Part shown: piece after piece, positions 1-64,000 of the stretch
Position numbering within the stretch: the first letter of the stretch is position 1
Layout of the letters: the number at the start of each line of letters is the position of its first letter
Assembly (NCBI RefSeq): GCF_007990755.1
Contig: NZ_BJXA01000052.1
Span: 1 to 64,000 of the forward strand
DNA length: 64,000 nucleotides
Reading direction: 5' to 3'
From: Nocardia ninae NBRC 108245
GTDB taxonomy: Bacteria; Actinomycetota; Actinomycetes; Mycobacteriales; Mycobacteriaceae
Position numbers and translations under genes: made by a program
Notes under the pieces: model-generated
The model's input: only the letters and a program-made list of their open reading frames with translations
What the model was told of the DNA's origin: nothing
Databases searched by the model: none

Positions 1-458
1 CCCGCGGCAGGCGGTGGCGCCTCACCGGGGGCCGGTGCCGTGCCCGGTGCGGCGGGCGGCGTCTGACCACGCTGCGCCGCGGGCACCGCGTTGAGCACCG
101 GACGGATGTACAGCTTGGCGGTGGTCGCCAGCGCGCGCGCCTGCGCCCCGTCGTCACCCGGCACCGTGATCACCAGGTTGTCGCCGTCGATGACGACCTC
201 GGACCCGGCGACACCGAGACCGTTGACCCGGTTCTCGATGATCTCCTGCGCCTTCTTCAGGCTGTCCTGGTTCGGCTTGCCGCCGTCCGGGGTGCGAGCG
301 GTCAGCGTGACCCGGGTACCACCCTGGAGGTCGATGCCGAGCCGTGGTGTCGAGGATTTGTCACCGGTGAAGAACACCAGCGCATAGATCACGGCCAGCA
401 GCGCGGCGTAGACACCGAGCAGCCGGAGCGGATGCGCCGATCCCTGGGAAGGTGGCAC
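1..458 (-). CDS. secD: Protein translocase subunit SecD, N-terminal part (runs off left edge)
   Basis: SecD with SecF helps drive Sec-dependent protein export at the membrane. The visible part starts with a GTG at 458 and a GGAG about 12 bases upstream. It has a short positive N-terminus, one hydrophobic segment (about residues 15-30) and then [12 protein letters not shown], the hallmark first SecD periplasmic motif, followed by [13 protein letters not shown]. The C-terminal transmembrane domain lies beyond position 1. The downstream end visible here is rich in Pro, Ala and Gly. YajC lies just upstream on the same strand, as in the usual yajC-secD-secF operon. The family is certain; full length cannot be judged. 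Confidence 0.93.
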
Positions 459-590
459 AGTACGTCATCTCCTAGGCGGGAAGTCGAGAGTGGAACAGGC
501 AAGCACACCCCAGCGTCGCCGGGTGCGGGCGGTAATGGCGTGCGCGACGGCCCGCCGGTCGGCGGGCCGTCGCAAGTACCGAACCGGCGA

Positions 591-950
591 TCAGTCCTTG
601 GTCAGCCGGGTCTGGGTCTGCTCGGTGGATTCCTCGATCGCGTCGACCGCGGTCGCGCCGGTCGAGTCGGTGTCGATCGCGTCGGTGACGGTCTCGGTCT
701 CGACGCGCACCTCGCGGATGGCCGCGCGCAGCCACGTCGTCACGACCTCCTCGGCGATCTCGAGATCGACCGTGGTGTCGTCGAGATCGACGACGGTGCC
801 GTACAGCCCCGACGTGGTGATGACCTGGTCGCCGGCCTTGAGGCTGTCCTGCATCTCCGTGACCTTGGCGGCTTCCCGCTTCTGGCGGCGGACACCGAGG
901 AACATCGGCACGAGCAGGGCTACCAGCAGCAGCGGAAACAGAAGTTCCAT
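591..950 (-). CDS. yajC: Preprotein translocase subunit YajC
   Basis: 119-residue accessory subunit of the SecDF-YajC membrane complex. One N-terminal transmembrane helix (about residues 3-19) is followed by RRQKREAAK, then the small beta-rich domain with GDQVITTSGLYGTVV, the family's most conserved stretch. The C-terminal tail is acidic and Thr/Glu rich, as in other actinomycete YajC proteins. It precedes secD on the same strand with a gap of about 130 bases, so the two are probably co-transcribed. Confidence 0.93.
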   Translation of the reverse strand: MELLFPLLLVALLVPMFLGVRRQKREAAKVTEMQDSLKAGDQVITTSGLYGTVVDLDDTTVDLEIAEEVVTTWLRAAIREVRVETETVTDAIDTDSTGATAVDAIEESTEQTQTRLTKD

Positions 951-1308
951 CGTCGAAGTCAGTCCCTAGTCTTGTGGGTGGGATGGGTATGTATCCAGAC
1001 AGTCTGCCAGTTCATGTCTCCGCCGCCACACCGGCACACCTGCTGGGGAGCGCGGATGCGCGGATCGGCCATATCGCACCCGGAATTCGGCGCGGCCGCC
1101 GGAGTCCGAAGAGCCCGGTCGGTTTGCCCGTAAATTCTTCGCCCGGAAACGTATCCACCGCGAATTGCGTTGGAATACAGTAGAAATCGCAGGGAATTCA
1201 TCAGCGCAGGACGTCCCGACGGCGTGGCCGGGGAGCCTGATCTACGCACGAACTCATCGATCGTCGAGCCGTGTCTCGGGACGTCCTGCGCGTTCACAAA
1301 AGGGGTAG
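951..1308. other. Divergent intergenic region between yajC and a hydrolase gene
   Basis: 358 bases without a credible gene. It must hold the promoters for yajC (leftward) and the hydrolase at 1309 (rightward). The stretch 1120-1200 is noticeably richer in A/T than its surroundings. A long inverted repeat (listed separately) lies next to the hydrolase start. I see no riboswitch or tRNA here. Confidence 0.6.
1204..1291. repeat. Perfect 16-bp inverted repeat with 56-bp spacer
   Basis: The arm at 1204-1219 reads GCGCAGGACGTCCCGA and the arm at 1276-1291 is its exact reverse complement. The second arm ends 17 bases before the hydrolase start codon at 1309. A transcript would fold into a long-armed structure just upstream of the ribosome binding site (AAGGGG at about 1300). 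The function is unknown; it could be a leader structure, two operator half-sites or a small relic. Confidence 0.6.
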
Positions 1309-2655
1309 ATGATGGCTCAGGAAGCCAGAATCGACGTCAAAACGCTATTACAGAAGGCCGCAGGGGATCTGTCCGCGCCCGAACTGTACGACCTGGCACG
1401 GATCGCCGAATCGGGACCGTGGTTCGGCACCCCGACCCTCAGATCCACCGAGTCGCCGCGCCCGCCGGACTACGAGTGGCCGCTCGTGTCCGAGCATCCG
1501 TACCTGGGGAAATACGGTAAGGGCACCGCATCGGTCCATCTGGCGAACGGGCACGACCGGCTGGTCAACCCGATGATCTTCGCCGACGGTTTCAACTACG
1601 GCCCCAGCGATCTCGACGCGCTGTGGCAGTGGTTCAACGAGCCCTACTCCGACGCGGGTGAGCGACTGTTCGACCAGCTGCTCGCCTCGGGTATCGACAT
1701 CGTGCTGCTCGGCTTCGACACCCGCCACGACTACCTCCAGGTCAACGCCGGTGTCGCGCGGGCGTGCATCGGGAAGGTGATCGCCGAGCGGCAGGGCAAC
1801 ACGCCGCTCATCACCGGCGGGGTGAGCATGGGTGGCCTGGTCACCCGCTACGCGCTCGCCGCCATGGAACGCGACGACGAGGATCATCAGACCGAGACCT
1901 ATCTGTCCTGGGATTCGCCGCACAACGGGGCGTGGATCCCGCTGATCCTGCAGCAGATGGCGTACTTCTTCGAGTTCTTCGAGGCGCTCACGCCGGGGAA
2001 GGCGAGCAAGGCGAGCCTGATCCGCAGCCCGGCGGCCCAGCAGTTGCTGTGGGCGTGGGTCGAGGACGCGCGGTATTCGGGTCCGGTTGCCACCGCGTCG
2101 CCGCTGCGCGCCCAGTTCGTCCAGGAGCTGGCCGAGCTCGGCGGATTCCCGCAGCGGCCGGTGCGGCTCGGCGTGGCGAACGGCCGCGGCGACGGGCAAG
2201 GCCCGGCGTTGCAGCCCGGCGAGGTGGTGTTCGACAAGAAGTTCCTCGGCGGCATCGTCGGCAGCGCCACCGCGCGCTATCAGCCTGCCTTCGGCGAGCA
2301 GCAACCGGTCGGCGGCATGCATCTCGGCCTGACCGCCCGCACCTCGACGACCACCGCAGTCGCGCCGTTCGACGGTGCGCCCGGCGGCATGCTCGACTCG
2401 TTCGGCCAGGTCGCCACGACCCTCGGGATCGAGCTGGAGGAGATGAAACGCTGGAGTTGCTTCGTCCCGTCGGTCAGCGCGGTCGCGCTGGACTTCGACC
2501 CGATGACCTGGGAGGTCGAGCTCGACCAGGATCTGCGCAAGGTGACGGCCGAGCACACCATGCTGACCGAGTTCTGTTGCAACGCAATAAATACCGAGCA
2601 CTCGGCGGTGACTCCGACGCTGGCGGAGTGGGTGCTTCGTAAGATCGCGAAATAG
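1309..2655 (+). CDS. Alpha/beta hydrolase (lipase/esterase-like)
   Basis: 448 residues. The nucleophile elbow GVSMGG places the probable catalytic serine at residue 173, after a predicted beta strand (NTPLITGG). SWDSPHNGAW about 35 residues later resembles the segment following the elbow in PGAP1/lipase-like hydrolases. The upstream block with FADGFNYGPSDLDALW could form the oxyanion-hole region. No signal peptide is visible, so it is probably cytosolic. ATG codons lie at 1309 and 1312, with AAGGGG upstream. It is monocistronic and followed by a strong terminator. The substrate cannot be told from sequence. Confidence 0.72.
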   Translation: MMAQEARIDVKTLLQKAAGDLSAPELYDLARIAESGPWFGTPTLRSTESPRPPDYEWPLVSEHPYLGKYGKGTASVHLANGHDRLVNPMIFADGFNYGPSDLDALWQWFNEPYSDAGERLFDQLLASGIDIVLLGFDTRHDYLQVNAGVARACIGKVIAERQGNTPLITGGVSMGGLVTRYALAAMERDDEDHQTETYLSWDSPHNGAWIPLILQQMAYFFEFFEALTPGKASKASLIRSPAAQQLLWAWVEDARYSGPVATASPLRAQFVQELAELGGFPQRPVRLGVANGRGDGQGPALQPGEVVFDKKFLGGIVGSATARYQPAFGEQQPVGGMHLGLTARTSTTTAVAPFDGAPGGMLDSFGQVATTLGIELEEMKRWSCFVPSVSAVALDFDPMTWEVELDQDLRKVTAEHTMLTEFCCNAINTEHSAVTPTLAEWVLRKIAK

Positions 2656-2662
2656 CGCGGTG

Positions 2663-2691
2663 AGCCCCGCCGGTGTGGGTCCGGCGGGGCT
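2663..2691. terminator. Rho-independent type terminator between convergent genes
   Basis: 11-bp perfect stem (AGCCCCGCCGG at 2663-2673, its complement at 2681-2691) with a 7-base loop, followed by TT. It lies 8 bases after the hydrolase stop and 22 bases from the end of the convergent monooxygenase gene, so it probably serves both. Confidence 0.8.
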
Positions 2692-2712
2692 TGCGTTACC
2701 TCGTACCTCGAC

Positions 2713-4203
2713 TCAGGCGGACTTGCCGTACACGTAGTCGTCGAGCGGGAAGCTGACCGCTTCGCGGTGCGCGGCGAGAGTGCTCGTCGGGCGCAGCAGC
2801 GCGGCCTCGCCGTGCGGGTTGAAGTAGTAGCTGCGCGCGGTCGAGCAGTCGCCGCCGTAGAAGACGGAGGTGCCGAGCTTGTCGGTGACCTTGTCCAGGA
2901 AGTCCGCGTTGGCCGCCTCGATCACCTCGAAGGTCTGCTCGCCGCGGCGGAACAGCTCGCCGAAGAGCCGCCCCATGTGCTTCATCTGCGCCTCGATGGT
3001 GGTGAAGTAGGACAGGCCGCTGTAGGAGTACGGGCTGTTGAGGCTGAGGAAGTTCGGGAACTTGGGCACGGTGATGCCCTCGTAGGCCTGGAAACGGTTG
3101 TCCCGCCAGAACTTTCCGAGGTTGACGCCGTCGCGGCCGATGATCTCGATGGCCGGGAAGTTCACGTCCCACAGGTTGAAACCGGTGGCCAGGATCAGCG
3201 TGTCGATCTCGGTCTTGTGGCCGTCGGCGGTGACGATGCCGTCGGGCTCGATGCGCTCGATCGAGTTGGTCTCCAGGCGCACGTGCGGCTGGTTGAACGT
3301 GCGGAAGTAGGTGTTGGAGAAGGTCGGGCGCTTGCAGCCGAAGTCGTAGTGCGGCGTGAGCTGCTTGCGAGTTTCCTTGTCCCGCACCGAGGCACGCAGG
3401 TGCGCCTTGGCGAGGACGCCCGCGGCCTTGTTCAACGGCTTGGCCTGCGTGTAGTGCAGGACGCCGACGACCATGAGCGCCTCGAGCAGGCTGGTGTTGA
3501 ACAGCCGCGCGGCCTTCTGGGTGAGGGGCACCCGGTCGAACAGCTTCTGCACCGGCGCCGGGATGGCCGCGTCGATCTTCGGCACCACCCAGATCGGGGT
3601 GCGCTGGAAGACGGTGAGCGCCTGCGCCTTCTTGGCCACCTCGGGCACCAGCTGCACCGCGGTGGCGCCGGTCCCGATGATCGCCGCCTTGCGTCCGGTG
3701 AGGTCGAAATCGTCCTCCCACGCGGTGGTGTGGATGATCTTGCCCGCGAACGAGTCGATGCCGGGGAACGGCGGGGTGTAGGGCTGGGACAGGAAGCCCG
3801 TCGCGGTGAGCAGGTAACGGCCCGTGAGGGTTTCGCCGCCGGCGATCGAGACCACCCAGTGCTGGTGCTCTTCGTCCCAGCGAGCACCGTCGACCACCGT
3901 GCCGAAGCGCATGCGGCGGCGCAGACCGTACTTGTCGGCGACGTGTTTCGCGTACTTCTTCAGCTCCGCACCCGGCGCGAACAGCCGCGTCCAGTACGGG
4001 TTCGGCTCGAAGGAGTACGAGTAGGTCACCGAGGCGATGTCGACCGCGAGGCCGGGGTAATGGTTGACGTGCCAGGTGCCGCCGAGGTCGTCCTCGCGAT
4101 CGAGGATGACGTAGTTGCTCAGGCCGAGCCGATCGAGCTCGATGCCCGCCCCCATGCCACCGAATCCCGCTCCGACCACGACCGCGTCGTACTGAGGCGC
4201 CAC
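2713..4203 (-). CDS. FAD-dependent Baeyer-Villiger-type monooxygenase
   Basis: 496 residues from the GTG at 4203. The N-terminal Rossmann motif GAGFGGMG binds FAD. DREDDLGGTWHVNHYPG follows. The class B flavin monooxygenase fingerprint (FxGxxxHxxxW) is seen as FAGKIIHTTAW, followed by a second dinucleotide motif GTGATA for NADPH. LILATGFNLW is the C-terminal ATG motif. Such enzymes insert oxygen into ketones to make esters or lactones, or hydroxylate heteroatoms. It is divergent from a TetR regulator with a palindrome in between, so it is probably repressed by it. The native substrate is unknown. Confidence 0.85.
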   Translation of the reverse strand: MAPQYDAVVVGAGFGGMGAGIELDRLGLSNYVILDREDDLGGTWHVNHYPGLAVDIASVTYSYSFEPNPYWTRLFAPGAELKKYAKHVADKYGLRRRMRFGTVVDGARWDEEHQHWVVSIAGGETLTGRYLLTATGFLSQPYTPPFPGIDSFAGKIIHTTAWEDDFDLTGRKAAIIGTGATAVQLVPEVAKKAQALTVFQRTPIWVVPKIDAAIPAPVQKLFDRVPLTQKAARLFNTSLLEALMVVGVLHYTQAKPLNKAAGVLAKAHLRASVRDKETRKQLTPHYDFGCKRPTFSNTYFRTFNQPHVRLETNSIERIEPDGIVTADGHKTEIDTLILATGFNLWDVNFPAIEIIGRDGVNLGKFWRDNRFQAYEGITVPKFPNFLSLNSPYSYSGLSYFTTIEAQMKHMGRLFGELFRRGEQTFEVIEAANADFLDKVTDKLGTSVFYGGDCSTARSYYFNPHGEAALLRPTSTLAAHREAVSFPLDDYVYGKSA

Positions 4204-4237
4204 TCCGAACCTCCAAGTATGTGAACCGTTTATCACA

Positions 4238-4253
4238 GAATGACACATCATTC
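4238..4253. promoter_or_regulatory. Candidate TetR operator between monooxygenase and regulator
   Basis: Perfect 6-bp arms with a 4-base spacer: GAATGA-CACA-TCATTC, in the 78-base gap between the divergent genes. A related direct pair, CCGTTTATCACA and CCGTTTGTGACG, flanks it. Its position fits autoregulation and control of the monooxygenase. It overlaps an alternative upstream ATG (4240) of the regulator, which argues for the GTG start at 4282. Confidence 0.55.
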
Positions 4254-4281
4254 CGTTTGTGACGACTGTATCATCGGGGTC

Positions 4282-4905
4282 GTGACGAAGCCATTGACGC
4301 GTGCCGAGCGACGTAAAGCCGAGCTCCGGCAGGAGATCATCGACACCGCGTTCGTCTGCTTCGCGGAGAAGGGCTATCACGGCACCGGGATCGCCGATAT
4401 CGCCGGTCATCTCGGCATCGGGCACGGCACCTTCTACCGGTACTTCAGCAACAAGCGCGACATCATCGACCACGTCATCGATGACCTGTCCGCCAAGATC
4501 ATCGACACCCTCGGCACCGAGAACGCCCCCGATGCCGCCACCACGCTGGACGAGTACCGCGCGCAAACCGACCGGATCGGCCAGGCGCTCACCCACATCC
4601 TGATGGACGACCGCCGGGTCGCGCAGTTGCTGCTCGTGCACGCGCCCGGCATCGACGACGAGCTGACCGCGCGCCTCTACGGCCTGCTCGATATGGCCGA
4701 CGCGCTCACCGCGGGATACCTGGAGCACGGCGTCGAACACGGTTATCTCCGAGCGGATCTGGACACGGTCAACACCGCGCGGGCGGTCACCGGCATGCTG
4801 CTGGCCGGCATCATGCACGGACTGCGCGATACCGACGAAAGCTCCATCCAAGGCCTCAACGAGGCCATCCGGCGACTGCTGATCGACGGTGTCCGCAAGG
4901 ACTGA
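4282..4905 (+). CDS. TetR family transcriptional regulator
   Basis: 207 residues from the GTG at 4282; an in-frame ATG at 4240 sits inside the palindrome and is less likely. The N-terminal helix-turn-helix is clear: [19 protein letters not shown], then [19 protein letters not shown]. The C-terminal ligand-binding half is all-helical and unassigned. It is divergent from the Baeyer-Villiger-type monooxygenase and probably senses that enzyme's substrate or product. Confidence 0.85.
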
Positions 4906-5054
4906 GCAAATCGATAAGCCCCCTGACGGCGTTCGCGGCGTTAAGGTGTGGGAACTGTTCCGACGCTGTCCGCCAGGGGGCGCTCGTGGTCGCAAGAGAC
5001 CAGGGAGTACGAAAAATCCACATTCCCACGGACCGGCGTACCGGGCCTGACAGA

Positions 5055-5654
5055 ATGTCGCCCGTGACCCCCGAGGATGTGAGCCGGATCAGTTTCGCGA
5101 CACCACCATTCGGGCAGCGTGGTTACCACGCGGACGAAGTGGACGCCTTCCTCGACCTCGTCGCCGCGACCATGGCCGGGCGGGGCGCGCTCGCCGCCGA
5201 CGATCTACGGCACGTCACCTTCGACGCACCGCGGCCCGGCGGGCGCGGATATCGCGCCGACCAAGTCGACGAGTACCTGGATCGGGTGCGCGTCGAGTTG
5301 GAGAACCGGCAGCGCGGGGTGCGGCCCGCACCGGCCGGAAACGGGCAGTCGATGCTCACCCCGGACGATGTGCAGCGGATGCGGTTCACCCCGTCACCGG
5401 TCGGGCGGCGCGGATACCACGACGAAGAGGTCGACGCGTTCCTCGATCTGGTCGCGGCGACCCTCGCGCACGGTGGGCCGGGCAGTCTGACCGTCGCGGA
5501 TGTCCGCTCGGTGCGGTTCACCGAGGCGCGGCTGGGCACGCGCGGATACTCGCGTGAGGAAGTGGACGCGTTCCTCGATCTGGTGGTGACGGCGTTGCAG
5601 CATGCCGAGCACCAGCATCACCGGTGGACGTTGCACCGGGACGTCGGCGACTAA
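5055..5654 (+). CDS. Small protein of four tandem DivIVA-like repeats
   Basis: 199 residues from the ATG at 5055; a GTG at 4986 would add 23 residues. Four copies of one unit of about 40-50 residues follow each other: (T/A)xxDVxxxxF, then [17 protein letters not shown]. This matches the N-terminal membrane-binding motif of DivIVA/Wag31 (RGYDxxEVDxFLD). Wag31 has one such motif plus long coiled coils; here the motif is repeated and no long coiled coil is seen. I infer a polar-growth or membrane-curvature partner of Wag31. It is convergent with ruvB, with only 16 bases between the stops. Confidence 0.7.
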
Positions 5655-5670
5655 GGCTTGCCACGCAACG

Positions 5671-6750
5671 TTATTCGAACAGATCCAAGGTGGGTTGCGG
5701 GTCGCGACCGCGGACTTCGATCGAGCCGAAGACCAGGTCGGGTGGCGGTACCAGCCCGAGGTGTTCCCAGGCGGCGGCGGTAGCGACGCGGCCACGCGGG
5801 GTGCGGGCGACCATTCCGGCGCGCACGAGGAACGGCTCGCATACCTCCTCGACGGTGGCGGCCTCCTCCCCCACGGCCACCGCGAGGGTGGACACACCGA
5901 CCGGGCCGCCGCCGAAACTGCGTACCAGCGCGGCGAGTACGGCACGGTCGAGGCGATCCAGACCGAGCACGTCGACGTCGTACACCTCGAGCGCCGCCCG
6001 CGCGATGGGCAGCGTGATCACACCGTCGGCGCGGACCTCCGCGTAGTCGCGGACGCGGCGCAGCAGACGGTTCGCGATGCGTGGCGTGCCACGGGACCGG
6101 CCGGCGATCTCCGCGGCGGCCTCGCGATCGATCTGCACGCCGAGGATCTGCGCCGAACGCAACAGGATGAGCAGCAGCTCGTCGGGGTCGTAGAAGTCCA
6201 TGTGCCCGGTGAAACCGAAGCGGTCACGCAGCGGGCCGGTGAGCGCGCCGGACCGGGTGGTGGCCCCGACCAGGGTGAACGGGGCGATGTCGAGCGGGAT
6301 CGAGGTCGCGCCCGGACCTTTGCCGACGACCACGTCGACGCGGAAGTCCTCCATCGCCAGGTAGAGCATCTCCTCGGCGGGGCGGGCGATCCGGTGGATC
6401 TCGTCGATGAACAGCACGTCGCCGTCGACCAGGTTGCTGAGCATGGCCGCGAGATCGCCGGCCCGTTCCAGCGCGGGACCGGAGGTGATGCGCAGCGCGG
6501 TGCCGAGCTCGCCGGCGATGATCATCGCCATGCTGGTCTTGCCCAGGCCGGGCGGGCCGGACAGCAGCACGTGATCCGGGGTGCCGCCGCGCTGTTTGGC
6601 GCCGCGCAGCACCAGCGCGAGCTGCTCGCGGACGCGCGGCTGGCCGATGAAGTCGTCGAGCGACTTCGGGCGCAGGCTGGCCTCGATCTCGCCGTCGGAC
6701 TTCAAATAGCTCGGCGTGACCTGTGATTCGTCTGGTTCTTCGACATCCAT
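5671..6750 (-). CDS. ruvB: Holliday junction branch migration helicase RuvB
   Basis: 359 residues. AAA+ motor of the RuvABC resolvasome. It shows [15 protein letters not shown] at the N-terminus, Walker A GPPGLGKT, Walker B LFIDEIHR, sensor GATTRSGAL and the C-terminal winged helix ending in LGLVPP. It is the last gene of ruvC-ruvA-ruvB, with a 6-base gap after ruvA. Length and motifs are typical and nothing is odd. Confidence 0.97.
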
Positions 6751-6756
6751 GCGGTA

Positions 6757-7359
6757 TTACCGATTCTTGCCGAGCAGGTTGAGGGCGGCTCGCAATCCTA
6801 CCGAGGTGTCGGCGGCGGGCTGTTCGGCGAGCACCGCGTCGATGGCCTGCTCGGCCTGCTTGGCCGGGAAACCGAGGCCGGTGAGCGCCTCCACCACCTG
6901 CTCGCGCACCGGCGTGATGACCGGGGTCGGCGTGCCGGGCGGACCGGATTGCACCGGAACAAGATTCACCTTGTCGCGCAGCTCGACCACCATGCGCTCG
7001 GCGCCACGCTTGCCGATGCCCGGCACCCGGGTGAGTGCGGCGACATTGCTCTCGGCGAGCGCCTTGCGCAGCGCCTCGGGCTCGAGCACCGCGAGGACCG
7101 CCATCGCGAGGCGGGGGCCGACGCCGGACACCGTTTGCAGCAGACCGAACAGGTCGCGCGCCTCGGTGTCGGCGAAACCGTACAGCGTCATCGAGTCCTC
7201 GCGGACGATCATCGCGGTGTACAGCCGGGTCTCCTCGCCGCGGGTCAGCGTGGACAGCGTCGCGGGAGTCACGTTGAGCCGGTAACCGATGCCCGCCGCC
7301 TCGATCACCGTGTGGTCGAGGGCGATCTCCAGCACCTCACCGCGTACCGACGCGATCAC
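6757..7359 (-). CDS. ruvA: Holliday junction DNA helicase RuvA
   Basis: 200 residues from the GTG at 7359, preceded by GGAGG about 11 bases upstream; this start gives the canonical N-terminus (M)IASVRGEV. Domain I is an OB fold ([16 protein letters not shown]). Domain II has two helix-hairpin-helix motifs ([22 protein letters not shown]). The C-terminal domain III contacts RuvB ([16 protein letters not shown]). It overlaps the ruvC stop by 4 bases, indicating translational coupling. Confidence 0.97.
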
Positions 7360-7925
7360 CTCTGTACCGCCTTCCGTTGTTCGGCAAGCCGTTCGGCGTA
7401 CTTGCGTTGCGCCTCGGCCGCTTGGGCTTCGGCCTTGGCCATCCGCTCGATCAGCGGCGCCCGCCAACAATGGCAGATGGCCAGCGCGAGCGCATCCGCC
7501 GCGTCGGCCGGTTTCGGCGCGACCTGCAAACCGAGGATCCGGGTGACCATAGCGGTGACCTGGGCCTTGTCCGCGGTGCCGTTGCCGGTGACCGAGGCCT
7601 TCACCTCGCTGGGCGTGTGGAACGCGACCGGGATGCCGCGGCGCGCGGCCGCGAGCGCGATCACGCCGCCGGCCTGCGCGGTGCCCATCGCGGTCCGCAC
7701 ATTGTGCTGGGCGAAGACGCGTTCGATGGCGACGGCCGCGGGTTTATGGGTGTCCATCCAGAGTTCGGCGGCGTCGGAGACCTGGAGTAGTCGCTGGGCG
7801 AGGTCCATGTCGGGCGGGGTGCGGACCACGTCGACGGCGATCGCGGTCACCTTACGACCGATGCCGCCCTCGACCATGCTGAGGCCACACCGGGTGAGCC
7901 CGGGGTCGACGCCCATCACCCGCAC
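7356..7925 (-). CDS. ruvC: Crossover junction endodeoxyribonuclease RuvC
   Basis: 189 residues from the GTG at 7925. RNase H-fold resolvase. The first catalytic aspartate is in [31 protein letters not shown] and [12 protein letters not shown] carry the remaining acidic residues. It opens the ruvCAB operon. The C-terminal tail is longer and more charged than in E. coli, with an Ala/Glu/Lys-rich helix, as is common in actinobacteria. Confidence 0.95.
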
Positions 7926-8092
7926 GAAAACCCCTCTCGCAGACACGAACAACTGTTCGAGAGTCTAGCGGAGGCAGGGTCTTTCGCGGTCCAGCGACAC
8001 GGGGTGCAGCGGTGATCGCGAGGGCGGGCGCGCACACCGCGACCGGGCCGGGCGCGCGCACCGCGGTCAGGATCCGCGACGCAGCCGCCTGC

Positions 8093-8521
8093 TCAGGACG
8101 CTTCCGGGAAACCGAGCAGTTCCGGCTTCGTCGCGCGCGCCGCCCATTCGCGCGCCGGATCGTTGACGAGCCGGCGCGCTCGAAGGTCCAGCAGGCCACT
8201 GACATTGGTCACCGTGGCGGCCACCTCACCGTCCGCGCGGGTCAGGATCTGTTCGACACGGTAGGTCTTACCGGTCCCCCACAACCACACGCACGACACA
8301 TCCACCGTGTCGCCGCCGCGCAACTCGCGATGGAACTTGATCGTGGTCTCGAGATTCACCGGCCCGAATCCGTCCGCGATCAACTCGTCGACCGAGATCC
8401 CCGCCGCCTGAACGCAGGCGAAACGCGAGTGGTCGGCGAACTGGTGATAGGCGGCGCCGGTGACATGGAGCTGCGGATCGAGATCGGAAACCCTGACTTC
8501 GATGCGAGTACTGAACGACAC
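8093..8521 (-). CDS. Hotdog-fold acyl-CoA thioesterase (4HBT-like)
   Basis: 142 residues from the GTG at 8521, which begins right before the conserved strand STRIEVRVSDLDPQLHVTG. The Asp of SDLD sits where 4-hydroxybenzoyl-CoA thioesterase-like proteins carry their catalytic Asp, followed by NxxxY-like GAAYHQFADHSR. TIKFHRELRGGDTVDV and the C-terminal strand complete the fold. It probably cleaves an acyl-CoA in the cytosol; the acyl chain is unknown. Single gene, same strand as ruvC but over 160 bases away. Confidence 0.7.
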   Translation of the reverse strand: MSFSTRIEVRVSDLDPQLHVTGAAYHQFADHSRFACVQAAGISVDELIADGFGPVNLETTIKFHRELRGGDTVDVSCVWLWGTGKTYRVEQILTRADGEVAATVTNVSGLLDLRARRLVNDPAREWAARATKPELLGFPEAS

Positions 8522-8617
8522 GACGCCGACTATGCCAGCGCCCACCGACAACTTTCCGCCGTGCGATAACGAGCCACGGATACGGCTCGCCCGTCGGCCC
8601 CGTCGCTTCATGGGCAA

Positions 8618-8665
8618 CGGGACATGACGGCGGCGCTACTCGCACTTTGCCGCCACCATGTCCCG
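8618..8665. terminator. Imperfect long hairpin downstream of the GlxA-like gene
   Basis: Arms CGGGACATG (8618-8626) and CATGTCCCG (8657-8665), with inner arms GGCGGC and GCCGCC. It lies 18 bases past the end of the minus-strand regulator gene. It probably acts as a terminator but lacks a clear T run. Confidence 0.45.
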
Positions 8666-8682
8666 GCGGTCATGGCTTGACG

Positions 8683-9645
8683 TCAGGCCGGGGCCAGGGT
8701 TCGGGCGAAGGTGCGGCGGTAGGCCTGCGGGGATACGCCGATCGCCTCGTGCAGATGCTGGCGCAGCGAGGTGCCGGTGGCGAAGCCGACTTCACCGGCG
8801 ATGCGGTCGACCGTCATGTCGGTCGATTCGAGCAGGTGGCGGGCGCGGAACAGGCGCTGCTGAATCAGCCAGCGGCCAGGACTCATGCCGACCTCCTCGC
8901 TGAAACGGCGCGCGAAGGTGCGCTTGCTCATCTGGGCGCGCAGGGCGAATTCGTCCACGGTGAGCGGCAAATGGAGATTTTCCAACGCCCACTGGCGCGC
9001 GGCGGCGGTGCCCGCGGACATGGCAGGCGGGACGGGCTGCTCGATGTACTGCGCTTGCCCGCCGTCACGCCACGGCGGCACGACGCAACGCCGAGCCACC
9101 GAGTTGGCGACCGCACTGCCGTGGTCACGGCGCACGAGATGCAGGCACACGTCGATGCCCGCCGCCGCGCCCGCGGAGGTGAGCACGTCATCGTCGTCGA
9201 CGTAGAGCACATCGGGATCGAGCCGGACTCGCGGGAAGGTGCGCCGGAAGAGATCGGCCTGGCGCCAATGCGTGGTGGCCGGCCGGCCGTCGAGCAGACC
9301 GGCCGCCGCCGCGACGAACGAGCCTGCGCAGATCGCCACCAGCCGGGCTCCGGGCCGGATTCGGGCGAGCGCGTCCCGGACCGGCTGCGGCAGGGTGCCG
9401 TCGAGGGTCATCCGGATGTCGCAGGCGGGCAGCACCACGGTGTCGGCGGTGTCGAGAATGCTGCTGTCGTGCGCGACGGCGATCGAGTAATCCGCGCTGG
9501 TGCGCACCGGTGCACCGTCGACGGTGCAGGTGCGGACCTCGTATCGGCCGCCGGCACTGCCGAATACCCGGTTCGGGATGCCGAGTTCGAACGGATAGAC
9601 CCCGTCCAACGCCAGCACCGCCACGCGATGGACGGAAGATGTCAT
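8683..9645 (-). CDS. GlxA-type AraC family transcriptional regulator
   Basis: 320 residues from the ATG at 9645. The N-terminal half is a DJ-1/PfpI-like domain (AVLALDGVYPFELGIPNRVF; AICAGSFVAAAAGLLDGR at the nucleophile-elbow position). The C-terminal half holds two AraC helix-turn-helix motifs (FALRAQMSKRTFARRFSEE; VGFATGTSLRQHLHEA). It is divergent from a quinone-reductase-like enzyme across a 70-base gap containing a clear inverted repeat, so it probably controls that gene and itself. Ligand unknown. Confidence 0.85.
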   Translation of the reverse strand: MTSSVHRVAVLALDGVYPFELGIPNRVFGSAGGRYEVRTCTVDGAPVRTSADYSIAVAHDSSILDTADTVVLPACDIRMTLDGTLPQPVRDALARIRPGARLVAICAGSFVAAAAGLLDGRPATTHWRQADLFRRTFPRVRLDPDVLYVDDDDVLTSAGAAAGIDVCLHLVRRDHGSAVANSVARRCVVPPWRDGGQAQYIEQPVPPAMSAGTAAARQWALENLHLPLTVDEFALRAQMSKRTFARRFSEEVGMSPGRWLIQQRLFRARHLLESTDMTVDRIAGEVGFATGTSLRQHLHEAIGVSPQAYRRTFARTLAPA

Positions 9646-9681
9646 GGCACGATCATATCGAAGAATGGCAATCGTGCCATT
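9644..9681. promoter_or_regulatory. Operator-like inverted repeats between divergent GlxA-like and oxidoreductase genes
   Basis: AATGGCA-ATCG-TGCCATT occupies 9664-9681. A further half (ATGGCACGAT at 9644-9653) is an exact inverted copy of ATCGTGCCAT at 9671-9680. Three TGGCA-type half-sites in about 40 bases, one overlapping the regulator's own start codon, fit binding by an AraC-type activator or repressor. Confidence 0.6.
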
Positions 9682-9715
9682 TCCTGACTCGTTCCAGCGC
9701 ACCAGACTCGATGGC

Positions 9716-10663
9716 ATGACCGAAACCATGCGCGCGATCAGCCAGTACACCCTCGGTGGCCCCGAGGTCCTCACCGAAGTACAACTCCCCCGGCCGGTGC
9801 CCGGCCCCGGCGAGATCCTGGTCCGGGTGCGTGCGGCCGGGCTCAACCCCACCGACTGGAAGCACCGCGCCGTCGCGAACCTCTTCCTGCCCGAGCCGCC
9901 GTTCATCCTCGGCTGGGACGTGTCCGGCGAGGTCGCCGAGACCGGCATCGGCGTGACGCTGTTCGAGCCGGGTGCCGAGGTCTTCGGCATGCTGCCCTAC
10001 CCGAACGGCCACGGCGCGCTGGCCGAGTACGTCGTCGGCCCCGCCCGCGCCTTCGCCCGCAAGCCCGCGAACCTGGATCACGTACAGGCCGCGGCGATCC
10101 CGCTGGCCGGGCTCACCGCCTGGCAGGCCCTGGTCGACAACGCCGCACTCGAAGCCGGACAGCGCGTACTGATCCACGCGGCCGCGGGTGGCGTCGGACA
10201 CTTCGCCGTGCAGATCGCCAAGGCCCGCGGCGCGTACGTCATCGGCACGGCCAGTACACCCAATCACGAGTTCCTGCGCAGCCTGGGCGCGGACGAAGTG
10301 CTCGACTACCGGACAACGGATGTCGCCGAGGCGGTCCGCGACGTGGACGTGGTGCTGGATTCGATCGATGACGACAACAGCCTGCGCTCCCTGCACACGC
10401 TGCGTGAGGGCGGGCTGCTGGTCACCTTGCGCGCCGCCGGTGCGGTCGATCTCGCGGCGGCGGCACGCGAGGTGGGGGTGCGCGCGATCCGCATGCTGGT
10501 GGAGCACGATCACGCGGGCATGCGCGCGCTGGCCGACCTCGTCGAATCCGGTGCGTTGCGGCCGACGATCGCGGGCACCTTCCCGTTGACGGAGGCCGCG
10601 AAGGCGCATGCATTGGGCGACACCGGTCGTACCGTCGGCAAACTAGTTGTCACGCTGCCCTGA
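9716..10663 (+). CDS. Zinc-independent NADPH quinone reductase-like oxidoreductase (MDR family)
   Basis: 315 residues from the ATG at 9716. Medium-chain dehydrogenase/reductase fold: GroES-like N-terminus (LPRPVPGPGEILVRVRAAGLNPTDWK), then the nucleotide-binding motif AAGGVGHFAVQIAK. No zinc-ligand cysteines are seen, as in quinone oxidoreductases. The likely reaction is NADPH-dependent reduction of a quinone or enone. It is divergent from the GlxA-like regulator, which probably controls it. Confidence 0.8.
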   Translation: MTETMRAISQYTLGGPEVLTEVQLPRPVPGPGEILVRVRAAGLNPTDWKHRAVANLFLPEPPFILGWDVSGEVAETGIGVTLFEPGAEVFGMLPYPNGHGALAEYVVGPARAFARKPANLDHVQAAAIPLAGLTAWQALVDNAALEAGQRVLIHAAAGGVGHFAVQIAKARGAYVIGTASTPNHEFLRSLGADEVLDYRTTDVAEAVRDVDVVLDSIDDDNSLRSLHTLREGGLLVTLRAAGAVDLAAAAREVGVRAIRMLVEHDHAGMRALADLVESGALRPTIAGTFPLTEAAKAHALGDTGRTVGKLVVTLP

Positions 10664-10733
10664 GACCGAAGATTTTTCCGCGCGGCGCTTCGGTGAATCT
10701 ACGAAATCGGGACCGTCACGCTTCTACCATCCG

Positions 10734-10943
10734 ATGATGAGCACTGTTGTGAAGGCTGTCCTCGAGGGCGGGCCGAAAGACATGCCCGCGCGAATCGTTC
10801 CGATCACCCCGCCGGGGATCGAATTGAAAGTCCCGTTCAAGGGTGGCTACGAACACTTCAAGGTGACCCGCAAGGAGCAGGACACCCCGGAGGGCCGGTT
10901 GCCCGTCTACGAGTGGTCCAGCCGGACCGAACTCGCGGAGTGA
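10734..10943 (+). CDS. Small DUF5988-like protein
   Basis: 69 residues; ATG codons at 10734 and 10737. The pattern is VLEGGP, then a short beta-rich core with GGYEHFKVTRKEQDT and a final VYEWSSRTELAE. This resembles the small actinobacterial family I know as DUF5988, whose members share LEGGP, GGYEHF and a WxxRTxxAE end. Function unknown. It stands alone, followed by a strong hairpin. The family match is from memory. Confidence 0.6.
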   Translation: MMSTVVKAVLEGGPKDMPARIVPITPPGIELKVPFKGGYEHFKVTRKEQDTPEGRLPVYEWSSRTELAE

Positions 10944-10963
10944 CGCGCGAATAATCGTCCAGC

Positions 10964-10990
10964 GCGGCCGGTCGATCATCGACCGGCCGC
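10964..10990. terminator. Hairpin terminator after the small DUF5988-like gene
   Basis: 11-bp perfect stem (GCGGCCGGTCG / CGACCGGCCGC) with a 5-base loop, 20 bases after the stop codon at 10943. No long T run follows, as is usual in this GC-rich lineage. Confidence 0.7.
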
Positions 10991-11030
10991 CTTCCGATGC
11001 GGTAGCCGGGAGCAGCCGACTATGGACAAA

Positions 11031-11052
11031 AGCGTAACCGAGTGGTTACGCT
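11031..11052. promoter_or_regulatory. ArsR-type operator upstream of the ArsR gene
   Basis: Perfect 9-bp inverted repeat AGCGTAACC-GAGT-GGTTACGCT ending 6 bases before the GTG start at 11059. Such a site fits autorepression of the ArsR-SRPBCC pair. Confidence 0.65.
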
Positions 11053-11058
11053 TTCCGG

Positions 11059-11421
11059 GTGGACGAAGTGGCAAGTGCGATCGCCGATCCGGTGCGCCGG
11101 GAGATCCTGACGATGTTGCGCGGGACCCGGCTCACCGCGGGTGAGATCGCGGCAGAGTTCGACATCAGCAGGCCTGCGGTGAGCAGGCACCTGCGAGTGC
11201 TGCGCGAAAGCGGCTTGGTGCACGACGAACTCATCGGCAGGCAGCGCTACTACGTGCTCGACCCGGCACCACTCACCGAGATCGCCGACTGGATCGCGCG
11301 CTTCGACACCGCGGCCGCCTGGGAACAGCGGCTCGACGCATTGGAAACCGAGGTCTACCGGACGCGCCGCGAACACCGCAGCGCACCGGCCGACCAGCAC
11401 CCGAAGGAGAACACGGGATGA
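11059..11421 (+). CDS. ArsR family HTH regulator
   Basis: 120 residues from a GTG. Winged helix-turn-helix: AIADPVRREILTMLRG, then AEFDISRPAVSRHLRVLRESGLV, then the wing RQRYYVLDP. No metal-binding cysteine pair (CxC) is visible, so a metal-sensing role is unlikely. It belongs to the common ArsR-AHSA1 pair type, and its stop overlaps the start of the SRPBCC gene by 4 bases. A 22-bp palindrome immediately upstream is the likely operator. Confidence 0.85.
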   Translation: MDEVASAIADPVRREILTMLRGTRLTAGEIAAEFDISRPAVSRHLRVLRESGLVHDELIGRQRYYVLDPAPLTEIADWIARFDTAAAWEQRLDALETEVYRTRREHRSAPADQHPKENTG

Positions 11422-11912
11422 CCACCCGACCCACCGGACGCCTCGACCGCACCGACGGCAAGCGCGACCTGATCCTCACCAGAACCTACCGAGCACCGAT
11501 CGAGGACGTGTGGGCCAGCGTCACCGAATCCGACCGCACCGCCCGCTGGATGGGCGCCTGGCAGGGTGAGGGCGGAACTGGCCGAAACATCAAGCTGCAG
11601 ATGGCATATGAAGAAGGCGCGCCCTGGTGCGACGCACACATCGACGCCTGCGAACCGCCCACGCGGCTCGCGATCTCCACCACCGACGACTACGGCACCT
11701 GGCGCTTACAGGCGGTCCTCACCGAGTCCGGCGGCGTCACGGAACTGGTCTTCACCCACCATCTGGATCCCGACGCTAACGTCAGCGAGGTCGGCCCCGG
11801 CTGGGAGTACTACCTGGACGCACTCGGGGCGGCCCGCACGGATGCGGACCGCCCCGATTTCGAGGACTACTACCCCTCGATGAAGCAGTACTACGAAGCC
11901 CTGGAGGACTAG
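11418..11912 (+). CDS. SRPBCC/AHSA1-type protein
   Basis: 164 residues. It starts with the AHSA1 pattern LILTRTYRAPIEDVWASVTESDRTARW and continues as a START-like hydrophobic-cavity fold (RLAISTTDDYGTWRLQ, ELVFTHHLDPD, GPGWEYYLDALGAA). These proteins bind small hydrophobic ligands or act as cochaperone-like proteins. It is translationally coupled to the ArsR gene, suggesting a shared unknown ligand. Confidence 0.8.
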   Translation: MTTRPTGRLDRTDGKRDLILTRTYRAPIEDVWASVTESDRTARWMGAWQGEGGTGRNIKLQMAYEEGAPWCDAHIDACEPPTRLAISTTDDYGTWRLQAVLTESGGVTELVFTHHLDPDANVSEVGPGWEYYLDALGAARTDADRPDFEDYYPSMKQYYEALED

Positions 11913-11923
11913 TCCAGCGCTGC

Positions 11924-11974
11924 CGGACGGCGCCCGTCCGTAGACCCGCGCACGGCCGGAGCGCATGCGCGGGT
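11924..11974. terminator. Double hairpin between convergent SRPBCC and yebC genes
   Basis: First hairpin CGGACGG-CGC-CCGTCCG (11924-11940). The second has arms ACCCGCGCA (11944-11952) and TGCGCGGGT (11966-11974). They fill the 67-base gap between two convergent stops, so they probably terminate both genes. Confidence 0.7.
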
Positions 11975-11979
11975 ACGCA

Positions 11980-12732
11980 CTAGTCGTCCAGTTGCGCGAG
12001 GATCTCGTCGGAGATATCGACGTTGGTGTAGACGTTCTGTACGTCGTCGCTGTCCTCGAGCGCGTCGACCAACTTGATCACCTTGCGGGCGCCGTCGGCG
12101 TCGACCTCGACCGAGACCGACGGCTGGAAGCCGGATTCGGCGGAGTCGTAGTCGATTCCGGCGGCCTGCAAGGCCTTGCGCACGGGGATCAGGTCGCTGG
12201 GATCGCTGATGATCTCGAAGGAATCACCGAGGTCGTTGACCTCCTCGGCACCCGCGTCGAGCACGGCCATCAAGACGTCGTCCTCGGACAGGCCGTTCTT
12301 CTCCAGCGTCACGACGCCCTTGCGGTGGAACAGGTAGGACACCGAACCCGGGTCGGCCATGTTGCCGCCGTTGCGGGTCATCGCGACCCGGACCTCGCCC
12401 GCGGCGCGGTTGCGGTTGTCGGTGAGGCACTCGATCAACACCGCGACACCATTGGGACCGTAGCCCTCGTACATGATGGTCTGCCAGTCGGCGCCGCCGG
12501 CTTCTTCACCGCCGCCGCGCTTGCGGGCACGTTCGATGTTGTCGTTGGGCACCGACGACTTCTTCGCCTTCTGAATGGCGTCGTAGAGCGTCGGGTTGCC
12601 TGCGGGGTCACTGCCACCCGTGCGGGCCGCCACCTCGATGTTCTTGATCAACTTGGCGAAGAGCTTGCCGCGCTTCGCGTCGATCCCCGCCTTCTTGTGC
12701 TTGGTGGTGGCCCATTTGGAGTGGCCGCTCAT
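11980..12732 (-). CDS. yebC: YebC/PmpR family protein
   Basis: 250 residues. It opens with the family signature [15 protein letters not shown], then [18 protein letters not shown] and the acidic domain pattern [12 protein letters not shown]. Members bind DNA or the ribosome and are described as transcriptional regulators or translation factors for difficult sequences. It lies near pdxT, as in mycobacteria. Confidence 0.93.
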
Positions 12733-12848
12733 TCCCTACTTCCTTCAGGTCGATGGCACGTTTGGTGAGTTGTACCGTACCGGCACGGCCGGAGGGACAA
12801 CTTCTCCAGCCTACTCGGCCGGTCATCGCGGCCTGAACGGCGCGTGAA

Positions 12849-13493
12849 CTACGCGTCCCGAACCAGGTCCACGAACATCCGGTGCACCCGCAGATCGCCG
12901 GTGACCTCCGGGTGGAACGACGTCGCCACCACGTTCCCTTGCCGCACTGCCACAATGCGACCGGCGAACGGCCCGTCCGGCACCGTCGCGAGCACCTCCA
13001 CGCCCGCGCCGGCCCGCTCCACCCACGGCGCCCGGATGAACACCGCGCGCATCGGGCCGTCGTCGAGTCCGGCGAAGTCCAGGTCCACCTCGAACGAGTC
13101 GACCTGGCGGCCGAAGGCGTTGCGGCGCACCGTCATATCGATGCCGGACAGGTGATTGGCGTCGGGCCTGGTATCGAGTACCTCGTCGGCGAGCAGGATC
13201 ATGCCCGCGCAGGAACCGAAGGCGGGCATGCCATCTCGCAGTCGCGCGCGCAGCGGCTCCAGCAGCTCGAAGACCTCCAGCAGCTTGCTGATGGCGGTCG
13301 ATTCACCGCCGGGCAGCACCAGCGCGTCCACCGCGGCCAGTTCGGGCGCACGCCGCACCAGCACCGGTTCGGCGCCGCAGTGCGCGAGGGCCGCGATGTG
13401 CTCGCGCACGTCACCCTGCAGCGCGAGCACGCCGATGGTGGGGCGAGCCTGCAGGTCGGTGGCGGCGGGCGCGGCGACCGGGGAAGCGTTCAC
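12849..13493 (-). CDS. pdxT: Pyridoxal 5'-phosphate synthase glutaminase subunit PdxT
   Basis: 214 residues from the GTG at 13493. Class I glutaminase fold: [22 protein letters not shown], the catalytic cysteine in [11 protein letters not shown], and the His/Glu pair in [10 protein letters not shown]. It hydrolyses glutamine and channels ammonia to PdxS, encoded at 18095. Here it is separated from pdxS by tesB and inserted genes; the M. tuberculosis order is comparable. Confidence 0.95.
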
Positions 13494-13595
13494 GTCGGAA
13501 AGTTTACGAGCCGTCGCGGTGTGGGCCTGCTCACGGTCGCCGTCAGGGTTCCGTCAACGCGACGGCCCGCAGGCCGGGATGGGGTCGACACTCGC

Positions 13596-15404
13596 ATGGT
13601 GATAGCTGTGTTGCCGCGCAAGGTGCCCGCGCCGCGTGGAGAAGGGGAGGCGGCCCCGGCCCGCCGTGGCCTCACCGTGCCGACCGGGCTGGCCGGACTC
13701 TCGCTCGACGCCATGGCGTCGGTGTCCTACGGGCCTGAGGCCATCGTGCTGGTGCTGGCGGCCGCGGGCGGCGCCGGGCTCGGCCTGACGCTGCCGGTGA
13801 CGGTCGCGATCGCCGCGTTGCTCGCCGTGCTCGTCGCCTCGTATCGGCAGGTCATCGCCGCGTTCCCGGACGGTGGTGGGGCATATGCGGTGGCGAAGAC
13901 GCACCTCGGGCATCGCACGAGTTTGACCGCTGCGGCCTCGCTGATCATCGACTATGTGCTGAACGTCGCGGTGTCGATCGCCGCCGGTGTCGCCGCGCTG
14001 ACCTCTGCGTTTCCCGTGTTGCTTCCGTACACGGTGTGGTTGTGTGTGGCCATTCTCGTCGGCATCACGGCGTTGAATCTGCTGGGCATCACCGAGAGCG
14101 CACGGGCGTTCATGGTGCCGACCATCGTTTTCGTGGTCGGCATCGGCACGGTGATCGTCGCGGGGCTGGTGCGGTCCGAGCCCGCCAGCGTCAGCACCGG
14201 CGTCGCCACCGTGCTGGACGCGCATACCGTCGGAGTGCTGTTGCTGCTCAAGGCCTTCTCCAGCGGGTGCGCCGCGCTGACCGGCGTGGAGGCGATCGCG
14301 AACGCGGTGCCGAGCTTCCAGGCGCCGAAAGTGCTGCGCGCACAACGCGCGGAGGTCGCGCTCGGCGCGCTGCTCGGTGTCATGCTGATCGGGCTCGCGA
14401 TGCTGATCGAGAAGTTCGAGGTGCATCCGATCGACGGCACCACGGTGCTCTCGCAACTGACCGAGGCCGCGCTCGGACACGGAATCGGTTACTACGTGGT
14501 GCAGTTCGCGACCGTGGTGTTGCTGGCGCTGGCCGCCAACACCTCCTACGGCGGGCTGCCGACGCTCACCAAGATCCTCGCCGACGACAACTGCCTGCCG
14601 CACCGGTTCGCGGTGCGCTCACCGCGCGAGGTGTACCGGTACGGCGTACTGACCCTGGCCATCACGGCGGGCGTGCTGCTGGTCGGCGCCGACGGCAATA
14701 TGAACGCGCTGGTCCCGCTGTTCGCCATCGGGGTGTTCGTCGGGTTCACCATCGCGCAGGTCGGCATGGTGCGGCATTGGCTGCTGGCCAGGACGGCGGG
14801 CTGGCGGTGGCGGCTGGCGCTCAACGGGTTCGGCGCGCTGCTGACCTTCGTCGCCGCGATCGTCACCACCGCAATGAAATTCACCGCGGGGGCCTGGTTG
14901 ATCGTGCTGGTGCTGCCCGCGCTGGTGGTCGGCATGGAACGAATTCGCGGCGCGTACAGCAAGATCGGCGCCTATCGCCGGTCCGACGAGGTGCCGCCGC
15001 CACCGCGCCCGCGCGACGCCGTCATCGTGGTGCCGGTGTCCGAAGTCTCCGACCTGAGCTGCGAGGCGCTGTCCGCGGCGCTGTCGATCGGCAAAGACGT
15101 TGTCGCGGTGCATGTCTGCCTGCCCGGCGAGTCGGTGAAGGCGTTCACCAAGGCGTGGGAGGCGTGGCATCCGGAGGTGCGGCTGGTGCTGCTCGAAGAC
15201 AGCGACGCGACGGTCGGCGGCCCGGTCGCGCGTTATGTGCGGGAGAACTTCGAGGGTCGCCGCAAGGTGGTCGTCATCGCCGAGGTCGACCCGCCGGTCG
15301 GCTGGAACCGCGTGCTACCCAGCCACCGCAGCGACGAGCTCGAACGCGTGCTGCGCCGCATGTCCGACACAGTGGTCTGCCACCTGCGCGTACAGGTGGG
15401 CTGA
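13596..15404 (+). CDS. APC-type amino acid permease with cytosolic C-terminal domain
   Basis: 602 residues from the ATG at 13596. About 12 hydrophobic segments follow a conserved first half typical of the APC superfamily (LSLDAMASVSYGPEAIVLVL; FPDGGGAYAVAKTHLG; KAFSSGCAALTGVEAIANAVP). The last 140 residues are soluble (DAVIVVPVSEVSDLSCEAL, VVAVHVCLPGES) and resemble a UspA-like domain. The substrate is unknown; amino acid or cation uptake is likely from the family. It is followed by a perfect hairpin. Confidence 0.8.
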   Translation: MVIAVLPRKVPAPRGEGEAAPARRGLTVPTGLAGLSLDAMASVSYGPEAIVLVLAAAGGAGLGLTLPVTVAIAALLAVLVASYRQVIAAFPDGGGAYAVAKTHLGHRTSLTAAASLIIDYVLNVAVSIAAGVAALTSAFPVLLPYTVWLCVAILVGITALNLLGITESARAFMVPTIVFVVGIGTVIVAGLVRSEPASVSTGVATVLDAHTVGVLLLLKAFSSGCAALTGVEAIANAVPSFQAPKVLRAQRAEVALGALLGVMLIGLAMLIEKFEVHPIDGTTVLSQLTEAALGHGIGYYVVQFATVVLLALAANTSYGGLPTLTKILADDNCLPHRFAVRSPREVYRYGVLTLAITAGVLLVGADGNMNALVPLFAIGVFVGFTIAQVGMVRHWLLARTAGWRWRLALNGFGALLTFVAAIVTTAMKFTAGAWLIVLVLPALVVGMERIRGAYSKIGAYRRSDEVPPPPRPRDAVIVVPVSEVSDLSCEALSAALSIGKDVVAVHVCLPGESVKAFTKAWEAWHPEVRLVLLEDSDATVGGPVARYVRENFEGRRKVVVIAEVDPPVGWNRVLPSHRSDELERVLRRMSDTVVCHLRVQVG

Positions 15405-15430
15405 AGCCTGAGCGAATTCAGGCGGCCGCG

Positions 15431-15459
15431 GTGGTGTGCGTCGGCCACACGCACACCAC
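15431..15459. terminator. Terminator hairpin between convergent permease and tesB genes
   Basis: 11-bp perfect stem GTGGTGTGCGT / ACGCACACCAC with a 7-base loop, 26 bases after the permease stop. The rest of the 193-base gap shows no gene. Confidence 0.7.
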
Positions 15460-15597
15460 TGCGGTCGACATTCGTTCCCTCGCGCCGCGTGCGGATCGCC
15501 CTTCCGCGGGCCGACCGCCGACGCTCCGGCGCGCCGGGCAGCCAGGCACGATGCGCGGATGTGCGCGGCGACCGGCACCGCTGCGGCGCGGTGACGC

Positions 15598-16416
15598 TCA
15601 GTCGCGCAGGTTGCGGATCAGTCCTTCCTGGACGACGGCGGCCACCATCTCACCCGCACGGTTGAAGATCTTTCCGCCGGTGAGCGCGCGGCCGAAGCCT
15701 GCGGACGGCGACGCCTGGTCGTAGAGCAGCCAGTCGTCGGCGCGGAACGGACGCAGGAACCACATGGCGTGGTCGAGCGAGGCGTTCTGGGTCTGCTCGT
15801 CGGGATGGGTCACCTTCGACGAGCCGAGCAGCGTCATGTCGCTCATGTAGGCCAGCGTGCAGACGTGGAACAGCGGGTCGTCGGGCAGCGGATGCCGGTA
15901 GCGGAACCACACCTGCTGCTGCGAGACGACGCCGTCGCGGCGGGCGATCTGGTCCTGCGGCACCGTCCGGATGTCCCAGTGCTCCCACTCGCGCATCGCC
16001 CACAGACGTTCCGGGCTCATCGTGGTGCTCGCGTCCGGGAGGTCGTCCGGGGCCTGCACCTCGGGCATCACATCCTGATGCTCCGGCCCCTCGTCGCCGA
16101 TGTGGAACGAGGCCGACATGGTGAAGATCGCCTGCCCGTCCTGCACACCGGTGACGCGGCGGGTGCAGAACGAGCGCCCGTCCCTGATCCGCTCGACGAG
16201 ATACACCGTCGGCTGGTCCGGGTTGCCCGGCCGCAGAAAGTAGCCGTGCAGCGAATGCACCTGATACCGCGGTTCCACCGTGCGCACCGCTGATACCAGC
16301 GCCTGGCCGGCAACCTGTCCGCCGAACGTGCGCGGTAGCTGAGTCTTCGTGGACGCCCCACGGAAGATGTCACGCTCGAGGCGCTCTATCTCCAGCGCCT
16401 CTTCGATTGTCGCCAT
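15598..16416 (-). CDS. tesB: Acyl-CoA thioesterase II
   Basis: 272 residues with a double-hotdog fold. The N-terminal hotdog has TFGGQVAGQALVSA; the family patterns LHGYFLRPGNPDQPTVY and RDGRSFCTRRV follow. The C-terminal hotdog ends in SLDHAMWFLRPFRADDW. It hydrolyses medium to long acyl-CoAs. It corresponds by position to mycobacterial tesB2 next to pdxT/pdxS. Confidence 0.93.
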   Translation of the reverse strand: MATIEEALEIERLERDIFRGASTKTQLPRTFGGQVAGQALVSAVRTVEPRYQVHSLHGYFLRPGNPDQPTVYLVERIRDGRSFCTRRVTGVQDGQAIFTMSASFHIGDEGPEHQDVMPEVQAPDDLPDASTTMSPERLWAMREWEHWDIRTVPQDQIARRDGVVSQQQVWFRYRHPLPDDPLFHVCTLAYMSDMTLLGSSKVTHPDEQTQNASLDHAMWFLRPFRADDWLLYDQASPSAGFGRALTGGKIFNRAGEMVAAVVQEGLIRNLRD

Positions 16417-16585
16417 GGGCTGAGATTAACTCGCCGCGCTGACCGGCTCGTCCTCGGCCGTCCGGGATTCCGCTCCCACCAGCCGGACGCCCTTACCTCT
16501 TCCGGCCGCGACGAAGCACCGCGAGCGCCTGCGTTCGCGCATGCCGCCGACGAGGGCCGTGCTCACCGTTTGCTCTGATAGACCG

Positions 16586-17182
16586 GTGCCACAGTTCGTC
16601 CCGATCACCCAGGACGCCCTCGTCGAGCGTCTCGTCGAACACGTCCGCACCCTGCCCGGCTATCGGGTGCTCGCGATCGACGGTGCCGACGCCGCCCACC
16701 CCGCCGACCTCGCCCACCGGACCGCCGCCGCCCTGCACGACACCGGCAGACCCGCAGAAGTGGTGTCGCTGCACGACTACGTCCGCCCTGCCTCCCTCCG
16801 CATGGAGTACGGCGTGGACGAAATCTCCTACCGGACAGCCTGGTTCGACTACGAAGCCCTCCGCCGCGAAGTCATCGACGCCCTGCACACCGACGGCCGC
16901 TGGCTGCCCGCTCTCTGGAACGAGACCACCGACCGCTCGGCCCGCGCCCCCATCCGCCCAGCTCTCCCCGACACCGTCCTCGTCATCGCGGGGCCGATGC
17001 TGCTCAACCAGTCCCTCCCCTTCGACGTGACCGTCCACCTGGCCATGTCGGAACCGGCGCTACGACGCAGCACCCCACCCGAAGACCACTGGACCATCCC
17101 CGCCCTCCTCGAAACCCCCACCGCCCCAACCTTCTTCATCCGCTGGGACCACCCTGCCCGCCCAGCGCTCCGCCTCCCCTGA
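16586..17182 (+). CDS. Uridine kinase-like protein
   Basis: 198 residues from the GTG at 16586; an ATG at 16541 would add 15. It resembles actinobacterial proteins annotated as uridine kinase: QDALVERLVEHV, a degenerate nucleotide-binding loop VLAIDGADAAHPADLA lacking the usual GKT, LHDYVRPASLRMEYG, and a C-terminal HPAL-like end. The missing P-loop lysine is, as far as I recall, usual in this subfamily, so kinase activity is doubtful. It stands alone between convergent or divergent neighbours. Confidence 0.6.
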   Translation: MPQFVPITQDALVERLVEHVRTLPGYRVLAIDGADAAHPADLAHRTAAALHDTGRPAEVVSLHDYVRPASLRMEYGVDEISYRTAWFDYEALRREVIDALHTDGRWLPALWNETTDRSARAPIRPALPDTVLVIAGPMLLNQSLPFDVTVHLAMSEPALRRSTPPEDHWTIPALLETPTAPTFFIRWDHPARPALRLP

Positions 17183-17373
17183 CCCCTCGGCTCCTTGCTT
17201 TCTGTTCCGCAGTTCCCAGCTATCCAAGTGCGTATCGATAGTTAGATGCGCATATCCATGTATCGAGATGGCAGCGCTACCCACCAAACGCGAATGGCAC
17301 ACGGTTGCAGCGCTTCTCAGCGTCTGCCGCAACCATGTGCCACTCGACGGGCGTCAGTCGCCCCTGCGGTCGA

Positions 17374-17865
17374 TCAGGAGCAGGCCGGGGACTGGAGGTT
17401 CAGAGCGGTCAGCGCGTTGCAGGCCCAACCTTTCTGCACCTTCCACTTGCCGTTGTCGAGGACGAAGGGCACGTCGATGGGGTTCTCGGCACCGTTGATG
17501 GTCAGTTTGCCCTGGGCGCTGACGGAATCGCCGAAAGCGGTCACTCCGGTGATCTCCGACTTGGCGTTCGCATCCTTGTACGCCGCAGCAAGGCGGTTGG
17601 GCAGGTCCGGGTCGGCCTCGATGCCCTGCACGAGGTCCAGCTTCTCCGCGCTGGGTACCGCCGGATCGAGCGCCTTCTGCAGCAGTTCGTTCAGCTCCGC
17701 AACAGTGGGCGGCGGGGGCTGGTTCGCGCTGGCGGCGGCGCTGGTCGTGGTGCGGGACGGCTGCGGCGGATCCTTCTTGTCATCGCTGCCGCAGGCCGTC
17801 AGGCCCAGTGCGGCCACGATGGCCAAACCGGCAATCGCCATGCGTCCGGTCTTACGAAGGTTCAT
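17374..17865 (-). CDS. Putative lipoprotein (low molecular weight antigen MTB12-like)
   Basis: 163 residues from the ATG at 17865. Signal peptide with a charged n-region (MNLRKTGR), a hydrophobic core and the lipobox LTAC, then a Ser/Thr/Pro-rich linker. The mature domain of about 100 residues (PTVAELNELLQKALDP, GVTAFGDSVSAQGKLTING, VPFVLDNGKWKV) resembles the secreted mycobacterial MTB12/Cfp2-type fold. Predicted anchored outside the membrane. Function unknown. Confidence 0.75.
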   Translation of the reverse strand: MNLRKTGRMAIAGLAIVAALGLTACGSDDKKDPPQPSRTTTSAAASANQPPPPTVAELNELLQKALDPAVPSAEKLDLVQGIEADPDLPNRLAAAYKDANAKSEITGVTAFGDSVSAQGKLTINGAENPIDVPFVLDNGKWKVQKGWACNALTALNLQSPACS

Positions 17866-18033
17866 CTGCTCGTCCTTAAGTTGGGCTGGTACATCGACGG
17901 TGATGCGGCACGAACTACCGACGCGGCGGTCGACGGGCATCGAAACGTGAAGTTACCCAGGACAATTGTGAGAACAGTAAGACGACGGTATGGCGCGGAG
18001 AAGAGTCGCGTCGCCGCGATGCCCCTGACGCAC

Positions 18034-18065
18034 ACGAGCAGGGACTCCGAAGAGTCCCTGCTCGT
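18034..18065. terminator. Strong terminator hairpin after pdxS
   Basis: 14-bp perfect stem (ACGAGCAGGGACTC and its complement) with a CGAA tetraloop, 29 bases beyond the pdxS stop in the direction of transcription. Confidence 0.85.
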
Positions 18066-18094
18066 GAAAGTTCACCAAACCCTGAGGCGTGGAA

Positions 18095-18997
18095 TCACCA
18101 ACCGCGCTCGGCGAGCCGGTGATCCACCGGCAGCTCCTCGACGTTGATGCCGACCATGGCCTCGCCGAGTCCACGCGAAACCTTCGCGAGCACATCGGGG
18201 TCGTCGTGGAAGGTGGTCGCCTTGACGATGGCGGCGGCCCGCTCGGCGGGGTTGCCGGACTTGAAGATGCCGGAGCCGACGAACACGCCTTCGGCGCCGA
18301 GCTGCATCATCATCGCGGCGTCGGCGGGGGTGGCGATGCCGCCCGCGGTGAACAGCACGACGGGCAGCTTGCCGGTCTCGGCGACCTCGCGGACCAGCTC
18401 GTAGGGCGCCTGCAGCTCCTTGGCGGCGACGAACAGCTCGTCGGCGGGCAGCGAGGACAGCCTGCGGATCTCCTGGCGGATCTTGCGCATGTGCGTGGTG
18501 GCGTTGGAGACGTCACCGGTGCCCGCCTCGCCCTTCGAGCGAATCATGGCCGCACCCTCGGTGATTCGGCGCAGCGCCTCACCCAGGTTGGTGGCGCCGC
18601 ACACGAACGGCACGGTGAAGTTCCACTTCTCGATGTGGTTGGTGTAGTCGGCGGGGGTCAGCACCTCGGACTCGTCGATGTAGTCGACGCCGAGGCTCTG
18701 CAGGATCTGCGCCTCCACGAAGTGGCCGATGCGGGCCTTCGCCATGACCGGGATGGAGACGGCGGCGATGATGCCGTCGATCATGTCGGGGTCGCTCATC
18801 CGGGACACGCCACCCTGCGCACGGATGTCGGCGGGCACCCGCTCCAGCGCCATCACCGCGACCGCACCGGCGTCTTCGGCGATCTTGGCCTGGTCGGGGG
18901 TGACGACGTCCATGATCACCCCGCCCTTGAGCATCTCGGCCATGCCGCGCTTCACGCGGGCGGTGCCGATGGTCTGGGTGGTCTCGGGCGTAGTCAC
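18095..18997 (-). CDS. pdxS: Pyridoxal 5'-phosphate synthase lyase subunit PdxS
   Basis: 300 residues from the GTG at 18997, chosen because GGAG sits 6 bases upstream; ATG 19015 and TTG 19024 are in-frame alternatives. TIM barrel that builds PLP from ribose 5-phosphate, glyceraldehyde 3-phosphate and ammonia. Key blocks: [42 protein letters not shown], catalytic-lysine region [15 protein letters not shown], and [19 protein letters not shown]. It works with PdxT (12849). Confidence 0.97.
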
Positions 18998-19225
18998 GGC
19001 AAACTCCTGGGTCATCTGCGCCAATCGGTCGCAAGGGATGGAATCGACCCAATTCTAGGCGGGCCACCCAGGCCACTTGATAGCCAGTCGGAGATGACTG
19101 GCCTTGTCACCTACCAGGGGCTCTGTCCGCCGGTGCGGTGCACTGGACCGCTCGGCCAGACCAGGAAAAGTGGCTTACCGGTGCCGCGGGGCAAATGTGT
19201 TGGCCCCGCTATCTTCCGGCGTCGC

Positions 19226-19318
19226 TCAGAGCGGACCCACAACCAGCAACTGCGCCCAGTACTCGGCGGCGGCGGGCCCGATGACCGGCAGCAGGAAATC
19301 GTAGAGCAGGTAGGACAT
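19226..19318 (-). CDS. Possible 30-residue hydrophobic small protein
   Basis: A short reading frame starting with an ATG at 19318 and a GGAGG about 12 bases upstream. It encodes MSYLLYDFLLPVIGP, then AAAEYWAQLL and VVGPL, followed by TGA. The composition (aromatic, Leu/Val/Pro, almost no charge) looks like a single membrane peptide rather than random GC-rich translation. It lies in the 470-base gap between the Nudix gene and pdxS, where nothing else is seen. Function unknown. Confidence 0.4.
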   Translation of the reverse strand: MSYLLYDFLLPVIGPAAAEYWAQLLVVGPL

Positions 19319-19467
19319 GTACAACGGTACCTCCGCACACCGAGCATTTTTCCCCCGCCGACGGCGGGGTTCGCGGCACCGAAGTCCGAGTGCCTGAAGT
19401 AAGCACTACCCAGCCCGCTGCCATCCAGTCGCGACCGTAGCACGATCGTGAAACACATCACATCGCG

Positions 19468-20514
19468 TCAGCGGATCGAGCGGACCTCCGGGTCGGTGGC
19501 ACTGTCGGCGGCGGCCGCGGCTTCGGGAAGCAGTTGGTCCAGGTTATAGGGGTAGACGGTCTCGCCCGCGCGGTCGAAGGCGACGATATCCGCTGCGGTG
19601 CACCATTTATTGCCGGTGATGGAGCGGCGTTCGATGGCGGTCAGGTTCGTCGCCTGCGGCTCGTAGGCGGGCACGCGGAGCGCGAAGAACAGTTCTTCGG
19701 AGCGGATCAGGTCGCCGTCGAAGGGGAACACCGCGACGCGGCGCCAGATCGGGCCGCGCAGGCTCTCCGGATCGGCCTGGTAGCCGGTCTCCTCGTAGAG
19801 CTCACGAACGGCCGCTTCGCGCAGGGTCTCCTCAGGGTCGACGCCGCCGCCAACGGTGAACCAGAACGACACGTCGGGTGTCGTCGGGTCGTTGCCGCGC
19901 ATCAGCAGCGTGCGCCCCTCCTCGTCGAACAGCACGATGCGGGCGGTGGTGCGGGTGGTGTCGACGGTGAGCCCGGTGGACGCGGCCGGGGTGGCGCGCT
20001 CGGTGATCTCGAAGTAGGTGGGCAGCGGCGCCGTGCCACCGAGGTGCAGGATGCGCACCGACCGGCGGGTGCGCAGCGCGAGGGTGTCGCGGACCGCGTC
20101 GTTGTGGAAGCGGCGAGCGATCAGCACCCGCGCCTCGGCGTCGGCCAGCTCGGCCACCATCTGCGGGCGCAGCTTCTCGATATCGATCGTCGACAGCGCC
20201 GCGGAGAGCCGGTTCTCCACCGTCTCGCGATCGGCGCGCCCGGCCCGCTCGGCGCGATCGGCAAGGTGGGCAAGAACTTTGGCCTGATCGGCCAGCGCCG
20301 GATCGGCCACCGGGTCCGCGATCGCCGCCGCGACCGATCTGGCCACCACCGCCCGCCGGCCCAGCGCCGCGTCGAGCGCCTGCCAGGACTGATCGGAGCG
20401 CACGTGCAGCCGGTCGAGCCGGTTGGCGGTCGAGTAGGCCCAGATGCCGAGCGCGACGATGACCGCCGCGATCAGCGCGAGGACGAGAACCGTGGTGGCG
20501 GAGAAGGTGATCAT
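19468..20514 (-). CDS. Membrane-anchored Nudix hydrolase
   Basis: 348 residues. An N-terminal transmembrane helix (about residues 6-26) and a helical segment of about 120 residues (DQSWQALDAALGRRAVVAR) resemble a LemA-like region. They precede a complete Nudix box GGGVDPEETLREAAVRELYE-ETGY with REL and EE intact. The enzyme probably cleaves a nucleoside diphosphate-linked substrate at the membrane. Its position next to pimA and patA, as with Rv2609c, suggests a link to phospholipid/PIM metabolism, but the substrate is unknown. It overlaps pimA by 4 bases. Confidence 0.85.
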   Translation of the reverse strand: MITFSATTVLVLALIAAVIVALGIWAYSTANRLDRLHVRSDQSWQALDAALGRRAVVARSVAAAIADPVADPALADQAKVLAHLADRAERAGRADRETVENRLSAALSTIDIEKLRPQMVAELADAEARVLIARRFHNDAVRDTLALRTRRSVRILHLGGTAPLPTYFEITERATPAASTGLTVDTTRTTARIVLFDEEGRTLLMRGNDPTTPDVSFWFTVGGGVDPEETLREAAVRELYEETGYQADPESLRGPIWRRVAVFPFDGDLIRSEELFFALRVPAYEPQATNLTAIERRSITGNKWCTAADIVAFDRAGETVYPYNLDQLLPEAAAAADSATDPEVRSIR

Positions 20515-21635
20515 CCGGCGGCCCGCACCCTGGTGTCGCCGATGGTGACCGTCTCGTACACCCGCAGGATCTGTTCGGCCACCACGGGCCAGTCGTACTC
20601 GCCGACCACCTGGGTGGCCGTGTGCACCAAGGCCGCCCGGCGGCTGTCGTCGGTGAGCAGACCATCGATCGCTGTCGCCAGCGCCGCCGAATCACCCACC
20701 GGCACCAGCTCACCCGCCGTCCCGTCGCGCAGCACCCGGCGGAAGGCGTCCAATTCGCTGGCCACCACGGCGGTTCCGGCGGCCATCGCCTCGATCAGGA
20801 TGATGCCGAAGCTCTCACCGCCGAGGTTGGGCGCGACGTAGACGTCCGCGCTGCGCATGGCCGAGGCCTTCTCCGCGTCCGACACCTGGCCGAGGAAGCG
20901 CAGGTGCCCGGCGAGCGGCCCCGCCTCGCGGCGCAGCCGCTCCTCGTCCCCGCGGCCGACGATGAGGACCTGTAAGTCCTTGTGCCTGCGCACCAACTCG
21001 GGCAGCGCGCCGAGCAGCACGTCCATCCCCTTGCGTGGTTCGTCATAGCGGCCGAGGAACAGCACGGTCCGGCCCGCCCGCGGATACTCGGGCAGCATCG
21101 GCGCCCGCGCGAAGGCGGGCACGTCGACCCCGTTGGGGATCTCCACCGCGTCGGAGCCGAGCGCCTCCACCTGCCAGCGCCGGGCCAGCTCCGAGACGGC
21201 GATCCGGCCGCTGATCTTCTCGTGGTACGGCCGCAGCACGCCCTGAAAGGTACTGAGTATCAACGACTTCGTGGTCGAAGTGTGGAAGGTGGCGACGATC
21301 GGGCCCTCGGCGATCTTCAGCGCGAGCATCGACAGGCTCGGCGCGTTGGGCTCGTGAATGTGCAGCACGTCGAAATCGTTGCCGTCGATCCAGCGCCGAA
21401 TCCTGGTGTAGGCCATCGGACCGAAGGACAGTCGGGCCACCGACCCGTTGTACGGGATCGCCACCGCGCGACCGGCGGACACCACGAAATCGGGCAGCTC
21501 CGTCTCCTCCGAGGCGGGCGCGAGCACGCTCACCCGATGCCCGCGTTCGATGAATACTCTCGCCAGCTCGACCACGTGGGCCTGCACGCCGCCCGGCACG
21601 TCGAACGAGTACGGACAGACCATGCCGATCTTCAT
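20511..21635 (-). CDS. pimA: Phosphatidylinositol alpha-mannosyltransferase PimA
   Basis: 374 residues from the ATG at 21635. GT4 (GT-B) glycosyltransferase that transfers mannose from GDP-mannose to phosphatidylinositol, the first PIM step at the inner leaflet. It shows MVCPYSFDVPGGVQAHV, VATFHTSTTKS, IPNGVDVPAF, FLGRYDEPRKGMDVLL and the donor-binding EX7E region (ESFGIILIEAMAAG). Co-transcribed with patA and pgsA, with 4-base overlaps on both sides. Confidence 0.96.
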   Translation of the reverse strand: MKIGMVCPYSFDVPGGVQAHVVELARVFIERGHRVSVLAPASEETELPDFVVSAGRAVAIPYNGSVARLSFGPMAYTRIRRWIDGNDFDVLHIHEPNAPSLSMLALKIAEGPIVATFHTSTTKSLILSTFQGVLRPYHEKISGRIAVSELARRWQVEALGSDAVEIPNGVDVPAFARAPMLPEYPRAGRTVLFLGRYDEPRKGMDVLLGALPELVRRHKDLQVLIVGRGDEERLRREAGPLAGHLRFLGQVSDAEKASAMRSADVYVAPNLGGESFGIILIEAMAAGTAVVASELDAFRRVLRDGTAGELVPVGDSAALATAIDGLLTDDSRRAALVHTATQVVGEYDWPVVAEQILRVYETVTIGDTRVRAAG

Positions 21636-22606
21636 GCGGCGCCGTCCGAGTTCGCCGCGGTGTTCGAATCGTCCTGCGCCGCCGCGATACGGCCGCGCCG
21701 CGCCTCGGACAGATCGCTCTCCCACAGCGGTTGCAGCATGTGCCAATCCGCCGGATGCTCGGCGATATTCGCCGCGAACCGGTCCGCCAGGGCCTGGGTG
21801 GCCGCCGCGACGCCGTTCGAAACATCAATCGGCGCTTCGACTTTCATCCCCCAGCCCTCCCCGCCGTCGGCGGTGAACCAGGTATGCACCGGCAGCAACG
21901 CCGCACCGGTCTCGATGGCCAGTTTGGCGGCGCCGGCGGGCATCCAGGTGCGCTCGCCGAAGAAGGTGACCGGGACGCCGCGGCCGGTCAGGTCGCGCTC
22001 CCCCAGCAGGCAGATCGCCTTGTTCTCGCGCAGCCGGTCGGCCAGTTGACCGAACGGTGGCTGTTCGCCGCCGGTCAGCGGGAACACCTCGAAACCGAGG
22101 CTCGACCGGTAGGCGACGAAACGTTCGAACAGCGACTCCGGCTTCAACCGTTCCATGACGGTCGCGAAGGTGCCGTGGTTCTGCACCAGCCACACCCCCG
22201 CCATATCCCAGTTACCGGAATGCGGCAGCACCAGGACGACGCCGCGTCCGGCGGCCAACCCCGTCTCCAGGTTCGACTGCCCTTCCAGCGTGAGCTGACC
22301 GATCGCCGCGTGGTCCATCGAGGGCAGCCGGAACGCTTCACGCCAGTACCGCGCGTAGGAGCGAACGCTCGCCTGGATCAGCTCGTCCGGCACCTCCGCG
22401 GGGGGACCGCCGATCACCCGGGCCAGGTTGCGCCGCAACTGGTTCGGCGCGCCACCGGCACGGAACTGCCGATTCGCCTTGCCGGCGACCCGATCGGCGC
22501 CCCAGTCGAACAACCGCCGCGCCGTCGTCTCGGGCAATGCCCGCACCAGCCGCCAGCCCGCCGCGTAACCGGCGTCGCTCAACCGCTCCCCGATACTCAT
22601 GACCAT
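21632..22606 (-). CDS. patA: Phosphatidylinositol mannoside acyltransferase PatA
   Basis: 324 residues; ATG codons at 22606 and 22600. LpxL-like acyltransferase that moves palmitate to the mannose of PIM. The catalytic HX4D motif is HSGNWD, followed by ERLKPESLFERFVAYR and LLGERDLTGRGVPVTFFGE, typical of the family. It lies between pgsA and pimA in the conserved operon. Confidence 0.93.
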   Translation of the reverse strand: MVMSIGERLSDAGYAAGWRLVRALPETTARRLFDWGADRVAGKANRQFRAGGAPNQLRRNLARVIGGPPAEVPDELIQASVRSYARYWREAFRLPSMDHAAIGQLTLEGQSNLETGLAAGRGVVLVLPHSGNWDMAGVWLVQNHGTFATVMERLKPESLFERFVAYRSSLGFEVFPLTGGEQPPFGQLADRLRENKAICLLGERDLTGRGVPVTFFGERTWMPAGAAKLAIETGAALLPVHTWFTADGGEGWGMKVEAPIDVSNGVAAATQALADRFAANIAEHPADWHMLQPLWESDLSEARRGRIAAAQDDSNTAANSDGAA

Positions 22607-22646
22607 TGCCCCGTTCCCTGCACCACACCGCCACGATAGGGCGGTC

Positions 22647-23396
22647 TCACGTCGGCAGCTCCGTCGCGTTCGCCGTTCCCGCCGAGGGGTTTTCGGGCTG
22701 CGCCGGCTTGTCGGACTGCGCCGGGTCTTGCTCCGGTGCCGAATTGCGCGGCTGCGCGGGCGTGATCACATCGCGCGCACCCGGCGAACGGCGCACCGCG
22801 AGCACCCGCTGGAACACCGTCACGATGCTGAGCACCGCGAGCACCCACATCGCGACATGCACCGCGTAGGTGAGCCAGTCGATGCCCCAGTACCCGCCGA
22901 TGCCGGTCAACCCGGCGCCGACCAGCACGATGATGAGCCGATCCGGCCGCTCGATGAGCCCGCCGTCGGCGGAGAGCCCGCTGGCTTCCGCGCGTGCCTT
23001 GGCGTACGAAATCACCTGCGAGCTCACCAGTACCACCAGCGTCGCGGCGAACAGCGGCTTGTGGTTCTCGTGGTACACCGCCCACCACGCCAGGCCGGCG
23101 AAGATGGCGCCGTCGGCGACCCGGTCACAGGTGGCGTCGAGCACCGCACCGTATTTCGTGCCGCCGCCGCGCGCCCGGGCCATCGCGCCGTCGAGCATGT
23201 CGAACATGACGAACAACCAGATCACCATGGTCCCCCAGAACAGATGTCCGGTCGGGAACAGAGTGACCGCGGCGGCGATCGACGCGGTGGTGCCGATGAC
23301 CGTCACCGCATCCGGGGTGAGCCCGGTGCTCACCAGCGCTTTGCCCAGCGGCGCAGTCGCTTTGGCAAACGTATCGCGGCCGAAGAAGCTCAGCAC
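22647..23396 (-). CDS. pgsA: Phosphatidylinositol phosphate synthase (CDP-alcohol phosphotransferase)
   Basis: 249 residues. Several membrane helices. The CDP-alcohol phosphotransferase signature reads DMLDGAMARAR, then GAVLDATCDR, with the four conserved aspartates in place. It makes phosphatidylinositol phosphate from CDP-diacylglycerol and inositol phosphate, feeding PimA. The C-terminal 45 residues form a hydrophilic Pro/Ala/Gln-rich tail that is longer than usual. It starts 2 bases after the HIT gene stop. Confidence 0.93.
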   Translation of the reverse strand: MLSFFGRDTFAKATAPLGKALVSTGLTPDAVTVIGTTASIAAAVTLFPTGHLFWGTMVIWLFVMFDMLDGAMARARGGGTKYGAVLDATCDRVADGAIFAGLAWWAVYHENHKPLFAATLVVLVSSQVISYAKARAEASGLSADGGLIERPDRLIIVLVGAGLTGIGGYWGIDWLTYAVHVAMWVLAVLSIVTVFQRVLAVRRSPGARDVITPAQPRNSAPEQDPAQSDKPAQPENPSAGTANATELPT

Positions 23397-23398
23397 TT

Positions 23399-23992
23399 CT
23401 AGTCGACTTCCTTCCAGGCTGCCGACAGCAGCGCCCTCGTCTCCCGGAGCAGCTGCGGCATCACCTTGGCCCCGCCGACCACGGTGATGAAGTTCGCGTC
23501 GCCGCCCCAGCGCGGGACGATGTGCTGGTGTAGGTGGTCGGCCAGCGAACCACCGGCCACGCCACCGAGATTCAGGCCGACGTTGAAGCCGTGCGGCCGC
23601 GACACCCGCTTCATCACCCGGATGGCCTGCTGGGTGAACGCCATCAGCTCGGTGCCCTCGGCCAGGGTGAGGTCTTCGAGGTTGGCCACCTTGCGGTACG
23701 GCACCACCATCATGTGGCCCGGGTTGTACGGGTACAGGTTGAGCACCGCGTACACCAGCTCACCGCGCGCGATGACCAGACCGTCCTCATCGGACATCTT
23801 GGGAATGTCGGTGAACGGATGCCCGGTCGAGGCGGGGTCGGTAGCCGCCGCCTCGGCGATGTAGGACATCCGGTACGGCGTCCACAGCCGCTGTAACCGG
23901 TCCGGTTCACCCGCGCCGCGGTCCACGATGCTGTTCTGCTCCGTGGCGTCGTTCAGCTCGGTGAACCCGTCCGGGGTCGTGCGCTCGGTCAT
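23399..23992 (-). CDS. HIT-family AP4A phosphorylase-like protein
   Basis: 197 residues from the ATG at 23992. The histidine triad appears as [10 protein letters not shown], with the upstream [26 protein letters not shown] typical of this subgroup in two stretches ([23 protein letters not shown]). By position it matches Rv2613c, a diadenosine tetraphosphate phosphorylase, so nucleotide housekeeping is likely. It overlaps thrS by 4 bases. Confidence 0.9.
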
Positions 23993-26040
23993 CCCGCACC
24001 CTTGATCTCGAAACCCGCCGCGGTCGGAGAAGCGTTCTCCCGGTTCGCAATCCATTCCACAATGGTGGCAACCGCGTCGGCGACCGGCACCCCGTTCACC
24101 TGAGTTCCGTCGCGGAATCGGAAGCTCACCGCGTCGGCGGCGACGTCGCGCTCGCCGGCGAGCAGCATGAACGGCACCTTCTGTGCGGTGTTGTTGAAGA
24201 TCTTCTTCTGCATCCGGTCGTCGCTGCGGTCCACCTGGGCCCGGATGCCCGCGTCCTGCAGCCGCTCGATCACCCGATCCAGGTGCGGCGCAAAGGCTTC
24301 CGCGACCGGGATGCCGACGACCTGCACCGGCGACAGCCACGCGGGGAACGCGCCGGCATAGTGCTCGGTGAGCACGCCGAAGAACCGCTCGATCGAGCCG
24401 AACAGCGCGCGGTGGATCATCACCGGACGCTGCTTGGTGCCATCGGAGGCGGTGTATTCCAGGTTGAACCGCTCCGGCAGGTTGAAGTCGAGCTGGATGG
24501 TCGACATCTGCCAGGTGCGGCCCAGCGCGTCCTTGGCCTGCACGGAGATCTTCGGGCCGTAGAACGCGGCGCCGCCCGGATCGGGCACCAGCTCGAGCCC
24601 GGAGGCCGAGGCCACCTTGGACAGGGTCTCGGTGGCCTCCTCCCAGATCTCGTCGGAGCCGACGAACTTCTTCGGGTCCTTGGTGGAGAGCTCCAGGTAG
24701 AAGTCGTCGAGGCCGTAGTCCTTCAGCAGACCGAGCACGAACTGCAGGGTGCTGGTGAGCTCGGCGTGCATCTGCTCTTTGGTGCAGTAGATGTGCGCGT
24801 CGTCCTGGGTCATGCCGCGCACCCGGGTCAGGCCGTGCACCACGCCGGACTTCTCGTAGCGGTACACCGAGCCGAACTCGAAGAGCCGCAACGGCAGTTC
24901 CCGATACGACCGGCCACGCGCCCGGAAGATCAGGTTGTGCATCGGGCAGTTCATCGGCTTGACGTAGTAGTCCTGGCCCGGCTTGCGGACGGTGCCGTCC
25001 TCGTTCAGCTCCGCGTCCAGGTGCATCGCCGGGAACATGCCGTCGCGGTACCAGTCCAGGTGACCGGAGACCTCGAACAGGTGCCCCTTGGTGATGTGCG
25101 GGGTGTTCACGAACTCGTAGCCCGCCGCCACATGCTGGCGCCGGGAGAACTCCTCCATCTCCTTGCGGATGATGCCGCCCTTGGGGTGGAACACCGGCAG
25201 GCCGGAACCGAGCTCGTCCGGGAAACTGAACAGGTCGAGTTCCAGACCGAGTTTGCGGTGGTCGCGGCGTTCGGCCTCGGCCAGCAGATGCAGGTACTCA
25301 TCGAGCGCCTCCTGCGATTCCCACGCGGTGCCGTAGACGCGCTGCAGATCCTCGCGGTCCTGATCGCCGCGCCAGTAGGCGGCCGAGCTACGGGTGAGCT
25401 TGAAGGCCGGGATGAACTTGGTGGTCGGGATGTGCGGGCCGCGACACAGATCGCCCCAGACGCGTTCACCGGTGCGCGGATCCAGGTTGTCGTAGATGGT
25501 CAGCTCTTTGCCGCCGACCTCCATCACCTCGGGATCGTCGATGCCCGACTTGTCGCTGATCAGCTCCAGCTTGAACGGCTCCTTGGCCAGCTCGACCCTG
25601 GCGTCCTCGACCTCGACCACACGCCGGGAAAACCGCTGCGCGCCTTTGACGATCTTCTTCATCCGGGATTCCAGCTTCGCCAGATCCTCCGGGGTGAACG
25701 GCCGGTCGACCTGGAAGTCGTAGTAGAAGCCGTCCTTGATCGGCGGGCCGATGCCGAGCTTGGCCTCGGGGAACTCCTGCTGCACCGCCTGCGCGAGCAC
25801 GTGCGCGGCGGAATGCCGGATGACACTGCGGCCGTCCTCGGTGTCGGCGGCGACCGCCTCCACCTCGACGTCGGTGTCCGGGGTCCAGGACAGGTCCTTG
25901 AGGCCCTCGGCGTCGCGCACGACGACGATGGTGTCCGGACCCTTGGTCGGCAGACCAGCCTCGCGCACTGCGGCACCCGCCGTCGTCCCCGCCGGCACCC
26001 GGACGCGGGGGGCAGGGGTGGTGCGGGCTGAGGTGGTCAC
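23989..26040 (-). CDS. thrS: Threonyl-tRNA synthetase
   Basis: 683 residues from the GTG at 26040, chosen for AAGGAGA 9 bases upstream. N-terminal TGS-like region, then the editing domain ([24 protein letters not shown]), class II catalytic core (motif 2 [19 protein letters not shown]; zinc ligands in PMNCPMH and GPHIPTT region; motif 3 [13 protein letters not shown]) and the anticodon-binding domain. First gene of the thrS-HIT-pgsA-patA-pimA-Nudix operon, as in mycobacteria. Confidence 0.97.
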
Positions 26041-26170
26041 GGCAGTGCTCTCCTTGGAGTTTCTCGGGTGCGGGGCAAAATCCCCGCGGTTCAATGCCAG
26101 GGCATCGAGTGCCCCAGCGCGACCATGCTATCGGCAACCCCCCACCCCCGTGCACGCGCAATACCCGCCT

Positions 26171-26253
26171 CTCCGGGTATTCAGCCAGATGCTCGCCCGC
26201 GTCCCCGCGAATTCAGGCCAGATGCTCACCCGCCCCTCCGCGTACTCAGGCCG
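26171..26253. repeat. Three imperfect tandem units (about 32 bp) upstream of thrS
   Basis: Units align around TATTCAGCCAGATGCTCGCC, AATTCAGGCCAGATGCTCAC and TACTCAGGCC, beginning near 26178, 26210 and 26243. They lie in the 331-base gap between thrS and the FhuF-like gene, which holds no gene. They are upstream of the thrS promoter region; role unknown. Confidence 0.5.
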
Positions 26254-26371
26254 TATACGGGTGCGTGGAAAGTGCCGTTGGCGACCGGCAGGGTGGAGGT
26301 TGGACAGTTGGCCCGTGCCCGGCGAGTTACCCATTTCTTGCGAAATCGGTTGGCGCCTCAGCAAACCCGCG

Positions 26372-27010
26372 TCAGTTGTCTGCGGCCAGTTGTTTCAGGA
26401 GGGACTCGCGTTCCGCCGCGGGGCGTTTGGGGCAACTGGTGCACATCTCGCAGTTGGGGACTTCGAAGACCAGGCAGCAGGAGATGCGTTTGACGAAGGT
26501 GCGGCCGCCGACGTCGACGAAGCGCGGGATGGGGAGTTTGCCGCCGATCTCGGTAGCCAGCCGGGTGCCTGCGGCCGGGGAGCCCGCGTCGAGGGCTCGG
26601 TTGCCGACCGCGTCGGCGACGATCGCCCAGAGGGCCGGGATGCCCGCGCCGGAGACTTCGGCGACCGGGGTGATCACGGCGGCAAGGGTTTCCCGCAGGG
26701 CCGCGCCGGGCTCGGTGGGTTCGTCGGGTCCGGCGAGGAGGTGGATGCGTTCCACACCGCCGTCCGGGCGGACCGCACAGTCGAAACGGTCCAGCAGCGG
26801 CTCTGCGGCTTGTTCGCCGTGTGCGTACGCGCGGGCGATCTGTTCGACCAGTGCCGAGGCGACCATGCACCACCACAGCGTGCCCGCGATCCGCGGTGAG
26901 GTCGTACCCCAGGAGTGCCCCATCTCCGTGATCCGGGCCGCCAGCCAGTCCGGCTGCGTCAGCGTCCGGCCGGGGACGGTGTTCACCACTTCAGGGGACT
27001 GCGTAACCAT
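26372..27010 (-). CDS. FhuF-like (2Fe-2S) ferric-siderophore reductase family protein
   Basis: 212 residues from the ATG at 27010. The C-terminal cysteine motif CC-x8-C-x2-C (ISCCLVFEVPNCEMCTSC) is the FhuF-type 2Fe-2S ligand set, close to its usual spacing. The rest is helical, with no membrane segment. FhuF reduces ferric siderophores in the cytosol to free iron. No siderophore genes are adjacent and no IdeR box was recognised. Its start overlaps the end of the PGPGW membrane gene by 28 bases. Confidence 0.75.
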   Translation of the reverse strand: MVTQSPEVVNTVPGRTLTQPDWLAARITEMGHSWGTTSPRIAGTLWWCMVASALVEQIARAYAHGEQAAEPLLDRFDCAVRPDGGVERIHLLAGPDEPTEPGAALRETLAAVITPVAEVSGAGIPALWAIVADAVGNRALDAGSPAAGTRLATEIGGKLPIPRFVDVGGRTFVKRISCCLVFEVPNCEMCTSCPKRPAAERESLLKQLAADN

Positions 27011-27450
27011 TGCGACTCGACTCCGATCCAGCTGCCGACCATCCCGAACGTGCCCAATGCCCACAGTGTCGCGACAACCAGCACGAAGGTAGCGGTCGCT
27101 GCGAACACCCGCATGGCGGCACCCCGTGCGGAGTACCACGCCATACCCTGCCGGTACTTGTCCCGCAGCCAGCCGAGAGCCCGTTGTGCCCAGGCGAATT
27201 CGGTGGCGAGGATGCCCAGTCCGGCGAACACGATCGCCCAGCCGGGTCCGGGGTAGGGAATCGTGACGATTCCGACGGCGAGCACCGCGGTGCCGACCAA
27301 CGCGACCCCGATCCGATAGGCGAGGTTCAGCGTAGGTCGCGCGGCGACACGGGTCCGGAAGGCGCGCCAACCCGTCTCCGTCTGCGTCGATCTTGTTTCC
27401 AACTCGGCGGTCACCTCTCCCAGCGTACGAGAACGCCCGGTCCTGTCCAT
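26983..27450 (-). CDS. PGPGW-motif transmembrane protein
   Basis: 155 residues with three to four membrane helices. The motif IPYPGPGWAIVFAGLGILA is the signature of the actinobacterial PGPGW (TIGR02611-type) membrane family. Function unknown. It overlaps the FhuF-like gene downstream, suggesting co-transcription. Confidence 0.8.
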   Translation of the reverse strand: MDRTGRSRTLGEVTAELETRSTQTETGWRAFRTRVAARPTLNLAYRIGVALVGTAVLAVGIVTIPYPGPGWAIVFAGLGILATEFAWAQRALGWLRDKYRQGMAWYSARGAAMRVFAATATFVLVVATLWALGTFGMVGSWIGVESQWLRSPLKW

Positions 27451-27457
27451 GGCGCGA

Positions 27458-27495
27458 GCGAGCCCGCTCGAACCGCGCGGTTCGAGCGGGCTCGC
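27458..27495. terminator. Terminator of the SulP-carbonic anhydrase gene
   Basis: 16-bp perfect stem (GCGAGCCCGCTCGAAC and its complement) with a 6-base loop, 10 bases past the stop of the minus-strand gene at 27506. It could extend slightly into the loop. Confidence 0.85.
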
Positions 27496-27505
27496 TGGTC
27501 CTGAC

Positions 27506-29758
27506 TCAGACGAGCTCGGGCGTCACCCGATGACCCACCTCGTCGTCGATGTGGGCCAGTCCGTTCTCGGTGATCTCGATGACGCGCGCGCTGGCGATAT
27601 CGAAGAACAGACCGGACACCGTCACGCCGCGCTCGGCGACGGCCGAACGCACCGCGGGATGCCGTTGCAGGTTCTCCAACTGCACCGCCACGTTCACCAT
27701 GCTCAGCTGGTCCACCTCGCCGAAGCCGGCCCGCGCGGCGGCGATCGCCACCGGGTGCCCGCGCCGGAATCGGTCCAGGCTCGGGTGCGCGTGCGCGAGC
27801 CACTTGTCGATCTCCGGACCGGCCTGCGCCCCGGAGTGCAGGGCCTTCATGGCACCGCACGAGGAGTGGCCGCAGACCACGATGGAGCGGACGTTCAACT
27901 CTTCCAACGCGAAGACCAGCGCGGCGTCCACCGACGGGTCGCCGACGGCGGGCACCAGGTTGCCCACATTGCGCACGGTGAACAGGTCACCCGGCCCGCT
28001 GTTGGTGATCATGTTCGGCACGATCCGCGAGTCCGCGCAGGTGAGGAAGAACGAGTCCGGATCCTGGCTGTCGCGCAGCTCGTCCAGGTGCGGGCGCACG
28101 ACGTGCGCGTGGCTGCGGTGGTACGCGGCGACACCGGCCGCGATCGGGTCGGCGTGCTCGTTGCGCCGCCACGGGCCGAGGATGTCGGTCCACACCGCGC
28201 GCCCGAAGCCGCGCGAGGGCGGTCCGGCCGTCGCGTGCGCCATTTTGGCGCTGCCGATCTCCACGAAATCGACACTGCCGCCGTTGCTTTCCTGCTGACG
28301 CACCCAGTCCTCGATGGCGTCGAAGGCGGCGTGGTCGAGGAAGTCGACGGTCATCTCGACGGTGACGTCGGCGTCGGCGGGTATCTTCGCGAACTCCGCG
28401 GACAGCTTCGGCAGCGCGAGGAAGGTGCAGGAGCCGTCGATGGTGACCATCCAGCGCTGCGAACCCGGAATCTGCCTGGCGCTGATGGCGACTCGCACCA
28501 CCCGCCACAGCAGCAGACCGAAGGCCAGCGCCAGGCCGATCAGCACGCCCTCCAGCAGATTGAGGAACACCACCGACACCACGGTGACGACGTACACGAG
28601 CAGGTCGCCGGTGCGCCGGGCCAGTCGAATGTGCGCGATCTTGACCAGCTGCATGCCGATCACGATCAACAAACCGGCCAGCGCTGCCTTCGGAATCTGT
28701 TGCACCACAGCGGCCAGCGCCACCGAGAACAGCAGAATCCAGCAGCCGTGCAGCACCGCCGAGGCGCGGCTGCGCGCACCCGCCTGCACGTTGGTCGCGC
28801 TGCGCACGATCACGCCGGTGACCGGCAGGCCACCGAGCAGGCCGGAGAGCACGTTGGCCGAGCCCTGACCGATGAGCTCACGATCGAAGTTGGTGCGCTG
28901 ACCCGAGTGCATCTTGTCCACGGCGACGGCGGACAGCAGGCTTTCCACGCTGGCGATCAAGGCGATGGTGAGGACCATCAGCACCACGGCGGACCAGTCG
29001 CCGCGCGGCAGCTCGGGCAGCCCGATCGCGTCGAACAGCGAGCCGTTCAACACGATTCGTTCGGCGCCGGTCGGCAGCACCATGGCCAGCACGGTCGCCG
29101 CGAACACCGCGACCAGCGGGCCGGGGACGAGGCGGAGCCGGGCGGGCGCGTATTTCCAGCCGAGCATGATGGCGATCACCACGGCGCCGATGAACGCGTC
29201 GCCGCCGTGCAGCGACATCAGCTGATCGGGCAGCTGGGTGATGTTCTTCCACGCCGAGCTGTGCGATGAACCGCCGAGCAGCACGTGAATCTGTTGCAGC
29301 GCAATGGTGATGCCGATACCGGCCAGCATCGCGTGCACCACCACCGGCGCGACGGCGAGCGCGCCACGCGCGATCCTGCTCAGCCCGAACAGGATTTGCA
29401 GCACACCGGCCGCAGCGGCGATGAAACAGGTTGTTTTCCAACCGAATTGGTTGATGGACTCGGCCACCACCACGGTGAGGCCGGCGGCCGGACCACTCAC
29501 CTGAAGAACGGAGCCGCCCATCAGGCCGACGACGATACCGCCGACCACAGCGGCGATGAGACCGGCGGCGACGGGCGCGCCGGAGGCGACCGCGATGCCG
29601 AGGGACAGCGGCAACGCGACGAGGAAAACCACGATGGAAGCGGGCACATCGTGCCGGAGGATTGATTGCAGGCGTTCGGACAGGGGTCCGGGACCAGGAC
29701 CCGAGTCCGCTGGGACCGGCGGTGTAATCGGTGGGGCCAAATCGTTCTCGACAGCCAT
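27506..29758 (-). CDS. SulP-family transporter fused to a beta-carbonic anhydrase
   Basis: 750 residues from the ATG at 29758 (AGGAG upstream). The first 560 or so form a SulP anion transporter: about 10-12 helices with GLYA-like core ALPLSLGIAVASGAPVAAGL, then a STAS-like segment (CTFLALPKLSAEF). The last 200 form a beta-carbonic anhydrase with zinc ligands in TCADSRIVPN and VCGHSSCGAM. The pair suggests bicarbonate uptake coupled to CO2/bicarbonate exchange. The same fusion is known in mycobacteria (Rv3273-like). A Pro-rich N-terminal tail precedes the helices. Confidence 0.92.
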   Translation of the reverse strand: MAVENDLAPPITPPVPADSGPGPGPLSERLQSILRHDVPASIVVFLVALPLSLGIAVASGAPVAAGLIAAVVGGIVVGLMGGSVLQVSGPAAGLTVVVAESINQFGWKTTCFIAAAAGVLQILFGLSRIARGALAVAPVVVHAMLAGIGITIALQQIHVLLGGSSHSSAWKNITQLPDQLMSLHGGDAFIGAVVIAIMLGWKYAPARLRLVPGPLVAVFAATVLAMVLPTGAERIVLNGSLFDAIGLPELPRGDWSAVVLMVLTIALIASVESLLSAVAVDKMHSGQRTNFDRELIGQGSANVLSGLLGGLPVTGVIVRSATNVQAGARSRASAVLHGCWILLFSVALAAVVQQIPKAALAGLLIVIGMQLVKIAHIRLARRTGDLLVYVVTVVSVVFLNLLEGVLIGLALAFGLLLWRVVRVAISARQIPGSQRWMVTIDGSCTFLALPKLSAEFAKIPADADVTVEMTVDFLDHAAFDAIEDWVRQQESNGGSVDFVEIGSAKMAHATAGPPSRGFGRAVWTDILGPWRRNEHADPIAAGVAAYHRSHAHVVRPHLDELRDSQDPDSFFLTCADSRIVPNMITNSGPGDLFTVRNVGNLVPAVGDPSVDAALVFALEELNVRSIVVCGHSSCGAMKALHSGAQAGPEIDKWLAHAHPSLDRFRRGHPVAIAAARAGFGEVDQLSMVNVAVQLENLQRHPAVRSAVAERGVTVSGLFFDIASARVIEITENGLAHIDDEVGHRVTPELV

Positions 29759-29910
29759 GACTTTCTCCTTCGCCGAACCCGGCGCGAAGTCCGGGGTCGG
29801 TTGACGATCAACATGTCCAGCAGGGGGCACACGACCGCGAACCGGCATCTCGCGGTGAAGCAGGTCTCGACGCACCAATGGGTCGAGATGTAAACCGATG
29901 CAAGGCTATG

Positions 29911-29929
29911 AGTAAAGACTAAGCAAAGC
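29911..29929 (-). promoter_or_regulatory. 19-bp element, copy 1, upstream of SulP-CA
   Basis: AGTAAAGACTAAGCAAAGC on the plus strand; a copy differing at 2 of 19 bases lies at 30339-30357. Both precede a minus-strand start codon by 120-155 bases, and both start codons follow GGCGAAGGAGAAA. This suggests a shared promoter or regulator site. Confidence 0.5.
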
Positions 29930-30055
29930 CTGAGAACGGGGCTAACTGCGCGTAAACTCCGCGCTCACCGCGTTATGGCCTGCCTCACATGGGCGCAGCG
30001 GCGCCGACGGGGCCGTCTCTGGGATTGCACCGGCGGTGCGGCAACACAGCGAACC

Positions 30056-30217
30056 TCATCGTCGGATTCCGTGGTCCCGTCCACGGTCACCGCGGGCACC
30101 GGGGCCATGGCGGCAACGCCCGGCATGCCCGAGCGAGTCCGCCGGCGCGGTCGCCATCGGCGCACTGCCCTTCCCCACACGCGGCGTCCGTGGTGCGCGA
30201 TCGGTGTCGGTGAACAT
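30056..30217 (-). pseudogene. Possible 53-residue frame or decayed 5' end of a duplicated gene
   Basis: It starts with an ATG at 30217 behind an excellent ribosome binding site (GGCGAAGGAGAAAT). The first residues are MFTDTDRAPRTPRVGKGSAP, and the frame ends after 53 codons. A second frame continues with plausible sequence (MPGVAAMAPVPAVTVDG), as if frameshifted. The leader closely matches that of sulP (shared 19-bp element, ACATGTT, and GGCGAAGGAGAAA). I infer a remnant of a duplicated leader and N-terminus; a real small protein is possible. Confidence 0.3.
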
Positions 30218-30338
30218 ATTTCTCCTTCGCCGGGCGGTTTCCGTCCCGGTTCATCGGTGGAACATGTACTGGCATCGAAGGTGGGCGTAGCTCAACCGCT
30301 CGAGAGCGGCGACCCGGTGACGCGAAGGTCTAGCTAAT

Positions 30339-30357
30339 AGTAAAGACTTCGCAAAGC
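30339..30357 (-). promoter_or_regulatory. 19-bp element, copy 2
   Basis: AGTAAAGACTTCGCAAAGC, matching 17 of 19 bases of the copy at 29911. It lies 122 bases upstream of the minus-strand ATG at 30217. See copy 1 for interpretation. Confidence 0.5.
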
Positions 30358-30490
30358 TTATGGAAAGCTTTCAGGTGGAATCGGCCCGACTGTCATCAAA
30401 TTGTGATCCAGGTCACTCCGAAACGCAACCCGGCACGAAGGGCTTCGACGCCCACCGACTGGCCGCTACCAGCAAGGACAGTGCTTGGTA

Positions 30491-31567
30491 CTACTTCAGG
30501 TACCAGGTGACCAGTCGTTCGACGAGTGCCAGATCACAGACCTCGTCGGGAACGTGCAGCACCGATTCCAGGTTGCGCCGGTCGAATTCGATGCGTTCCA
30601 GCAAGTACTTACCGGTGTATGCCATGCGGGTAGCTACCGCTCGGTCGAGCGCGGTGAGGTTGCGCTGCTCCCACTCCTGCGGCCGCACCGCATGCAGTGT
30701 CATGCCGAGTCCCGCGCCGACCAGGGTGACCGTCTCCGCGGCCGAGACACCGACCCGGTCGGTCAGGTTGACGATCTGCGGCAGGTTGTCGGCCTCAGCC
30801 AGGCCGAGCAGCCACTCCACGCAGGTATCGATGGGGACCAGGTTGAGGGTCGCACCGTCGGCGACTTGCACAGCCGCGTCGCCGCCCGGGAAGCGCCTGG
30901 CTACCCGCCGCATGTTCGACATGAAGTTGTAGATGCCGAAATCCGAGGTGGTGTGCGCGGTCTTGGCGGAGCCGACCACCTGCCCGAGCCGAAAGACGGC
31001 GCCCTCGACGCCGTGCTCCCGCATGAAATCCCGAAAGACCAGTTCCCCAGCGCATTTGGTGGCCTCGTACACCGTCCGGAACTGGGTGTCGCCGGTGATG
31101 GGCAGCCATGCCTCCTCGGTGGGCGTGTCCGATACGCCGCCGACGTAGGCGGTGCTGATCAGGAAGAAACGGGAGCCGGGGCGGCTGTACTCGGTGAACA
31201 GGCGCAGCGCCCGCTCCGTGCCCTTGGTGTTCACATCCTGGAGGAGCGCGGGCCGGTTCGGCGAAAGGTCAACGGCCGCAGCGAAATGCCAGAAGTCGCA
31301 GGGCTCGGAGAAGATCGTCGCGGCGACGAAATCGTCGATGCCCAGATTCTCCTGGGTCAACTCGCAGTCGAAGGTCTCCAGGTCGCTGACGTCGGGTGGG
31401 ATGTCCCCGTCGATGATGGACGCCGACTCGAGCGCCTCGAAGACGCGCGTCCGAGCCCCTCGGGCAAGGGCTTTCACCCGGACGCCGCGTTTGAGCAGTT
31501 CGCAGATCGTGTTGCTGGCCACGTACCCGTTCGCGCCGTCCACGACGGCCACTTTCGACGAAACCAT
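30491..31567 (-). CDS. Free-standing thioester reductase-like NAD(P)-dependent enzyme
   Basis: 358 residues from the ATG at 31567, which overlaps the condensation-gene stop (TGATG). Extended SDR of the NAD_binding_4 type: nucleotide motif DGANGYVASN, ELTQENLGIDD (the thioester-reductase LGL-like segment), HFAAAVDL, VNTKGTERAL, ISTAYVGG and catalytic YEATK. NRPS terminal reductases of this type release carrier-bound acyl chains as aldehydes or alcohols. Here it is separate, so it may act on the carrier protein at 43131. It could instead be a 3-beta-HSD-like dehydrogenase on a free substrate. Last gene of its operon. Confidence 0.68.
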   Translation of the reverse strand: MVSSKVAVVDGANGYVASNTICELLKRGVRVKALARGARTRVFEALESASIIDGDIPPDVSDLETFDCELTQENLGIDDFVAATIFSEPCDFWHFAAAVDLSPNRPALLQDVNTKGTERALRLFTEYSRPGSRFFLISTAYVGGVSDTPTEEAWLPITGDTQFRTVYEATKCAGELVFRDFMREHGVEGAVFRLGQVVGSAKTAHTTSDFGIYNFMSNMRRVARRFPGGDAAVQVADGATLNLVPIDTCVEWLLGLAEADNLPQIVNLTDRVGVSAAETVTLVGAGLGMTLHAVRPQEWEQRNLTALDRAVATRMAYTGKYLLERIEFDRRNLESVLHVPDEVCDLALVERLVTWYLK

Positions 31568-32952
31568 CAGACACTCCACAGGGTGCTGCGGAAGCGACGG
31601 TCGACGGTGCCGGCCAGTTGCCGCAGCGCGATATCGGGATGCCGCGCTGCCGCGAGACAGACCTCGGCGACGGTCGCGCACATGGCCGACGCGAATTCGT
31701 CGTCCCACAATCGCCGGGCCGCATTGAACGTCATGGCCAGTATCTCCTGTGTTCCCTTGATCGTGAGCAGGCCGTCGATCGGCAGCACGTTGCCCACCGA
31801 CGTCCGGTGCAGGGCGTAATCCGCTGCGGCACAGTCGGGTCCGAACAGTGCCGCACCCGCCGGAGCCTTCGGGACATTGAGCATCTGCACCGGGCACAGG
31901 CCACTGTTCGGGTCGATCAGTGAAACGGACAGGTCCGGACACTCCTCGAGGACCTCGATGAAGGGGTACCACTGAAACCGATAAGCCAGCAGGCAGTTCT
32001 GCTTGAACGACGTGACCAGTTCCGCGAAGGACAGCTCCGGTGACCACTGGAACTTGATCACGAAGGGATTGAAGAGCATGGCCACCGACTGATGGAACCG
32101 CGGATCCCGGCGCCCGTGGCTGAAGGTCGGCATGAGGTAGGCGTCGCTGCCACCGAGGTGCCCGAGCACGAAACCGTAAGCCGCGGCGATCACCATGAAC
32201 GGAGTCGCCCGCAGTTTGCCCGCCAAGCCGCGCACCGCAGCGGTTTCCGCGGGTGATAAGCCACGATCGCCCCGGCTGGTCAGTGCGCCCTCCCCCGCGT
32301 CCTTGCCGGCTATCTGCAGAACATCGAGGGAGCCGAGGTATTCCGGCCAGAAGTCGCGGGCTTGCGCCGCCTCCGGTGACTCCAGTGCGGCTAGCTCGTC
32401 CAGGACGATCTGCCCGTAGTCCACCTCTAGCGGCTCGGGCTCGGATGCCAGTCCGCCCGCCGCGCGGTAGTACTGTCCGACATCGCGTTTCAGCACCTCC
32501 AGCGACCATGCGTCGGCCGCGCTGTGATGCACCGTCACCTGGAGCAGCCGCCGCTGCGCCTGCTCGTCCTCCAGCAGCAGCACGCGGACCAACGGTGGCC
32601 TGGTGAGGTCGAAGGGTGCGTTGTTGTGCTCGACCAGCGCCTCTTCGATGCCCGGCTCGTACCGGTTCCCCAATGTCGCGGCCAGCACGGTGGTTTCGGC
32701 TTCGGTGCCGGAACCGATGACCTGCTCGGACATCCCGCGCCCGCGAACCACGGCAGTCCGCAACGCCGCATGCCGTTCGATGCTCCGGGCGACGGCGTCG
32801 AACAGTCGGCTGCGGTCGAGCGCCCCGTCGATCGTGAGCCGGAAGGAGATATTGAACGCTTCCGCCGCGCCGCCGGGCCGGATCGATTCCAGGAAGTCGA
32901 GCAGATGCTGCCCCGGCGTCAAGGGCAACCTGGTCTCGCCAGGCAGACTCAC
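31567..32952 (-). CDS. Stand-alone NRPS condensation-domain protein
   Basis: 461 residues. The N-terminal pattern LPLTPGQHLLDFLE and the active-site motif HHSAADAWS match condensation domains; the canonical HHxxxDG has Ala for Gly. ILYDPNSGLC-like LIDPNSGLCPVQML and the C-terminal block YALHRTSVGNVLPIDGLLTI complete the acceptor/donor fold, as in free-standing C domains. It should form an amide or ester between a carrier-bound acyl group and an amine or alcohol acceptor, perhaps the phosphonate. Overlaps both neighbours by 1-4 bases. Confidence 0.8.
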   Translation of the reverse strand: MSLPGETRLPLTPGQHLLDFLESIRPGGAAEAFNISFRLTIDGALDRSRLFDAVARSIERHAALRTAVVRGRGMSEQVIGSGTEAETTVLAATLGNRYEPGIEEALVEHNNAPFDLTRPPLVRVLLLEDEQAQRRLLQVTVHHSAADAWSLEVLKRDVGQYYRAAGGLASEPEPLEVDYGQIVLDELAALESPEAAQARDFWPEYLGSLDVLQIAGKDAGEGALTSRGDRGLSPAETAAVRGLAGKLRATPFMVIAAAYGFVLGHLGGSDAYLMPTFSHGRRDPRFHQSVAMLFNPFVIKFQWSPELSFAELVTSFKQNCLLAYRFQWYPFIEVLEECPDLSVSLIDPNSGLCPVQMLNVPKAPAGAALFGPDCAAADYALHRTSVGNVLPIDGLLTIKGTQEILAMTFNAARRLWDDEFASAMCATVAEVCLAAARHPDIALRQLAGTVDRRFRSTLWSV

Positions 32953-34154
32953 GTTCGCGAGCCTTCATGCAGGAAGCGATGTGCCGCAACCGCATACGTC
33001 AGCGCGTACCGTTTCAGGTCGTTAACCTCGACATACTCGTCGACCATGTGCGCGATCCATTTTCCACCGGGCCCGTACACCACGCTCGGGACATTTCCGT
33101 AGTGGGTCAGGATGGTGCCGTCGGTGGTCCCCGGTACCGCGCCGAGGACGGGGCGGACGCCGTTGACAACCTCGTGCGCGTCGACCAGCGCGGTGACAAG
33201 TGGTGTGTCCGAACCGGTTTCGACCCATGGTCGATCGTCGATCACGGTGACCGAGGATCCGATCCCGCGTTCGCGTGCCGCGGTGTCGACGCACTCGCCG
33301 ATCCGCTTCAGCAGCGTCTCGTGGTCCACCCCCGCGACGGTGCGCACATCCAGGAACAGCGAACTCGTGCCCGGGATCGTGTTCATCTGATCCGCGGTGC
33401 CTGCCTGGATCACCGTCGGGGTGATGGACGGCGACCCGAGCGAGGTCCGGCTGCCCACTTCCTCGATCAGCCGCTCTTCCAGCTCTTCCAGGCCCAGCAT
33501 CACCCTGGCCATCGCGGGTAACGTGTTGCGGCCCTGCCACGGCATCGCGCCGTGGCTCATCACGCCCGTGAAGTCCACCCGGAGCCGGATCGCGCCCTTC
33601 GACGTCGGGCACACCTCGTCGCCTTCGGGCTCACAGCAGATCACGCCGTCGACGTCCTGGACGAAGCCCTGGGCCACCGACGCCTTGGCCCCGGTCATCA
33701 TGCCCTCTTCGTCGGCCAGCAGCAGTAGCCGGACCCGGCCGGGGAACGGACCGGACAGCTGTAATGCCCGTGCCCCGTACAGCATTGCCGCGACACCCGA
33801 CTTCATGTCGGCGGAGCCACGTCCGTAGAGCTTCCCGTCACGGATCTCGCCGCCGAACGGATCGACGGTCCACTGGTCGGGATCGCCTTCGGTCACCACG
33901 TCCATATGACCTTCGAAGGCCAGTGTCGGACCAGGCCCGCCGCCGCCGGTCAACGTCACCACGATGTTGGGGCGGCCGCCTGCGTCGAAAAGCTCTACCG
34001 CCCAGTCCCATTCCCGGATCTTCGCGAGCAGGAACTCCGCTACCGCGCGCTCACCGCGGCCGACTTCTCCCAAAGCGTGCGTGCGCACGAGGTGCTGCGT
34101 GAACTCGATGAGTTCCGGCTCATTGATTCCGGCATCAAGCGAAGTGATGTCCAC
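32949..34154 (-). CDS. M20 family metallo-amidohydrolase (ArgE/DapE-like)
   Basis: 401 residues. Two-metal peptidase motifs: EGHMDVV (ligand His and Asp), GRGSADMKSG (bridging Asp), LLADEEG (catalytic Glu pair), CEPEGDE and a C-terminal HMVDEYV. Dimerisation-domain sequence lies in between (MSHGAMPWQGRNTL). The family hydrolyses N-acyl amino acids or small peptides. In this cluster it could remove an N-acyl protecting group or trim a peptide precursor. It overlaps the condensation gene by 4 bases, so involvement in the pathway is likely. Confidence 0.82.
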   Translation of the reverse strand: MDITSLDAGINEPELIEFTQHLVRTHALGEVGRGERAVAEFLLAKIREWDWAVELFDAGGRPNIVVTLTGGGGPGPTLAFEGHMDVVTEGDPDQWTVDPFGGEIRDGKLYGRGSADMKSGVAAMLYGARALQLSGPFPGRVRLLLLADEEGMMTGAKASVAQGFVQDVDGVICCEPEGDEVCPTSKGAIRLRVDFTGVMSHGAMPWQGRNTLPAMARVMLGLEELEERLIEEVGSRTSLGSPSITPTVIQAGTADQMNTIPGTSSLFLDVRTVAGVDHETLLKRIGECVDTAARERGIGSSVTVIDDRPWVETGSDTPLVTALVDAHEVVNGVRPVLGAVPGTTDGTILTHYGNVPSVVYGPGGKWIAHMVDEYVEVNDLKRYALTYAVAAHRFLHEGSRT

Positions 34155-34209
34155 GGGGACCCCCAGGCGTCAAGTCTGTTCATGCTACGACGAGGTCGGT
34201 GTCCCCGTG

Positions 34210-35034
34210 CTAGATCGCGTCGCTTCGCTGCGCCTTGATCCACGACATCGCCTGCTGCAGTCCGGCGACCTCGCCTTCCCGCAGCACGACGCTCGTTCCG
34301 AAGTTGCCGTCGTCATCGATGTGCCCGAGCGGCAACAACTGTCGCCGTATCTCGGCCGACTCCGCCGGGCCCGCGCCGCCGTCGTGCAGCCACTCGTCCA
34401 GTGGCCGGAAACTGGTGGTCCGGTGCCCCTCGACCACGTCCAGGGAGTTGTCCCGCAGCAGGTCCAGGAGCTGTTGCTCGGTCTGCGTCGTCGCGTGTCC
34501 CGGGTCGCGGACGCGCTGTATCTGCTCGAACTGTTCGTGGGCAGCGCCGGAGAGCCCGGTGACGTTGTCCGCGATGACGACATGACCGCCGGGTCGTACC
34601 ACCCGCGCCATTTCGGCGACGACGATCTCCGGGCGCCGCACGTGGTGCAGCGCCCGCGTGCACATGACGAGATCGAAAGTGCCGTCCGCGAACGGCAGTT
34701 CCTCGACCAGCGCGACCACCAGCTGCACCGAGTCCACCTCGCCGTTGGCGCGCGCCTGCGCCAGCATCTGCGCCGACGAGTCGACCCCGATGATCTTCGG
34801 GCGCACACCGACTTTCGCGGCCACCGCCGCGGCGGCCGCGGTGCCGGTGGCCACGTCGAGGGCGCGCTCGAACTCCAGCGGGCGGATCAGCTCGGCGAGC
34901 AGTTCGACGTCGAGACGGCGGGCCTGTCCGCCGGCATAGGACTCTGCAATTGTCGCGAACCGCAATTGGTTTCGGGAAACCTGCGCGCGGTAGCCGTCGG
35001 TCGTCTGTCGCACTTCGGCGCCGTCGATGTTCAT
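34210..35034 (-). CDS. SAM-dependent class I methyltransferase
   Basis: 274 residues from the ATG at 35034. Motif I is ALDVATGTAAAAAV, then GVDSSAQMLAQARA (motif II), LPFADGTFDLVMCTRALHHV (motif III/IV) and RVVRPGGHVVIADN. This is UbiE/Methyltransf_11-like. First gene of the leftward operon, divergent from the phosphonate core operon. In the cluster it could O- or N-methylate the product or phosphonate. A close substrate assignment is not possible. Confidence 0.8.
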   Translation of the reverse strand: MNIDGAEVRQTTDGYRAQVSRNQLRFATIAESYAGGQARRLDVELLAELIRPLEFERALDVATGTAAAAAVAAKVGVRPKIIGVDSSAQMLAQARANGEVDSVQLVVALVEELPFADGTFDLVMCTRALHHVRRPEIVVAEMARVVRPGGHVVIADNVTGLSGAAHEQFEQIQRVRDPGHATTQTEQQLLDLLRDNSLDVVEGHRTTSFRPLDEWLHDGGAGPAESAEIRRQLLPLGHIDDDGNFGTSVVLREGEVAGLQQAMSWIKAQRSDAI

Positions 35035-35059
35035 GCGACTCCCAGGGGACCGGCGGGGC

Positions 35060-35088
35060 GGCGAATGTGATATTCGCCGATATTCACC
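35060..35088. promoter_or_regulatory. Inverted and direct repeats in the divergent promoter of the phosphonate cluster
   Basis: GGCGAAT-GTGAT-ATTCGCC (35060-35078) is an inverted repeat; GATATTCGCC and GATATTCACC (35069-35088) form a tandem direct repeat. They lie in the 241-base gap between the leftward and rightward operons, close to the methyltransferase start. Similar GGCGAA/TTCGCC arms occur upstream of panC (49965-49991). Candidate operator; no regulator is encoded nearby. Confidence 0.35.
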
Positions 35089-35275
35089 GGGCCTACGGTA
35101 CCTTGTATTCACGCAAAAAACCCTGTCCGAGCACCGGGGGGACACCGAGGGGACAGCTTGTCCGTGGCGGGCACCCGCCGGTCCACGGGCGGTGTCCGAC
35201 GTGCTGCCGGCGTCCGTTCCGAGGTGCCCTGCGGTAGTTGCCGGCTCGTGTTCTTCCGATGGAGGCAGGTGGTTG

Positions 35276-36475
35276 ATGGATGCCGCCGATGTTCGAGACA
35301 GCACCTTGCTGCTGAACTCGCCTCGCACGATCGTCGGCATGCGCGCTGCCGAGGTCGCCACCGAAGTCGTTGCCGCTGCGGCAGGTACAGCGCGGGCCCC
35401 GCGAGTACTGGTGATAACCGGCGGCAGCTTCGCACGGCATAGCTGGTCCGAGCCACTGCTGGCAGCACTACGTTCGTTTCCGCTGCACGTCGTGACACAC
35501 TCGGGCCTGCCGACGCCCGAATCCGTCGCGCTGCTGGCTCGCGAGATGCGGGCCCATCGCGCCGACGTGGTGCTCGCGGTCGGCGGCGGCAGCGTCATGG
35601 ATGCGGGCAAAGCCGCTGCGGCGCTGTCGATCAGCGCCGATCCCACACCTGAGCTGGTGGTGCGCGCCTGCGCGGAAGAGGCAGGCGCCGAGGACGTTCC
35701 GCCGATCATCGCCCTGCCCACGACACCCGGAACAGGTGCCGAAGCCACACCGTTCGCCACGATCTGGCATCGGGACCAGGGCCGCAAGCTCTCCCTGCGC
35801 GGCGCTGCCCTCCGACCGGTGACGGCGATTCTCGACCCGGATCTGATCGCCGGGCTGCCCGAGTCATACTTCGTCAGTTGCCTGTTGGACACCCTCGCGC
35901 AGGGCTTGGAGGGCGCGTGGTCGATCCGCGCCGACGAGCAGTCCGAATGGCTCGGTGCCACCGCCTGGAACCTGTTGGCGGAGTTGCTGGACCGGCCACA
36001 CCACGGCCTGGGCTCGGCCGAACGACATGCGGCATTGCTCGCCGGTCACCTCGCCGGGCGGGCCATCGCCATCGCGGGAACCACTGTGTGCCACGCGATG
36101 TCGTACCCGCTGACGCTGCGCCACGGACTCGGCCACGGCCACGCGTGCGGACTCACGCTGGCATCGGTGCTGCGATACAACGCCCTCGTCGGCGACGACT
36201 GCACCGATCCGCGCGGCGCCCAGCGGGTGCGCGACGCCATCATCCGGGTGGTGCAGGCGGCGGGCGAAACCACCGTCGAGTCGTTGGCCGGGAAGATCGA
36301 GCAACTCGCGCGATCACCCGCACTGCCCGCGCCGCCGGACATCCGCCACGACGCACCTCGAATCGCCACCGAAGCACTCGCTTACGACCGCGCGGGCAAC
36401 AACCCGCGCCGCGTGGATGTGGCAGCCCTGACTCATCTGTTGGCCGGGACCGCGGAGAGAGACTATGCGCGTTGA
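35276..36475 (+). CDS. phpC: Iron-dependent alcohol dehydrogenase, phosphonoacetaldehyde reductase (PhpC-like)
   Basis: 399 residues from the ATG at 35276, with GGAGG upstream. Group III metal-dependent dehydrogenase: nucleotide motif VGGGSVMDAGKAAA, PTTPGTGAEAT, and metal ligands in DTLAQGLE, HLAGRAIA and HGLGHGHACG. In phosphinothricin and many other phosphonate clusters this family reduces phosphonoacetaldehyde to 2-hydroxyethylphosphonate. It sits first in the operon directly before hepD, with an 11-base overlap, which fits that step. The symbol is by analogy with the phosphinothricin cluster. Confidence 0.85.
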   Translation: MDAADVRDSTLLLNSPRTIVGMRAAEVATEVVAAAAGTARAPRVLVITGGSFARHSWSEPLLAALRSFPLHVVTHSGLPTPESVALLAREMRAHRADVVLAVGGGSVMDAGKAAAALSISADPTPELVVRACAEEAGAEDVPPIIALPTTPGTGAEATPFATIWHRDQGRKLSLRGAALRPVTAILDPDLIAGLPESYFVSCLLDTLAQGLEGAWSIRADEQSEWLGATAWNLLAELLDRPHHGLGSAERHAALLAGHLAGRAIAIAGTTVCHAMSYPLTLRHGLGHGHACGLTLASVLRYNALVGDDCTDPRGAQRVRDAIIRVVQAAGETTVESLAGKIEQLARSPALPAPPDIRHDAPRIATEALAYDRAGNNPRRVDVAALTHLLAGTAERDYAR

Positions 36476-37775
36476 CAATTACAAGGTCATGCACTGGCTG
36501 AACACCAGGAAGATGACGACCGGCCAGACCGCGGACGCCGTCGGCCTGGACCACGAACAGCTCGAGAAATTGATGTCGAGCGAGGAGTGGCCGGACGAGC
36601 TCGCCGCCGCGGTGGCCCGCGCGCTACAGATCACCCCGGAGCAGTTCGCCGCCAGCGGACGGTCCGGGCTGACCGTGCTGGTCCGCACCGCGCAGGACCT
36701 GCACGACACCCGGCGCCCCATCCAGCGCGACAGCATCCATTTCTACAACTACTACACAATGGCGGCGCCGCAGGGCGCGGTCGCGCCGGTCATTCTCGAC
36801 ATCCTGTGCCCCGCAGATCGTCTGCCCGCCTTGAACAATGGGCATCTGGAGCCGGCTATCACCATCAATCTCGGTCCCGGTGATATCCACGGGCGTTGGG
36901 GCGAGAAGCTCAGCGAGGCGACCTGGCAGGTGATCAGAGCCAATGCCGGAGCGGACAATTGGATCGTCGGCGACTCCTACGTCGAGCCGTCGTACTGCCC
37001 GCACACCTACTCACTGGCCGGGGCCGCCCCGGCCCGGATCGTGTCCTATACCGGTCAGTCTTCGCTCACCGGGTTGATCGAAGACGTCAACGATTGGTCG
37101 GACCCCGCCGCGCACGCGATGTTCGGCCGGCTCGAAGAAGGCCCGGCCCCGCAACAGGTCGCCACCCTGCTGCTGGATCGCCGCGGGCACACCCTCGAAT
37201 CGGCCGCAGCCCTGCTCGGCGCAGGCGAAGCGGATCTCGTCGCGGCGCTCGACGAGGGCGGTATCGAACTGCTGCGTGCACTGGGGACGACGCTCGGCTT
37301 CGATTACCGGCTACTGATCCGGCCCGCCACCAGGCACGACGCTGTGGGTAAAACCTTCAAGGACATCGAAGAATGTCGCAGGGAGACAAGGGCTTTCAAG
37401 GGCTATCAGGTCACCTCGACGGCCTCCGCCCCGCATCTGCCCGATCTCACCGGACTCTTCATGCTCGTGTCCGGGCACGGTGCCGACCTGCGCGAACCGG
37501 CCGAGTCCCATTATCTGGTGACCTCCGGCTCACCCACCCTGCACTGGACCAACGCCGACGGGCGCGAGGAACACGCGGAGCTGAGCGTCGATGCGTCGGC
37601 GTGGGTCGCGCCGTTCGTGACGCACCACTGGTCCGGCGACGGCGCGGTGCTCAAGCTCGGTTCCGGCCGACACCTCGGCTACCTCGATCTGTACGAACTG
37701 ACCAATACCTATGCCGCGGTGTCCACCTTGCGGCGTGGCCGCCGTGACAATCGCGGCTGGGGCTACGACTCTTGA
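36465..37775 (+). CDS. hepD: 2-hydroxyethylphosphonate dioxygenase (HepD)
   Basis: 436 residues, colinear with Streptomyces HepD. It cleaves the C-C bond of 2-hydroxyethylphosphonate with O2 to give hydroxymethylphosphonate and formate. The iron facial triad is visible as H127 (NNGHLEP), E174 and H180 (YVEPSYCPH), offset by two from H129/E176/H182 recalled for the Streptomyces enzyme. K16 and the phosphonate-binding region RRPIQRDSIHFYNYYT are also kept. Two repeats of an HTH-plus-cupin unit are seen (residues 1-200 and 215-430). Methylphosphonate synthase is the main alternative, but overall similarity favours HepD. Confidence 0.93.
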   Translation: MRVDNYKVMHWLNTRKMTTGQTADAVGLDHEQLEKLMSSEEWPDELAAAVARALQITPEQFAASGRSGLTVLVRTAQDLHDTRRPIQRDSIHFYNYYTMAAPQGAVAPVILDILCPADRLPALNNGHLEPAITINLGPGDIHGRWGEKLSEATWQVIRANAGADNWIVGDSYVEPSYCPHTYSLAGAAPARIVSYTGQSSLTGLIEDVNDWSDPAAHAMFGRLEEGPAPQQVATLLLDRRGHTLESAAALLGAGEADLVAALDEGGIELLRALGTTLGFDYRLLIRPATRHDAVGKTFKDIEECRRETRAFKGYQVTSTASAPHLPDLTGLFMLVSGHGADLREPAESHYLVTSGSPTLHWTNADGREEHAELSVDASAWVAPFVTHHWSGDGAVLKLGSGRHLGYLDLYELTNTYAAVSTLRRGRRDNRGWGYDS

Positions 37776-37793
37776 GCAGCACGGGAGAGAAGT

Positions 37794-38804
37794 TTGCGCG
37801 TCGTCTACACCGATCCCGCCTGGGCGCTGAACGACCTGGGACAGCCGGATCTCGCCAGGGCCGATATCGAACGCGCTGCCTTCGGCGATGACATCGATCT
37901 ACGCCTCGGACTGTTCGAAGGCCGATATCAGTTGCAGGGCCCGGCTTTTCACGACCATGTGCGCGGTGCCGACGCCCTGGTGATCTATCGCTGCCAGGTG
38001 ACCCCGGAGCTGCTGGAAGCGGTCGGGCCGACCTGTCGGGTGATCGCTCGCAGCGGGGTCGGCATCGATAACCTGAACGCCCCGCTACTCGCCGGCACCG
38101 GCATCGTGTCGTTCAACGTGCCCGACTATTGCGTCGACGAGGTCAGCACCCACACCCTCGCGCTGCTGCTCGCGCTGGAACGCAAGGTCTGCACCCAAGA
38201 TCGCCTTGTCAAGAACAGCCAGTGGAACATCCACGCGGGCGGGGTGCCACGCCGGGTGTCGACGTGTACCGCGGGCATCATCGGGTTCGGTCGCATCGGC
38301 CGGGCGACCGCGCGGAAACTCCAGGCTTTCTACCAGAAAGTCATCGCCTACGACCCGTACGTCTCGGCCGACCTGATGGCAGGCTACGGCGTCACCGCCG
38401 CCACCGACTTGGCCGAATTGTTCGGCGCCGCAGACGCAGTGGTGATCCACGCGGCGCTGACCGGCGAGACCGACCGGCTCATCGATGCCGCCGCACTGGC
38501 CGCGGTCCGGCCGGGTGCGCTGCTCGTCAACACCGCCAGAGGCCGGCTGGTCGACCCGGCCGCCGTGCTCGACACACTCGAGGCCGGGCGGCTCGGCGGC
38601 TTCGCCTCGGACGTGTTCACCCCCGAGGACCCCAACGACGATCCGACCGCGCGCAAGCTGCTGACCCGCGACGACGTGGTCGTTTCCGCGCACCGTGCGT
38701 TTCTCTCGCTGGAATCCGAGCGCAGTTGCCGGCGCCGGATCGCCGAGGGAGTCGCCACCGTTCTGGCCGGCGGGCCACCGCCCGCCGAAGGCAGAGTGAC
38801 CTGA
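37794..38804 (+). CDS. phpE: PhpE-like D-2-hydroxyacid dehydrogenase family enzyme
   Basis: 336 residues from the TTG at 37794 (GGGAGAG upstream). Phosphoglycerate-dehydrogenase-like: RSGVGIDNL, the NAD motif GIIGFGRIGRATARK, NTARGRLVDPAAV (catalytic Arg region), DVFTPEDP (Glu region) and a final H in SAHRAFLS. In phosphinothricin biosynthesis PhpE oxidises hydroxymethylphosphonate to phosphonoformaldehyde. Its place right after hepD, in the order phpC-hepD-phpE, strongly supports the same job here. Confidence 0.85.
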   Translation: MRVVYTDPAWALNDLGQPDLARADIERAAFGDDIDLRLGLFEGRYQLQGPAFHDHVRGADALVIYRCQVTPELLEAVGPTCRVIARSGVGIDNLNAPLLAGTGIVSFNVPDYCVDEVSTHTLALLLALERKVCTQDRLVKNSQWNIHAGGVPRRVSTCTAGIIGFGRIGRATARKLQAFYQKVIAYDPYVSADLMAGYGVTAATDLAELFGAADAVVIHAALTGETDRLIDAAALAAVRPGALLVNTARGRLVDPAAVLDTLEAGRLGGFASDVFTPEDPNDDPTARKLLTRDDVVVSAHRAFLSLESERSCRRRIAEGVATVLAGGPPPAEGRVT

Positions 38805-38821
38805 TCCGAGAGGCAGTACCC

Positions 38822-39745
38822 GTGAGAGAGAACCTCCCCCTTCACCCATCGTCGGCCGGGGGTGCCGCCGGAGTGCGGTTGCGCAGGCTGCTTGCCGACC
38901 CCGCGCCGTCCTTCCTGATGGGAGCGCACGACGGCCTCAGCGCCCGCATCGCCGCCGAGGCCGGGTTCGCCGGGATATGGGCGTCCGGGCTGTGCATGTC
39001 GACCGTGCTGGGCGCTCGGGACAGCGACGAGGTGTCCTGGGGCGAACTGCTGGCTCTCGCCGCCAGGGTGGTCGAGTCCGGTGCCATCCCCGTGCTCGTC
39101 GACGCCGACACCGGCTACGGCAATTTCAATACCGCGCGACGGGTCGCGGCGCGGGCCGAGCAGATCGGCGCGGCGGGAATATGCATGGAGGACAAGGTCT
39201 TTCCGAAGATGAACTCCTATTTCGGTGACAGCCACCCGTTGGCGCCGATCGGCGAGATGTGCACCAAGATCGCGGCCTGCCGGGACAAGGTCGACGCCCA
39301 GTTCGTGCTGGTGGCCCGCACCGAGGCGTTGATCGCCGGTGCCGGATTGGCCGAGGCGCTCCGGCGGGCCGAGGCGTATCGCGAAGCCGGTGCCGACGCC
39401 ATCTTCATCCACTCGCGGCAGCGAACCATCGACGAGATCGCCGAGTTCACCACGGAATGGGGTAATCGGCTGCCGATGGTGATCGCGCCGACCACCTATC
39501 ACGAGACACCGCAGGAGCGATACGCCGAACTCGGTATCGCGGCAGTGATTTGGGCGAATCAGGCGATGCGGGCCACGGTGGTCGCGATGCGGCAGGTCTG
39601 CCGGTCGTTGCGGCTCGACGGCGCGGCGGCCGTGGAGCCGACCATCGCCGCGCTGGGAGAAGTGTTCGCCCTCATGGGTTATCAGGACCTGGAAACCGAT
39701 GAGGAGCACTACATCGAACTTGCCAAGAAGTGGGTGGATTCGTGA
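38822..39745 (+). CDS. pepM: Phosphoenolpyruvate mutase PepM
   Basis: 307 residues from the GTG at 38822. It forms the C-P bond by converting PEP to phosphonopyruvate. Isocitrate lyase/PEP mutase barrel with the diagnostic PepM motif EDKVFPKMNS at residues 123-132 (ligand Asp in VDADTGYGN). MGAHDGLSARIA and RTEALIAGAGL are further family blocks. The N-terminus carries about 20 extra residues before the barrel. It overlaps ppd by 4 bases (GTGA), giving coupled translation with the thermodynamically required decarboxylase. Confidence 0.97.
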   Translation: MRENLPLHPSSAGGAAGVRLRRLLADPAPSFLMGAHDGLSARIAAEAGFAGIWASGLCMSTVLGARDSDEVSWGELLALAARVVESGAIPVLVDADTGYGNFNTARRVAARAEQIGAAGICMEDKVFPKMNSYFGDSHPLAPIGEMCTKIAACRDKVDAQFVLVARTEALIAGAGLAEALRRAEAYREAGADAIFIHSRQRTIDEIAEFTTEWGNRLPMVIAPTTYHETPQERYAELGIAAVIWANQAMRATVVAMRQVCRSLRLDGAAAVEPTIAALGEVFALMGYQDLETDEEHYIELAKKWVDS

Positions 39746-40914
39746 TCGACGCCGACGAGCTGCTCGGTGGGCTCATCGCCCGCGGCGTGGTCGATGTCGC
39801 CGGTGTGCCGTGCTCTTATTTGACGCCGGTGATCAACAGAGCGGCGTCCGGGGTGGCCGCGGGGTATTTGCCGGTGACACAGGAGGGTGAGGCGGTCGCG
39901 ATCGCCGCGGGGTGTTGGCTGGCGGGTGCGACAGCGTGTGTGATGGCCCAGAACTCGGGGCTCGGCAATATGGTCAACCCGCTGACGTCGCTGACCCATC
40001 CCAGCCGCATTCCGGTTCCGTTGCTCATCAGCTGGCGCGGGGAACCGGGGTGTCCGGACGAGCCGCAACACGAGCTGATGGGGGCGATAACGCCAGAGCT
40101 GTTGGAGCTGATGCGGGTCGGGCATGCGGTGCTGCCGTCCGATGCCGCCGAGCTCGATGCTTGCCTGGATAGCGGCTGGGCCGAAATGGACCGCGCGCAA
40201 CAGCCTTTCGCGTTCGTGCTTCGGGACGGTGTGCTCGCTGCCCAGCAGCTCGCGGAGCCGCCGCTGGCTGCGCCGGTGGCGCCGACGGTCACCAGCTCCC
40301 CCAAGGCTCGCGAGGCACCTACCCGTATGGCGGCGTTGGAGTGCCTGGTCGGGTCCGTTGGTGATACGGCAGCCGTGGTGTCCACCACCGGTAAAACCAG
40401 CCGTGAGCTCTACACGCTGGCGGACCGACCGCAGCACTTCTACCTGGTGGGCGCGATGGGGTCGGCCAGCGCGGTCGGGCTCGGCGTAGCACGGCACACC
40501 CGCCGACCGGTGGTGGTGATCGACGGTGACGGGGCGGCACTCATGCGGTTGGGCACGCTGGCAACGGTTGGTGCGCATGCCGGGCCGAACCTCATTCATG
40601 TCTTGCTGGACAACGGGGTTCACGATTCGACGGGTGGGCAGCAGAGTCTGGCTGCCCAGGTCGACTTTCCCGCCGTAGCGCGGGCCTGCGGCTACGCACG
40701 CGTGTACGACTGCGCCGACCTGGCCGAATTCACCGACGCCATCAAGGTCGCACAGGTCGAGCCAGGACCGACGTTCGTCTACTTGATGATTCGCCCCGGC
40801 TCGATCGCGGAGCTCGGCAGGCCTGCGGTCGGTCCGGCTGAAGTAGCAAGGCGGTTCAGGGCTTTCGTGACAGCATCCGGTGAGATCTCCGAAAGGCACG
40901 ATCATGTTTCGTAA
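39742..40914 (+). CDS. ppd: Phosphonopyruvate decarboxylase
   Basis: 390 residues from the GTG at 39742. Thiamine diphosphate enzyme that pulls the PepM equilibrium forward by making phosphonoacetaldehyde. It shows GVPCSYLTPVIN and TQEGEAVAIAAG (catalytic Glu region), MAQNSGLGNMVNPLTSL, ISWRGEPGCPDEPQHELMG, and the ThDP/Mg motif DGDGAALMRLG followed by LLDNGVHDSTGGQ. All match phosphonopyruvate decarboxylases rather than sulfopyruvate ones by context. Coupled to pepM. Confidence 0.96.
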   Translation: MIDADELLGGLIARGVVDVAGVPCSYLTPVINRAASGVAAGYLPVTQEGEAVAIAAGCWLAGATACVMAQNSGLGNMVNPLTSLTHPSRIPVPLLISWRGEPGCPDEPQHELMGAITPELLELMRVGHAVLPSDAAELDACLDSGWAEMDRAQQPFAFVLRDGVLAAQQLAEPPLAAPVAPTVTSSPKAREAPTRMAALECLVGSVGDTAAVVSTTGKTSRELYTLADRPQHFYLVGAMGSASAVGLGVARHTRRPVVVIDGDGAALMRLGTLATVGAHAGPNLIHVLLDNGVHDSTGGQQSLAAQVDFPAVARACGYARVYDCADLAEFTDAIKVAQVEPGPTFVYLMIRPGSIAELGRPAVGPAEVARRFRAFVTASGEISERHDHVS

Positions 40915-42295
40915 CGGCGCACTGCAACCCGCTACCGACCAGAGCACCGTGCGTAACCCCTGGAGCGGAGAGAGCGTCGGCTCGGTCGCGCGCGACAGCG
41001 TTGCCCAGATGGACGAGGCGGTGCGGGAGCTCCGAGCCGCCTGGCGACCGATGCGACCGGATCGGCGGGCGGCGGTCCTGAGTGGGGCGGCACACCTCAT
41101 CCGCGAAAGATCCGGGGCCCTGGCCGAACTCATCTCCCAGGAATCCGGCGTCTGCATTGCCGAGACTCGTAAGGAAACCGAGCGCGCCGCAACCAATCTC
41201 GTCGTCGCGGCGACCGAGGCTGAGCGGTTGCGTGGCGAAAGCATTCCGGTGCCGGGCCATGATCGGTTGGCGCTCACCATCTTCGAACCGGTCGGGGTGG
41301 TCGCGGCGATCACGCCGTTCAATCGGCCGCTCAACCAGGTGGTCGTGAAGGTGGCGCCCGCGGTGGCCGCCGGGTGCGCCGTCGTGCTGAAACCCTCGGA
41401 GAAGACACCACTTACCGCGCTGGCCTTCGCTGAAATCCTTGTGGAAGCGGGCTTGCCGCCCGAACATCTCGTCGTCACCACCGGCGAGCCGGGCATGATC
41501 GGTCCGGCGCTGGCCGGTCATCCGGACATCGACATGGTGACCTTCACCGGATCGGTGCGCACCGGACGGGAAGTGGCCAGAGTTGCTGCGGGCAAGAAAC
41601 TGTTGCTGGAACTGGGCGGCAATGATCCCTTGATCGTCCTGCCCGATGCCGATCTCGGGCTGGCCGTGGATTTGGCTGGCCAAGGTGCGTTCGCCACGGC
41701 CGGGCAATCCTGCCGGGGCATCAAGCGGGTGATCGCTGTGGGTGCGATCGCCGACGATCTGGTTGCTGGACTGGTCGAGGCGGCCCGCCGTAAACGGGTG
41801 GGGGACCCTCTCGATCCGGCGACCGATGTCGGGCCGCTCATCAGTGCCGAAGCCGCGATCCTCGTGGAACGCCGCATCGCGGACGCGGTCGCGGCGAATG
41901 CGAAGCTGCTGTACGGAGGCGATCGGCGTGACTCGCTGATTACCCCAGCTGTCCTCGATCATGTGCCCGCCGACGCCGAATTGGTGGTCGAGGAGACGTT
42001 CGGTCCGGTAGCGCCGGTGATCAGGGTGGCCGACACGGCGGAAGCGATCGAGGTGTCCAACGGGACCCGGTACGGGTTGCAGGCGGGGGTGGTCACCTCC
42101 GACGTGGCCGAGTTCTCCGAGATCGCCGCGGCACTGCGGGTCGGTGCCGTAAACCTCAATGCGGGACCGCATTTCGATTCGCCGCACATTCCGTTCGGCG
42201 GCGTGAAGTCCAGCGGGCTCGGGCGTGAAGGGCTGTCCTATTCGATTCGGGAGATGAGCACCGTCAAGACGGTCACGCTGCCCTACCCGCTGTAA
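40904..42295 (+). CDS. Aldehyde dehydrogenase, probable phosphonoformaldehyde dehydrogenase (PhpJ-like)
   Basis: 463 residues from the ATG at 40904. NAD(P)-dependent ALDH: ITPFNRPLN (Asn140), FTGSVRTG, LELGGND (Glu236), catalytic Cys270 in AGQSCRGIKR, and EETFGPVAPV. SxCRxxKR-type sequence after the cysteine resembles phosphonate-cluster ALDHs, with Arg/Lys available for the phosphonate. In the phosphinothricin route an ALDH (PhpJ) is assigned to phosphonoformaldehyde oxidation; phosphonoacetaldehyde to phosphonoacetate is the alternative. Overlaps ppd by 11 bases. Confidence 0.8.
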   Translation: MFRNGALQPATDQSTVRNPWSGESVGSVARDSVAQMDEAVRELRAAWRPMRPDRRAAVLSGAAHLIRERSGALAELISQESGVCIAETRKETERAATNLVVAATEAERLRGESIPVPGHDRLALTIFEPVGVVAAITPFNRPLNQVVVKVAPAVAAGCAVVLKPSEKTPLTALAFAEILVEAGLPPEHLVVTTGEPGMIGPALAGHPDIDMVTFTGSVRTGREVARVAAGKKLLLELGGNDPLIVLPDADLGLAVDLAGQGAFATAGQSCRGIKRVIAVGAIADDLVAGLVEAARRKRVGDPLDPATDVGPLISAEAAILVERRIADAVAANAKLLYGGDRRDSLITPAVLDHVPADAELVVEETFGPVAPVIRVADTAEAIEVSNGTRYGLQAGVVTSDVAEFSEIAAALRVGAVNLNAGPHFDSPHIPFGGVKSSGLGREGLSYSIREMSTVKTVTLPYPL

Positions 42296-42348
42296 CCCCC
42301 TCGCCACACACGGCGACAGTCTGTGATGAACAAGTTAGGACCGAACCG

Positions 42349-43149
42349 ATGACCGCGGAGCCCGAAGCCACTGTTCCTGTCGACTATCGATCGCTGTTTC
42401 GACTCGACGGGAAACGTGCCCTCGTCGTCGGCGCGGGTAGCGGTATCGGTCGCGAATCCGCGCTCGCTCTCGCGGCCCTCGGCGCGGAAGTGGTGTGTGC
42501 GGATCTCGATCTCGCGCGGGCACAGGAAACCGCGACGGCGGCCGGTCGTCCTGCCACCGCTGTGCAGTTGGATGCGCGGGATGCTGCTGCCGTCGAGGCG
42601 GCCGCCGGTGCGCTGGCCGAGCTGGACGTGTTCGTCTTCACCACGGGCCGGAATGTCCGTAAGCGCCTGTTCGACTATGCGACAGAGGAATTCGACGCCG
42701 TCTTGGACCTGAATCTACGTGCCGCCTTCCACATGATTCGGGCGTTCGGGAAGGGCATGGTCGCCCGAGGGGGTGGTTCGATCGTGGGCATGTCGTCGAT
42801 CAGGGCGCTCACCGTGGAACCGGGGCAGGCCGTTTACGCGGCGTCGAAGGCGGCGCTGGTGCAGCTGATCCGTGGGGCCGCTGCGGAATTCGGTCCGGCC
42901 GGGGTGCGGGTGAACGCGGTCGCGCCCGGGGTGGTGCGGACGCCGCTGACCGATCCGATCTTCGCGGTGCCGGAGTGGCAGCAGGCGTATGCGTCCAAGA
43001 GCGCGCTGGGCCGGTGGGCACAGCCGAGTGAAATCGCCGGAGCGGTGGCATTTTTGGCGTCCGACGCGGCCAGCTTCGTCACCGGCTCGATGCTATGTGT
43101 CGATGGCGGCTGGACCGCCGTAGACGGTCGCTACGAGCCGCCGCGTTGA
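42349..43149 (+). CDS. Classical short-chain dehydrogenase/reductase
   Basis: 266 residues. Rossmann motif GAGSGIGRES, ADLDLA acidic residue suggesting NAD preference, catalytic serine in IVGMSSIRAL, and YAASK. Ends in LCVDGGWTAVDG, typical of the family. Last gene of the core operon, 53 bases after the ALDH. It might interconvert an alcohol/ketone or alcohol/aldehyde of a phosphonate or of the conjugated acyl unit. Its 3' end overlaps the 3' end of the convergent carrier-protein gene by 19 bases. Confidence 0.85.
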   Translation: MTAEPEATVPVDYRSLFRLDGKRALVVGAGSGIGRESALALAALGAEVVCADLDLARAQETATAAGRPATAVQLDARDAAAVEAAAGALAELDVFVFTTGRNVRKRLFDYATEEFDAVLDLNLRAAFHMIRAFGKGMVARGGGSIVGMSSIRALTVEPGQAVYAASKAALVQLIRGAAAEFGPAGVRVNAVAPGVVRTPLTDPIFAVPEWQQAYASKSALGRWAQPSEIAGAVAFLASDAASFVTGSMLCVDGGWTAVDGRYEPPR

Positions 43150-43358
43150 GTCAGCACGAGCGCGTCCTTGACGAAGGTGCCCATGTCGGGCGCCTCGAAC
43201 AGGAGGTTCATCGGGACGGTGACGCCGAATTCGGCACGGAGCGCGGACATCAGCTCGCCGGCCAGGAGTGAGTCGCCGCCCAGTTCGTAGAAGTTCGCGG
43301 AGGGCTCGGTGTAGCCGCTGCCGCACACCCGGCCGACGACGGACCATATCCGTTCCAC
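43131..43358 (-). CDS. Discrete peptidyl/acyl carrier protein
   Basis: 75 residues from the GTG at 43358. Short helical protein with the phosphopantetheine site in FYELGGDSLLAGEL (LGGDSL, serine modified), as in NRPS carrier proteins. The stop of the ligase gene is one base upstream, so the ligase probably loads this carrier. The free condensation domain and thioester reductase encoded at 30491-32952 are its likely partners. Confidence 0.88.
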   Translation of the reverse strand: MERIWSVVGRVCGSGYTEPSANFYELGGDSLLAGELMSALRAEFGVTVPMNLLFEAPDMGTFVKDALVLTQRGGS

Positions 43359-43359
43359 G

Positions 43360-44787
43360 TCAGTCCTTTCGCCGCAGCTTGCCCGATGCTGTCCTGCGCA
43401 CATCGTCCACGATCTCGATCGCTCGCGGTGTCTGGGCTCTGGTCAGTTCATCGCGGCAGTTGCGCAACAGCTCGGCCGAGATCTGCGCTGGGTCGCCGCC
43501 GTGCAGGCTGACCTCGGCATGGACCACCTCGCCGAGATCCGGATCGGGCATCGCGCGGACGCGAACGTCGCGTACCTTGTCGTGGCGTTCCAGGACCCAT
43601 TCGATGTCGCGGGGGAAGACCTTTATGCCGCCCACGTTGATGGCGTCGTCCTTGCGGCCCACCAGTGTCACGTAGCCTTCGTCGTCCATCCACGCCAGAT
43701 CGCCGACGCTGAAATGTCCATCTACCTCAGACAATTTCGGGCCGCTGCCGAGGTATCGGGGTTGCCCGGCGTTCTCATCGGTCATGAACAGCTCGCCGGT
43801 GGTTCCGGCAGGGACTTCCCGGTGGAACTCGTCCAAGATCCGGACAGAGCAATGCAACGGACGCCCGACGGATCCGGGATGTTCGAGCCACTCGTCGCCG
43901 CGGATGCTGAGGACGCCGATCCGTTCGACGCTGCCGTATTCCTCGTACACCTTGGTCGGGTCGATCAGCTCGAGCCAGCGGCGTTTCACCGTGTCCGGGC
44001 ACCTCGCCGCGGTGTGCACGACCAGGCGCAGCGAGGAGAACCAGTGACTGTCCATGCCGCTCGCTCGGCTGAGCGTGGCCATTTGCGCGGGCACGGTCCT
44101 CAAGACCTCCACCTCTTCGGATTCGAGCAGCTCCAGGAACAGCTTCGGGGAGGCATTACCCGGGATGATGATGCGGTGCCCCAGCGCGAGTCCGTGGTAC
44201 AGGGCGCCGAAACCCGCGTGGTAGAGCGGCAGTCCGACGAGCTGGGTTTGGCCGTATGCCATGCCCCGCTCGCGTTCTTTGCTACTGAGCGGGCCTTTTT
44301 CGTCGTACGCCCACGGGCGGTTTCTGATGACGAGCTTCGGGTCACCGGTTGTTCCGCCGGAGAGCGATATCGATCTCGGCAGGCCGTCTGCCAGTTCCGA
44401 GATTCCTTCTGCCCGTGGGTGATAAGATACCAAGCCGCTGCCTTCGACTACCCACCCTCGTGGATATCGGTCGACGATGTTCGACTTCATGGTGTCCGAC
44501 CATCGGTGGTCCACCGGGAGCACGGCGGCGCCGACTTCCCACAGCGCCAGCGTTGCTATGACGTGACCGATCCCGGTCGGCAGTGCGACCGCGGCGACGT
44601 CGGCCGCGCGTAAACCGTTCTGGCTGAACTCCTCTGCTCGCTCGTGTGTTTTCGACACGAGCGCACTCCAGGTGATCTCCTCGCTGGCGCTGAAGCCGCG
44701 AACCTTGACGGCGCAGTCGTGCGGCCGCTCCGCCGCTGTTTTCGCGATGAGCTCGCAGATCGATATCTTGCCTGTCATGGATGCCAC
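43360..44787 (-). CDS. AMP-dependent acyl ligase (fatty-acyl-CoA/AMP ligase-like)
   Basis: 475 residues; GTG at 44787 or ATG at 44778. ANL-superfamily motifs: P-loop SLSGGTTGDPKLV, YEEYGSVER, GDLAWMDDEGY, GRKDDAINVGGIKV and the C-terminal catalytic lysine in TASGKLRRKD. LVGLPLYHAGFGALYHG lacks the Asp that anchors amino acids in NRPS A domains, so a carboxylic acid substrate without an alpha-amine is more likely. It probably adenylates this acid and loads the adjacent carrier protein. Adjacent to the aminotransferase, with zero gap. Confidence 0.82.
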   Translation of the reverse strand: MASMTGKISICELIAKTAAERPHDCAVKVRGFSASEEITWSALVSKTHERAEEFSQNGLRAADVAAVALPTGIGHVIATLALWEVGAAVLPVDHRWSDTMKSNIVDRYPRGWVVEGSGLVSYHPRAEGISELADGLPRSISLSGGTTGDPKLVIRNRPWAYDEKGPLSSKERERGMAYGQTQLVGLPLYHAGFGALYHGLALGHRIIIPGNASPKLFLELLESEEVEVLRTVPAQMATLSRASGMDSHWFSSLRLVVHTAARCPDTVKRRWLELIDPTKVYEEYGSVERIGVLSIRGDEWLEHPGSVGRPLHCSVRILDEFHREVPAGTTGELFMTDENAGQPRYLGSGPKLSEVDGHFSVGDLAWMDDEGYVTLVGRKDDAINVGGIKVFPRDIEWVLERHDKVRDVRVRAMPDPDLGEVVHAEVSLHGGDPAQISAELLRNCRDELTRAQTPRAIEIVDDVRRTASGKLRRKD

Positions 44788-46116
44788 TTATCCGTTGCTG
44801 ACGACGTATTCATCGGCGATGCACAAGGTTTCGTCCAACAGCGCCATTCCTTCTCGGATCTCCGCTTCCTCGATGATCAGCGGCGGGCACACCAGGATGA
44901 TGTTCCAGTGGGTGAGCAAATACAAGCCCTTGCGGAAGGCCGCGGCGGTCAGCCTCGTCATCGGCTCGGCGGCAGCGGCATCCGGGTTGAACGGGACGAG
45001 CGGTTGTTTGCTCGCACGGTCGGTGACCAGTTCGATTCCCCAGAAGCAGCCGCTGCCGCGAATGTCCCCGATCGAAGGGTGCCGTTCGGCCAAGGCGCGC
45101 AGCTCTTTCTCGATGAGCGGGCCGAGCCGCTCCGCGCGTTCGACGAGCCGCTCCTTCTGGTAGACGCCCAGCACGGCGACGGCGGCCGCGCAGCCGACGG
45201 GATGGGCGCTGTGGGTCAACCCATACGGAAACACCGAGTCCTGCAACCAGCTCGACAGCCGGTCGCTCACGGCGGCGGCCGCCAGCGGTACGTAACCGGC
45301 GGTCAAACCCTTTGCGCAGGTGATGATGTCGGGCACGACGCCCCACCGGTCGCAGGCGAACCAGCTTCCGGTGCGGCCGAAGCCGGTCATCACCTCATCG
45401 AAGATCAGCAGGATCCCGTGCTCGGTGCACACGTCGCGGATCGCTTGCAGATAACCGTCGGGCGGGACGATCACGCCGTTGATCCCGGTGACCGGCTCGA
45501 GGATCACCGCTGCCACGTTCTCGGCCCCTTCGTACTGGAGCAGTTCCCTGAGGTGCGGTGCGCCCGAGCACACCGGGCAGGGCGTGGGATGGCCTGCGGG
45601 ACAACGATAGGTGTACGGGTCGAGCATGCGGACGACGCCGGGCATGCCGGGCTCCCCCACCCAACGGCGCGGCTCACCGGTCAGCGTGAGGGCGCCCGCC
45701 GTGCTGCCGTGGTACGAGCGGTAACGGGCGATGACCTTGCTCCGGCCGGTGTACGCGCGCGCCAGCCGGATCGCGGCCTCGTTCACCTCGGTTCCGCTGC
45801 ACGCGAAGAAGAACGAGTTGAGGTCACCCGGCGTGACCTCGGCGAGGCGGTCGGCCAGCTCGCCGACGATCTCGACATCCCACGGGCGGCCGAGCGTGGC
45901 CATGGTGGCCACCTGTTTCTGGACCGCCTCCTGGACCTCCGTGCGGCTGTGCCCCAAATTCGCGTTGACGAGCTGGGAGCCGAAGTCGAGGTAGGACCGT
46001 CCGGCGGCGTCGAAGAACCGGCACCCGTCGCCGCCGACGATCCGCGGCGGCGGGTCCCCGCCCTGCCTCGACCACGACTGGATGACCCGGCCTTTTGCTG
46101 TCGCGGAATCTCCCAT
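44788..46116 (-). CDS. Class III PLP-dependent aminotransferase with a Cys-rich insertion
   Basis: 442 residues from the ATG at 46116. Fold type I, class III: ACSGTEVNEAAIRLARAYTG, RYRSYHGSTAGAL, FDEVMTGFGRTG and the PLP lysine in ITCAKGLTAGYVPL. It resembles taurine- or omega-amino acid-pyruvate aminotransferases. An insertion around residues 175-190 carries CPAGHPTPCPVC, suggesting a metal site or structural loop. Likely role: making an amine from an aldehyde or ketone, perhaps the reductase product, to be acylated. Confidence 0.86.
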   Translation of the reverse strand: MGDSATAKGRVIQSWSRQGGDPPPRIVGGDGCRFFDAAGRSYLDFGSQLVNANLGHSRTEVQEAVQKQVATMATLGRPWDVEIVGELADRLAEVTPGDLNSFFFACSGTEVNEAAIRLARAYTGRSKVIARYRSYHGSTAGALTLTGEPRRWVGEPGMPGVVRMLDPYTYRCPAGHPTPCPVCSGAPHLRELLQYEGAENVAAVILEPVTGINGVIVPPDGYLQAIRDVCTEHGILLIFDEVMTGFGRTGSWFACDRWGVVPDIITCAKGLTAGYVPLAAAAVSDRLSSWLQDSVFPYGLTHSAHPVGCAAAVAVLGVYQKERLVERAERLGPLIEKELRALAERHPSIGDIRGSGCFWGIELVTDRASKQPLVPFNPDAAAAEPMTRLTAAAFRKGLYLLTHWNIILVCPPLIIEEAEIREGMALLDETLCIADEYVVSNG

Positions 46117-46162
46117 TGTGTTGCACACCTTTCGATTACGGCACTGCGGCGGTTTCCCGCTG

Positions 46163-46915
46163 TCAGCGAATAGCGACGCGACGCTGGCTGCCCGGATCGA
46201 ACGCGAAGGTCGCGATGATCGATAGGACGCAGGCCCAGCCGGCGAGCACGAGCAGGTTGGGGCCGATGCTCACCAATCCCCCGCGTTGCGCGAGCACCTG
46301 CTGCATGCCGTCCACCGCCCAGTACTGCGGGGTCAGCGGGGCGAGTGGGCGGTCCCAGGCGGGCATCAGCCGGACCGGCACGACAGCGCCGCCCACCGCG
46401 CCCATGCCGAGAACGACGAGCTGGCAAAGGTTTTGCATGGCGGACACGTTCCGGGTGAGCGAGATCAGTACCAGACCGAGGGCGATGGCGGCCCAGGCGA
46501 TGGTCAGGATGAGGACGGCCAGGGCGAGTAGTGAGCCGTTGATCGTCGCGCCGAAAAGCCACCAGCCGGTGAGGATCAACAGCGCCATCTGCGCCGAGGA
46601 GAGCACGAAATACGGGATGGCGAGTTGGATCGCCATCGTTGCCCTGGACAGGCCGCTGGCCTTGACCAGACTCCAAGCACCGGATGCGTGTTCGCGGTAG
46701 TGGGACGTGCCCATGAACATCATCACGTAGAAGCCGAACATCACCGTGAAGCCGGGGACGGTCTGGTTGGCCCCGGTGCCGCCGATGATGCCGGAGAAGG
46801 CATCGCTGAGCAGGGCCTGCATCAACAGTGGTGCGGCGAAGAGGAAGACGAACAGGGTGGGGTCCTGGCGCCAAGTAGCCAGTTCTTTACGGACGAAGGC
46901 CCAGGTGATCGTCAT
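46163..46915 (-). CDS. ABC-2 type transporter permease
   Basis: 250 residues with six hydrophobic segments. N-terminus MTITWAFVRKELATWRQDPT is the usual amphipathic start of ABC-2 permeases such as those exporting antibiotics. It overlaps the ATPase gene by 4 bases, and together they form an exporter. In this cluster it most likely exports the product and contributes to self-protection. Confidence 0.88.
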   Translation of the reverse strand: MTITWAFVRKELATWRQDPTLFVFLFAAPLLMQALLSDAFSGIIGGTGANQTVPGFTVMFGFYVMMFMGTSHYREHASGAWSLVKASGLSRATMAIQLAIPYFVLSSAQMALLILTGWWLFGATINGSLLALAVLILTIAWAAIALGLVLISLTRNVSAMQNLCQLVVLGMGAVGGAVVPVRLMPAWDRPLAPLTPQYWAVDGMQQVLAQRGGLVSIGPNLLVLAGWACVLSIIATFAFDPGSQRRVAIR

Positions 46916-47862
46916 CGCGCCGCCGTTCTCGGCCGCTGCTCGATGATCTGCAAGAAGGCGTTCTCCAGCGAAACAGGCACCGAGCGAACATCTTTGACGG
47001 GCAGATTGCTCTCGTCGAGCACTCGGACGAGGGTCGGCAGGATCTCCGGTTGTTGCGCCGCCACCCGGATTCGCCTGCCGTGCACCGTTATCGCGGTGTC
47101 GGGTAGCACGTCGTGCAACAGGGTCGTCACGGCCGCCGCCTGCTCGCTGATGATCTCGCAGTACGGGCTGGCGTATTCCGCCACAAAGCTTTTCACGTCG
47201 GTCGTGACGATGAGTGTGCCCTCATCGAGCACACCGATTCGGTCGCAGAGGATTTCGGCTTCCTCCAGGTGGTGGGTGGTGTAGAGGATCGTCGAGCCTT
47301 CGCCACGCAGTTCTCTGAGGACGTTGTGAATGGCTTGGCGGGAGTCGATGTCGACGCCGGTGCTCGGTTCGTCCAGGACCATCAGCGGGGGCGAATGCAC
47401 GATGCCCATGCCGATCGACAGCCGGCGGCGCTCGCCACCCGAGAGTTGCGCACCGCCCCGGTCCGCTATCCGGCTGAGGCCGAGCCGCTCCATCACCTCG
47501 GCGGCCCTGCGGTGCGCGGTGGGGCGGGGCATGCCGCGGACGATCGCGGCGAAACGCAGGTTCTGCCATACCGTCATCGCCAGATACACCGTGTTGTCTT
47601 GGGGGACATAGCCGATGCGTCTGCGTAGGCGGCGGCCGTGCCTGCGCACGTCGGTGCCGAATACCTCTACTCGTCCGGCGGTCGGTTTGACGAGGCCGCA
47701 GGTGATGTCGAGCGCGGTGGACTTTCCGGCGCCGTTGCGGCCCAACAGTCCGAAGATTTCGCCGCGGCCGACGGACAGGCTTACTCCGTCCAGGGCGACG
47801 ACCGAGCCGTAAGTCTTGCGCAGGTCGTCTACCAGGACAACCGGCTCGTCGGCTACGTCCAT
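46912..47862 (-). CDS. ABC transporter ATP-binding protein (DrrA-like)
   Basis: 316 residues from the ATG at 47862. Walker A GRNGAGKS, Q-loop GYVPQDN, signature LSGGERRRLS, Walker B LMVLDEPSTGVD and switch His in TTHHLEEAE. The C-terminal extension of about 90 residues is typical of antibiotic-export ATPases. It pairs with the permease at 46163. Its start overlaps the beta-lactamase-fold gene by 10 bases. Confidence 0.92.
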   Translation of the reverse strand: MDVADEPVVLVDDLRKTYGSVVALDGVSLSVGRGEIFGLLGRNGAGKSTALDITCGLVKPTAGRVEVFGTDVRRHGRRLRRRIGYVPQDNTVYLAMTVWQNLRFAAIVRGMPRPTAHRRAAEVMERLGLSRIADRGGAQLSGGERRRLSIGMGIVHSPPLMVLDEPSTGVDIDSRQAIHNVLRELRGEGSTILYTTHHLEEAEILCDRIGVLDEGTLIVTTDVKSFVAEYASPYCEIISEQAAAVTTLLHDVLPDTAITVHGRRIRVAAQQPEILPTLVRVLDESNLPVKDVRSVPVSLENAFLQIIEQRPRTAAR

Positions 47863-48998
47863 GGTGCGGCCTGGTGGCTCGCCACGATCGAGCGGACCTG
47901 ATCCCGGTAGTAGACCGCTCGTCCGTAGCAATGGGTCATCAGGACCGCCCCTACGCCGGAGGCAATGTTGAGGACGAACGAGCTAGCGGCACGGCCCAGC
48001 CATCCCACGGTGTTCGCCTGCGGCGCTGTCCAATTCGGATCACTGCTCGGCACATGGAGGCCGTAGGAGAAGCCGTAGCCCTTGCCCGGGATGTAGTCGG
48101 GGCCGCTACCTGCCAGCTGTCCGATCTGATCGATGAAAAGTTCCCCGGTGAGGGGACCCAGAGCAGGGATGAACAGTCGACCGTCGCGGTCGGGGGCGAT
48201 CGCGCACAGCAGCTTTGTGAAGTCGACGGCAGTGGAATAGGCGCCCGAACCGGCCGATAGCCACGCAGGTCTTTCTCGGTGTGTCACAAGGCCTTCGGGG
48301 GTCGAGGGTATTCCTGCGAATGGTTGGGCGGCGCGGTGCAGATCCGTCGGCCGGACATGAAAGCCGGTGTCGCGCAACCCGAGCGGGCGACAGACTCGGT
48401 GCTCGACGATCTCATCGAGCGGACGGTTGTCCACCAGTTCGAGAATGCGCCCGAGGACATCCATGGCAACGCCGTATTCCCACCTGGCCCCGGGATCGGC
48501 GGAAAGGGGCAGCGTCGCTATTTTCCGGACCACCTGGTCGAGGGTCGGTGTCTCGGTCCGGTGTTCGTACTTCTGCAACTGAGCTTGCTCGTAGTAGGGC
48601 ATGACGTTCGCTGAGGTGTGCCGACCGCCGCCGATGCCCGCGGTCTGCCGCATCAGGTCAGCGAGTATCAGCGGCCGCCGCGGCGGTCGCAGGGTGCCGG
48701 CTTCCTCGACCCGGATATCGGTGAAGCAGGGCAGCCACTCGGCGACCGGGTCCGTCAGCCGCAGGCGGTCTTCGGCCACCATCGTCAACGTCGCCAGCGC
48801 GGTCAGCACCTTCGTCATGGAGTAGATCCGGAAGATGGCGTCCTCGCGCATCGGTAGCCCGCTGTTCGGGTCGAGGTCTCCGACGGCCCGCAGGTCCACC
48901 AGCGACCCGCGGTCGGTCACCGCGACCACCGCGCCCGGTAGTCGGTGCGCAGCCACCTCGGCCGATACGGCGTCCAGCAGCTCCGTCATCATGTCCAT
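47853..48998 (-). CDS. Beta-lactamase-fold serine hydrolase or acyltransferase (class C/LovD-like)
   Basis: 381 residues from the ATG at 48998 (GGAGGG upstream); a TTG at 49058 overlapping panC is possible. The active-site serine is in FRIYSMTKVLTAL (SxxK). The second motif is WEYGVAMDVLG (Tyr with Val for Asn), and the third is NTVGWLGRAASS in the KTG position. This pattern is that of esterases/transesterases (LovD, EstB) rather than true beta-lactamases. No signal peptide. In the cluster it could transfer an acyl group, cyclise or cleave an amide, or detoxify the product. Confidence 0.78.
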   Translation of the reverse strand: MDMMTELLDAVSAEVAAHRLPGAVVAVTDRGSLVDLRAVGDLDPNSGLPMREDAIFRIYSMTKVLTALATLTMVAEDRLRLTDPVAEWLPCFTDIRVEEAGTLRPPRRPLILADLMRQTAGIGGGRHTSANVMPYYEQAQLQKYEHRTETPTLDQVVRKIATLPLSADPGARWEYGVAMDVLGRILELVDNRPLDEIVEHRVCRPLGLRDTGFHVRPTDLHRAAQPFAGIPSTPEGLVTHRERPAWLSAGSGAYSTAVDFTKLLCAIAPDRDGRLFIPALGPLTGELFIDQIGQLAGSGPDYIPGKGYGFSYGLHVPSSDPNWTAPQANTVGWLGRAASSFVLNIASGVGAVLMTHCYGRAVYYRDQVRSIVASHQAAPWT

Positions 48999-49054
48999 TC
49001 GTCGCCCTCCGCGCCCCATGTGCATCCGTACTTCAGCGCCGAGTACGCCGTCGG

Positions 49055-49897
49055 TCAAATCTCCGTGTTGTCGATCAGGCGGGTACTTCCGAGCCAGACG
49101 GCCGCGACTAGGCGGTTGCTTTTGGTGACGCCACGGACCGGGTCCAGGGTCTCCCCATCGACCAGCTCCAAGTATTCGACGCGGTCCATGCCCGCCTCGA
49201 TCAGTGCCCGCCGACCCTCGCCGAGCATCTCGGCGACCGAGCCCGGTTCCGCCCGCAACTTCTCGGTGAGCTCCGTCAAGATCCGGAACAGCGAGGCGGC
49301 CGTGCGCCGTTCGGCGGTACTGAGGTAAGCGTTCCTGGACGACAGGGCCAGCCCGTCCGGCTCTCGCACCGTGGGTACCGACCGCACCTCGATCGGCAAC
49401 CCCAGATCGCGAATAACCGCACGCATCACCACCAGCTGCTGAAAGTCCTTCTCCCCCAGGTACACCGCCGTCGGCGCGAGCAGAAGCAGGATCTTCGACA
49501 TCTCGGTGGTAACGCCGGCGAAGTGAGTCGGCCTACCAACCCCACACAACAGGGACGACAAGCGGGGCACCGCGACCGTCAGCCCAAAACCCGGCGGGAA
49601 CAACTCATCCGCCGCCGGCAGCCACGCAATATCCGCCTCCGCCTTCTCGCAGAGCGCCAGATCCCGGTCCTCATCCCGCGGATACGAATCGAAATCCTCA
49701 TCCGGCCCGAACTGCAACGGATTGACAAACACCGAAGCCACCACCACGCCATCACGCGCCCTGGCCGCCCGAACGAGCGCAAGATGCCCGTCATGCAGCG
49801 CCCCCATGGTGGGCACGTACCCGATGCTCTCCCCCCGACCACGGGGCTCCGCCAAGGCCTGCCGCACTTCCGCGACACTCCGAACAACGATCATCAC
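49055..49897 (-). CDS. panC: Pantoate-beta-alanine ligase homologue (PanC), cluster-associated
   Basis: 280 residues; GTG at 49897 (GAGGG 6 bases upstream) or ATG at 49894. Nucleotidyltransferase-fold ligase with YVPTMGALHDGHLALV (HIGH-like), VNPLQFGPDEDFDSYPR, GEKDFQQL (KMSKS-equivalent region with SSRNAYLS). It joins pantoate and beta-alanine through an acyl adenylate. All pantoate-site motifs I can recall look intact. Its place as first gene of the cluster's leftward operon suggests either a dedicated amide ligase for a pathway acid, or extra pantothenate supply. The housekeeping copy is expected elsewhere, near the folate genes. Confidence 0.85.
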   Translation of the reverse strand: MMIVVRSVAEVRQALAEPRGRGESIGYVPTMGALHDGHLALVRAARARDGVVVASVFVNPLQFGPDEDFDSYPRDEDRDLALCEKAEADIAWLPAADELFPPGFGLTVAVPRLSSLLCGVGRPTHFAGVTTEMSKILLLLAPTAVYLGEKDFQQLVVMRAVIRDLGLPIEVRSVPTVREPDGLALSSRNAYLSTAERRTAASLFRILTELTEKLRAEPGSVAEMLGEGRRALIEAGMDRVEYLELVDGETLDPVRGVTKSNRLVAAVWLGSTRLIDNTEI

Positions 49898-49964
49898 GTG
49901 ATTCCCTCAGCGATACGACGCACAGCCACCGCGGACGTGTGAAATCCCCCGCGCGCGCTGCACA

Positions 49965-49991
49965 CGGCGAATCTTAACAAGGAGTTCGCCG
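49965..49991. promoter_or_regulatory. Inverted repeat upstream of panC
   Basis: CGGCGAA (49965-49971) and TTCGCCG (49985-49991), 68 bases upstream of the panC start. Arms resemble those at 35060-35078 but the spacer is longer (13 versus 5 bases). Candidate regulatory site only. Confidence 0.3.
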
Positions 49992-50066
49992 TCCGTTCCC
50001 GAATCCGCCGTACTCCGAACAGGTTTCGCGTACCCGACCGTTGCTTAGTCTCGCTACCAGCCAGAC

Positions 50067-50390
50067 TCAGAGATGCTGATCGATGAACGCGATCAACTGC
50101 TCCTTGGTCCGTACGCCCGGCTTCTGCGCCACCCACACTCCCCGATCGAACAGCACCAGCGTCGGAAGCGCCCGAACCCCACACTTGGCCGCAGTATCAG
50201 CATGCTCATCAGCATTGATCCGACAGCCATCAACCTTGCCCCTATACCCCGCAACCACCTCCCCCAACACCGCCTGATACTCAGCCCACCCATCCCACGC
50301 CGCCCAAAACAAAACCAACACCGGCCGCTCAGATCTCTCGATCTCCCGCTCGAACGACGCGCCCGTAACATCCTTCAAAGTCCCCGACAT
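50067..50390 (-). CDS. Thioredoxin-fold protein lacking both active-site cysteines
   Basis: 107 residues from the ATG at 50390. Full thioredoxin topology: SGTLKDVTGASFEREI, RPVLVLFWAAW, VDGCRINADEHADTA, and the cis-proline loop VRALPTLVLFDRG. The active-site motif WCGPC is replaced by WDGWA: the cysteines expected at 33 and 36 are Asp and Ala. It cannot act as a dithiol reductase. It may be a structural or binding partner. It lies 169 bases upstream of panC on the same strand; membership of the phosphonate cluster is uncertain. Confidence 0.8.
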   Translation of the reverse strand: MSGTLKDVTGASFEREIERSERPVLVLFWAAWDGWAEYQAVLGEVVAGYRGKVDGCRINADEHADTAAKCGVRALPTLVLFDRGVWVAQKPGVRTKEQLIAFIDQHL

Positions 50391-50739
50391 GGGATCCCCC
50401 GCCCTCGGAATACGTTGCCCCACCGATGATCCCGGATTCTCCCGCCGCTTGTACGCCCATCGCCGGAACTGGTCGGAATATCGCCCTACAGTCCGTCGAT
50501 CGCGAGGCGACCATCGCGGGTGTTCGTGACGCCGCAGGAGGGGGCTTCCCATCGCACTCTGCCGGGCAAGGTAGAGGACATCTAAACCGCCGCGCGGAAC
50601 CGAGGCCACGCGCACAGGTAGCCGCCGATGCTCGACAGGCCGCAGCCGACTGGGTCGCAGTGAAGCTCGGTCTCTGACCTAGCGGTTCAGGACCTCCGGT
50701 CCCCTTCCGGGTGGGGGCTCCGCCACGTCCCGGCTAGAT
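50391..50739. other. Noncoding stretch between thioredoxin-like and small secreted protein genes
   Basis: 349 bases with no convincing gene on either strand. Codon-like signals are weak and no hairpin is strong enough to call. It probably contains the thioredoxin-like gene's promoter. Confidence 0.5.
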
Positions 50740-50988
50740 TTACTCCGGCTTCAGGCGGCTGAACTCACGATCCAAGCAGTGGGCCAAGGAATCGCCATGC
50801 TGTCCTGTCCTGGAAGAATCGTCTTCCAGGATCTCGACGCAGTACTTGATCTTCTCCATGTACTTCGCGTCAGCAGGGTCGGAGGGCACAGGGTCATCAT
50901 CGGGGTCGGCCAGGACCTGGCTCGTCGCAGCACCGAAAACCAGGGCCGCCGCGAGGGCGATCGCGGCAGGCAGGCGTTTCTCGAGCAC
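50740..50988 (-). CDS. Small secreted protein
   Basis: 82 residues. N-terminal signal peptide (MLEKRLPAAIALAAALVFG, cleavage probably after VLA), then an acidic mature part of about 55 residues with two cysteines (KYCVEIL and AHCLDRE) that could form a disulfide. Many actinomycetes encode such DUF732-like secreted peptides. Function unknown. It lies just outside the integrated element. Confidence 0.65.
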   Translation of the reverse strand: MLEKRLPAAIALAAALVFGAATSQVLADPDDDPVPSDPADAKYMEKIKYCVEILEDDSSRTGQHGDSLAHCLDREFSRLKPE

Positions 50989-51315
50989 TATCGAGTTCTC
51001 CCTTGCTCCGTCGACATCGACCGAGCAGGCCGATGGGTCATCCGACGGCCAACTTGCCGTGATCAGCAGCGGGCGTCGATACGTCTTCGTTGCCGGACAC
51101 GGTCTGGATGGGACGGCTGTGTCAGCGCTTCGGCAGTTTGGGGATGCCTAGGTGGCGGCCAAAGATGGCACCCGATCAGCTACTGGCTGGGTTTGGTGGT
51201 ACGGCCGCAGACACCCGCGCACTCGAGCGGTAGGTGTCGTGCGGCGAACGTTCTTTTCGCGCCGTGGATACAGTTTTGGACACAGTCCGGGCTGCAGGCA
51301 TGCGAAACGAAAGAT

Positions 51316-51343
51316 CCCCCGACCTTGTCGTGCAGGTCAGGGG
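51316..51343 (-). terminator. Terminator of the disrupted tRNA-Val gene
   Basis: Stem of about 10 bp (CCCCTGACCT pairing with AGGTCGGGGG, one G-T pair), followed on the minus strand by ATCTTTCGTTT. It begins 11 bases after the tRNA 3' end. It belongs to the original chromosomal tRNA transcription unit and supports the tRNA identification. Confidence 0.75.
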
Positions 51344-51353
51344 TTCTTGTATG

Positions 51354-51400
51354 TGGTCCCAGCTGGTTTCGAACCAGCGACCTTCCGCGTGTGAGGCGGG
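51354..51400 (-). other. 3' half of tRNA-Val(CAC): left attachment site of the element
   Basis: On the minus strand: anticodon loop CTCACAC (anticodon CAC), 3' anticodon stem, variable loop, a perfect T arm (GCTGGTTCGAAACCAGC) and the 3' acceptor strand TGGGACC plus A. No D arm or 5' acceptor strand lies to the right; unrelated sequence and then an integrase gene follow. This is the duplicated att core left by site-specific integration into a tRNA gene. The intact tRNA should sit at the far right junction, outside this window. Confidence 0.85.
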
Positions 51401-51462
51401 CACATACGCGCAGGTCAGAGCCCTGAAATGCGAATGCGCGCAACCCATGTGCGTTATCTCCG

Positions 51463-52584
51463 TCAGTGCTTCACGACGATCGTGCGCGGCAGCTGCACCG
51501 CGCTTCCCCGAGCCGCAAGCTCGCTCAGCTGGTTTGCGACCTCCTTGTCGCGGCCGTCGACCGCGTGCATGTACCGCAGCGCGGCGTTGGTCGAGGCATG
51601 CCCCAACCGCTTCTTGAGGTCCGCCAGAGTCGCGCCCGTGCTCGCTGCCAAGGTCTGGCCGGTATGGCGCAGGTCGTGGAAGGTCACGTGTACCCCAGCG
51701 CGTTTCCGGGCACGCACGAACGCTTGGTAGATAGCGTTTCCGCGCATCCGCTCCCCATCTTGGCCAACGAACAACCAGGTATCACCGGCCCATTTGTCGA
51801 GGTGTGCTTCCAAGTACGGTCGCAGGTGCGGTGGGATCGACACCGGCCGTTTACCCGCGTCGGTCTTGGGGTCCTTGTCGAAGGCTTCGTTGGATTCGAG
51901 CAGCTCTACCCGGTTACGACGCACCCGTACCTCGTTCGCCTTGAGATCCAGATCGATCACCGCCAGGCCGATCACCTCACCTCGCCGGAGTCCGCACCAG
52001 GCAGCCAGCAGCACGGCCGCCCGGTAGCGGGGGGTGATGTTGTCGACCAAGTCAACGACTTCCGATGGTGAGGCGATGGGACGTTCCTTCGCGCGGTCGG
52101 TGCCTGCACCTTTGATCTGGCACGGGTTCACCGCGATTGCCTGATCGTTCTTGGCGCAGTTCATGACCGTGCGCAAGAACCGATAGGACTGAGCGATCGA
52201 GGTACGGCCACCGGTGCCGGCCATCACCTTCGCATGCCAGGCACGCACCACCGGCGGCGTGATCGCGATGAGGGGCTTATCCAGTAGCTCGGCCATGTGC
52301 AGGCGCATATTCCGTTTGCACGTCTCCTCCCACCGGCGTCCGACATCAGGATTATCACGCAAGTAAGCCAGGGCGTAATCCTGGAACCGCTGCAAGCCGA
52401 GCTGCTCATCCAGCCACGTACCCCGACTGATGTCGGCCTCGACCTTGACCAGCCACCGATCCGCATCGGTCTTGTTGCGGAACGTATTCGGTGCGTTCTG
52501 CCGCTGCCCGTTCGGCCCGATGAACGACGCCTGATACCGGCCCGAGGCCAGCTTGCGCACACTGCCGAAACGTCGACGCCCCAT
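51463..52584 (-). CDS. int: Tyrosine site-specific integrase
   Basis: 373 residues. N-terminal AP2-like and core-binding parts (SGRYQASFIGPNGQRQ; RNMRLHMAELLDKP), then the catalytic domain with Arg in WCGLRRGEVIGL, HDLRHT (His-x-x-Arg), the second His in RLGHAS and nucleophile Tyr in AALRYMHA. It integrates and, with the excisionase, excises the element at the tRNA-Val att site 60 bases away. It is the last gene of the long minus-strand operon, coupled to the excisionase gene (TGATG). Confidence 0.95.
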   Translation of the reverse strand: MGRRRFGSVRKLASGRYQASFIGPNGQRQNAPNTFRNKTDADRWLVKVEADISRGTWLDEQLGLQRFQDYALAYLRDNPDVGRRWEETCKRNMRLHMAELLDKPLIAITPPVVRAWHAKVMAGTGGRTSIAQSYRFLRTVMNCAKNDQAIAVNPCQIKGAGTDRAKERPIASPSEVVDLVDNITPRYRAAVLLAAWCGLRRGEVIGLAVIDLDLKANEVRVRRNRVELLESNEAFDKDPKTDAGKRPVSIPPHLRPYLEAHLDKWAGDTWLFVGQDGERMRGNAIYQAFVRARKRAGVHVTFHDLRHTGQTLAASTGATLADLKKRLGHASTNAALRYMHAVDGRDKEVANQLSELAARGSAVQLPRTIVVKH

Positions 52585-52802
52585 CAGGCCACCACCTTTC
52601 CACCGCTCCAGCGGACCTCAATCGGCACGACCTTGCCCGCATCGGCATAGGCATCGAGATCAGCGACCTTGAACCGCAGATGCCCGCCGACCTTGTAGAA
52701 CACCACCCGCCGTTCAGCGACCAGCCGACGAATGAACCGCGGCTTGACGTCCAGGTACACCGCCGCGCCTTCCACGTCCACGTATCCCGGTGCGACATCC
52801 AT
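52584..52802 (-). CDS. xis: Excisionase / MerR-like HTH protein
   Basis: 72 residues from the ATG at 52802. Winged HTH_17-type fold: YVDVEGAAVYLDVKPRFIRR, then VVFYKVGGHLRFKVADLDAY. This matches excisionases placed directly before integrase genes in AICEs. It should bias the integrase towards excision. Start/stop overlap with int. Confidence 0.88.
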   Translation of the reverse strand: MDVAPGYVDVEGAAVYLDVKPRFIRRLVAERRVVFYKVGGHLRFKVADLDAYADAGKVVPIEVRWSGGKVVA

Positions 52803-52816
52803 TGCTCTGCCCTCCC

Positions 52817-54511
52817 CTACGCTGCTGCTTGCTGAGTTGCCGAAGTTTCTGGAGGCTCCGGTGGACCAGCGGCGAGCTGGGCTTTGAGGAGTTCCGCGCG
52901 CCAGGTGGTGCGTTTGGCGATCGCGCCCATGATCAGGTACTCCCGCAAGGGCCGGGACTTGTCGCCGGGTTCGACCGGGGTGACCCGCAGATGACTGGTG
53001 TCGGGTTTGGGGATTCCGGCGTCGGCGAGCAGTTGCCGAACAAATTCGACACGGTCTTGCTTGTGGTCGGGCAGGGTCTTGCCGGACCACTTGCGGGAGA
53101 CCAGGACTCGGCGGCCGGGCAGGCCGAGGGTGTCTCGGCGGTGTGCTTTGCCCCGGCAGCGACCGGGCACGGTCTTGTCGCTGGCGCCCTGGGGGACGAT
53201 GCCGTATTTGAGCCAGACCGCGCAGCGCGGCGAGCACGGGGTGTGCTGCAACTGCGCGTGTAACCGGTCGTAGTGCTCAGCGGCTCGGTCCGACTGTGGT
53301 TCAACGATTTCGGCGATGGACTTGACCAGGTATTTGGTGACGTAGCCGATGGTCCGGCCGGCCTTTTCGGTCCCGGCGGCGATACCGGTGATCTGCTTGC
53401 GGTCCATTTGCTTCCCGAACCGCACCGTATGCGCTGGCTCGAGGTCAACGACGCTGTCGAGGGTGTCCAGCGCGTCGTCCCAGTACTTCAGCGCCTTGCC
53501 GGTGTCGGGATCAACGAAGGTGGCCTTCTTGTGGTCCCACACCGGCATGTGCTGGCCGCCGTACACCTGGTCCTCGGCATCGAAGCGAGGCCACCACACC
53601 TGGTGGTAGGTAGCCGCGGTCACCTGCTTCAGGATTTCCCGCGAGATCGCACCACGGATCAGGATGTGCAGGTGCGGGGCACCACGGCGCTGTGGTTCCA
53701 CGGTGGCGAAGTACTGCACGTCGTAACCGACCGCACGGCGCAAGTTCTGAATCCAGCGGTCGACCGCCCGGGAGAAGAACACGATGTCACGTGCGGCGCG
53801 GGGATAGTCATAGTGGTCGGGGTCGACCGGGGAGCCATCCGAGCACGGTTCACCTTTGTCGTTGACCGCGCCGTCGGCGTGGATTTTGCCGTAGCTGTCC
53901 ATGGTCAAGGTGACGAACATCGAGGACAGGTGACCGCCGATCGGAGCGCCGACAGTACGTTTGGTGACCTTCTTCCTCGGCAGGTCCGGCACGTCTTGAC
54001 GGCGACGGGTGGAGCGTCGACGCCGGTGCTTGCCGGTGACGTCCAGGGCCGGGAGGCGACCACGCAGGCCGGTATCCCGTAGTTGCTCATCCAGTTCGAT
54101 GACGAGCTGGCGAGTTTCGTCGGCGAGCTCAAGATCGTTGTCTTTCATGGCTTGCCGGTACTGGGCCACGAAATCGGCACGCTGGGTGAGTAATCCGATT
54201 TGCTCGTCGGTCGGATCGGAGGCCGGGGCGATGGGTTCGGACTCAGCGTGCCAGCCCTCCCGACACTGGGCGATCCGCAGCAGCCGGTTGGCCTTGGCGC
54301 AGGCCGGGCACACCGATTCGATCGTGGACTTACACGGGGAACCCTCGTAGGTGATGGTGCCGGTCTTCGGGTCCTCGATCCGCATGGCAATGGGGCGTTT
54401 GCACACCTGGTACTGCTCAGCAGCGGCTTGGGCGATCTCGTAGAGGTTGGGTAGGGCGCGGCGTGCAGCCGCGGTCCCTCCCGTCTTGGGTGCTTCGGTG
54501 TCCTGGTTCAT
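52817..54511 (-). CDS. HUH-type replication initiator (RepSA-like)
   Basis: 564 residues from the ATG at 54511. Rolling-circle initiator of pSAM2-type elements. The metal-binding HUH motif is PHLHILIRG in the middle (about residue 285). Zinc-finger-like cysteines occur near the N-terminus (CKSTIESVCPACAK) and later (CSPRCAVWL, with CRGKAH). The catalytic tyrosine is probably in RTIGYVTKYLVKS. It gives the element autonomous replication after excision. Its start overlaps the preceding stop (TGATG). Confidence 0.88.
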   Translation of the reverse strand: MNQDTEAPKTGGTAAARRALPNLYEIAQAAAEQYQVCKRPIAMRIEDPKTGTITYEGSPCKSTIESVCPACAKANRLLRIAQCREGWHAESEPIAPASDPTDEQIGLLTQRADFVAQYRQAMKDNDLELADETRQLVIELDEQLRDTGLRGRLPALDVTGKHRRRRSTRRRQDVPDLPRKKVTKRTVGAPIGGHLSSMFVTLTMDSYGKIHADGAVNDKGEPCSDGSPVDPDHYDYPRAARDIVFFSRAVDRWIQNLRRAVGYDVQYFATVEPQRRGAPHLHILIRGAISREILKQVTAATYHQVWWPRFDAEDQVYGGQHMPVWDHKKATFVDPDTGKALKYWDDALDTLDSVVDLEPAHTVRFGKQMDRKQITGIAAGTEKAGRTIGYVTKYLVKSIAEIVEPQSDRAAEHYDRLHAQLQHTPCSPRCAVWLKYGIVPQGASDKTVPGRCRGKAHRRDTLGLPGRRVLVSRKWSGKTLPDHKQDRVEFVRQLLADAGIPKPDTSHLRVTPVEPGDKSRPLREYLIMGAIAKRTTWRAELLKAQLAAGPPEPPETSATQQAAA

Positions 54512-55137
54512 CAGGCAGCGTCCTTCCGGAAACGGGAGTCGATACGGGGCAGATCGACGGGGTCGGCGAGGGAATCGGTGTAGCGGAACACCAGCTCGAC
54601 TACGCCGGGGCCGACGATGTTCGCCCGGCATTCCGGGGCCTCGAAGGTGTGGGCCAGGCGCTCGACACGGTTCTCGTAGTCGGCGGGGCATTGACCGGGC
54701 AGCATCTTCACCCGAACCCAGTCCATGCAGTCGCCGATCTCGGCCATCAGCAGCCGCGGAACGAACGTCGACCCGTCAACCCTCACGGTGAGCTTGCAAG
54801 ACTCCAGGCGCTTGTCCCAGCGCAGCCGGTAACGCCACCAGCGCAGGAACCGGGCGCGTGCGCGGCCGGTAAGCCACCGCTCGAAGGTCTCCGGATGCTT
54901 CGCACGCCAGAGCACCATCCCCGCGATGGACACCCCGACCACCACGACCGCCCACGGCCACCCGATGAAAAGGCCGGCGGCGAGGGCACCGACGACCGGG
55001 ATCGAGACCATCGGGAACAACACCGACCACCACAGCACCACCACGGCCGCCTTGAGGGTCAGCCACACCAGCTTTACGAGGGCTTCCAGGACCGCCTCGG
55101 CCGGTTCTTTATGCGTGTCAATGGTTTTCGCGGCCAT
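54511..55137 (-). CDS. Membrane protein, probable N-terminal half of a split Tra/FtsK transfer system
   Basis: 208 residues from the ATG at 55137. Two membrane segments (about residues 25-75), then a soluble domain with VRVDGSTFVPRLL, WVRVKMLPGQCPADYENRVERL and VVELVFRYTDSLADPV. The last pattern resembles the domain preceding the motor in single-chain AICE Tra proteins. Here the ATPase is a separate gene at 56003. I infer a membrane partner of that ATPase. Coupled to both neighbours by TGATG. Confidence 0.6.
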   Translation of the reverse strand: MAAKTIDTHKEPAEAVLEALVKLVWLTLKAAVVVLWWSVLFPMVSIPVVGALAAGLFIGWPWAVVVVGVSIAGMVLWRAKHPETFERWLTGRARARFLRWWRYRLRWDKRLESCKLTVRVDGSTFVPRLLMAEIGDCMDWVRVKMLPGQCPADYENRVERLAHTFEAPECRANIVGPGVVELVFRYTDSLADPVDLPRIDSRFRKDAA

Positions 55138-55376
55138 CACTGGGCCTCCTTGTAGTACAGATCCAGCGCCAGCTGTGTCGGCACCGGAGTTTCATCAATC
55201 CATTTCCGCCAGGACTCGGTGTCCGAATCCCGGTACACCACAGAGCTTTTGACCCGCTTGGCGGTTTCGAGGTGGCAGGCGTAGAGGACCGCGTCGGTGA
55301 CGTTGCGGGCTTTGGGCAAGGGGCGCACCATCTGGCCGATCAGTACGCCCCACTGCACGGGTTTGCGGGCACTCAT
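55137..55376 (-). CDS. Conserved-looking small element protein, 79 residues
   Basis: MSARKPVQWGVLIGQMVRP begins a basic, soluble protein ending in PVPTQLALDLYYKEAQ. No recognised domain. Both ends overlap neighbouring genes by the TGATG arrangement, which supports translation. Function unknown. Confidence 0.6.
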   Translation of the reverse strand: MSARKPVQWGVLIGQMVRPLPKARNVTDAVLYACHLETAKRVKSSVVYRDSDTESWRKWIDETPVPTQLALDLYYKEAQ

Positions 55377-55459
55377 CAGGCCGGGTCGCCGTCACTGGGC
55401 TTGCAAGAGCCGCAGTCTTCGCACTCGGGATCGCCGCAGTATCGGAGTTCGGTCCTCAT
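55376..55459 (-). CDS. 27-residue cysteine-rich peptide
   Basis: A short frame not longer than 27 codons: MRTELRYCGDPECEDCGSC, then KPSDGDPA. Four cysteines (8, 13, 16, 19) spaced C-x4-C-x2-C-x2-C could bind zinc. Its start overlaps the 55456 gene's stop (ATGA) and its stop overlaps the next start (TGATG), the same coupling used along the whole operon. That is the main support for it being real. Confidence 0.55.
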   Translation of the reverse strand: MRTELRYCGDPECEDCGSCKPSDGDPA

Positions 55460-55683
55460 GCCGCCCATCCCCAACCACCGTCATCGTCGCTGTCGATGTC
55501 CTGGTCGATTCCGTCATCCCAGCCAGGGACCTCACCGGTCTCGGCGAGCAGGCGCACCGCGATGGCGACCGAGTCCAAGCCGCGGCGTTCGAGGTGGCAG
55601 CGGCGGGCCGAACGGATATGGATCGCGGCGTCGACGTCGTCACGGCCGAAACCGTCGGCGGGATGCAGGTGGCGGATTGTCAT
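55456..55683 (-). CDS. Small element protein, 75 residues
   Basis: MTIRHLHPADGFGRDDVDA, a helical middle with GLDSVAIAVRLLAETG, and a very acidic end (DDGIDQDIDSDDDGG). No domain recognised. Overlaps both neighbours by 4 bases. Confidence 0.55.
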   Translation of the reverse strand: MTIRHLHPADGFGRDDVDAAIHIRSARRCHLERRGLDSVAIAVRLLAETGEVPGWDDGIDQDIDSDDDGGWGWAA

Positions 55684-56006
55684 GGCAGGGCCTCGATTTC
55701 AGGGATGCCGCACACGATGCAGCTGCGGGAACGAGTGGAGATGCCGAACAGGCGTTTGGTGGCCTGCCAGGTAGCGGGGAATTGGTGGCCGTTGCGGTCG
55801 CAGTGATCAGCGGCCATGCAGCCGTCGCACCAGATCCGGTCACCGTCATAGACCCAGCCGACACCGGCGCAGCGGGTTTGGATGTAGTCCACGGCCTGTT
55901 GGGTGGAGTCGAAACAGATCGACTCGCCGGTGTTTTCGGTGTAGACGTCACCGCACATGTCGCAGTAGATGACGACGTGAGTTTCGGTCACGAACCCTCG
56001 TTTCAT
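55680..56006 (-). CDS. Putative zinc-binding element protein, 108 residues
   Basis: Three CxxC pairs: IYCDMCGDVY, IWCDGCMAADHC and SCIVCGIPE. The spacing resembles small zinc-ribbon proteins found in AICE and phage operons. Overlaps the transfer ATPase start region by 4 bases (ATGA). Function unknown. Confidence 0.6.
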   Translation of the reverse strand: MKRGFVTETHVVIYCDMCGDVYTENTGESICFDSTQQAVDYIQTRCAGVGWVYDGDRIWCDGCMAADHCDRNGHQFPATWQATKRLFGISTRSRSCIVCGIPEIEALP

Positions 56007-57313
56007 GCCGCCACCTCCCCGTCCTCGTCGCCGAGGTCATCGGGGTCGAAGTCGCTGTAATCGCCCTGTGGGGCGGTAGCGACCTTGTTCGGGGCGTAGG
56101 CGGCCACGATGGCGTCGATGTCCTCATCGGTGACCAGGTAGGCCCGGACACGGGTGACCCCGGTTTTGCCGTCTTCTTGGACATAGCAGACACCTGGAGT
56201 GGTGGCGGGGATCTCGTCGCAGCGTGAACCCCGATCCCGTGCCGAGGCACCGTGGATCATGGCGACCTGGGTCGGCTCGTCCATGCCGAGGCCGATCCGG
56301 TAAGGGAACAGCTGTCGTTGCGGGACAGTCTCTTTCGACGGGTCTATGACGGTTTCGATGACCGAGAACAACGGTGCCCGCCCCTGGGACAGCAGCAGCC
56401 CATGAGCCCGCTCGAAGCGTGCCCGCAACTTCTGATCGCTGAACGCCGACAACGTCGCGGCCTCATCGATGATGATGATCGTGAGCGGGTTCTCCGGTGT
56501 CGGAACGGGTTTGCGGGTCTTGCCCCGGTACTTCCGTGCCGCCTCCTGCATATCGGTCACGGTCTCTTCCAGCATCCCGATCATCGATTCCGGCATGGTG
56601 CACTCGAAGCGGGTACACAGCGGCTCCAGGAATCCCAGCTCCATGCCGCCCTTGGGGTCGATCACCCGCAGGTCCACCCGACCCGAGGCGATAGCCGGAG
56701 CGAGAGCGTGGATAAGGGCTTGCAGGACACCGGACTTGCCCGACCCGGTCCGTCCGCCCATCAGGATGTGACGGCCCTGTACCGGGATGGTCCAGACTTC
56801 GCCGTCTTCGGTGATCCCGACCGGGACCGCCTCCAGGTCGACATCATCGGCGACCGCGACCGGCGTCGTTGCCGGAGCAGCGAGAGTGTCGTACACCCTC
56901 ACCTGAAGACGGACCCAGCTCGGCGCGGGTGACGACACTGTCACCTCGGCAACCCCCAGGTAGGTAGCGAACTGGGCGCGAACGTCCTCGTTGTTCCAGT
57001 CCTTGAACTTCTGCCCGCCCAGCATCAGCACATCGGCGTAGAGGCCGTGGGCGTCGTAGTCCCAGCACTCGACGTACGGGAACCCGGAGTCGGGCGAACC
57101 CAGATCCAGCGCGGCCAGCATCATGTTGGTTTGCGGCGGGTCCGCCAGGATCGAGACGGCGGTACGCAATTCGGCCGGCGCAACCGCGGCTATACCGGCC
57201 ACGGTCTGCGGGCGGACACCGGTACCGCGTGAACGCATCCACATCAGCCCACCGGCACCCAGGACCACGCCCAGGGCCGCGCCACCAGCAGGTATCAGTT
57301 CAGTCAGTGCCAT
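56003..57313 (-). CDS. FtsK/SpoIIIE-type DNA transfer ATPase (TraSA-like)
   Basis: 436 residues from the ATG at 57313. One N-terminal hydrophobic helix (PAGGAALGVVLGAGGLMWM), a linker domain, then the motor: Walker A GGRTGSGKSGVLQ, DPKGGMELGF, Walker B LTIIIIDEAATLS. It should move double-stranded DNA between mycelial cells in conjugation, as TraSA does. It lacks the usual multi-helix N-terminal part, which may be supplied by the protein at 54511. Confidence 0.88.
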   Translation of the reverse strand: MALTELIPAGGAALGVVLGAGGLMWMRSRGTGVRPQTVAGIAAVAPAELRTAVSILADPPQTNMMLAALDLGSPDSGFPYVECWDYDAHGLYADVLMLGGQKFKDWNNEDVRAQFATYLGVAEVTVSSPAPSWVRLQVRVYDTLAAPATTPVAVADDVDLEAVPVGITEDGEVWTIPVQGRHILMGGRTGSGKSGVLQALIHALAPAIASGRVDLRVIDPKGGMELGFLEPLCTRFECTMPESMIGMLEETVTDMQEAARKYRGKTRKPVPTPENPLTIIIIDEAATLSAFSDQKLRARFERAHGLLLSQGRAPLFSVIETVIDPSKETVPQRQLFPYRIGLGMDEPTQVAMIHGASARDRGSRCDEIPATTPGVCYVQEDGKTGVTRVRAYLVTDEDIDAIVAAYAPNKVATAPQGDYSDFDPDDLGDEDGEVAA

Positions 57314-57314
57314 C

Positions 57315-57713
57315 TCACTGCCCTCCCGCAGCGTCTGCCTCGGCCTCGAGCAGCGCGACGAGTTCGTCGTCGCAGTCGGGGCACTGGCACGATTCGCAAG
57401 TGATGTCACGGTGCGGAATTGGTTGCAGCGCAACGCCTTGCGCGATGCGGCCATCGATCACCGCAGCCGCCAGCAACTCCGACAGTTCCGCCGCCGCATC
57501 CACGCTCATGATCAGCAGCGGCATCAGCCCGCCCGTGTGATGACCTCCCAGGGTCAACCACACCAGCCCCTCGTACTCGCCCTCGGGCACGTACCGGACA
57601 GCGGTGGAGCCGTAGCCGTTGACCCGAGTACCGAAGATCTGGAACGACACCCGGCACGACGGGTCACCCGAGACCCAGTAGTTCTGGGCCTGGACCATCT
57701 GGCTCGCCGACAT
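57315..57713 (-). CDS. Element protein with C-terminal cysteine motif, 132 residues
   Basis: ATG at 57713; an upstream start at 57722 is possible. Mixed alpha/beta body (YVPEGEYEGLVWLTLGG, LIMSVDAAAELSELL) and a C-terminal ITCESCQCPDCDDE that could bind zinc. One base separates its stop from the ATPase start. Function unknown. Confidence 0.55.
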   Translation of the reverse strand: MSASQMVQAQNYWVSGDPSCRVSFQIFGTRVNGYGSTAVRYVPEGEYEGLVWLTLGGHHTGGLMPLLIMSVDAAAELSELLAAAVIDGRIAQGVALQPIPHRDITCESCQCPDCDDELVALLEAEADAAGGQ

Positions 57714-57931
57714 CACACCCACCCCCGCAGCGGCTCGAACGACAGCGATACCGAATGCTCAGCGAGCACGTTCGGCACCACCTGTGTCAGCAGGCGGGCA
57801 TCTTCGAGGCTCAGCCGGATTTCGGTGCCGCCGACAAGGAACGACATCCGCGCCGCCGACTCGACCGGTTGAAACGGTGATGCCGCAACGTATTTCACGT
57901 TTCGCAACTCACCCATGATCGGAGTAGTCAT
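57713..57931 (-). CDS. Small element protein, 72 residues (paralogue of 58260 gene)
   Basis: MTTPIMGELRNVKYVAASPF, then ARMSFLVGGTEIRLSLEDARLL and NVLAEHSVS. The order of segments (xxYxxSP, beta strands, RLSLEDAR, LAEH) matches the gene at 58260 (FYSPAW, MSLVIEEARAL, LAEHDAA), so the two look like diverged duplicates. Coupled to neighbours by TGATG. Function unknown. Confidence 0.55.
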   Translation of the reverse strand: MTTPIMGELRNVKYVAASPFQPVESAARMSFLVGGTEIRLSLEDARLLTQVVPNVLAEHSVSLSFEPLRGWV

Positions 57932-58260
57932 CACTTGGTCCCCTTCGGCTTGGGCGTATCGGTGGGCGCGCATTTCCACGGCGTGAAATTGATCAGTGGC
58001 GGCCCATCGGGGCAGTTGGCGTCGCGGAACGATGCTTTCGGCACGTCCTCGCAGAACATCACGCACCCATCAGCACGGACGCTGGTGTCTGCGCAGAACA
58101 TCTCGCATCCATCAGCGCGGGTAGTGGTGAGATAGGCGACCGGGGCCGGGGAACGGTCCACGGTGAGCAGCACCGCTGTTGCCATGACCGCGACCGCAGG
58201 AACACCGAGCACAGCCACCAGAAACGGCGGGTGGACAACACGGTTGGTCATCGTGGACAT
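57931..58260 (-). CDS. Membrane-anchored or secreted Cys-repeat protein, 109 residues
   Basis: ATG at 58260. One N-terminal hydrophobic helix (FLVAVLGVPAVAVMATAVLL), then a short outer domain with an internal duplication: RADGCEMFCADTSV and RADGCVMFCEDVP. A further pair of cysteines follows (DANCPDG, PWKCAP). Six cysteines outside the membrane suggest disulfides. A surface role in mating or entry exclusion is possible but not shown. Confidence 0.55.
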   Translation of the reverse strand: MSTMTNRVVHPPFLVAVLGVPAVAVMATAVLLTVDRSPAPVAYLTTTRADGCEMFCADTSVRADGCVMFCEDVPKASFRDANCPDGPPLINFTPWKCAPTDTPKPKGTK

Positions 58261-58502
58261 CACGCCGCCGCCTTCACCAGATCGACGCGGGTCGCGGCAT
58301 CGTGTTCGGCCAACGCGGTCAGCAACTGCGCCGACAACGCACGAGCCTCTTCGATGACCAGCGACATCCGAATATCGGTGAAATCCACCGACACCCGCGC
58401 AGTCAACGTCAACTCGGAACCGTCATCGAACCGCTTCACCCAGGCAGGGCTGTAGAAGACACGCTCGAACTCGAAATGGGTTGTAGCAGTGAGGAAAGAC
58501 AT
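58260..58502 (-). CDS. Small element protein, 80 residues
   Basis: MSFLTATTHFEFERVFYSPA, ELTLTARVSVDFTDIRMSLV and LLTALAEHDAATR. Paralogous to the 57713 gene by segment order. No known domain. Coupled by TGATG to the next gene. Confidence 0.55.
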   Translation of the reverse strand: MSFLTATTHFEFERVFYSPAWVKRFDDGSELTLTARVSVDFTDIRMSLVIEEARALSAQLLTALAEHDAATRVDLVKAAA

Positions 58503-58515
58503 CAGAGACTCCGTC

Positions 58516-59145
58516 TCAGGAGACCGTGATCGGCAGTGCTTCTTGCACCGGCCGCACGGGACGAATAGAACGCACCGGTTTCGGTGCAGGACGAACCCGA
58601 GCAACCGGCGCAGGCGCAGGCAGGGGCTCAACAGGGGAAGGCGCAACCGGCTCGGAAACCGGTTCCGGCAACGGATCTGCGGACAGTTCCGCGACCGGAT
58701 CGGCCGGCGTGCCTACCGGATCGACCGCAACAGCTGGGCCGGGTTGGGTCGCACGGAACAGCAACGCCAGACCATGGGTATCCACGAGCAGTGAAACCGG
58801 GGCGATCGCAGCGACCAGCGCCGAGGCCCACCAGGGCAGTACCTGTCCGGCCGCGACCGCATGCAGTGAGTTGCCTGCGATCGAGACCAGGGCACCGATA
58901 CCCAGCACCCAGGAAAACCAGCGACGCTCGGGCAGCACCAAGGCCGAAATGGTGGCCTGAATGATGGTGCCGTCGATGATCACCGGGAACAGCCACGCCC
59001 ACCGCTTCGGAGTGTTGGCAAGAATCGCCAGATCACGCAACGCAGCGAAGCTCACGACGAACGCGGCTACCCCGATAATTACGGTGATGACCACGGCGGA
59101 CCAGCGCGCCCAACGCTTCCCCGCCACCTGGCCCGCCGCCCTCAT
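58516..59145 (-). CDS. DUF2637 membrane protein
   Basis: 209 residues from the ATG at 59145. Four membrane segments; FAALRDLAILANTPKRWAWLFPVIIDGTI and WFSWVLGIGALVSIAGNSLHA in shorter blocks (RDLAILANTPKRWAW; FPVIIDGTI; AGNSLHA) match the DUF2637 family found in AICEs and Streptomyces plasmids. The C-terminal 80 residues are Pro/Val/Ala-rich repeats. Likely part of the transfer or spread machinery. Confidence 0.82.
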   Translation of the reverse strand: MRAAGQVAGKRWARWSAVVITVIIGVAAFVVSFAALRDLAILANTPKRWAWLFPVIIDGTIIQATISALVLPERRWFSWVLGIGALVSIAGNSLHAVAAGQVLPWWASALVAAIAPVSLLVDTHGLALLFRATQPGPAVAVDPVGTPADPVAELSADPLPEPVSEPVAPSPVEPLPAPAPVARVRPAPKPVRSIRPVRPVQEALPITVS

Positions 59146-59312
59146 CACGCCGCCTTGCCGTGCGACGGCCAGTTGACCGCGCTAAGTTCAGGCTCGAACC
59201 ACACCAACGATGCGCACAGCCCGACACTTTGGGTGTCCGGACGAGCCAACACCTCCACGACCGCCGCAGATACCTGCGTGACCATCTCCGGGTCTGCCCA
59301 CCACTCGGGCAT
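59145..59312 (-). CDS. Small element protein, 55 residues
   Basis: MPEWWADPEMVTQVSAAVV, EVLARPDTQSVGLCASLVWF, ending NWPSHGKAA. Start at 59312 overlaps the stop of the next gene upstream, and its own stop overlaps the DUF2637 start (TGATG). Soluble, no domain recognised. Confidence 0.55.
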   Translation of the reverse strand: MPEWWADPEMVTQVSAAVVEVLARPDTQSVGLCASLVWFEPELSAVNWPSHGKAA

Positions 59313-59806
59313 CAGGCCGCAGCCTTCGAACTGGCGGGCCGGGACGCACCCGGATCGTTCGGGGCCTGCTTGGCACCGGAGGTATCGCCCTTGATCCCGC
59401 TCGCACGGAACCGGTAGGCGACGTAGGAGAAGTTCTTATCCCCCGACCCCTGCCGAACCACGGTCGGCTCAGCGGTCAACCCCTCCAGCTCGATCATCCG
59501 CATGCCGGTGCCCGGCACGATCTCATCGGTCACCGGAACCGGCTGATGCGACGCCACGAACTCAATCTGGAACGACGCACGCGCCGCCCTGCCCTCAGCA
59601 CCCTCATGCGGGTCAGTCACCGAAGCCACCCACACCGGCAGGCCAGTCCCCTGCCCCTCCCGGTCGATGTCGAACACCGGCTCCGGCAACGCCCGAGGGT
59701 CCGGGTTGTACTTCATCTTCTGCGTGATGCTGCCCAGCAAGATCAGCTTCTGCGGGAACGCCTCGTCGGACTCGATACGGAACTTGTGACCCCTCTGGAT
59801 CGCCAT
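59312..59806 (-). CDS. First gene of the element operon, conserved-type protein of 164 residues
   Basis: ATG at 59806. MAIQRGHKFRIESDEAFPQK opens a beta-rich protein with YNPDPRALPEPVFDIDREG, PVWVASVTDP and ASFQIEFVA. The tail is Pro/Ala/Ser-rich and probably disordered. Similar proteins open AICE and plasmid operons, but the role is not known to me. It lies directly behind the operator cluster, so it is the most strongly controlled gene. Confidence 0.65.
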   Translation of the reverse strand: MAIQRGHKFRIESDEAFPQKLILLGSITQKMKYNPDPRALPEPVFDIDREGQGTGLPVWVASVTDPHEGAEGRAARASFQIEFVASHQPVPVTDEIVPGTGMRMIELEGLTAEPTVVRQGSGDKNFSYVAYRFRASGIKGDTSGAKQAPNDPGASRPASSKAAA

Positions 59807-59847
59807 CGTGACTCCTTGTTGGTTGCCTCTACCGGCGTATGCCGGTC

Positions 59848-59984
59848 TGTGTATGCACAACAGCGTATACACAGACTGCGTATACGCACAAGTGTTGCGT
59901 ATACACAGACATGTCAGAGGACTTGACGAGTCGCGGCGAGCCACGGCGTACTTTGGGCATTTGCGTATACGCAGCTGCGTATAC
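59848..59984. promoter_or_regulatory. Six palindromic operators for the GntR regulator in the divergent promoter
   Basis: Copies of TGCGTATACRCA at 59848-59859 (TGTGTATGCACA), 59862-59873, 59877-59888 (perfect), 59896-59907, 59962-59973 (perfect) and 59976-59984 (partial). The first four lie before the minus-strand operon; the last two lie before the GntR gene. The arrangement fits repression of both directions by the KorSA-like protein. Confidence 0.85.
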
Positions 59985-60031
59985 TGAACATGATTGTCAG
60001 GAACGAGCTAGTGACTCGAAAGGACCCAGCT

Positions 60032-60712
60032 ATGGCTGAGCCTGCGTACGTCTCCATCGCAGGAGAGATTGCGCGTGATATCCGAAGTGGCGTGCTACCA
60101 GCAGGAACTCAGCTAAGGAGTTACTCCGAGCTTGCGAAGCATCACGGCGTATCCGAGATCGTGATTCGCAGAGTGGTCGACCTGCTGCTACGGCAAGGGC
60201 TGGTGTATACGGTCGAACGACGCGGAACGTTCGTCGCTACCCGTCCAACGCTCGTGCGCGTTTCGCCGGAACGGCAGATGGAAGACCCCGAGGTGACATT
60301 CGGGAACGAGTCGGCAGCTGGCGCCGACGACGTCCAGATCGAGCGTCGGACGGCAACAATTCGTGCCGACGATGACCTCGCGGCATTGCTCGGTGTTGTC
60401 CCAGGCAGCGAGGTAACCCACGTTGTCACCAAGGCATCGGAAAGCGGCCGACCGATCTCAATTTCCGACAGTTATCAGCCGCCAGGCTCGGACGTGGCCA
60501 CGGCCAACATCCTTGAAGAGACTATGGCCGACCGGCCCCCGGTCCCCGCTCACGCCGAATGGCTTGCTGTGACACCGGGAGACTTGGTCAAAGCTGTCCA
60601 CCAACGATTCCTCACGACGGACGACCGTGTCCTGATGATCGCCGACGTGTCATACCCGAAGGACCGCTACGACTCGTTCGTCTTCCGGATGACGCTCGAT
60701 CCGCAGCCCTGA
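60032..60712 (+). CDS. GntR/UTRA family regulator (KorSA-like)
   Basis: 226 residues from the ATG at 60032 (AAAGGA upstream); an ATG at 59990 is possible. N-terminal GntR winged helix: YVSIAGEIARDIRSGVLPAG, YSELAKHHGVSEIVIRRVVD, then wing VERRGTFVA. C-terminal UTRA domain (DDLAALLGVVPGSEVTHVV; VHQRFLTTDDRVLMIADVSY). Divergent from the transfer operon across six palindromes. By analogy with pSAM2 KorSA, it should hold the element in the integrated state. Confidence 0.88.
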   Translation: MAEPAYVSIAGEIARDIRSGVLPAGTQLRSYSELAKHHGVSEIVIRRVVDLLLRQGLVYTVERRGTFVATRPTLVRVSPERQMEDPEVTFGNESAAGADDVQIERRTATIRADDDLAALLGVVPGSEVTHVVTKASESGRPISISDSYQPPGSDVATANILEETMADRPPVPAHAEWLAVTPGDLVKAVHQRFLTTDDRVLMIADVSYPKDRYDSFVFRMTLDPQP

Positions 60713-60729
60713 GTAGAGGCTTGACCTGG

Positions 60730-60760
60730 AATGCCCGGTCGCTCATTGCGGCCGGGCATT
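60730..60760. terminator. Terminator between convergent GntR and methyltransferase-like genes
   Basis: 9-bp stem AATGCCCGG / CCGGGCATT with a 13-base loop, followed by TTTCGTGT... within 20 bases of both stops (loop itself partly self-complementary). Confidence 0.75.
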
Positions 60761-60770
60761 TCGTGTCTAT

Positions 60771-61613
60771 CTATCCGGCGGAGCGCACCCAGCCTTGAGC
60801 TACGTCGGCGAGATTCCACCACGAGACATGTTGTGTATCAGCAGTTTCCAGTGACCAGTGTTCGGACAGCCGATCGAAGAACGCATCGTCGCCGGTTTTG
60901 CCACCCTTCGGCTCGCCGATGTAAACCAGCCGCTGACCTCCCCGCGCTTCGAACGCAGCCAAAGCCTGGGAGGCCATCGGGTTTCCCCATCCCGGAGGCC
61001 AGCAGAGAAACAGCACGCAATTCCCTTTGAGTGCTGCGTCGAACTCATCCAACCCCCCGACTGCGTGCCACACGTCGAGCTGGCCCGCCGCGCCAGGGAA
61101 TGACACGTTCGCGGTGCTGTTCGGCGGCTCCGCATCGAACGCAGCTACATCCACACCCCGCGTGGCAAGCTGCGCAGCCCAGTACCCACGTCCCGCACCA
61201 AGCTCCAGCACGTGCTGGCCACCGCTGAACTGTGCTATCCACTCGATCGACTCCGGCGAGGGCACCGCATAGGCGTACACCGCTTGGAGAATCGTTTGAG
61301 CGAACGCCAACCGCGCACTGCCGTTCTGCCGGCCGCCGTTGACAACCCGGCGTCCGTTGTCGTCGCCCACCGACGGCGCAACGATGTCCCAGTACGGATT
61401 TCCCGAGTCGGAGACACCACCGGTCATGTAGTGCACAAGCCGCAGATCGAACGCCGCATCGGCTGCGGCGTCCTCGGTCCCCGGCAGCATCGGAGCTGTG
61501 TCGAGGTACTCCGCGACCTTCGGATACTCCAGCCGGAGCCGCTGCGGGTCCTCCAACAGTGCAGCCAGTTCCGTGCGTCGCTCAGTCGTCAGCGTCAGCG
61601 TCAGCCCAGTCAT
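60771..61613 (-). CDS. SAM-dependent methyltransferase-like cargo protein
   Basis: 280 residues from the ATG at 61613. Motif I HVLELGAGRGYWAAQLA, then VDVAAFDAEPPN, and a possible motif IV LFLCWPPGWGNPMASQ with PP similar to the NPPY/DPPY-type loop of some DNA methylases. About 110 residues precede the fold. It may modify DNA, RNA or a small molecule; no restriction enzyme is adjacent. It is cargo of the element, not part of the transfer operon. Confidence 0.65.
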   Translation of the reverse strand: MTGLTLTLTTERRTELAALLEDPQRLRLEYPKVAEYLDTAPMLPGTEDAAADAAFDLRLVHYMTGGVSDSGNPYWDIVAPSVGDDNGRRVVNGGRQNGSARLAFAQTILQAVYAYAVPSPESIEWIAQFSGGQHVLELGAGRGYWAAQLATRGVDVAAFDAEPPNSTANVSFPGAAGQLDVWHAVGGLDEFDAALKGNCVLFLCWPPGWGNPMASQALAAFEARGGQRLVYIGEPKGGKTGDDAFFDRLSEHWSLETADTQHVSWWNLADVAQGWVRSAG

Positions 61614-61773
61614 GCAGACGATTCTCCCGGCTATCCAGCTCTGTCGGGGCCTGGTTGTCGATCTTCGGCCGCGCGCTGATGAGCCGGTCGTATCGCAGGT
61701 GCAGGCCGGACCCACGGTGTGCCGAACCCATCCGCGCAGCCAAAGATCCTTTTGGCATAATTTCCTATCCGAG

Positions 61774-62691
61774 CTAAGTCACGAGATATTCCCAAGAACT
61801 GCGATATCTCAGCGCCCACGACTCAGAGCCGTTTAGCGTCGCCAAATAGCAGCTAACAATCTTTATCTTGAAATTGTTCAAATCAGGACATGAAGACTTC
61901 GAGTAGTGACTGGAAATCCTCGCCTCAAGATAAGCCGGAAGCCATTTTCCTTTAACGAGCGTGTAACCAGATCGCCGCTTCAACGCTGATTCCACTCGCC
62001 TACGGATCGTTCGCTCCAAAGAAGCAAACTCAGACGAACTTAATCCAGCACGTGCCTGCAGATTACTTCGAACTACCGGGATATTGGCGAGATCAGACGG
62101 CTTAACGGCAGCTCTCGAAAAGCTGGCATCACATCCAACGCGGAGACGCTTCGCGAGACAGCACAGGATGATCCACTCCTTCCAGTGCGTCGCCGCATCC
62201 TCATACCAAGCTCCTAGGGCAGAAGCAAGAGCGCGGGCGCTGCGCGGCGATATCCCAACGGCTGCCGAAAGCGCCGCGACGCCGTCACCATTGACGAGAA
62301 TGTCGGATTCAATATCATAGCCGGAAGTATAAAAGACGTGCGGATTTCTCTTTGCACCTTCGGCTACGACGGTTCGCACGTCACTATCCAGCATAAATAC
62401 CGCGACTCGTTTTCCACGACTGGTGTGTTGCACAAGATTGCCCGAACGCCTGAGGCTCTCAAATACGCCTATAACACCCGCCTTGCCACCTGCTGTATAT
62501 ATCGTGTCCACTCTGGTGACTTCATAGCCACCAGACGCAACTATGGCGCTCGCCTCCGCAATCCGACCATAATAGCCGCCGTCATACTGTTTGCCTTCTA
62601 CTAATATATGCAATGCGTAGGGGCTAGTTTGAATCTTGCGTCGATAGGCTGCTAACGACCACGAAGGACGCACTAAAGCTCGACTACACAC
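61774..62691 (-). CDS. DUF4435/TOPRIM-like effector (AriB-like)
   Basis: 305 residues from the GTG at 62691 behind AGGAGG. The N-terminal third reads HILVEGKQYDGGYYGRI (acidic E32), then YTAGGKAGVIGV and AVFMLDSDVR (D102, D104). This E...DxD layout is that of TOPRIM/DUF4435 proteins. The C-terminal 190 residues are helical and basic, ending SWALRYRSSWEYLVT. Its start overlaps the end of the ATPase gene by 19 bases. In PARIS systems the DUF4435 partner is a toxic nuclease held by the ATPase and released when an anti-restriction protein is sensed. Confidence 0.68.
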   Translation of the reverse strand: MCSRALVRPSWSLAAYRRKIQTSPYALHILVEGKQYDGGYYGRIAEASAIVASGGYEVTRVDTIYTAGGKAGVIGVFESLRRSGNLVQHTSRGKRVAVFMLDSDVRTVVAEGAKRNPHVFYTSGYDIESDILVNGDGVAALSAAVGISPRSARALASALGAWYEDAATHWKEWIILCCLAKRLRVGCDASFSRAAVKPSDLANIPVVRSNLQARAGLSSSEFASLERTIRRRVESALKRRSGYTLVKGKWLPAYLEARISSHYSKSSCPDLNNFKIKIVSCYLATLNGSESWALRYRSSWEYLVT

Positions 62692-63818
62692 CTATCCTCC
62701 TGGTTTGCCATGATTTCCGGAGAGTGAGTAGCCGCGATAATTTGCGCAGCGGGGTTTACAGTTCGCATGCATTCTATCAGCCGATTCTGCCATGCGACAT
62801 GCATCGATAACTCAGGCTCATCGACCAGAATCGAATTCTGGCCAGTCCTAAGACATTCCAACAAGACAAACATCAGTTGACGTTCACCGCTGGAAAGCCG
62901 ACCAAGTGGAACATCACGGCCACCAATATCGATCGATATCGACTCACCTTCGAATTTAACTTTTCGCCCTTTGGAGTAGAGCTCAAGGATCATGTCCTCG
63001 AGCCTGATTTGAGGAGCGACGATCTCACCTATTCTCTCCTCAACCTCTTGCAAGCGCCGCACTATATCCGGAAGAATAGTACCTTCGGAATACTTCTCCG
63101 AAAATTCGTCGAAACTTTTAAAAAGCCTACTGCTGGTGCCTTTTCTCGATTCAAAGAAGTTACTCACCAACTCGTAAGCTTGAGCCGCATCCGGCGGTTT
63201 GATCGTCTTATCCCTCTTGCGAACCCCTCGAATTGCAACCTCTAAAACTTCAGTAAGCGCCTGATCTTGAGCCTGTGTAATCTGCCGATTGGCCGAAAAT
63301 CTCCAACTCTTCCAACGATCCTCGATTGCATCGGCGAAATCGTCTTCCGGTTCATCAATTGACCTACCGGGCTGCCAGACGCCACGAGGCTTCTCCCGAG
63401 CCGTATCTACAATTCTAGTAATCGGCAACCAAGTATGCCTAAACCCTGCCAGGGCTCCACGACTAGTCTTCGGTGACGTAGTCCACAAATTCTCGGATCG
63501 GGAGATATGTACTACCTCTCGCAGCTCCTCATCATAGAAGGACTCAGCTGTAGGGTTGTAATTATCAATCACCTCTTTTGTGATCGATCTGGTAAATTCT
63601 CTACTTCCAGATCGAACGGAAAATTCGACGTGCGCAGCCTTGAATTCGACCGTACGAAGTCCCTGAATCTTATTTCCAAGTGCACCGTGCAGGATACGCA
63701 GCATCGTAGTCTTGCCACAACCATTTGGACCCCAAAAAATATTCACATCGTCGTTCAATTCGTGTTCGACTGTACCTCTCCGCCCAGCCAAGCCCTCTAT
63801 AGCGAATGATCTGATCAT
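62673..63818 (-). CDS. ABC-type AAA ATPase of a defence pair (AriA-like)
   Basis: 381 residues from the ATG at 63818 (a GTG at 63824 is 12 bases behind AGGAGG and may be used). Walker A GPNGCGKTT (residues 30-38), a long middle region with alternating charge that could be coiled coil (RRLQEVEERIGEIV), signature GRLSSGERQL, Walker B SILVDEPELSMH and switch His in IAATHSPEI. This is the SMC/OLD-like ATPase class used in Gabija, Septu, PARIS and retron systems. Pairing with a DUF4435 gene points to PARIS. Codon choice is visibly more AT-rich than in the rest of the element. Confidence 0.75.
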   Translation of the reverse strand: MIRSFAIEGLAGRRGTVEHELNDDVNIFWGPNGCGKTTMLRILHGALGNKIQGLRTVEFKAAHVEFSVRSGSREFTRSITKEVIDNYNPTAESFYDEELREVVHISRSENLWTTSPKTSRGALAGFRHTWLPITRIVDTAREKPRGVWQPGRSIDEPEDDFADAIEDRWKSWRFSANRQITQAQDQALTEVLEVAIRGVRKRDKTIKPPDAAQAYELVSNFFESRKGTSSRLFKSFDEFSEKYSEGTILPDIVRRLQEVEERIGEIVAPQIRLEDMILELYSKGRKVKFEGESISIDIGGRDVPLGRLSSGERQLMFVLLECLRTGQNSILVDEPELSMHVAWQNRLIECMRTVNPAAQIIAATHSPEIMANQEDRCVVEL

Positions 63819-64000
63819 CGTCACCGTCGTATACCCCCTCCTGTTATCGTCCATCACCCGTCGCACCTAGTAGCCTGTTATCGCGCTAGCAAGCGACACT
63901 ATTACACCGGACGACTTACTATCGGCATCTTCGCGAAGCCTGCCCGCGAGTCGGTCTCCTGCGAGGGATGGCGTTTCAGCGAACCACTCGTACGACGGTT

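Follow-up and report, generated by a model that had tools for sequence, protein, structure and literature searches.

The window analyzed here, a 64,000-nucleotide stretch of a contig from Nocardia ninae NBRC 108245, carries a compact phosphonate block of 18 genes in three operons, spanning approximately 19 kb (Table 1). The intergenic distances within each of the three operons range from -79 to +55 bp. Frames, coding bias, and domain searches support nearly all of the genes that had been listed in the original prediction, at the coordinates given in Table 1. PepM was confirmed at its predicted position, together with its motif EDKVFPKMNS, and the domain searches placed Ppd, a PhpC-like reductase, HepD, and a PhpE-like dehydrogenase beside it. 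The condensation domain, carrier protein, acyl ligase, aminotransferase, M20 amidohydrolase, beta-lactamase-fold enzyme, PanC, and exporter were likewise recovered. The one listed gene that did not stand is the "thioester reductase", which is an extended SDR (TR) scoring well below the cut-off of TIGR01746, the model taken to define that class. Three genes had been overlooked (the aldehyde dehydrogenase, the SDR oxidoreductase, and the SAM methyltransferase), and PanC had merely been listed.

Table 1. Genes of the phosphonate block in the N. ninae window.
Gene product	Coordinates	Strand	Evidence
TR, extended SDR (NAD_binding_4)	30491..31564	-	Pfam NAD_binding_4 73.7 bits; TIGR01746 56.6 (cut-off 213.35)
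C, stand-alone condensation domain	31567..32952	-	Pfam PF00668 137.3 bits
M20 amidohydrolase (ArgE/DapE-type deacylase)	32949..34154	-	TIGR01910 242.1 (cut-off 217.6)
SAM methyltransferase	34210..35034	-	Pfam Methyltransf_11 84.9 bits; 40% homolog in L029
Fe-ADH, PhpC-like (predicted: phosphonoacetaldehyde to hydroxyethylphosphonate); start inferred	35276..36475	+	Pfam Fe-ADH 111.4 bits
HepD, hydroxyethylphosphonate dioxygenase (predicted: to hydroxymethylphosphonate)	36465..37775	+	57% identity to PhpD 3g7d
PhpE-like dehydrogenase (predicted: hydroxymethylphosphonate to phosphonoformaldehyde)	37794..38804	+	2-Hacid_dh_C 157.5 bits
PepM, phosphoenolpyruvate mutase	38822..39745	+	Pfam PEP_mutase 198.8 bits; EDKVFPKMNS
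Ppd, phosphonopyruvate decarboxylase	39730..40914	+	TIGR03297 393.9 (cut-off 312.5)
Aldehyde dehydrogenase (ALDH), PhpJ-like (predicted: phosphonoformaldehyde to phosphonoformate)	40880..42295	+	Aldedh 473.1 bits
SDR oxidoreductase	42349..43149	+	adh_short_C2 201.7 bits; 52% homolog in L029
Discrete carrier protein with GGDSLLA	43131..43403	-	PP-binding 47.2 bits
A, acyl-adenylating ligase	43360..44787	-	AMP-binding 120.2 bits; nearest solved structure BaiB 4lgc
Class III aminotransferase	44788..46128	-	Aminotran_3 297.3 bits; nearest solved structure taurine:2-oxoglutarate aminotransferase 6jix
ABC-2 exporter membrane subunit	46163..46915	-	ABC2_membrane 75.4 bits
ABC exporter ATPase, DrrA-like; first start maybe too far upstream	46912..47931	-	ABC_tran 115.5 bits
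Beta-lactamase-fold serine hydrolase, esterase-like	47853..49058	-	PF00144 163.1 bits; nearest solved structures carboxylesterase 4ivi and esterase 7pp3
PanC paralog, acyl pocket changed (E76, E132)	49055..49897	-	TIGR00018 274.3 (cut-off 212.75)

The same block was found in eight named Nocardia genomes; its conserved ends are TR and PanC, and all 18 genes are retained except for Ppd in one locus (L012). Such recurrence places the block far beyond chance. In a scan of 150 Nocardia genomes (E 1e-60, with at most 11 first-pass candidates scored per genome), C was detected in 11 genomes, all of which also encode HepD. The A protein occurs in the same 11, and one additional weak match (35%) comes from a genome devoid of HepD. 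Flanking operons conserved independently of pepM, which the original prediction had named as evidence against a single cluster, were thus not seen among these 150 genomes, and its view of one phosphonate cluster with a hydroxymethylphosphonate route is supported. A neighboring integrative element was considered as the carrier of the cluster and found no support: N. suismassiliense has the block and a thioredoxin-like gene, with no element genes within 15 kb. The species that have the block include strains bearing public collection numbers.

A scan of named genomes revealed at least 33 HepD loci, which is a lower bound because the scan detects only genes with one of two short peptide patterns. 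Only one of 396 genomes in a sample of the phylum encodes HepD, namely N. ninae itself. A search for HepD in viral contigs and plasmids gave no lead, and a plasmid search at the DNA level returned short gene-level matches only.

The block qualifies as a PepM-dependent phosphonate cluster by its PEP_mutase domain, by EDKVFPKMNS, which fits the PepM signature motif EDKx(5)NS, and by a Ppd scoring above the TIGR03297 cut-off. The score of PepM against NCBIfam TIGR02320 (305.4) is slightly below the cut-off (319.55). HepD aligns with PhpD over its full length, and its E-values (2.2e-156 to PhpD vs. 3.6e-06 to MPnS 6b9s) assign it to the HEPD route. H127, E174, and H180, which we take to be the 2-His-1-Glu iron ligands of HEPD, are retained. 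For the Fe-ADH, the top NCBIfam model is PsrA-type, with a score below its cut-off.

The early genes parallel phosphinothricin phpC-D-E-J. PepM, Ppd, and PhpC-, HepD-, PhpE-, and PhpJ-type genes are shared with the phosphinothricin tripeptide and phosalacine clusters of Streptomyces viridochromogenes and K. phosalacinea (L022 and L025). Identities to the S. viridochromogenes counterparts lie at 55-69% for HepD, PhpE, PepM, Ppd, and ALDH (PhpE 69%, ALDH 64%), and the Fe-ADH is 47% identical to the copy of that species. In a tree of four concatenated backbone proteins (23 rows, excluding L016, which lies on a cut contig, and 10 Pelagibacteraceae loci; L020 is devoid of two of the four proteins, and a stop in the ALDH of L028 and L042 was treated as X), the enzymes from the window are nested in the phosphinothricin/phosalacine clade, with Nonomuraea clusters of this type as their sister group.

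The late part of the pathway is different. The genes phpF, phpG, and phpH, the late phosphinothricin genes acting after phosphonoformate, are present in seven of seven phosphinothricin-type loci and are absent from the window (no matches) and from the other 26 HepD loci. No match to phpF was found in the whole N. ninae genome, an empty result that is weak by itself; the seven positive loci serve as a control for the window search. A phosphinothricin-type cluster is thus ruled out. The Nocardia block has, unlike the phosphinothricin clusters, PanC, a beta-lactamase-fold enzyme, a class III aminotransferase, a methyltransferase, and discrete A, carrier, and C proteins. The dissociation of the latter three, as originally predicted, is supported, and each passes its Pfam domain. 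The motif of C (HHSxADA) deviates from that of canonical condensation domains, HHxxxDG, with alanine replacing glycine in eight of eight aligned sequences. The carrier retains GGDSLLA, including the modifiable serine, in all eight and may be loaded in an NRPS-like thiotemplate assembly. Its nearest solved structure places the acyl ligase with acyl-CoA ligases and not with enzymes of the amino-acid kind, and Y166xxxK170 is invariant in all eight TR orthologs.

The most instructive gene is PanC. The N. ninae genome encodes three PanC proteins, the cluster copy being an extra paralog. Among 23 actinobacterial genomes with HepD loci, 12 carry an in-cluster PanC in addition to one or two copies outside it; in the remaining 11, the genome has just one PanC. 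Cluster and housekeeping copies resemble each other by a homology of about 41-53% and by six catalytic and substrate-binding residues, the equivalents of His44, His47, Asn69, Gln72, Lys160, and Gln164, which are unchanged in all 13 cluster copies. They differ in location, in phylogeny, and in two glutamates. In a PanC tree with 21 housekeeping copies (only those fetched as loci, duplicates L051-L053 dropped, and with a long-branch warning), the 13 cluster copies fall together on one side of a branch (support 100/99). All 13 cluster copies have E76 and E132, read with numbering mapped onto Mycobacterium tuberculosis PanC, and all 21 housekeeping copies lack both. That the gene is simply a housekeeping panC bordering the cluster is ruled out by the separate clade and by the two other copies in the genome. 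An extra PanC that merely boosts pantothenate, whether for the carrier's phosphopantetheine arm or for coenzyme A, is very improbable: the Nocardia version does include a carrier protein, but the two other PanC genes and the changed pocket residues argue against such a supply role, as do four clusters described below, which have PanC and, in the fetched DNA, no match to the carrier or condensation protein of the window.

The two new glutamates suggest, at the level of sequence, that the acid used by PanC bears an amino or other cationic group. Pantoate may still be that acid, considering the six unchanged residues. PanC might then join pantoate to an aminophosphonate instead of beta-alanine; the resulting phosphonate counterpart of pantothenate would poison the synthesis of coenzyme A, the effect intended for its analogue pantoyltaurine. 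The retained catalytic and pantoate-binding residues are consistent with this, as is the closest solved relative of the aminotransferase, whose substrate taurine is a sulfonate amine. According to the accessible part of PMC7770189, pantoyltaurine is an established antimetabolite of pantothenate. We nevertheless consider such a mimic unlikely, since the position matching M. tuberculosis Val142 is valine in 21 of 21 housekeeping copies and glutamate in all 13 cluster copies, and a phosphonate amine would be expected to alter the amine side, not the acyl pocket.

Related clusters were found in N. jiangxiensis (L024), Frankia (L026 and L027), and a Solirubrobacteraceae MAG (L029). All four encode HepD, PhpE, ALDH, PepM, Ppd, Fe-ADH, and PanC with E76/E132 and, as in the Nocardia block, a beta-lactamase-fold enzyme, a class III aminotransferase, and a methyltransferase. 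Their gene order differs from that of the Nocardia block, and those from N. jiangxiensis and Frankia carry an MFS protein. Because PanC, the beta-lactamase-fold enzyme, ALDH, the methyltransferase, and the class III aminotransferase turn up alongside HepD and PhpE in all four, we consider PanC the best clue. The aminotransferase of the window is only 34% identical to that of the MAG and 24-27% to those of the other three, so that these enzymes may not be orthologs. No match to C, A, carrier, or TR of the window was found in the four clusters (19.6-21.3 kb each), which suggests that the thioester set of the Nocardia block was added to a shared core. Since the cluster PanCs form one clade and the backbone tree separates their clusters, PanC and HepD/PhpE were repeatedly brought or kept together.

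The clade structure also bears on self-resistance, with the cluster PanC as an insensitive copy of the product's target that has no part in synthesis. An additional copy of an essential enzyme in PanC-type clusters would fit, and the altered acyl pocket could shut out an anionic inhibitor. However, the cluster copies are one divergent clade and not duplicates of each host's gene, and in N. jiangxiensis the panC and aldh frames overlap by 4 bp (starts being the first possible), which places panC inside the biosynthetic operon. We therefore regard self-resistance as rather improbable.

Our preferred reading, which we judge to have an even chance of being correct, is a dedicated cluster whose product is a C1 phosphonate with an amide linkage and whose PanC has switched substrate to act as an amide ligase. 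By strong homology, PepM would convert PEP to phosphonopyruvate and Ppd would yield phosphonoacetaldehyde, which Fe-ADH would reduce to hydroxyethylphosphonate; HepD would then form hydroxymethylphosphonate, and the PhpE-like and PhpJ-like enzymes would lead via phosphonoformaldehyde to phosphonoformate, as in phosphinothricin biosynthesis. With phpF/G/H missing from the window, the pathway then departs from phosphinothricin. The evidence for these backbone steps and for the departure is good; what follows is a proposal as regards both its substrates and its order. The class III aminotransferase would supply an amine, for which aminomethylphosphonate, formed from phosphonoformaldehyde, is the likeliest candidate. 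The PanC paralog would adenylate a small acid, either in place of pantoate or in addition to it, and couple that acid to this amine. In the Nocardia block, a second acid could be placed on the carrier by the acyl ligase, and the condensation protein could form another amide. The methyltransferase would provide a cap, the M20 and beta-lactamase-fold hydrolases would trim or deprotect, and the ABC pump would export the product, probably an acylated or peptidyl C1 phosphonate. The amide or peptide nature of the product, already called probable in the original prediction, is something we infer.

The taurine-acting relative of the aminotransferase and the aminomethylphosphonate precedent from argolaphos, as given in the accessible part of PMC8976061, may be counted in favor of an amide-linked C1 phosphonate. 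Against it stand the PepM score under the NCBI cut-off, the six unchanged PanC residues, and the divergent aminotransferases. The scheme also offers no account of a possible competition between ALDH and the aminotransferase for one aldehyde. Phosphonoformate itself, or its thioester, could be the unit incorporated: the ligase would load phosphonoformate on the carrier, C would turn it into a phosphonoformamide, and the aminotransferase would supply some unrelated amine, for example beta-alanine. In favor of this, the PanC-type loci encode a PhpJ-like ALDH (11 named loci and the genome of L016), the ligase is not of the amino-acid kind, and Frankia L026 has, next to its cluster, its own AMP-binding domain in fusion with a 2-hydroxyacid dehydrogenase. 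Yet ligase, carrier, and C are unmatched in the four other PanC-type clusters despite their ALDH, and we hold this alternative to be improbable. A broader version of the amide ligase reading is doubtful, namely that a portable module of PanC and beta-lactamase-fold enzyme joined hydroxymethylphosphonate pathways in several actinobacterial lineages, PanC ligating a small, probably amino-bearing acid to aminomethylphosphonate, and that an undescribed class of phosphonate amide antibiotics results.

Phosphonate clusters are a source of antibiotics and herbicides. With phosphinothricin-like first steps and another ending, the PanC-type cluster family should yield another compound. If PanC is the ligase, it represents a re-aimed enzyme of primary metabolism (vitamin B5), and its two diagnostic residues could be used to locate such clusters. 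The gene set is the same as that of none of the clusters available for comparison, as the original prediction had anticipated. No description of it, or of a PanC-type ligase in a phosphonate cluster, was found in the accessible parts of the open-licence literature, and none of the four related clusters was found to be described in the literature. Two pepM clusters are reported, but not described, for N. tenerifensis DSM 44704 in the available part of PMC12723261, and one of them may be the Nocardia block.

A further comparison is with the argolaphos (alp) cluster from S. monomycini. Its published gene table, in the accessible part of PMC8976061, has no PanC, ALDH, C, or carrier protein; it includes AlpL, annotated as PRK05764, an ATP-grasp ligase, GNAT proteins, and a nucleotidyltransferase. 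Among the 18 proteins of the block, Pfam detects neither ATP-grasp nor GNAT domains, and the aminotransferase is of class III instead of the AlpL type, so that the block is not assigned to the argolaphos family. The two systems resemble each other in the HEPD route to phosphonoformaldehyde, in having an aminotransferase, and in a beta-lactamase-family protein (AlpP). The same part of that paper (PMC8976061) describes an in vitro conversion of hydroxymethylphosphonate into aminomethylphosphonate by the enzymes AlpK and AlpL.

The phosphonate cluster of the 9.7-Mb Nocardia genome comprises 18 genes in three close-packed operons. Spacing between neighbours within an operon ranges from -79 to +55 bp, whereas the divergent pair lies 241 bp apart (some gene starts inferred). 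Its HepD has its nearest named relative in N. suismassiliense (97%). The protein originally predicted to be a thioester reductase (TR) proved to be an SDR.

Features of the phosphonate cluster, its surroundings, and related clusters
Feature	Sequence	Coordinates	Strand
Sulfate permease fused to carbonic anhydrase (left neighbour)	window	27506-29878	
Phosphonate cluster (18 genes)	window	30491-49897	
Operon methyltransferase, M20 amidohydrolase, condensation protein (C), TR	window		minus
Operon Fe-ADH, HepD, PhpE, PepM, Ppd, ALDH, SDR	window		plus
Operon PanC, beta-lactamase-fold, ABC, ABC2, aminotransferase, acyl ligase, carrier	window		minus
pSAM2-like integrative element	window	51353-57454	
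47-bp stretch identical to part of a tRNA-Val(CAC) in N. suismassiliense	window	51353-51399	
Integrase	window	51463-52584	
HTH	window	52584-53237	
RepSA	window	52817-54691	
FtsK-like	window	56003-57454	
AMP-binding domain fused to 2-hydroxyacid dehydrogenase	Frankia L026	14032-16581	
PLP decarboxylase	Solirubrobacteraceae MAG L029	8-1330	
TauD-type dioxygenase	Solirubrobacteraceae MAG L029	16642-17430	
Possible 401-aa protein without Pfam match	Solirubrobacteraceae MAG L029	17711-18916	

The cluster is one unit, because its gene order is the same in eight Nocardia loci and genes beyond its edges are not kept. A HepD scan of named genomes returned at least 33 loci (23 from actinobacteria and 10 from Pelagibacteraceae), and the identical order was found in L010-L016 and L039. 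Locus L016 is interrupted by a contig end, the PepM-to-PanC remainder being on another contig (L088) of the same genome. Ppd is absent between PepM and ALDH in N. tenerifensis (L012). A second phosphonate cluster on another contig of that genome (L087) has Ppd, PepM, and ALDH together, 43-46% identical to those of the window, and might be the source of the missing Ppd step. The fetched Nocardia loci stop before or within the beta-lactamase-fold gene, and the remainder was checked by further comparison: this gene and PanC are in place in all eight genomes, N. tenerifensis included, the top single match to the beta-lactamase-fold protein in the L015 genome spanning 235 of 401 residues. The left neighbour is in the same place in three of the eight loci (2.8-4.2 kb available), and the right neighbour, a thioredoxin-like gene, in one (within 1.5 kb).

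That the flanking operons belong to the cluster, as had been predicted, is borne out by a search for conservation independent of pepM. HepD occurs in 12 of 150 Nocardia genomes, and the C protein (E 1e-60) in 11 of these 12 and no others. The acyl ligase was found in the same 11 genomes, plus a single 35% match in a genome devoid of HepD. In the one HepD genome left over, where the location of the match agrees with N. jiangxiensis (L024), the architecture is the alternative one described below.

A pSAM2-like integrative element starts next to the cluster. A 47-bp stretch there (51353-51399) is identical to part of a tRNA-Val(CAC) in N. suismassiliense (L086), at which locus the genes of the element were not found; no second copy of the stretch was found within 51300-64000.

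Three PanC genes are encoded in the host genome. Among the 23 HepD-locus genomes, two or three PanC genes, one of them inside a phosphonate cluster, were found for the eight Nocardia genomes, N. jiangxiensis (L024), two Frankia (L026, L027), and the Solirubrobacteraceae MAG (L029), while the remaining 11 have a single PanC. Besides PanC, the clusters of L024, L026, L027, and L029 each contain a beta-lactamase-fold gene, ALDH, PhpE, HepD, a methyltransferase, and a class III aminotransferase. All 13 cluster PanCs are split from 21 housekeeping copies by one branch (100/99, with a long-branch warning). In the backbone tree (HepD, PhpE, PepM, and ALDH), PanC-bearing clusters occupy three separate places, and well-supported branches force at least two label changes, four rows of neither type being uncounted. 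The module was either repeatedly gained or repeatedly lost, and both point to a functional tie of PanC to this phosphonate chemistry.

Residues H35, H38, N59, Q62, K150, and Q154 are unchanged in all 13 cluster and all 21 housekeeping PanCs. Matched via shared motifs, they correspond to His44, His47, Asn69, Gln72, Lys160, and Gln164 of M. tuberculosis PanC, which have been named as conserved active-site residues (PMC5772511). E76 and E132 are present in 13/13 cluster PanCs; in the housekeeping set (21/21), position 76 is L, F, or M and position 132 is V. The neighbouring position 130 is T in 12/13 cluster and L in 21/21 housekeeping PanCs, and position 133 also differs between the two sets. 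By motif-based numbering, E76 and E132 fall on M. tuberculosis positions 86 and 142. Val142 belongs to the listed active-site pocket; in the same docking work, two of three named plant compounds contact both it and Gln72, whereas the nucleotide analogue does not (PMC11317409). A possible gate ordering the timing of pantoyl adenylate formation is formed by residues 75-88 (PMC7770189). We read the changes as a probable switch of acyl substrate.

The aminotransferase has taurine aminotransferase as its nearest solved structure, which suggests that its product may be an amine beside an anionic group. In argolaphos biosynthesis, AlpK and AlpL convert hydroxymethylphosphonate to aminomethylphosphonate in vitro (PMC8976061). 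PanC would couple an acid to the amine from the aminotransferase. In the Nocardia version, the acyl ligase (nearest solved structure: bile-acid CoA ligase), carrier, and condensation protein would attach an acyl unit. Judging from the AMP-binding domain beside the Frankia L026 cluster, some other PanC-type clusters may also activate a second acid. The corresponding place in Frankia L027 has a 347-aa 2-hydroxyacid dehydrogenase, and three further genes accompany the MAG cluster (see the table). ALDH and aminotransferase are both kept in PanC-type clusters, which the proposed scheme does not account for if the two use phosphonoformaldehyde.

The gene set was predicted to be unlike that of characterised phosphonate clusters, and no match was found among the clusters compared; nor did we find a report of a PanC-type ligase within a phosphonate cluster in the literature searched. 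Two pepM clusters were counted in N. tenerifensis by a 2025 survey, so that its block has probably been seen already as a phosphonate cluster, with no description of it found in the available text (PMC12723261).

The predicted hydroxymethylphosphonate route is supported: HepD is 57% identical to PhpD, of which the structure is solved, with iron ligands kept, and identities to the S. viridochromogenes phosphinothricin cluster (L022) are 69% (PhpE), 64% (ALDH), 59% (PepM), 58% (Ppd), 55% (HepD), and 47% (Fe-ADH). Nearly all genes named in the original prediction are present, but its list omitted ALDH, given which a PhpJ step to phosphonoformate is likely. Further kinds of HepD cluster, devoid of cluster PanC and phpF/G/H, occur in Dactylosporangium, Goodfellowiella, and two Streptomyces (L020, L028, L030, L042). 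Three genes downstream of Ppd in L022, which we take to be phpF/G/H, are present in 7/7 phosphinothricin-type loci (L017-L019, L021-L023, and L025 from K. phosalacinea). They have no match in the window or in 26 other HepD loci, and phpF has none in the entire host genome. In the HepD, PhpE, PepM, and ALDH tree, the Nocardia block is joined to Nonomuraea phosphinothricin-type clusters (100/100). The block thus combines a phosphinothricin front end with a different back end.
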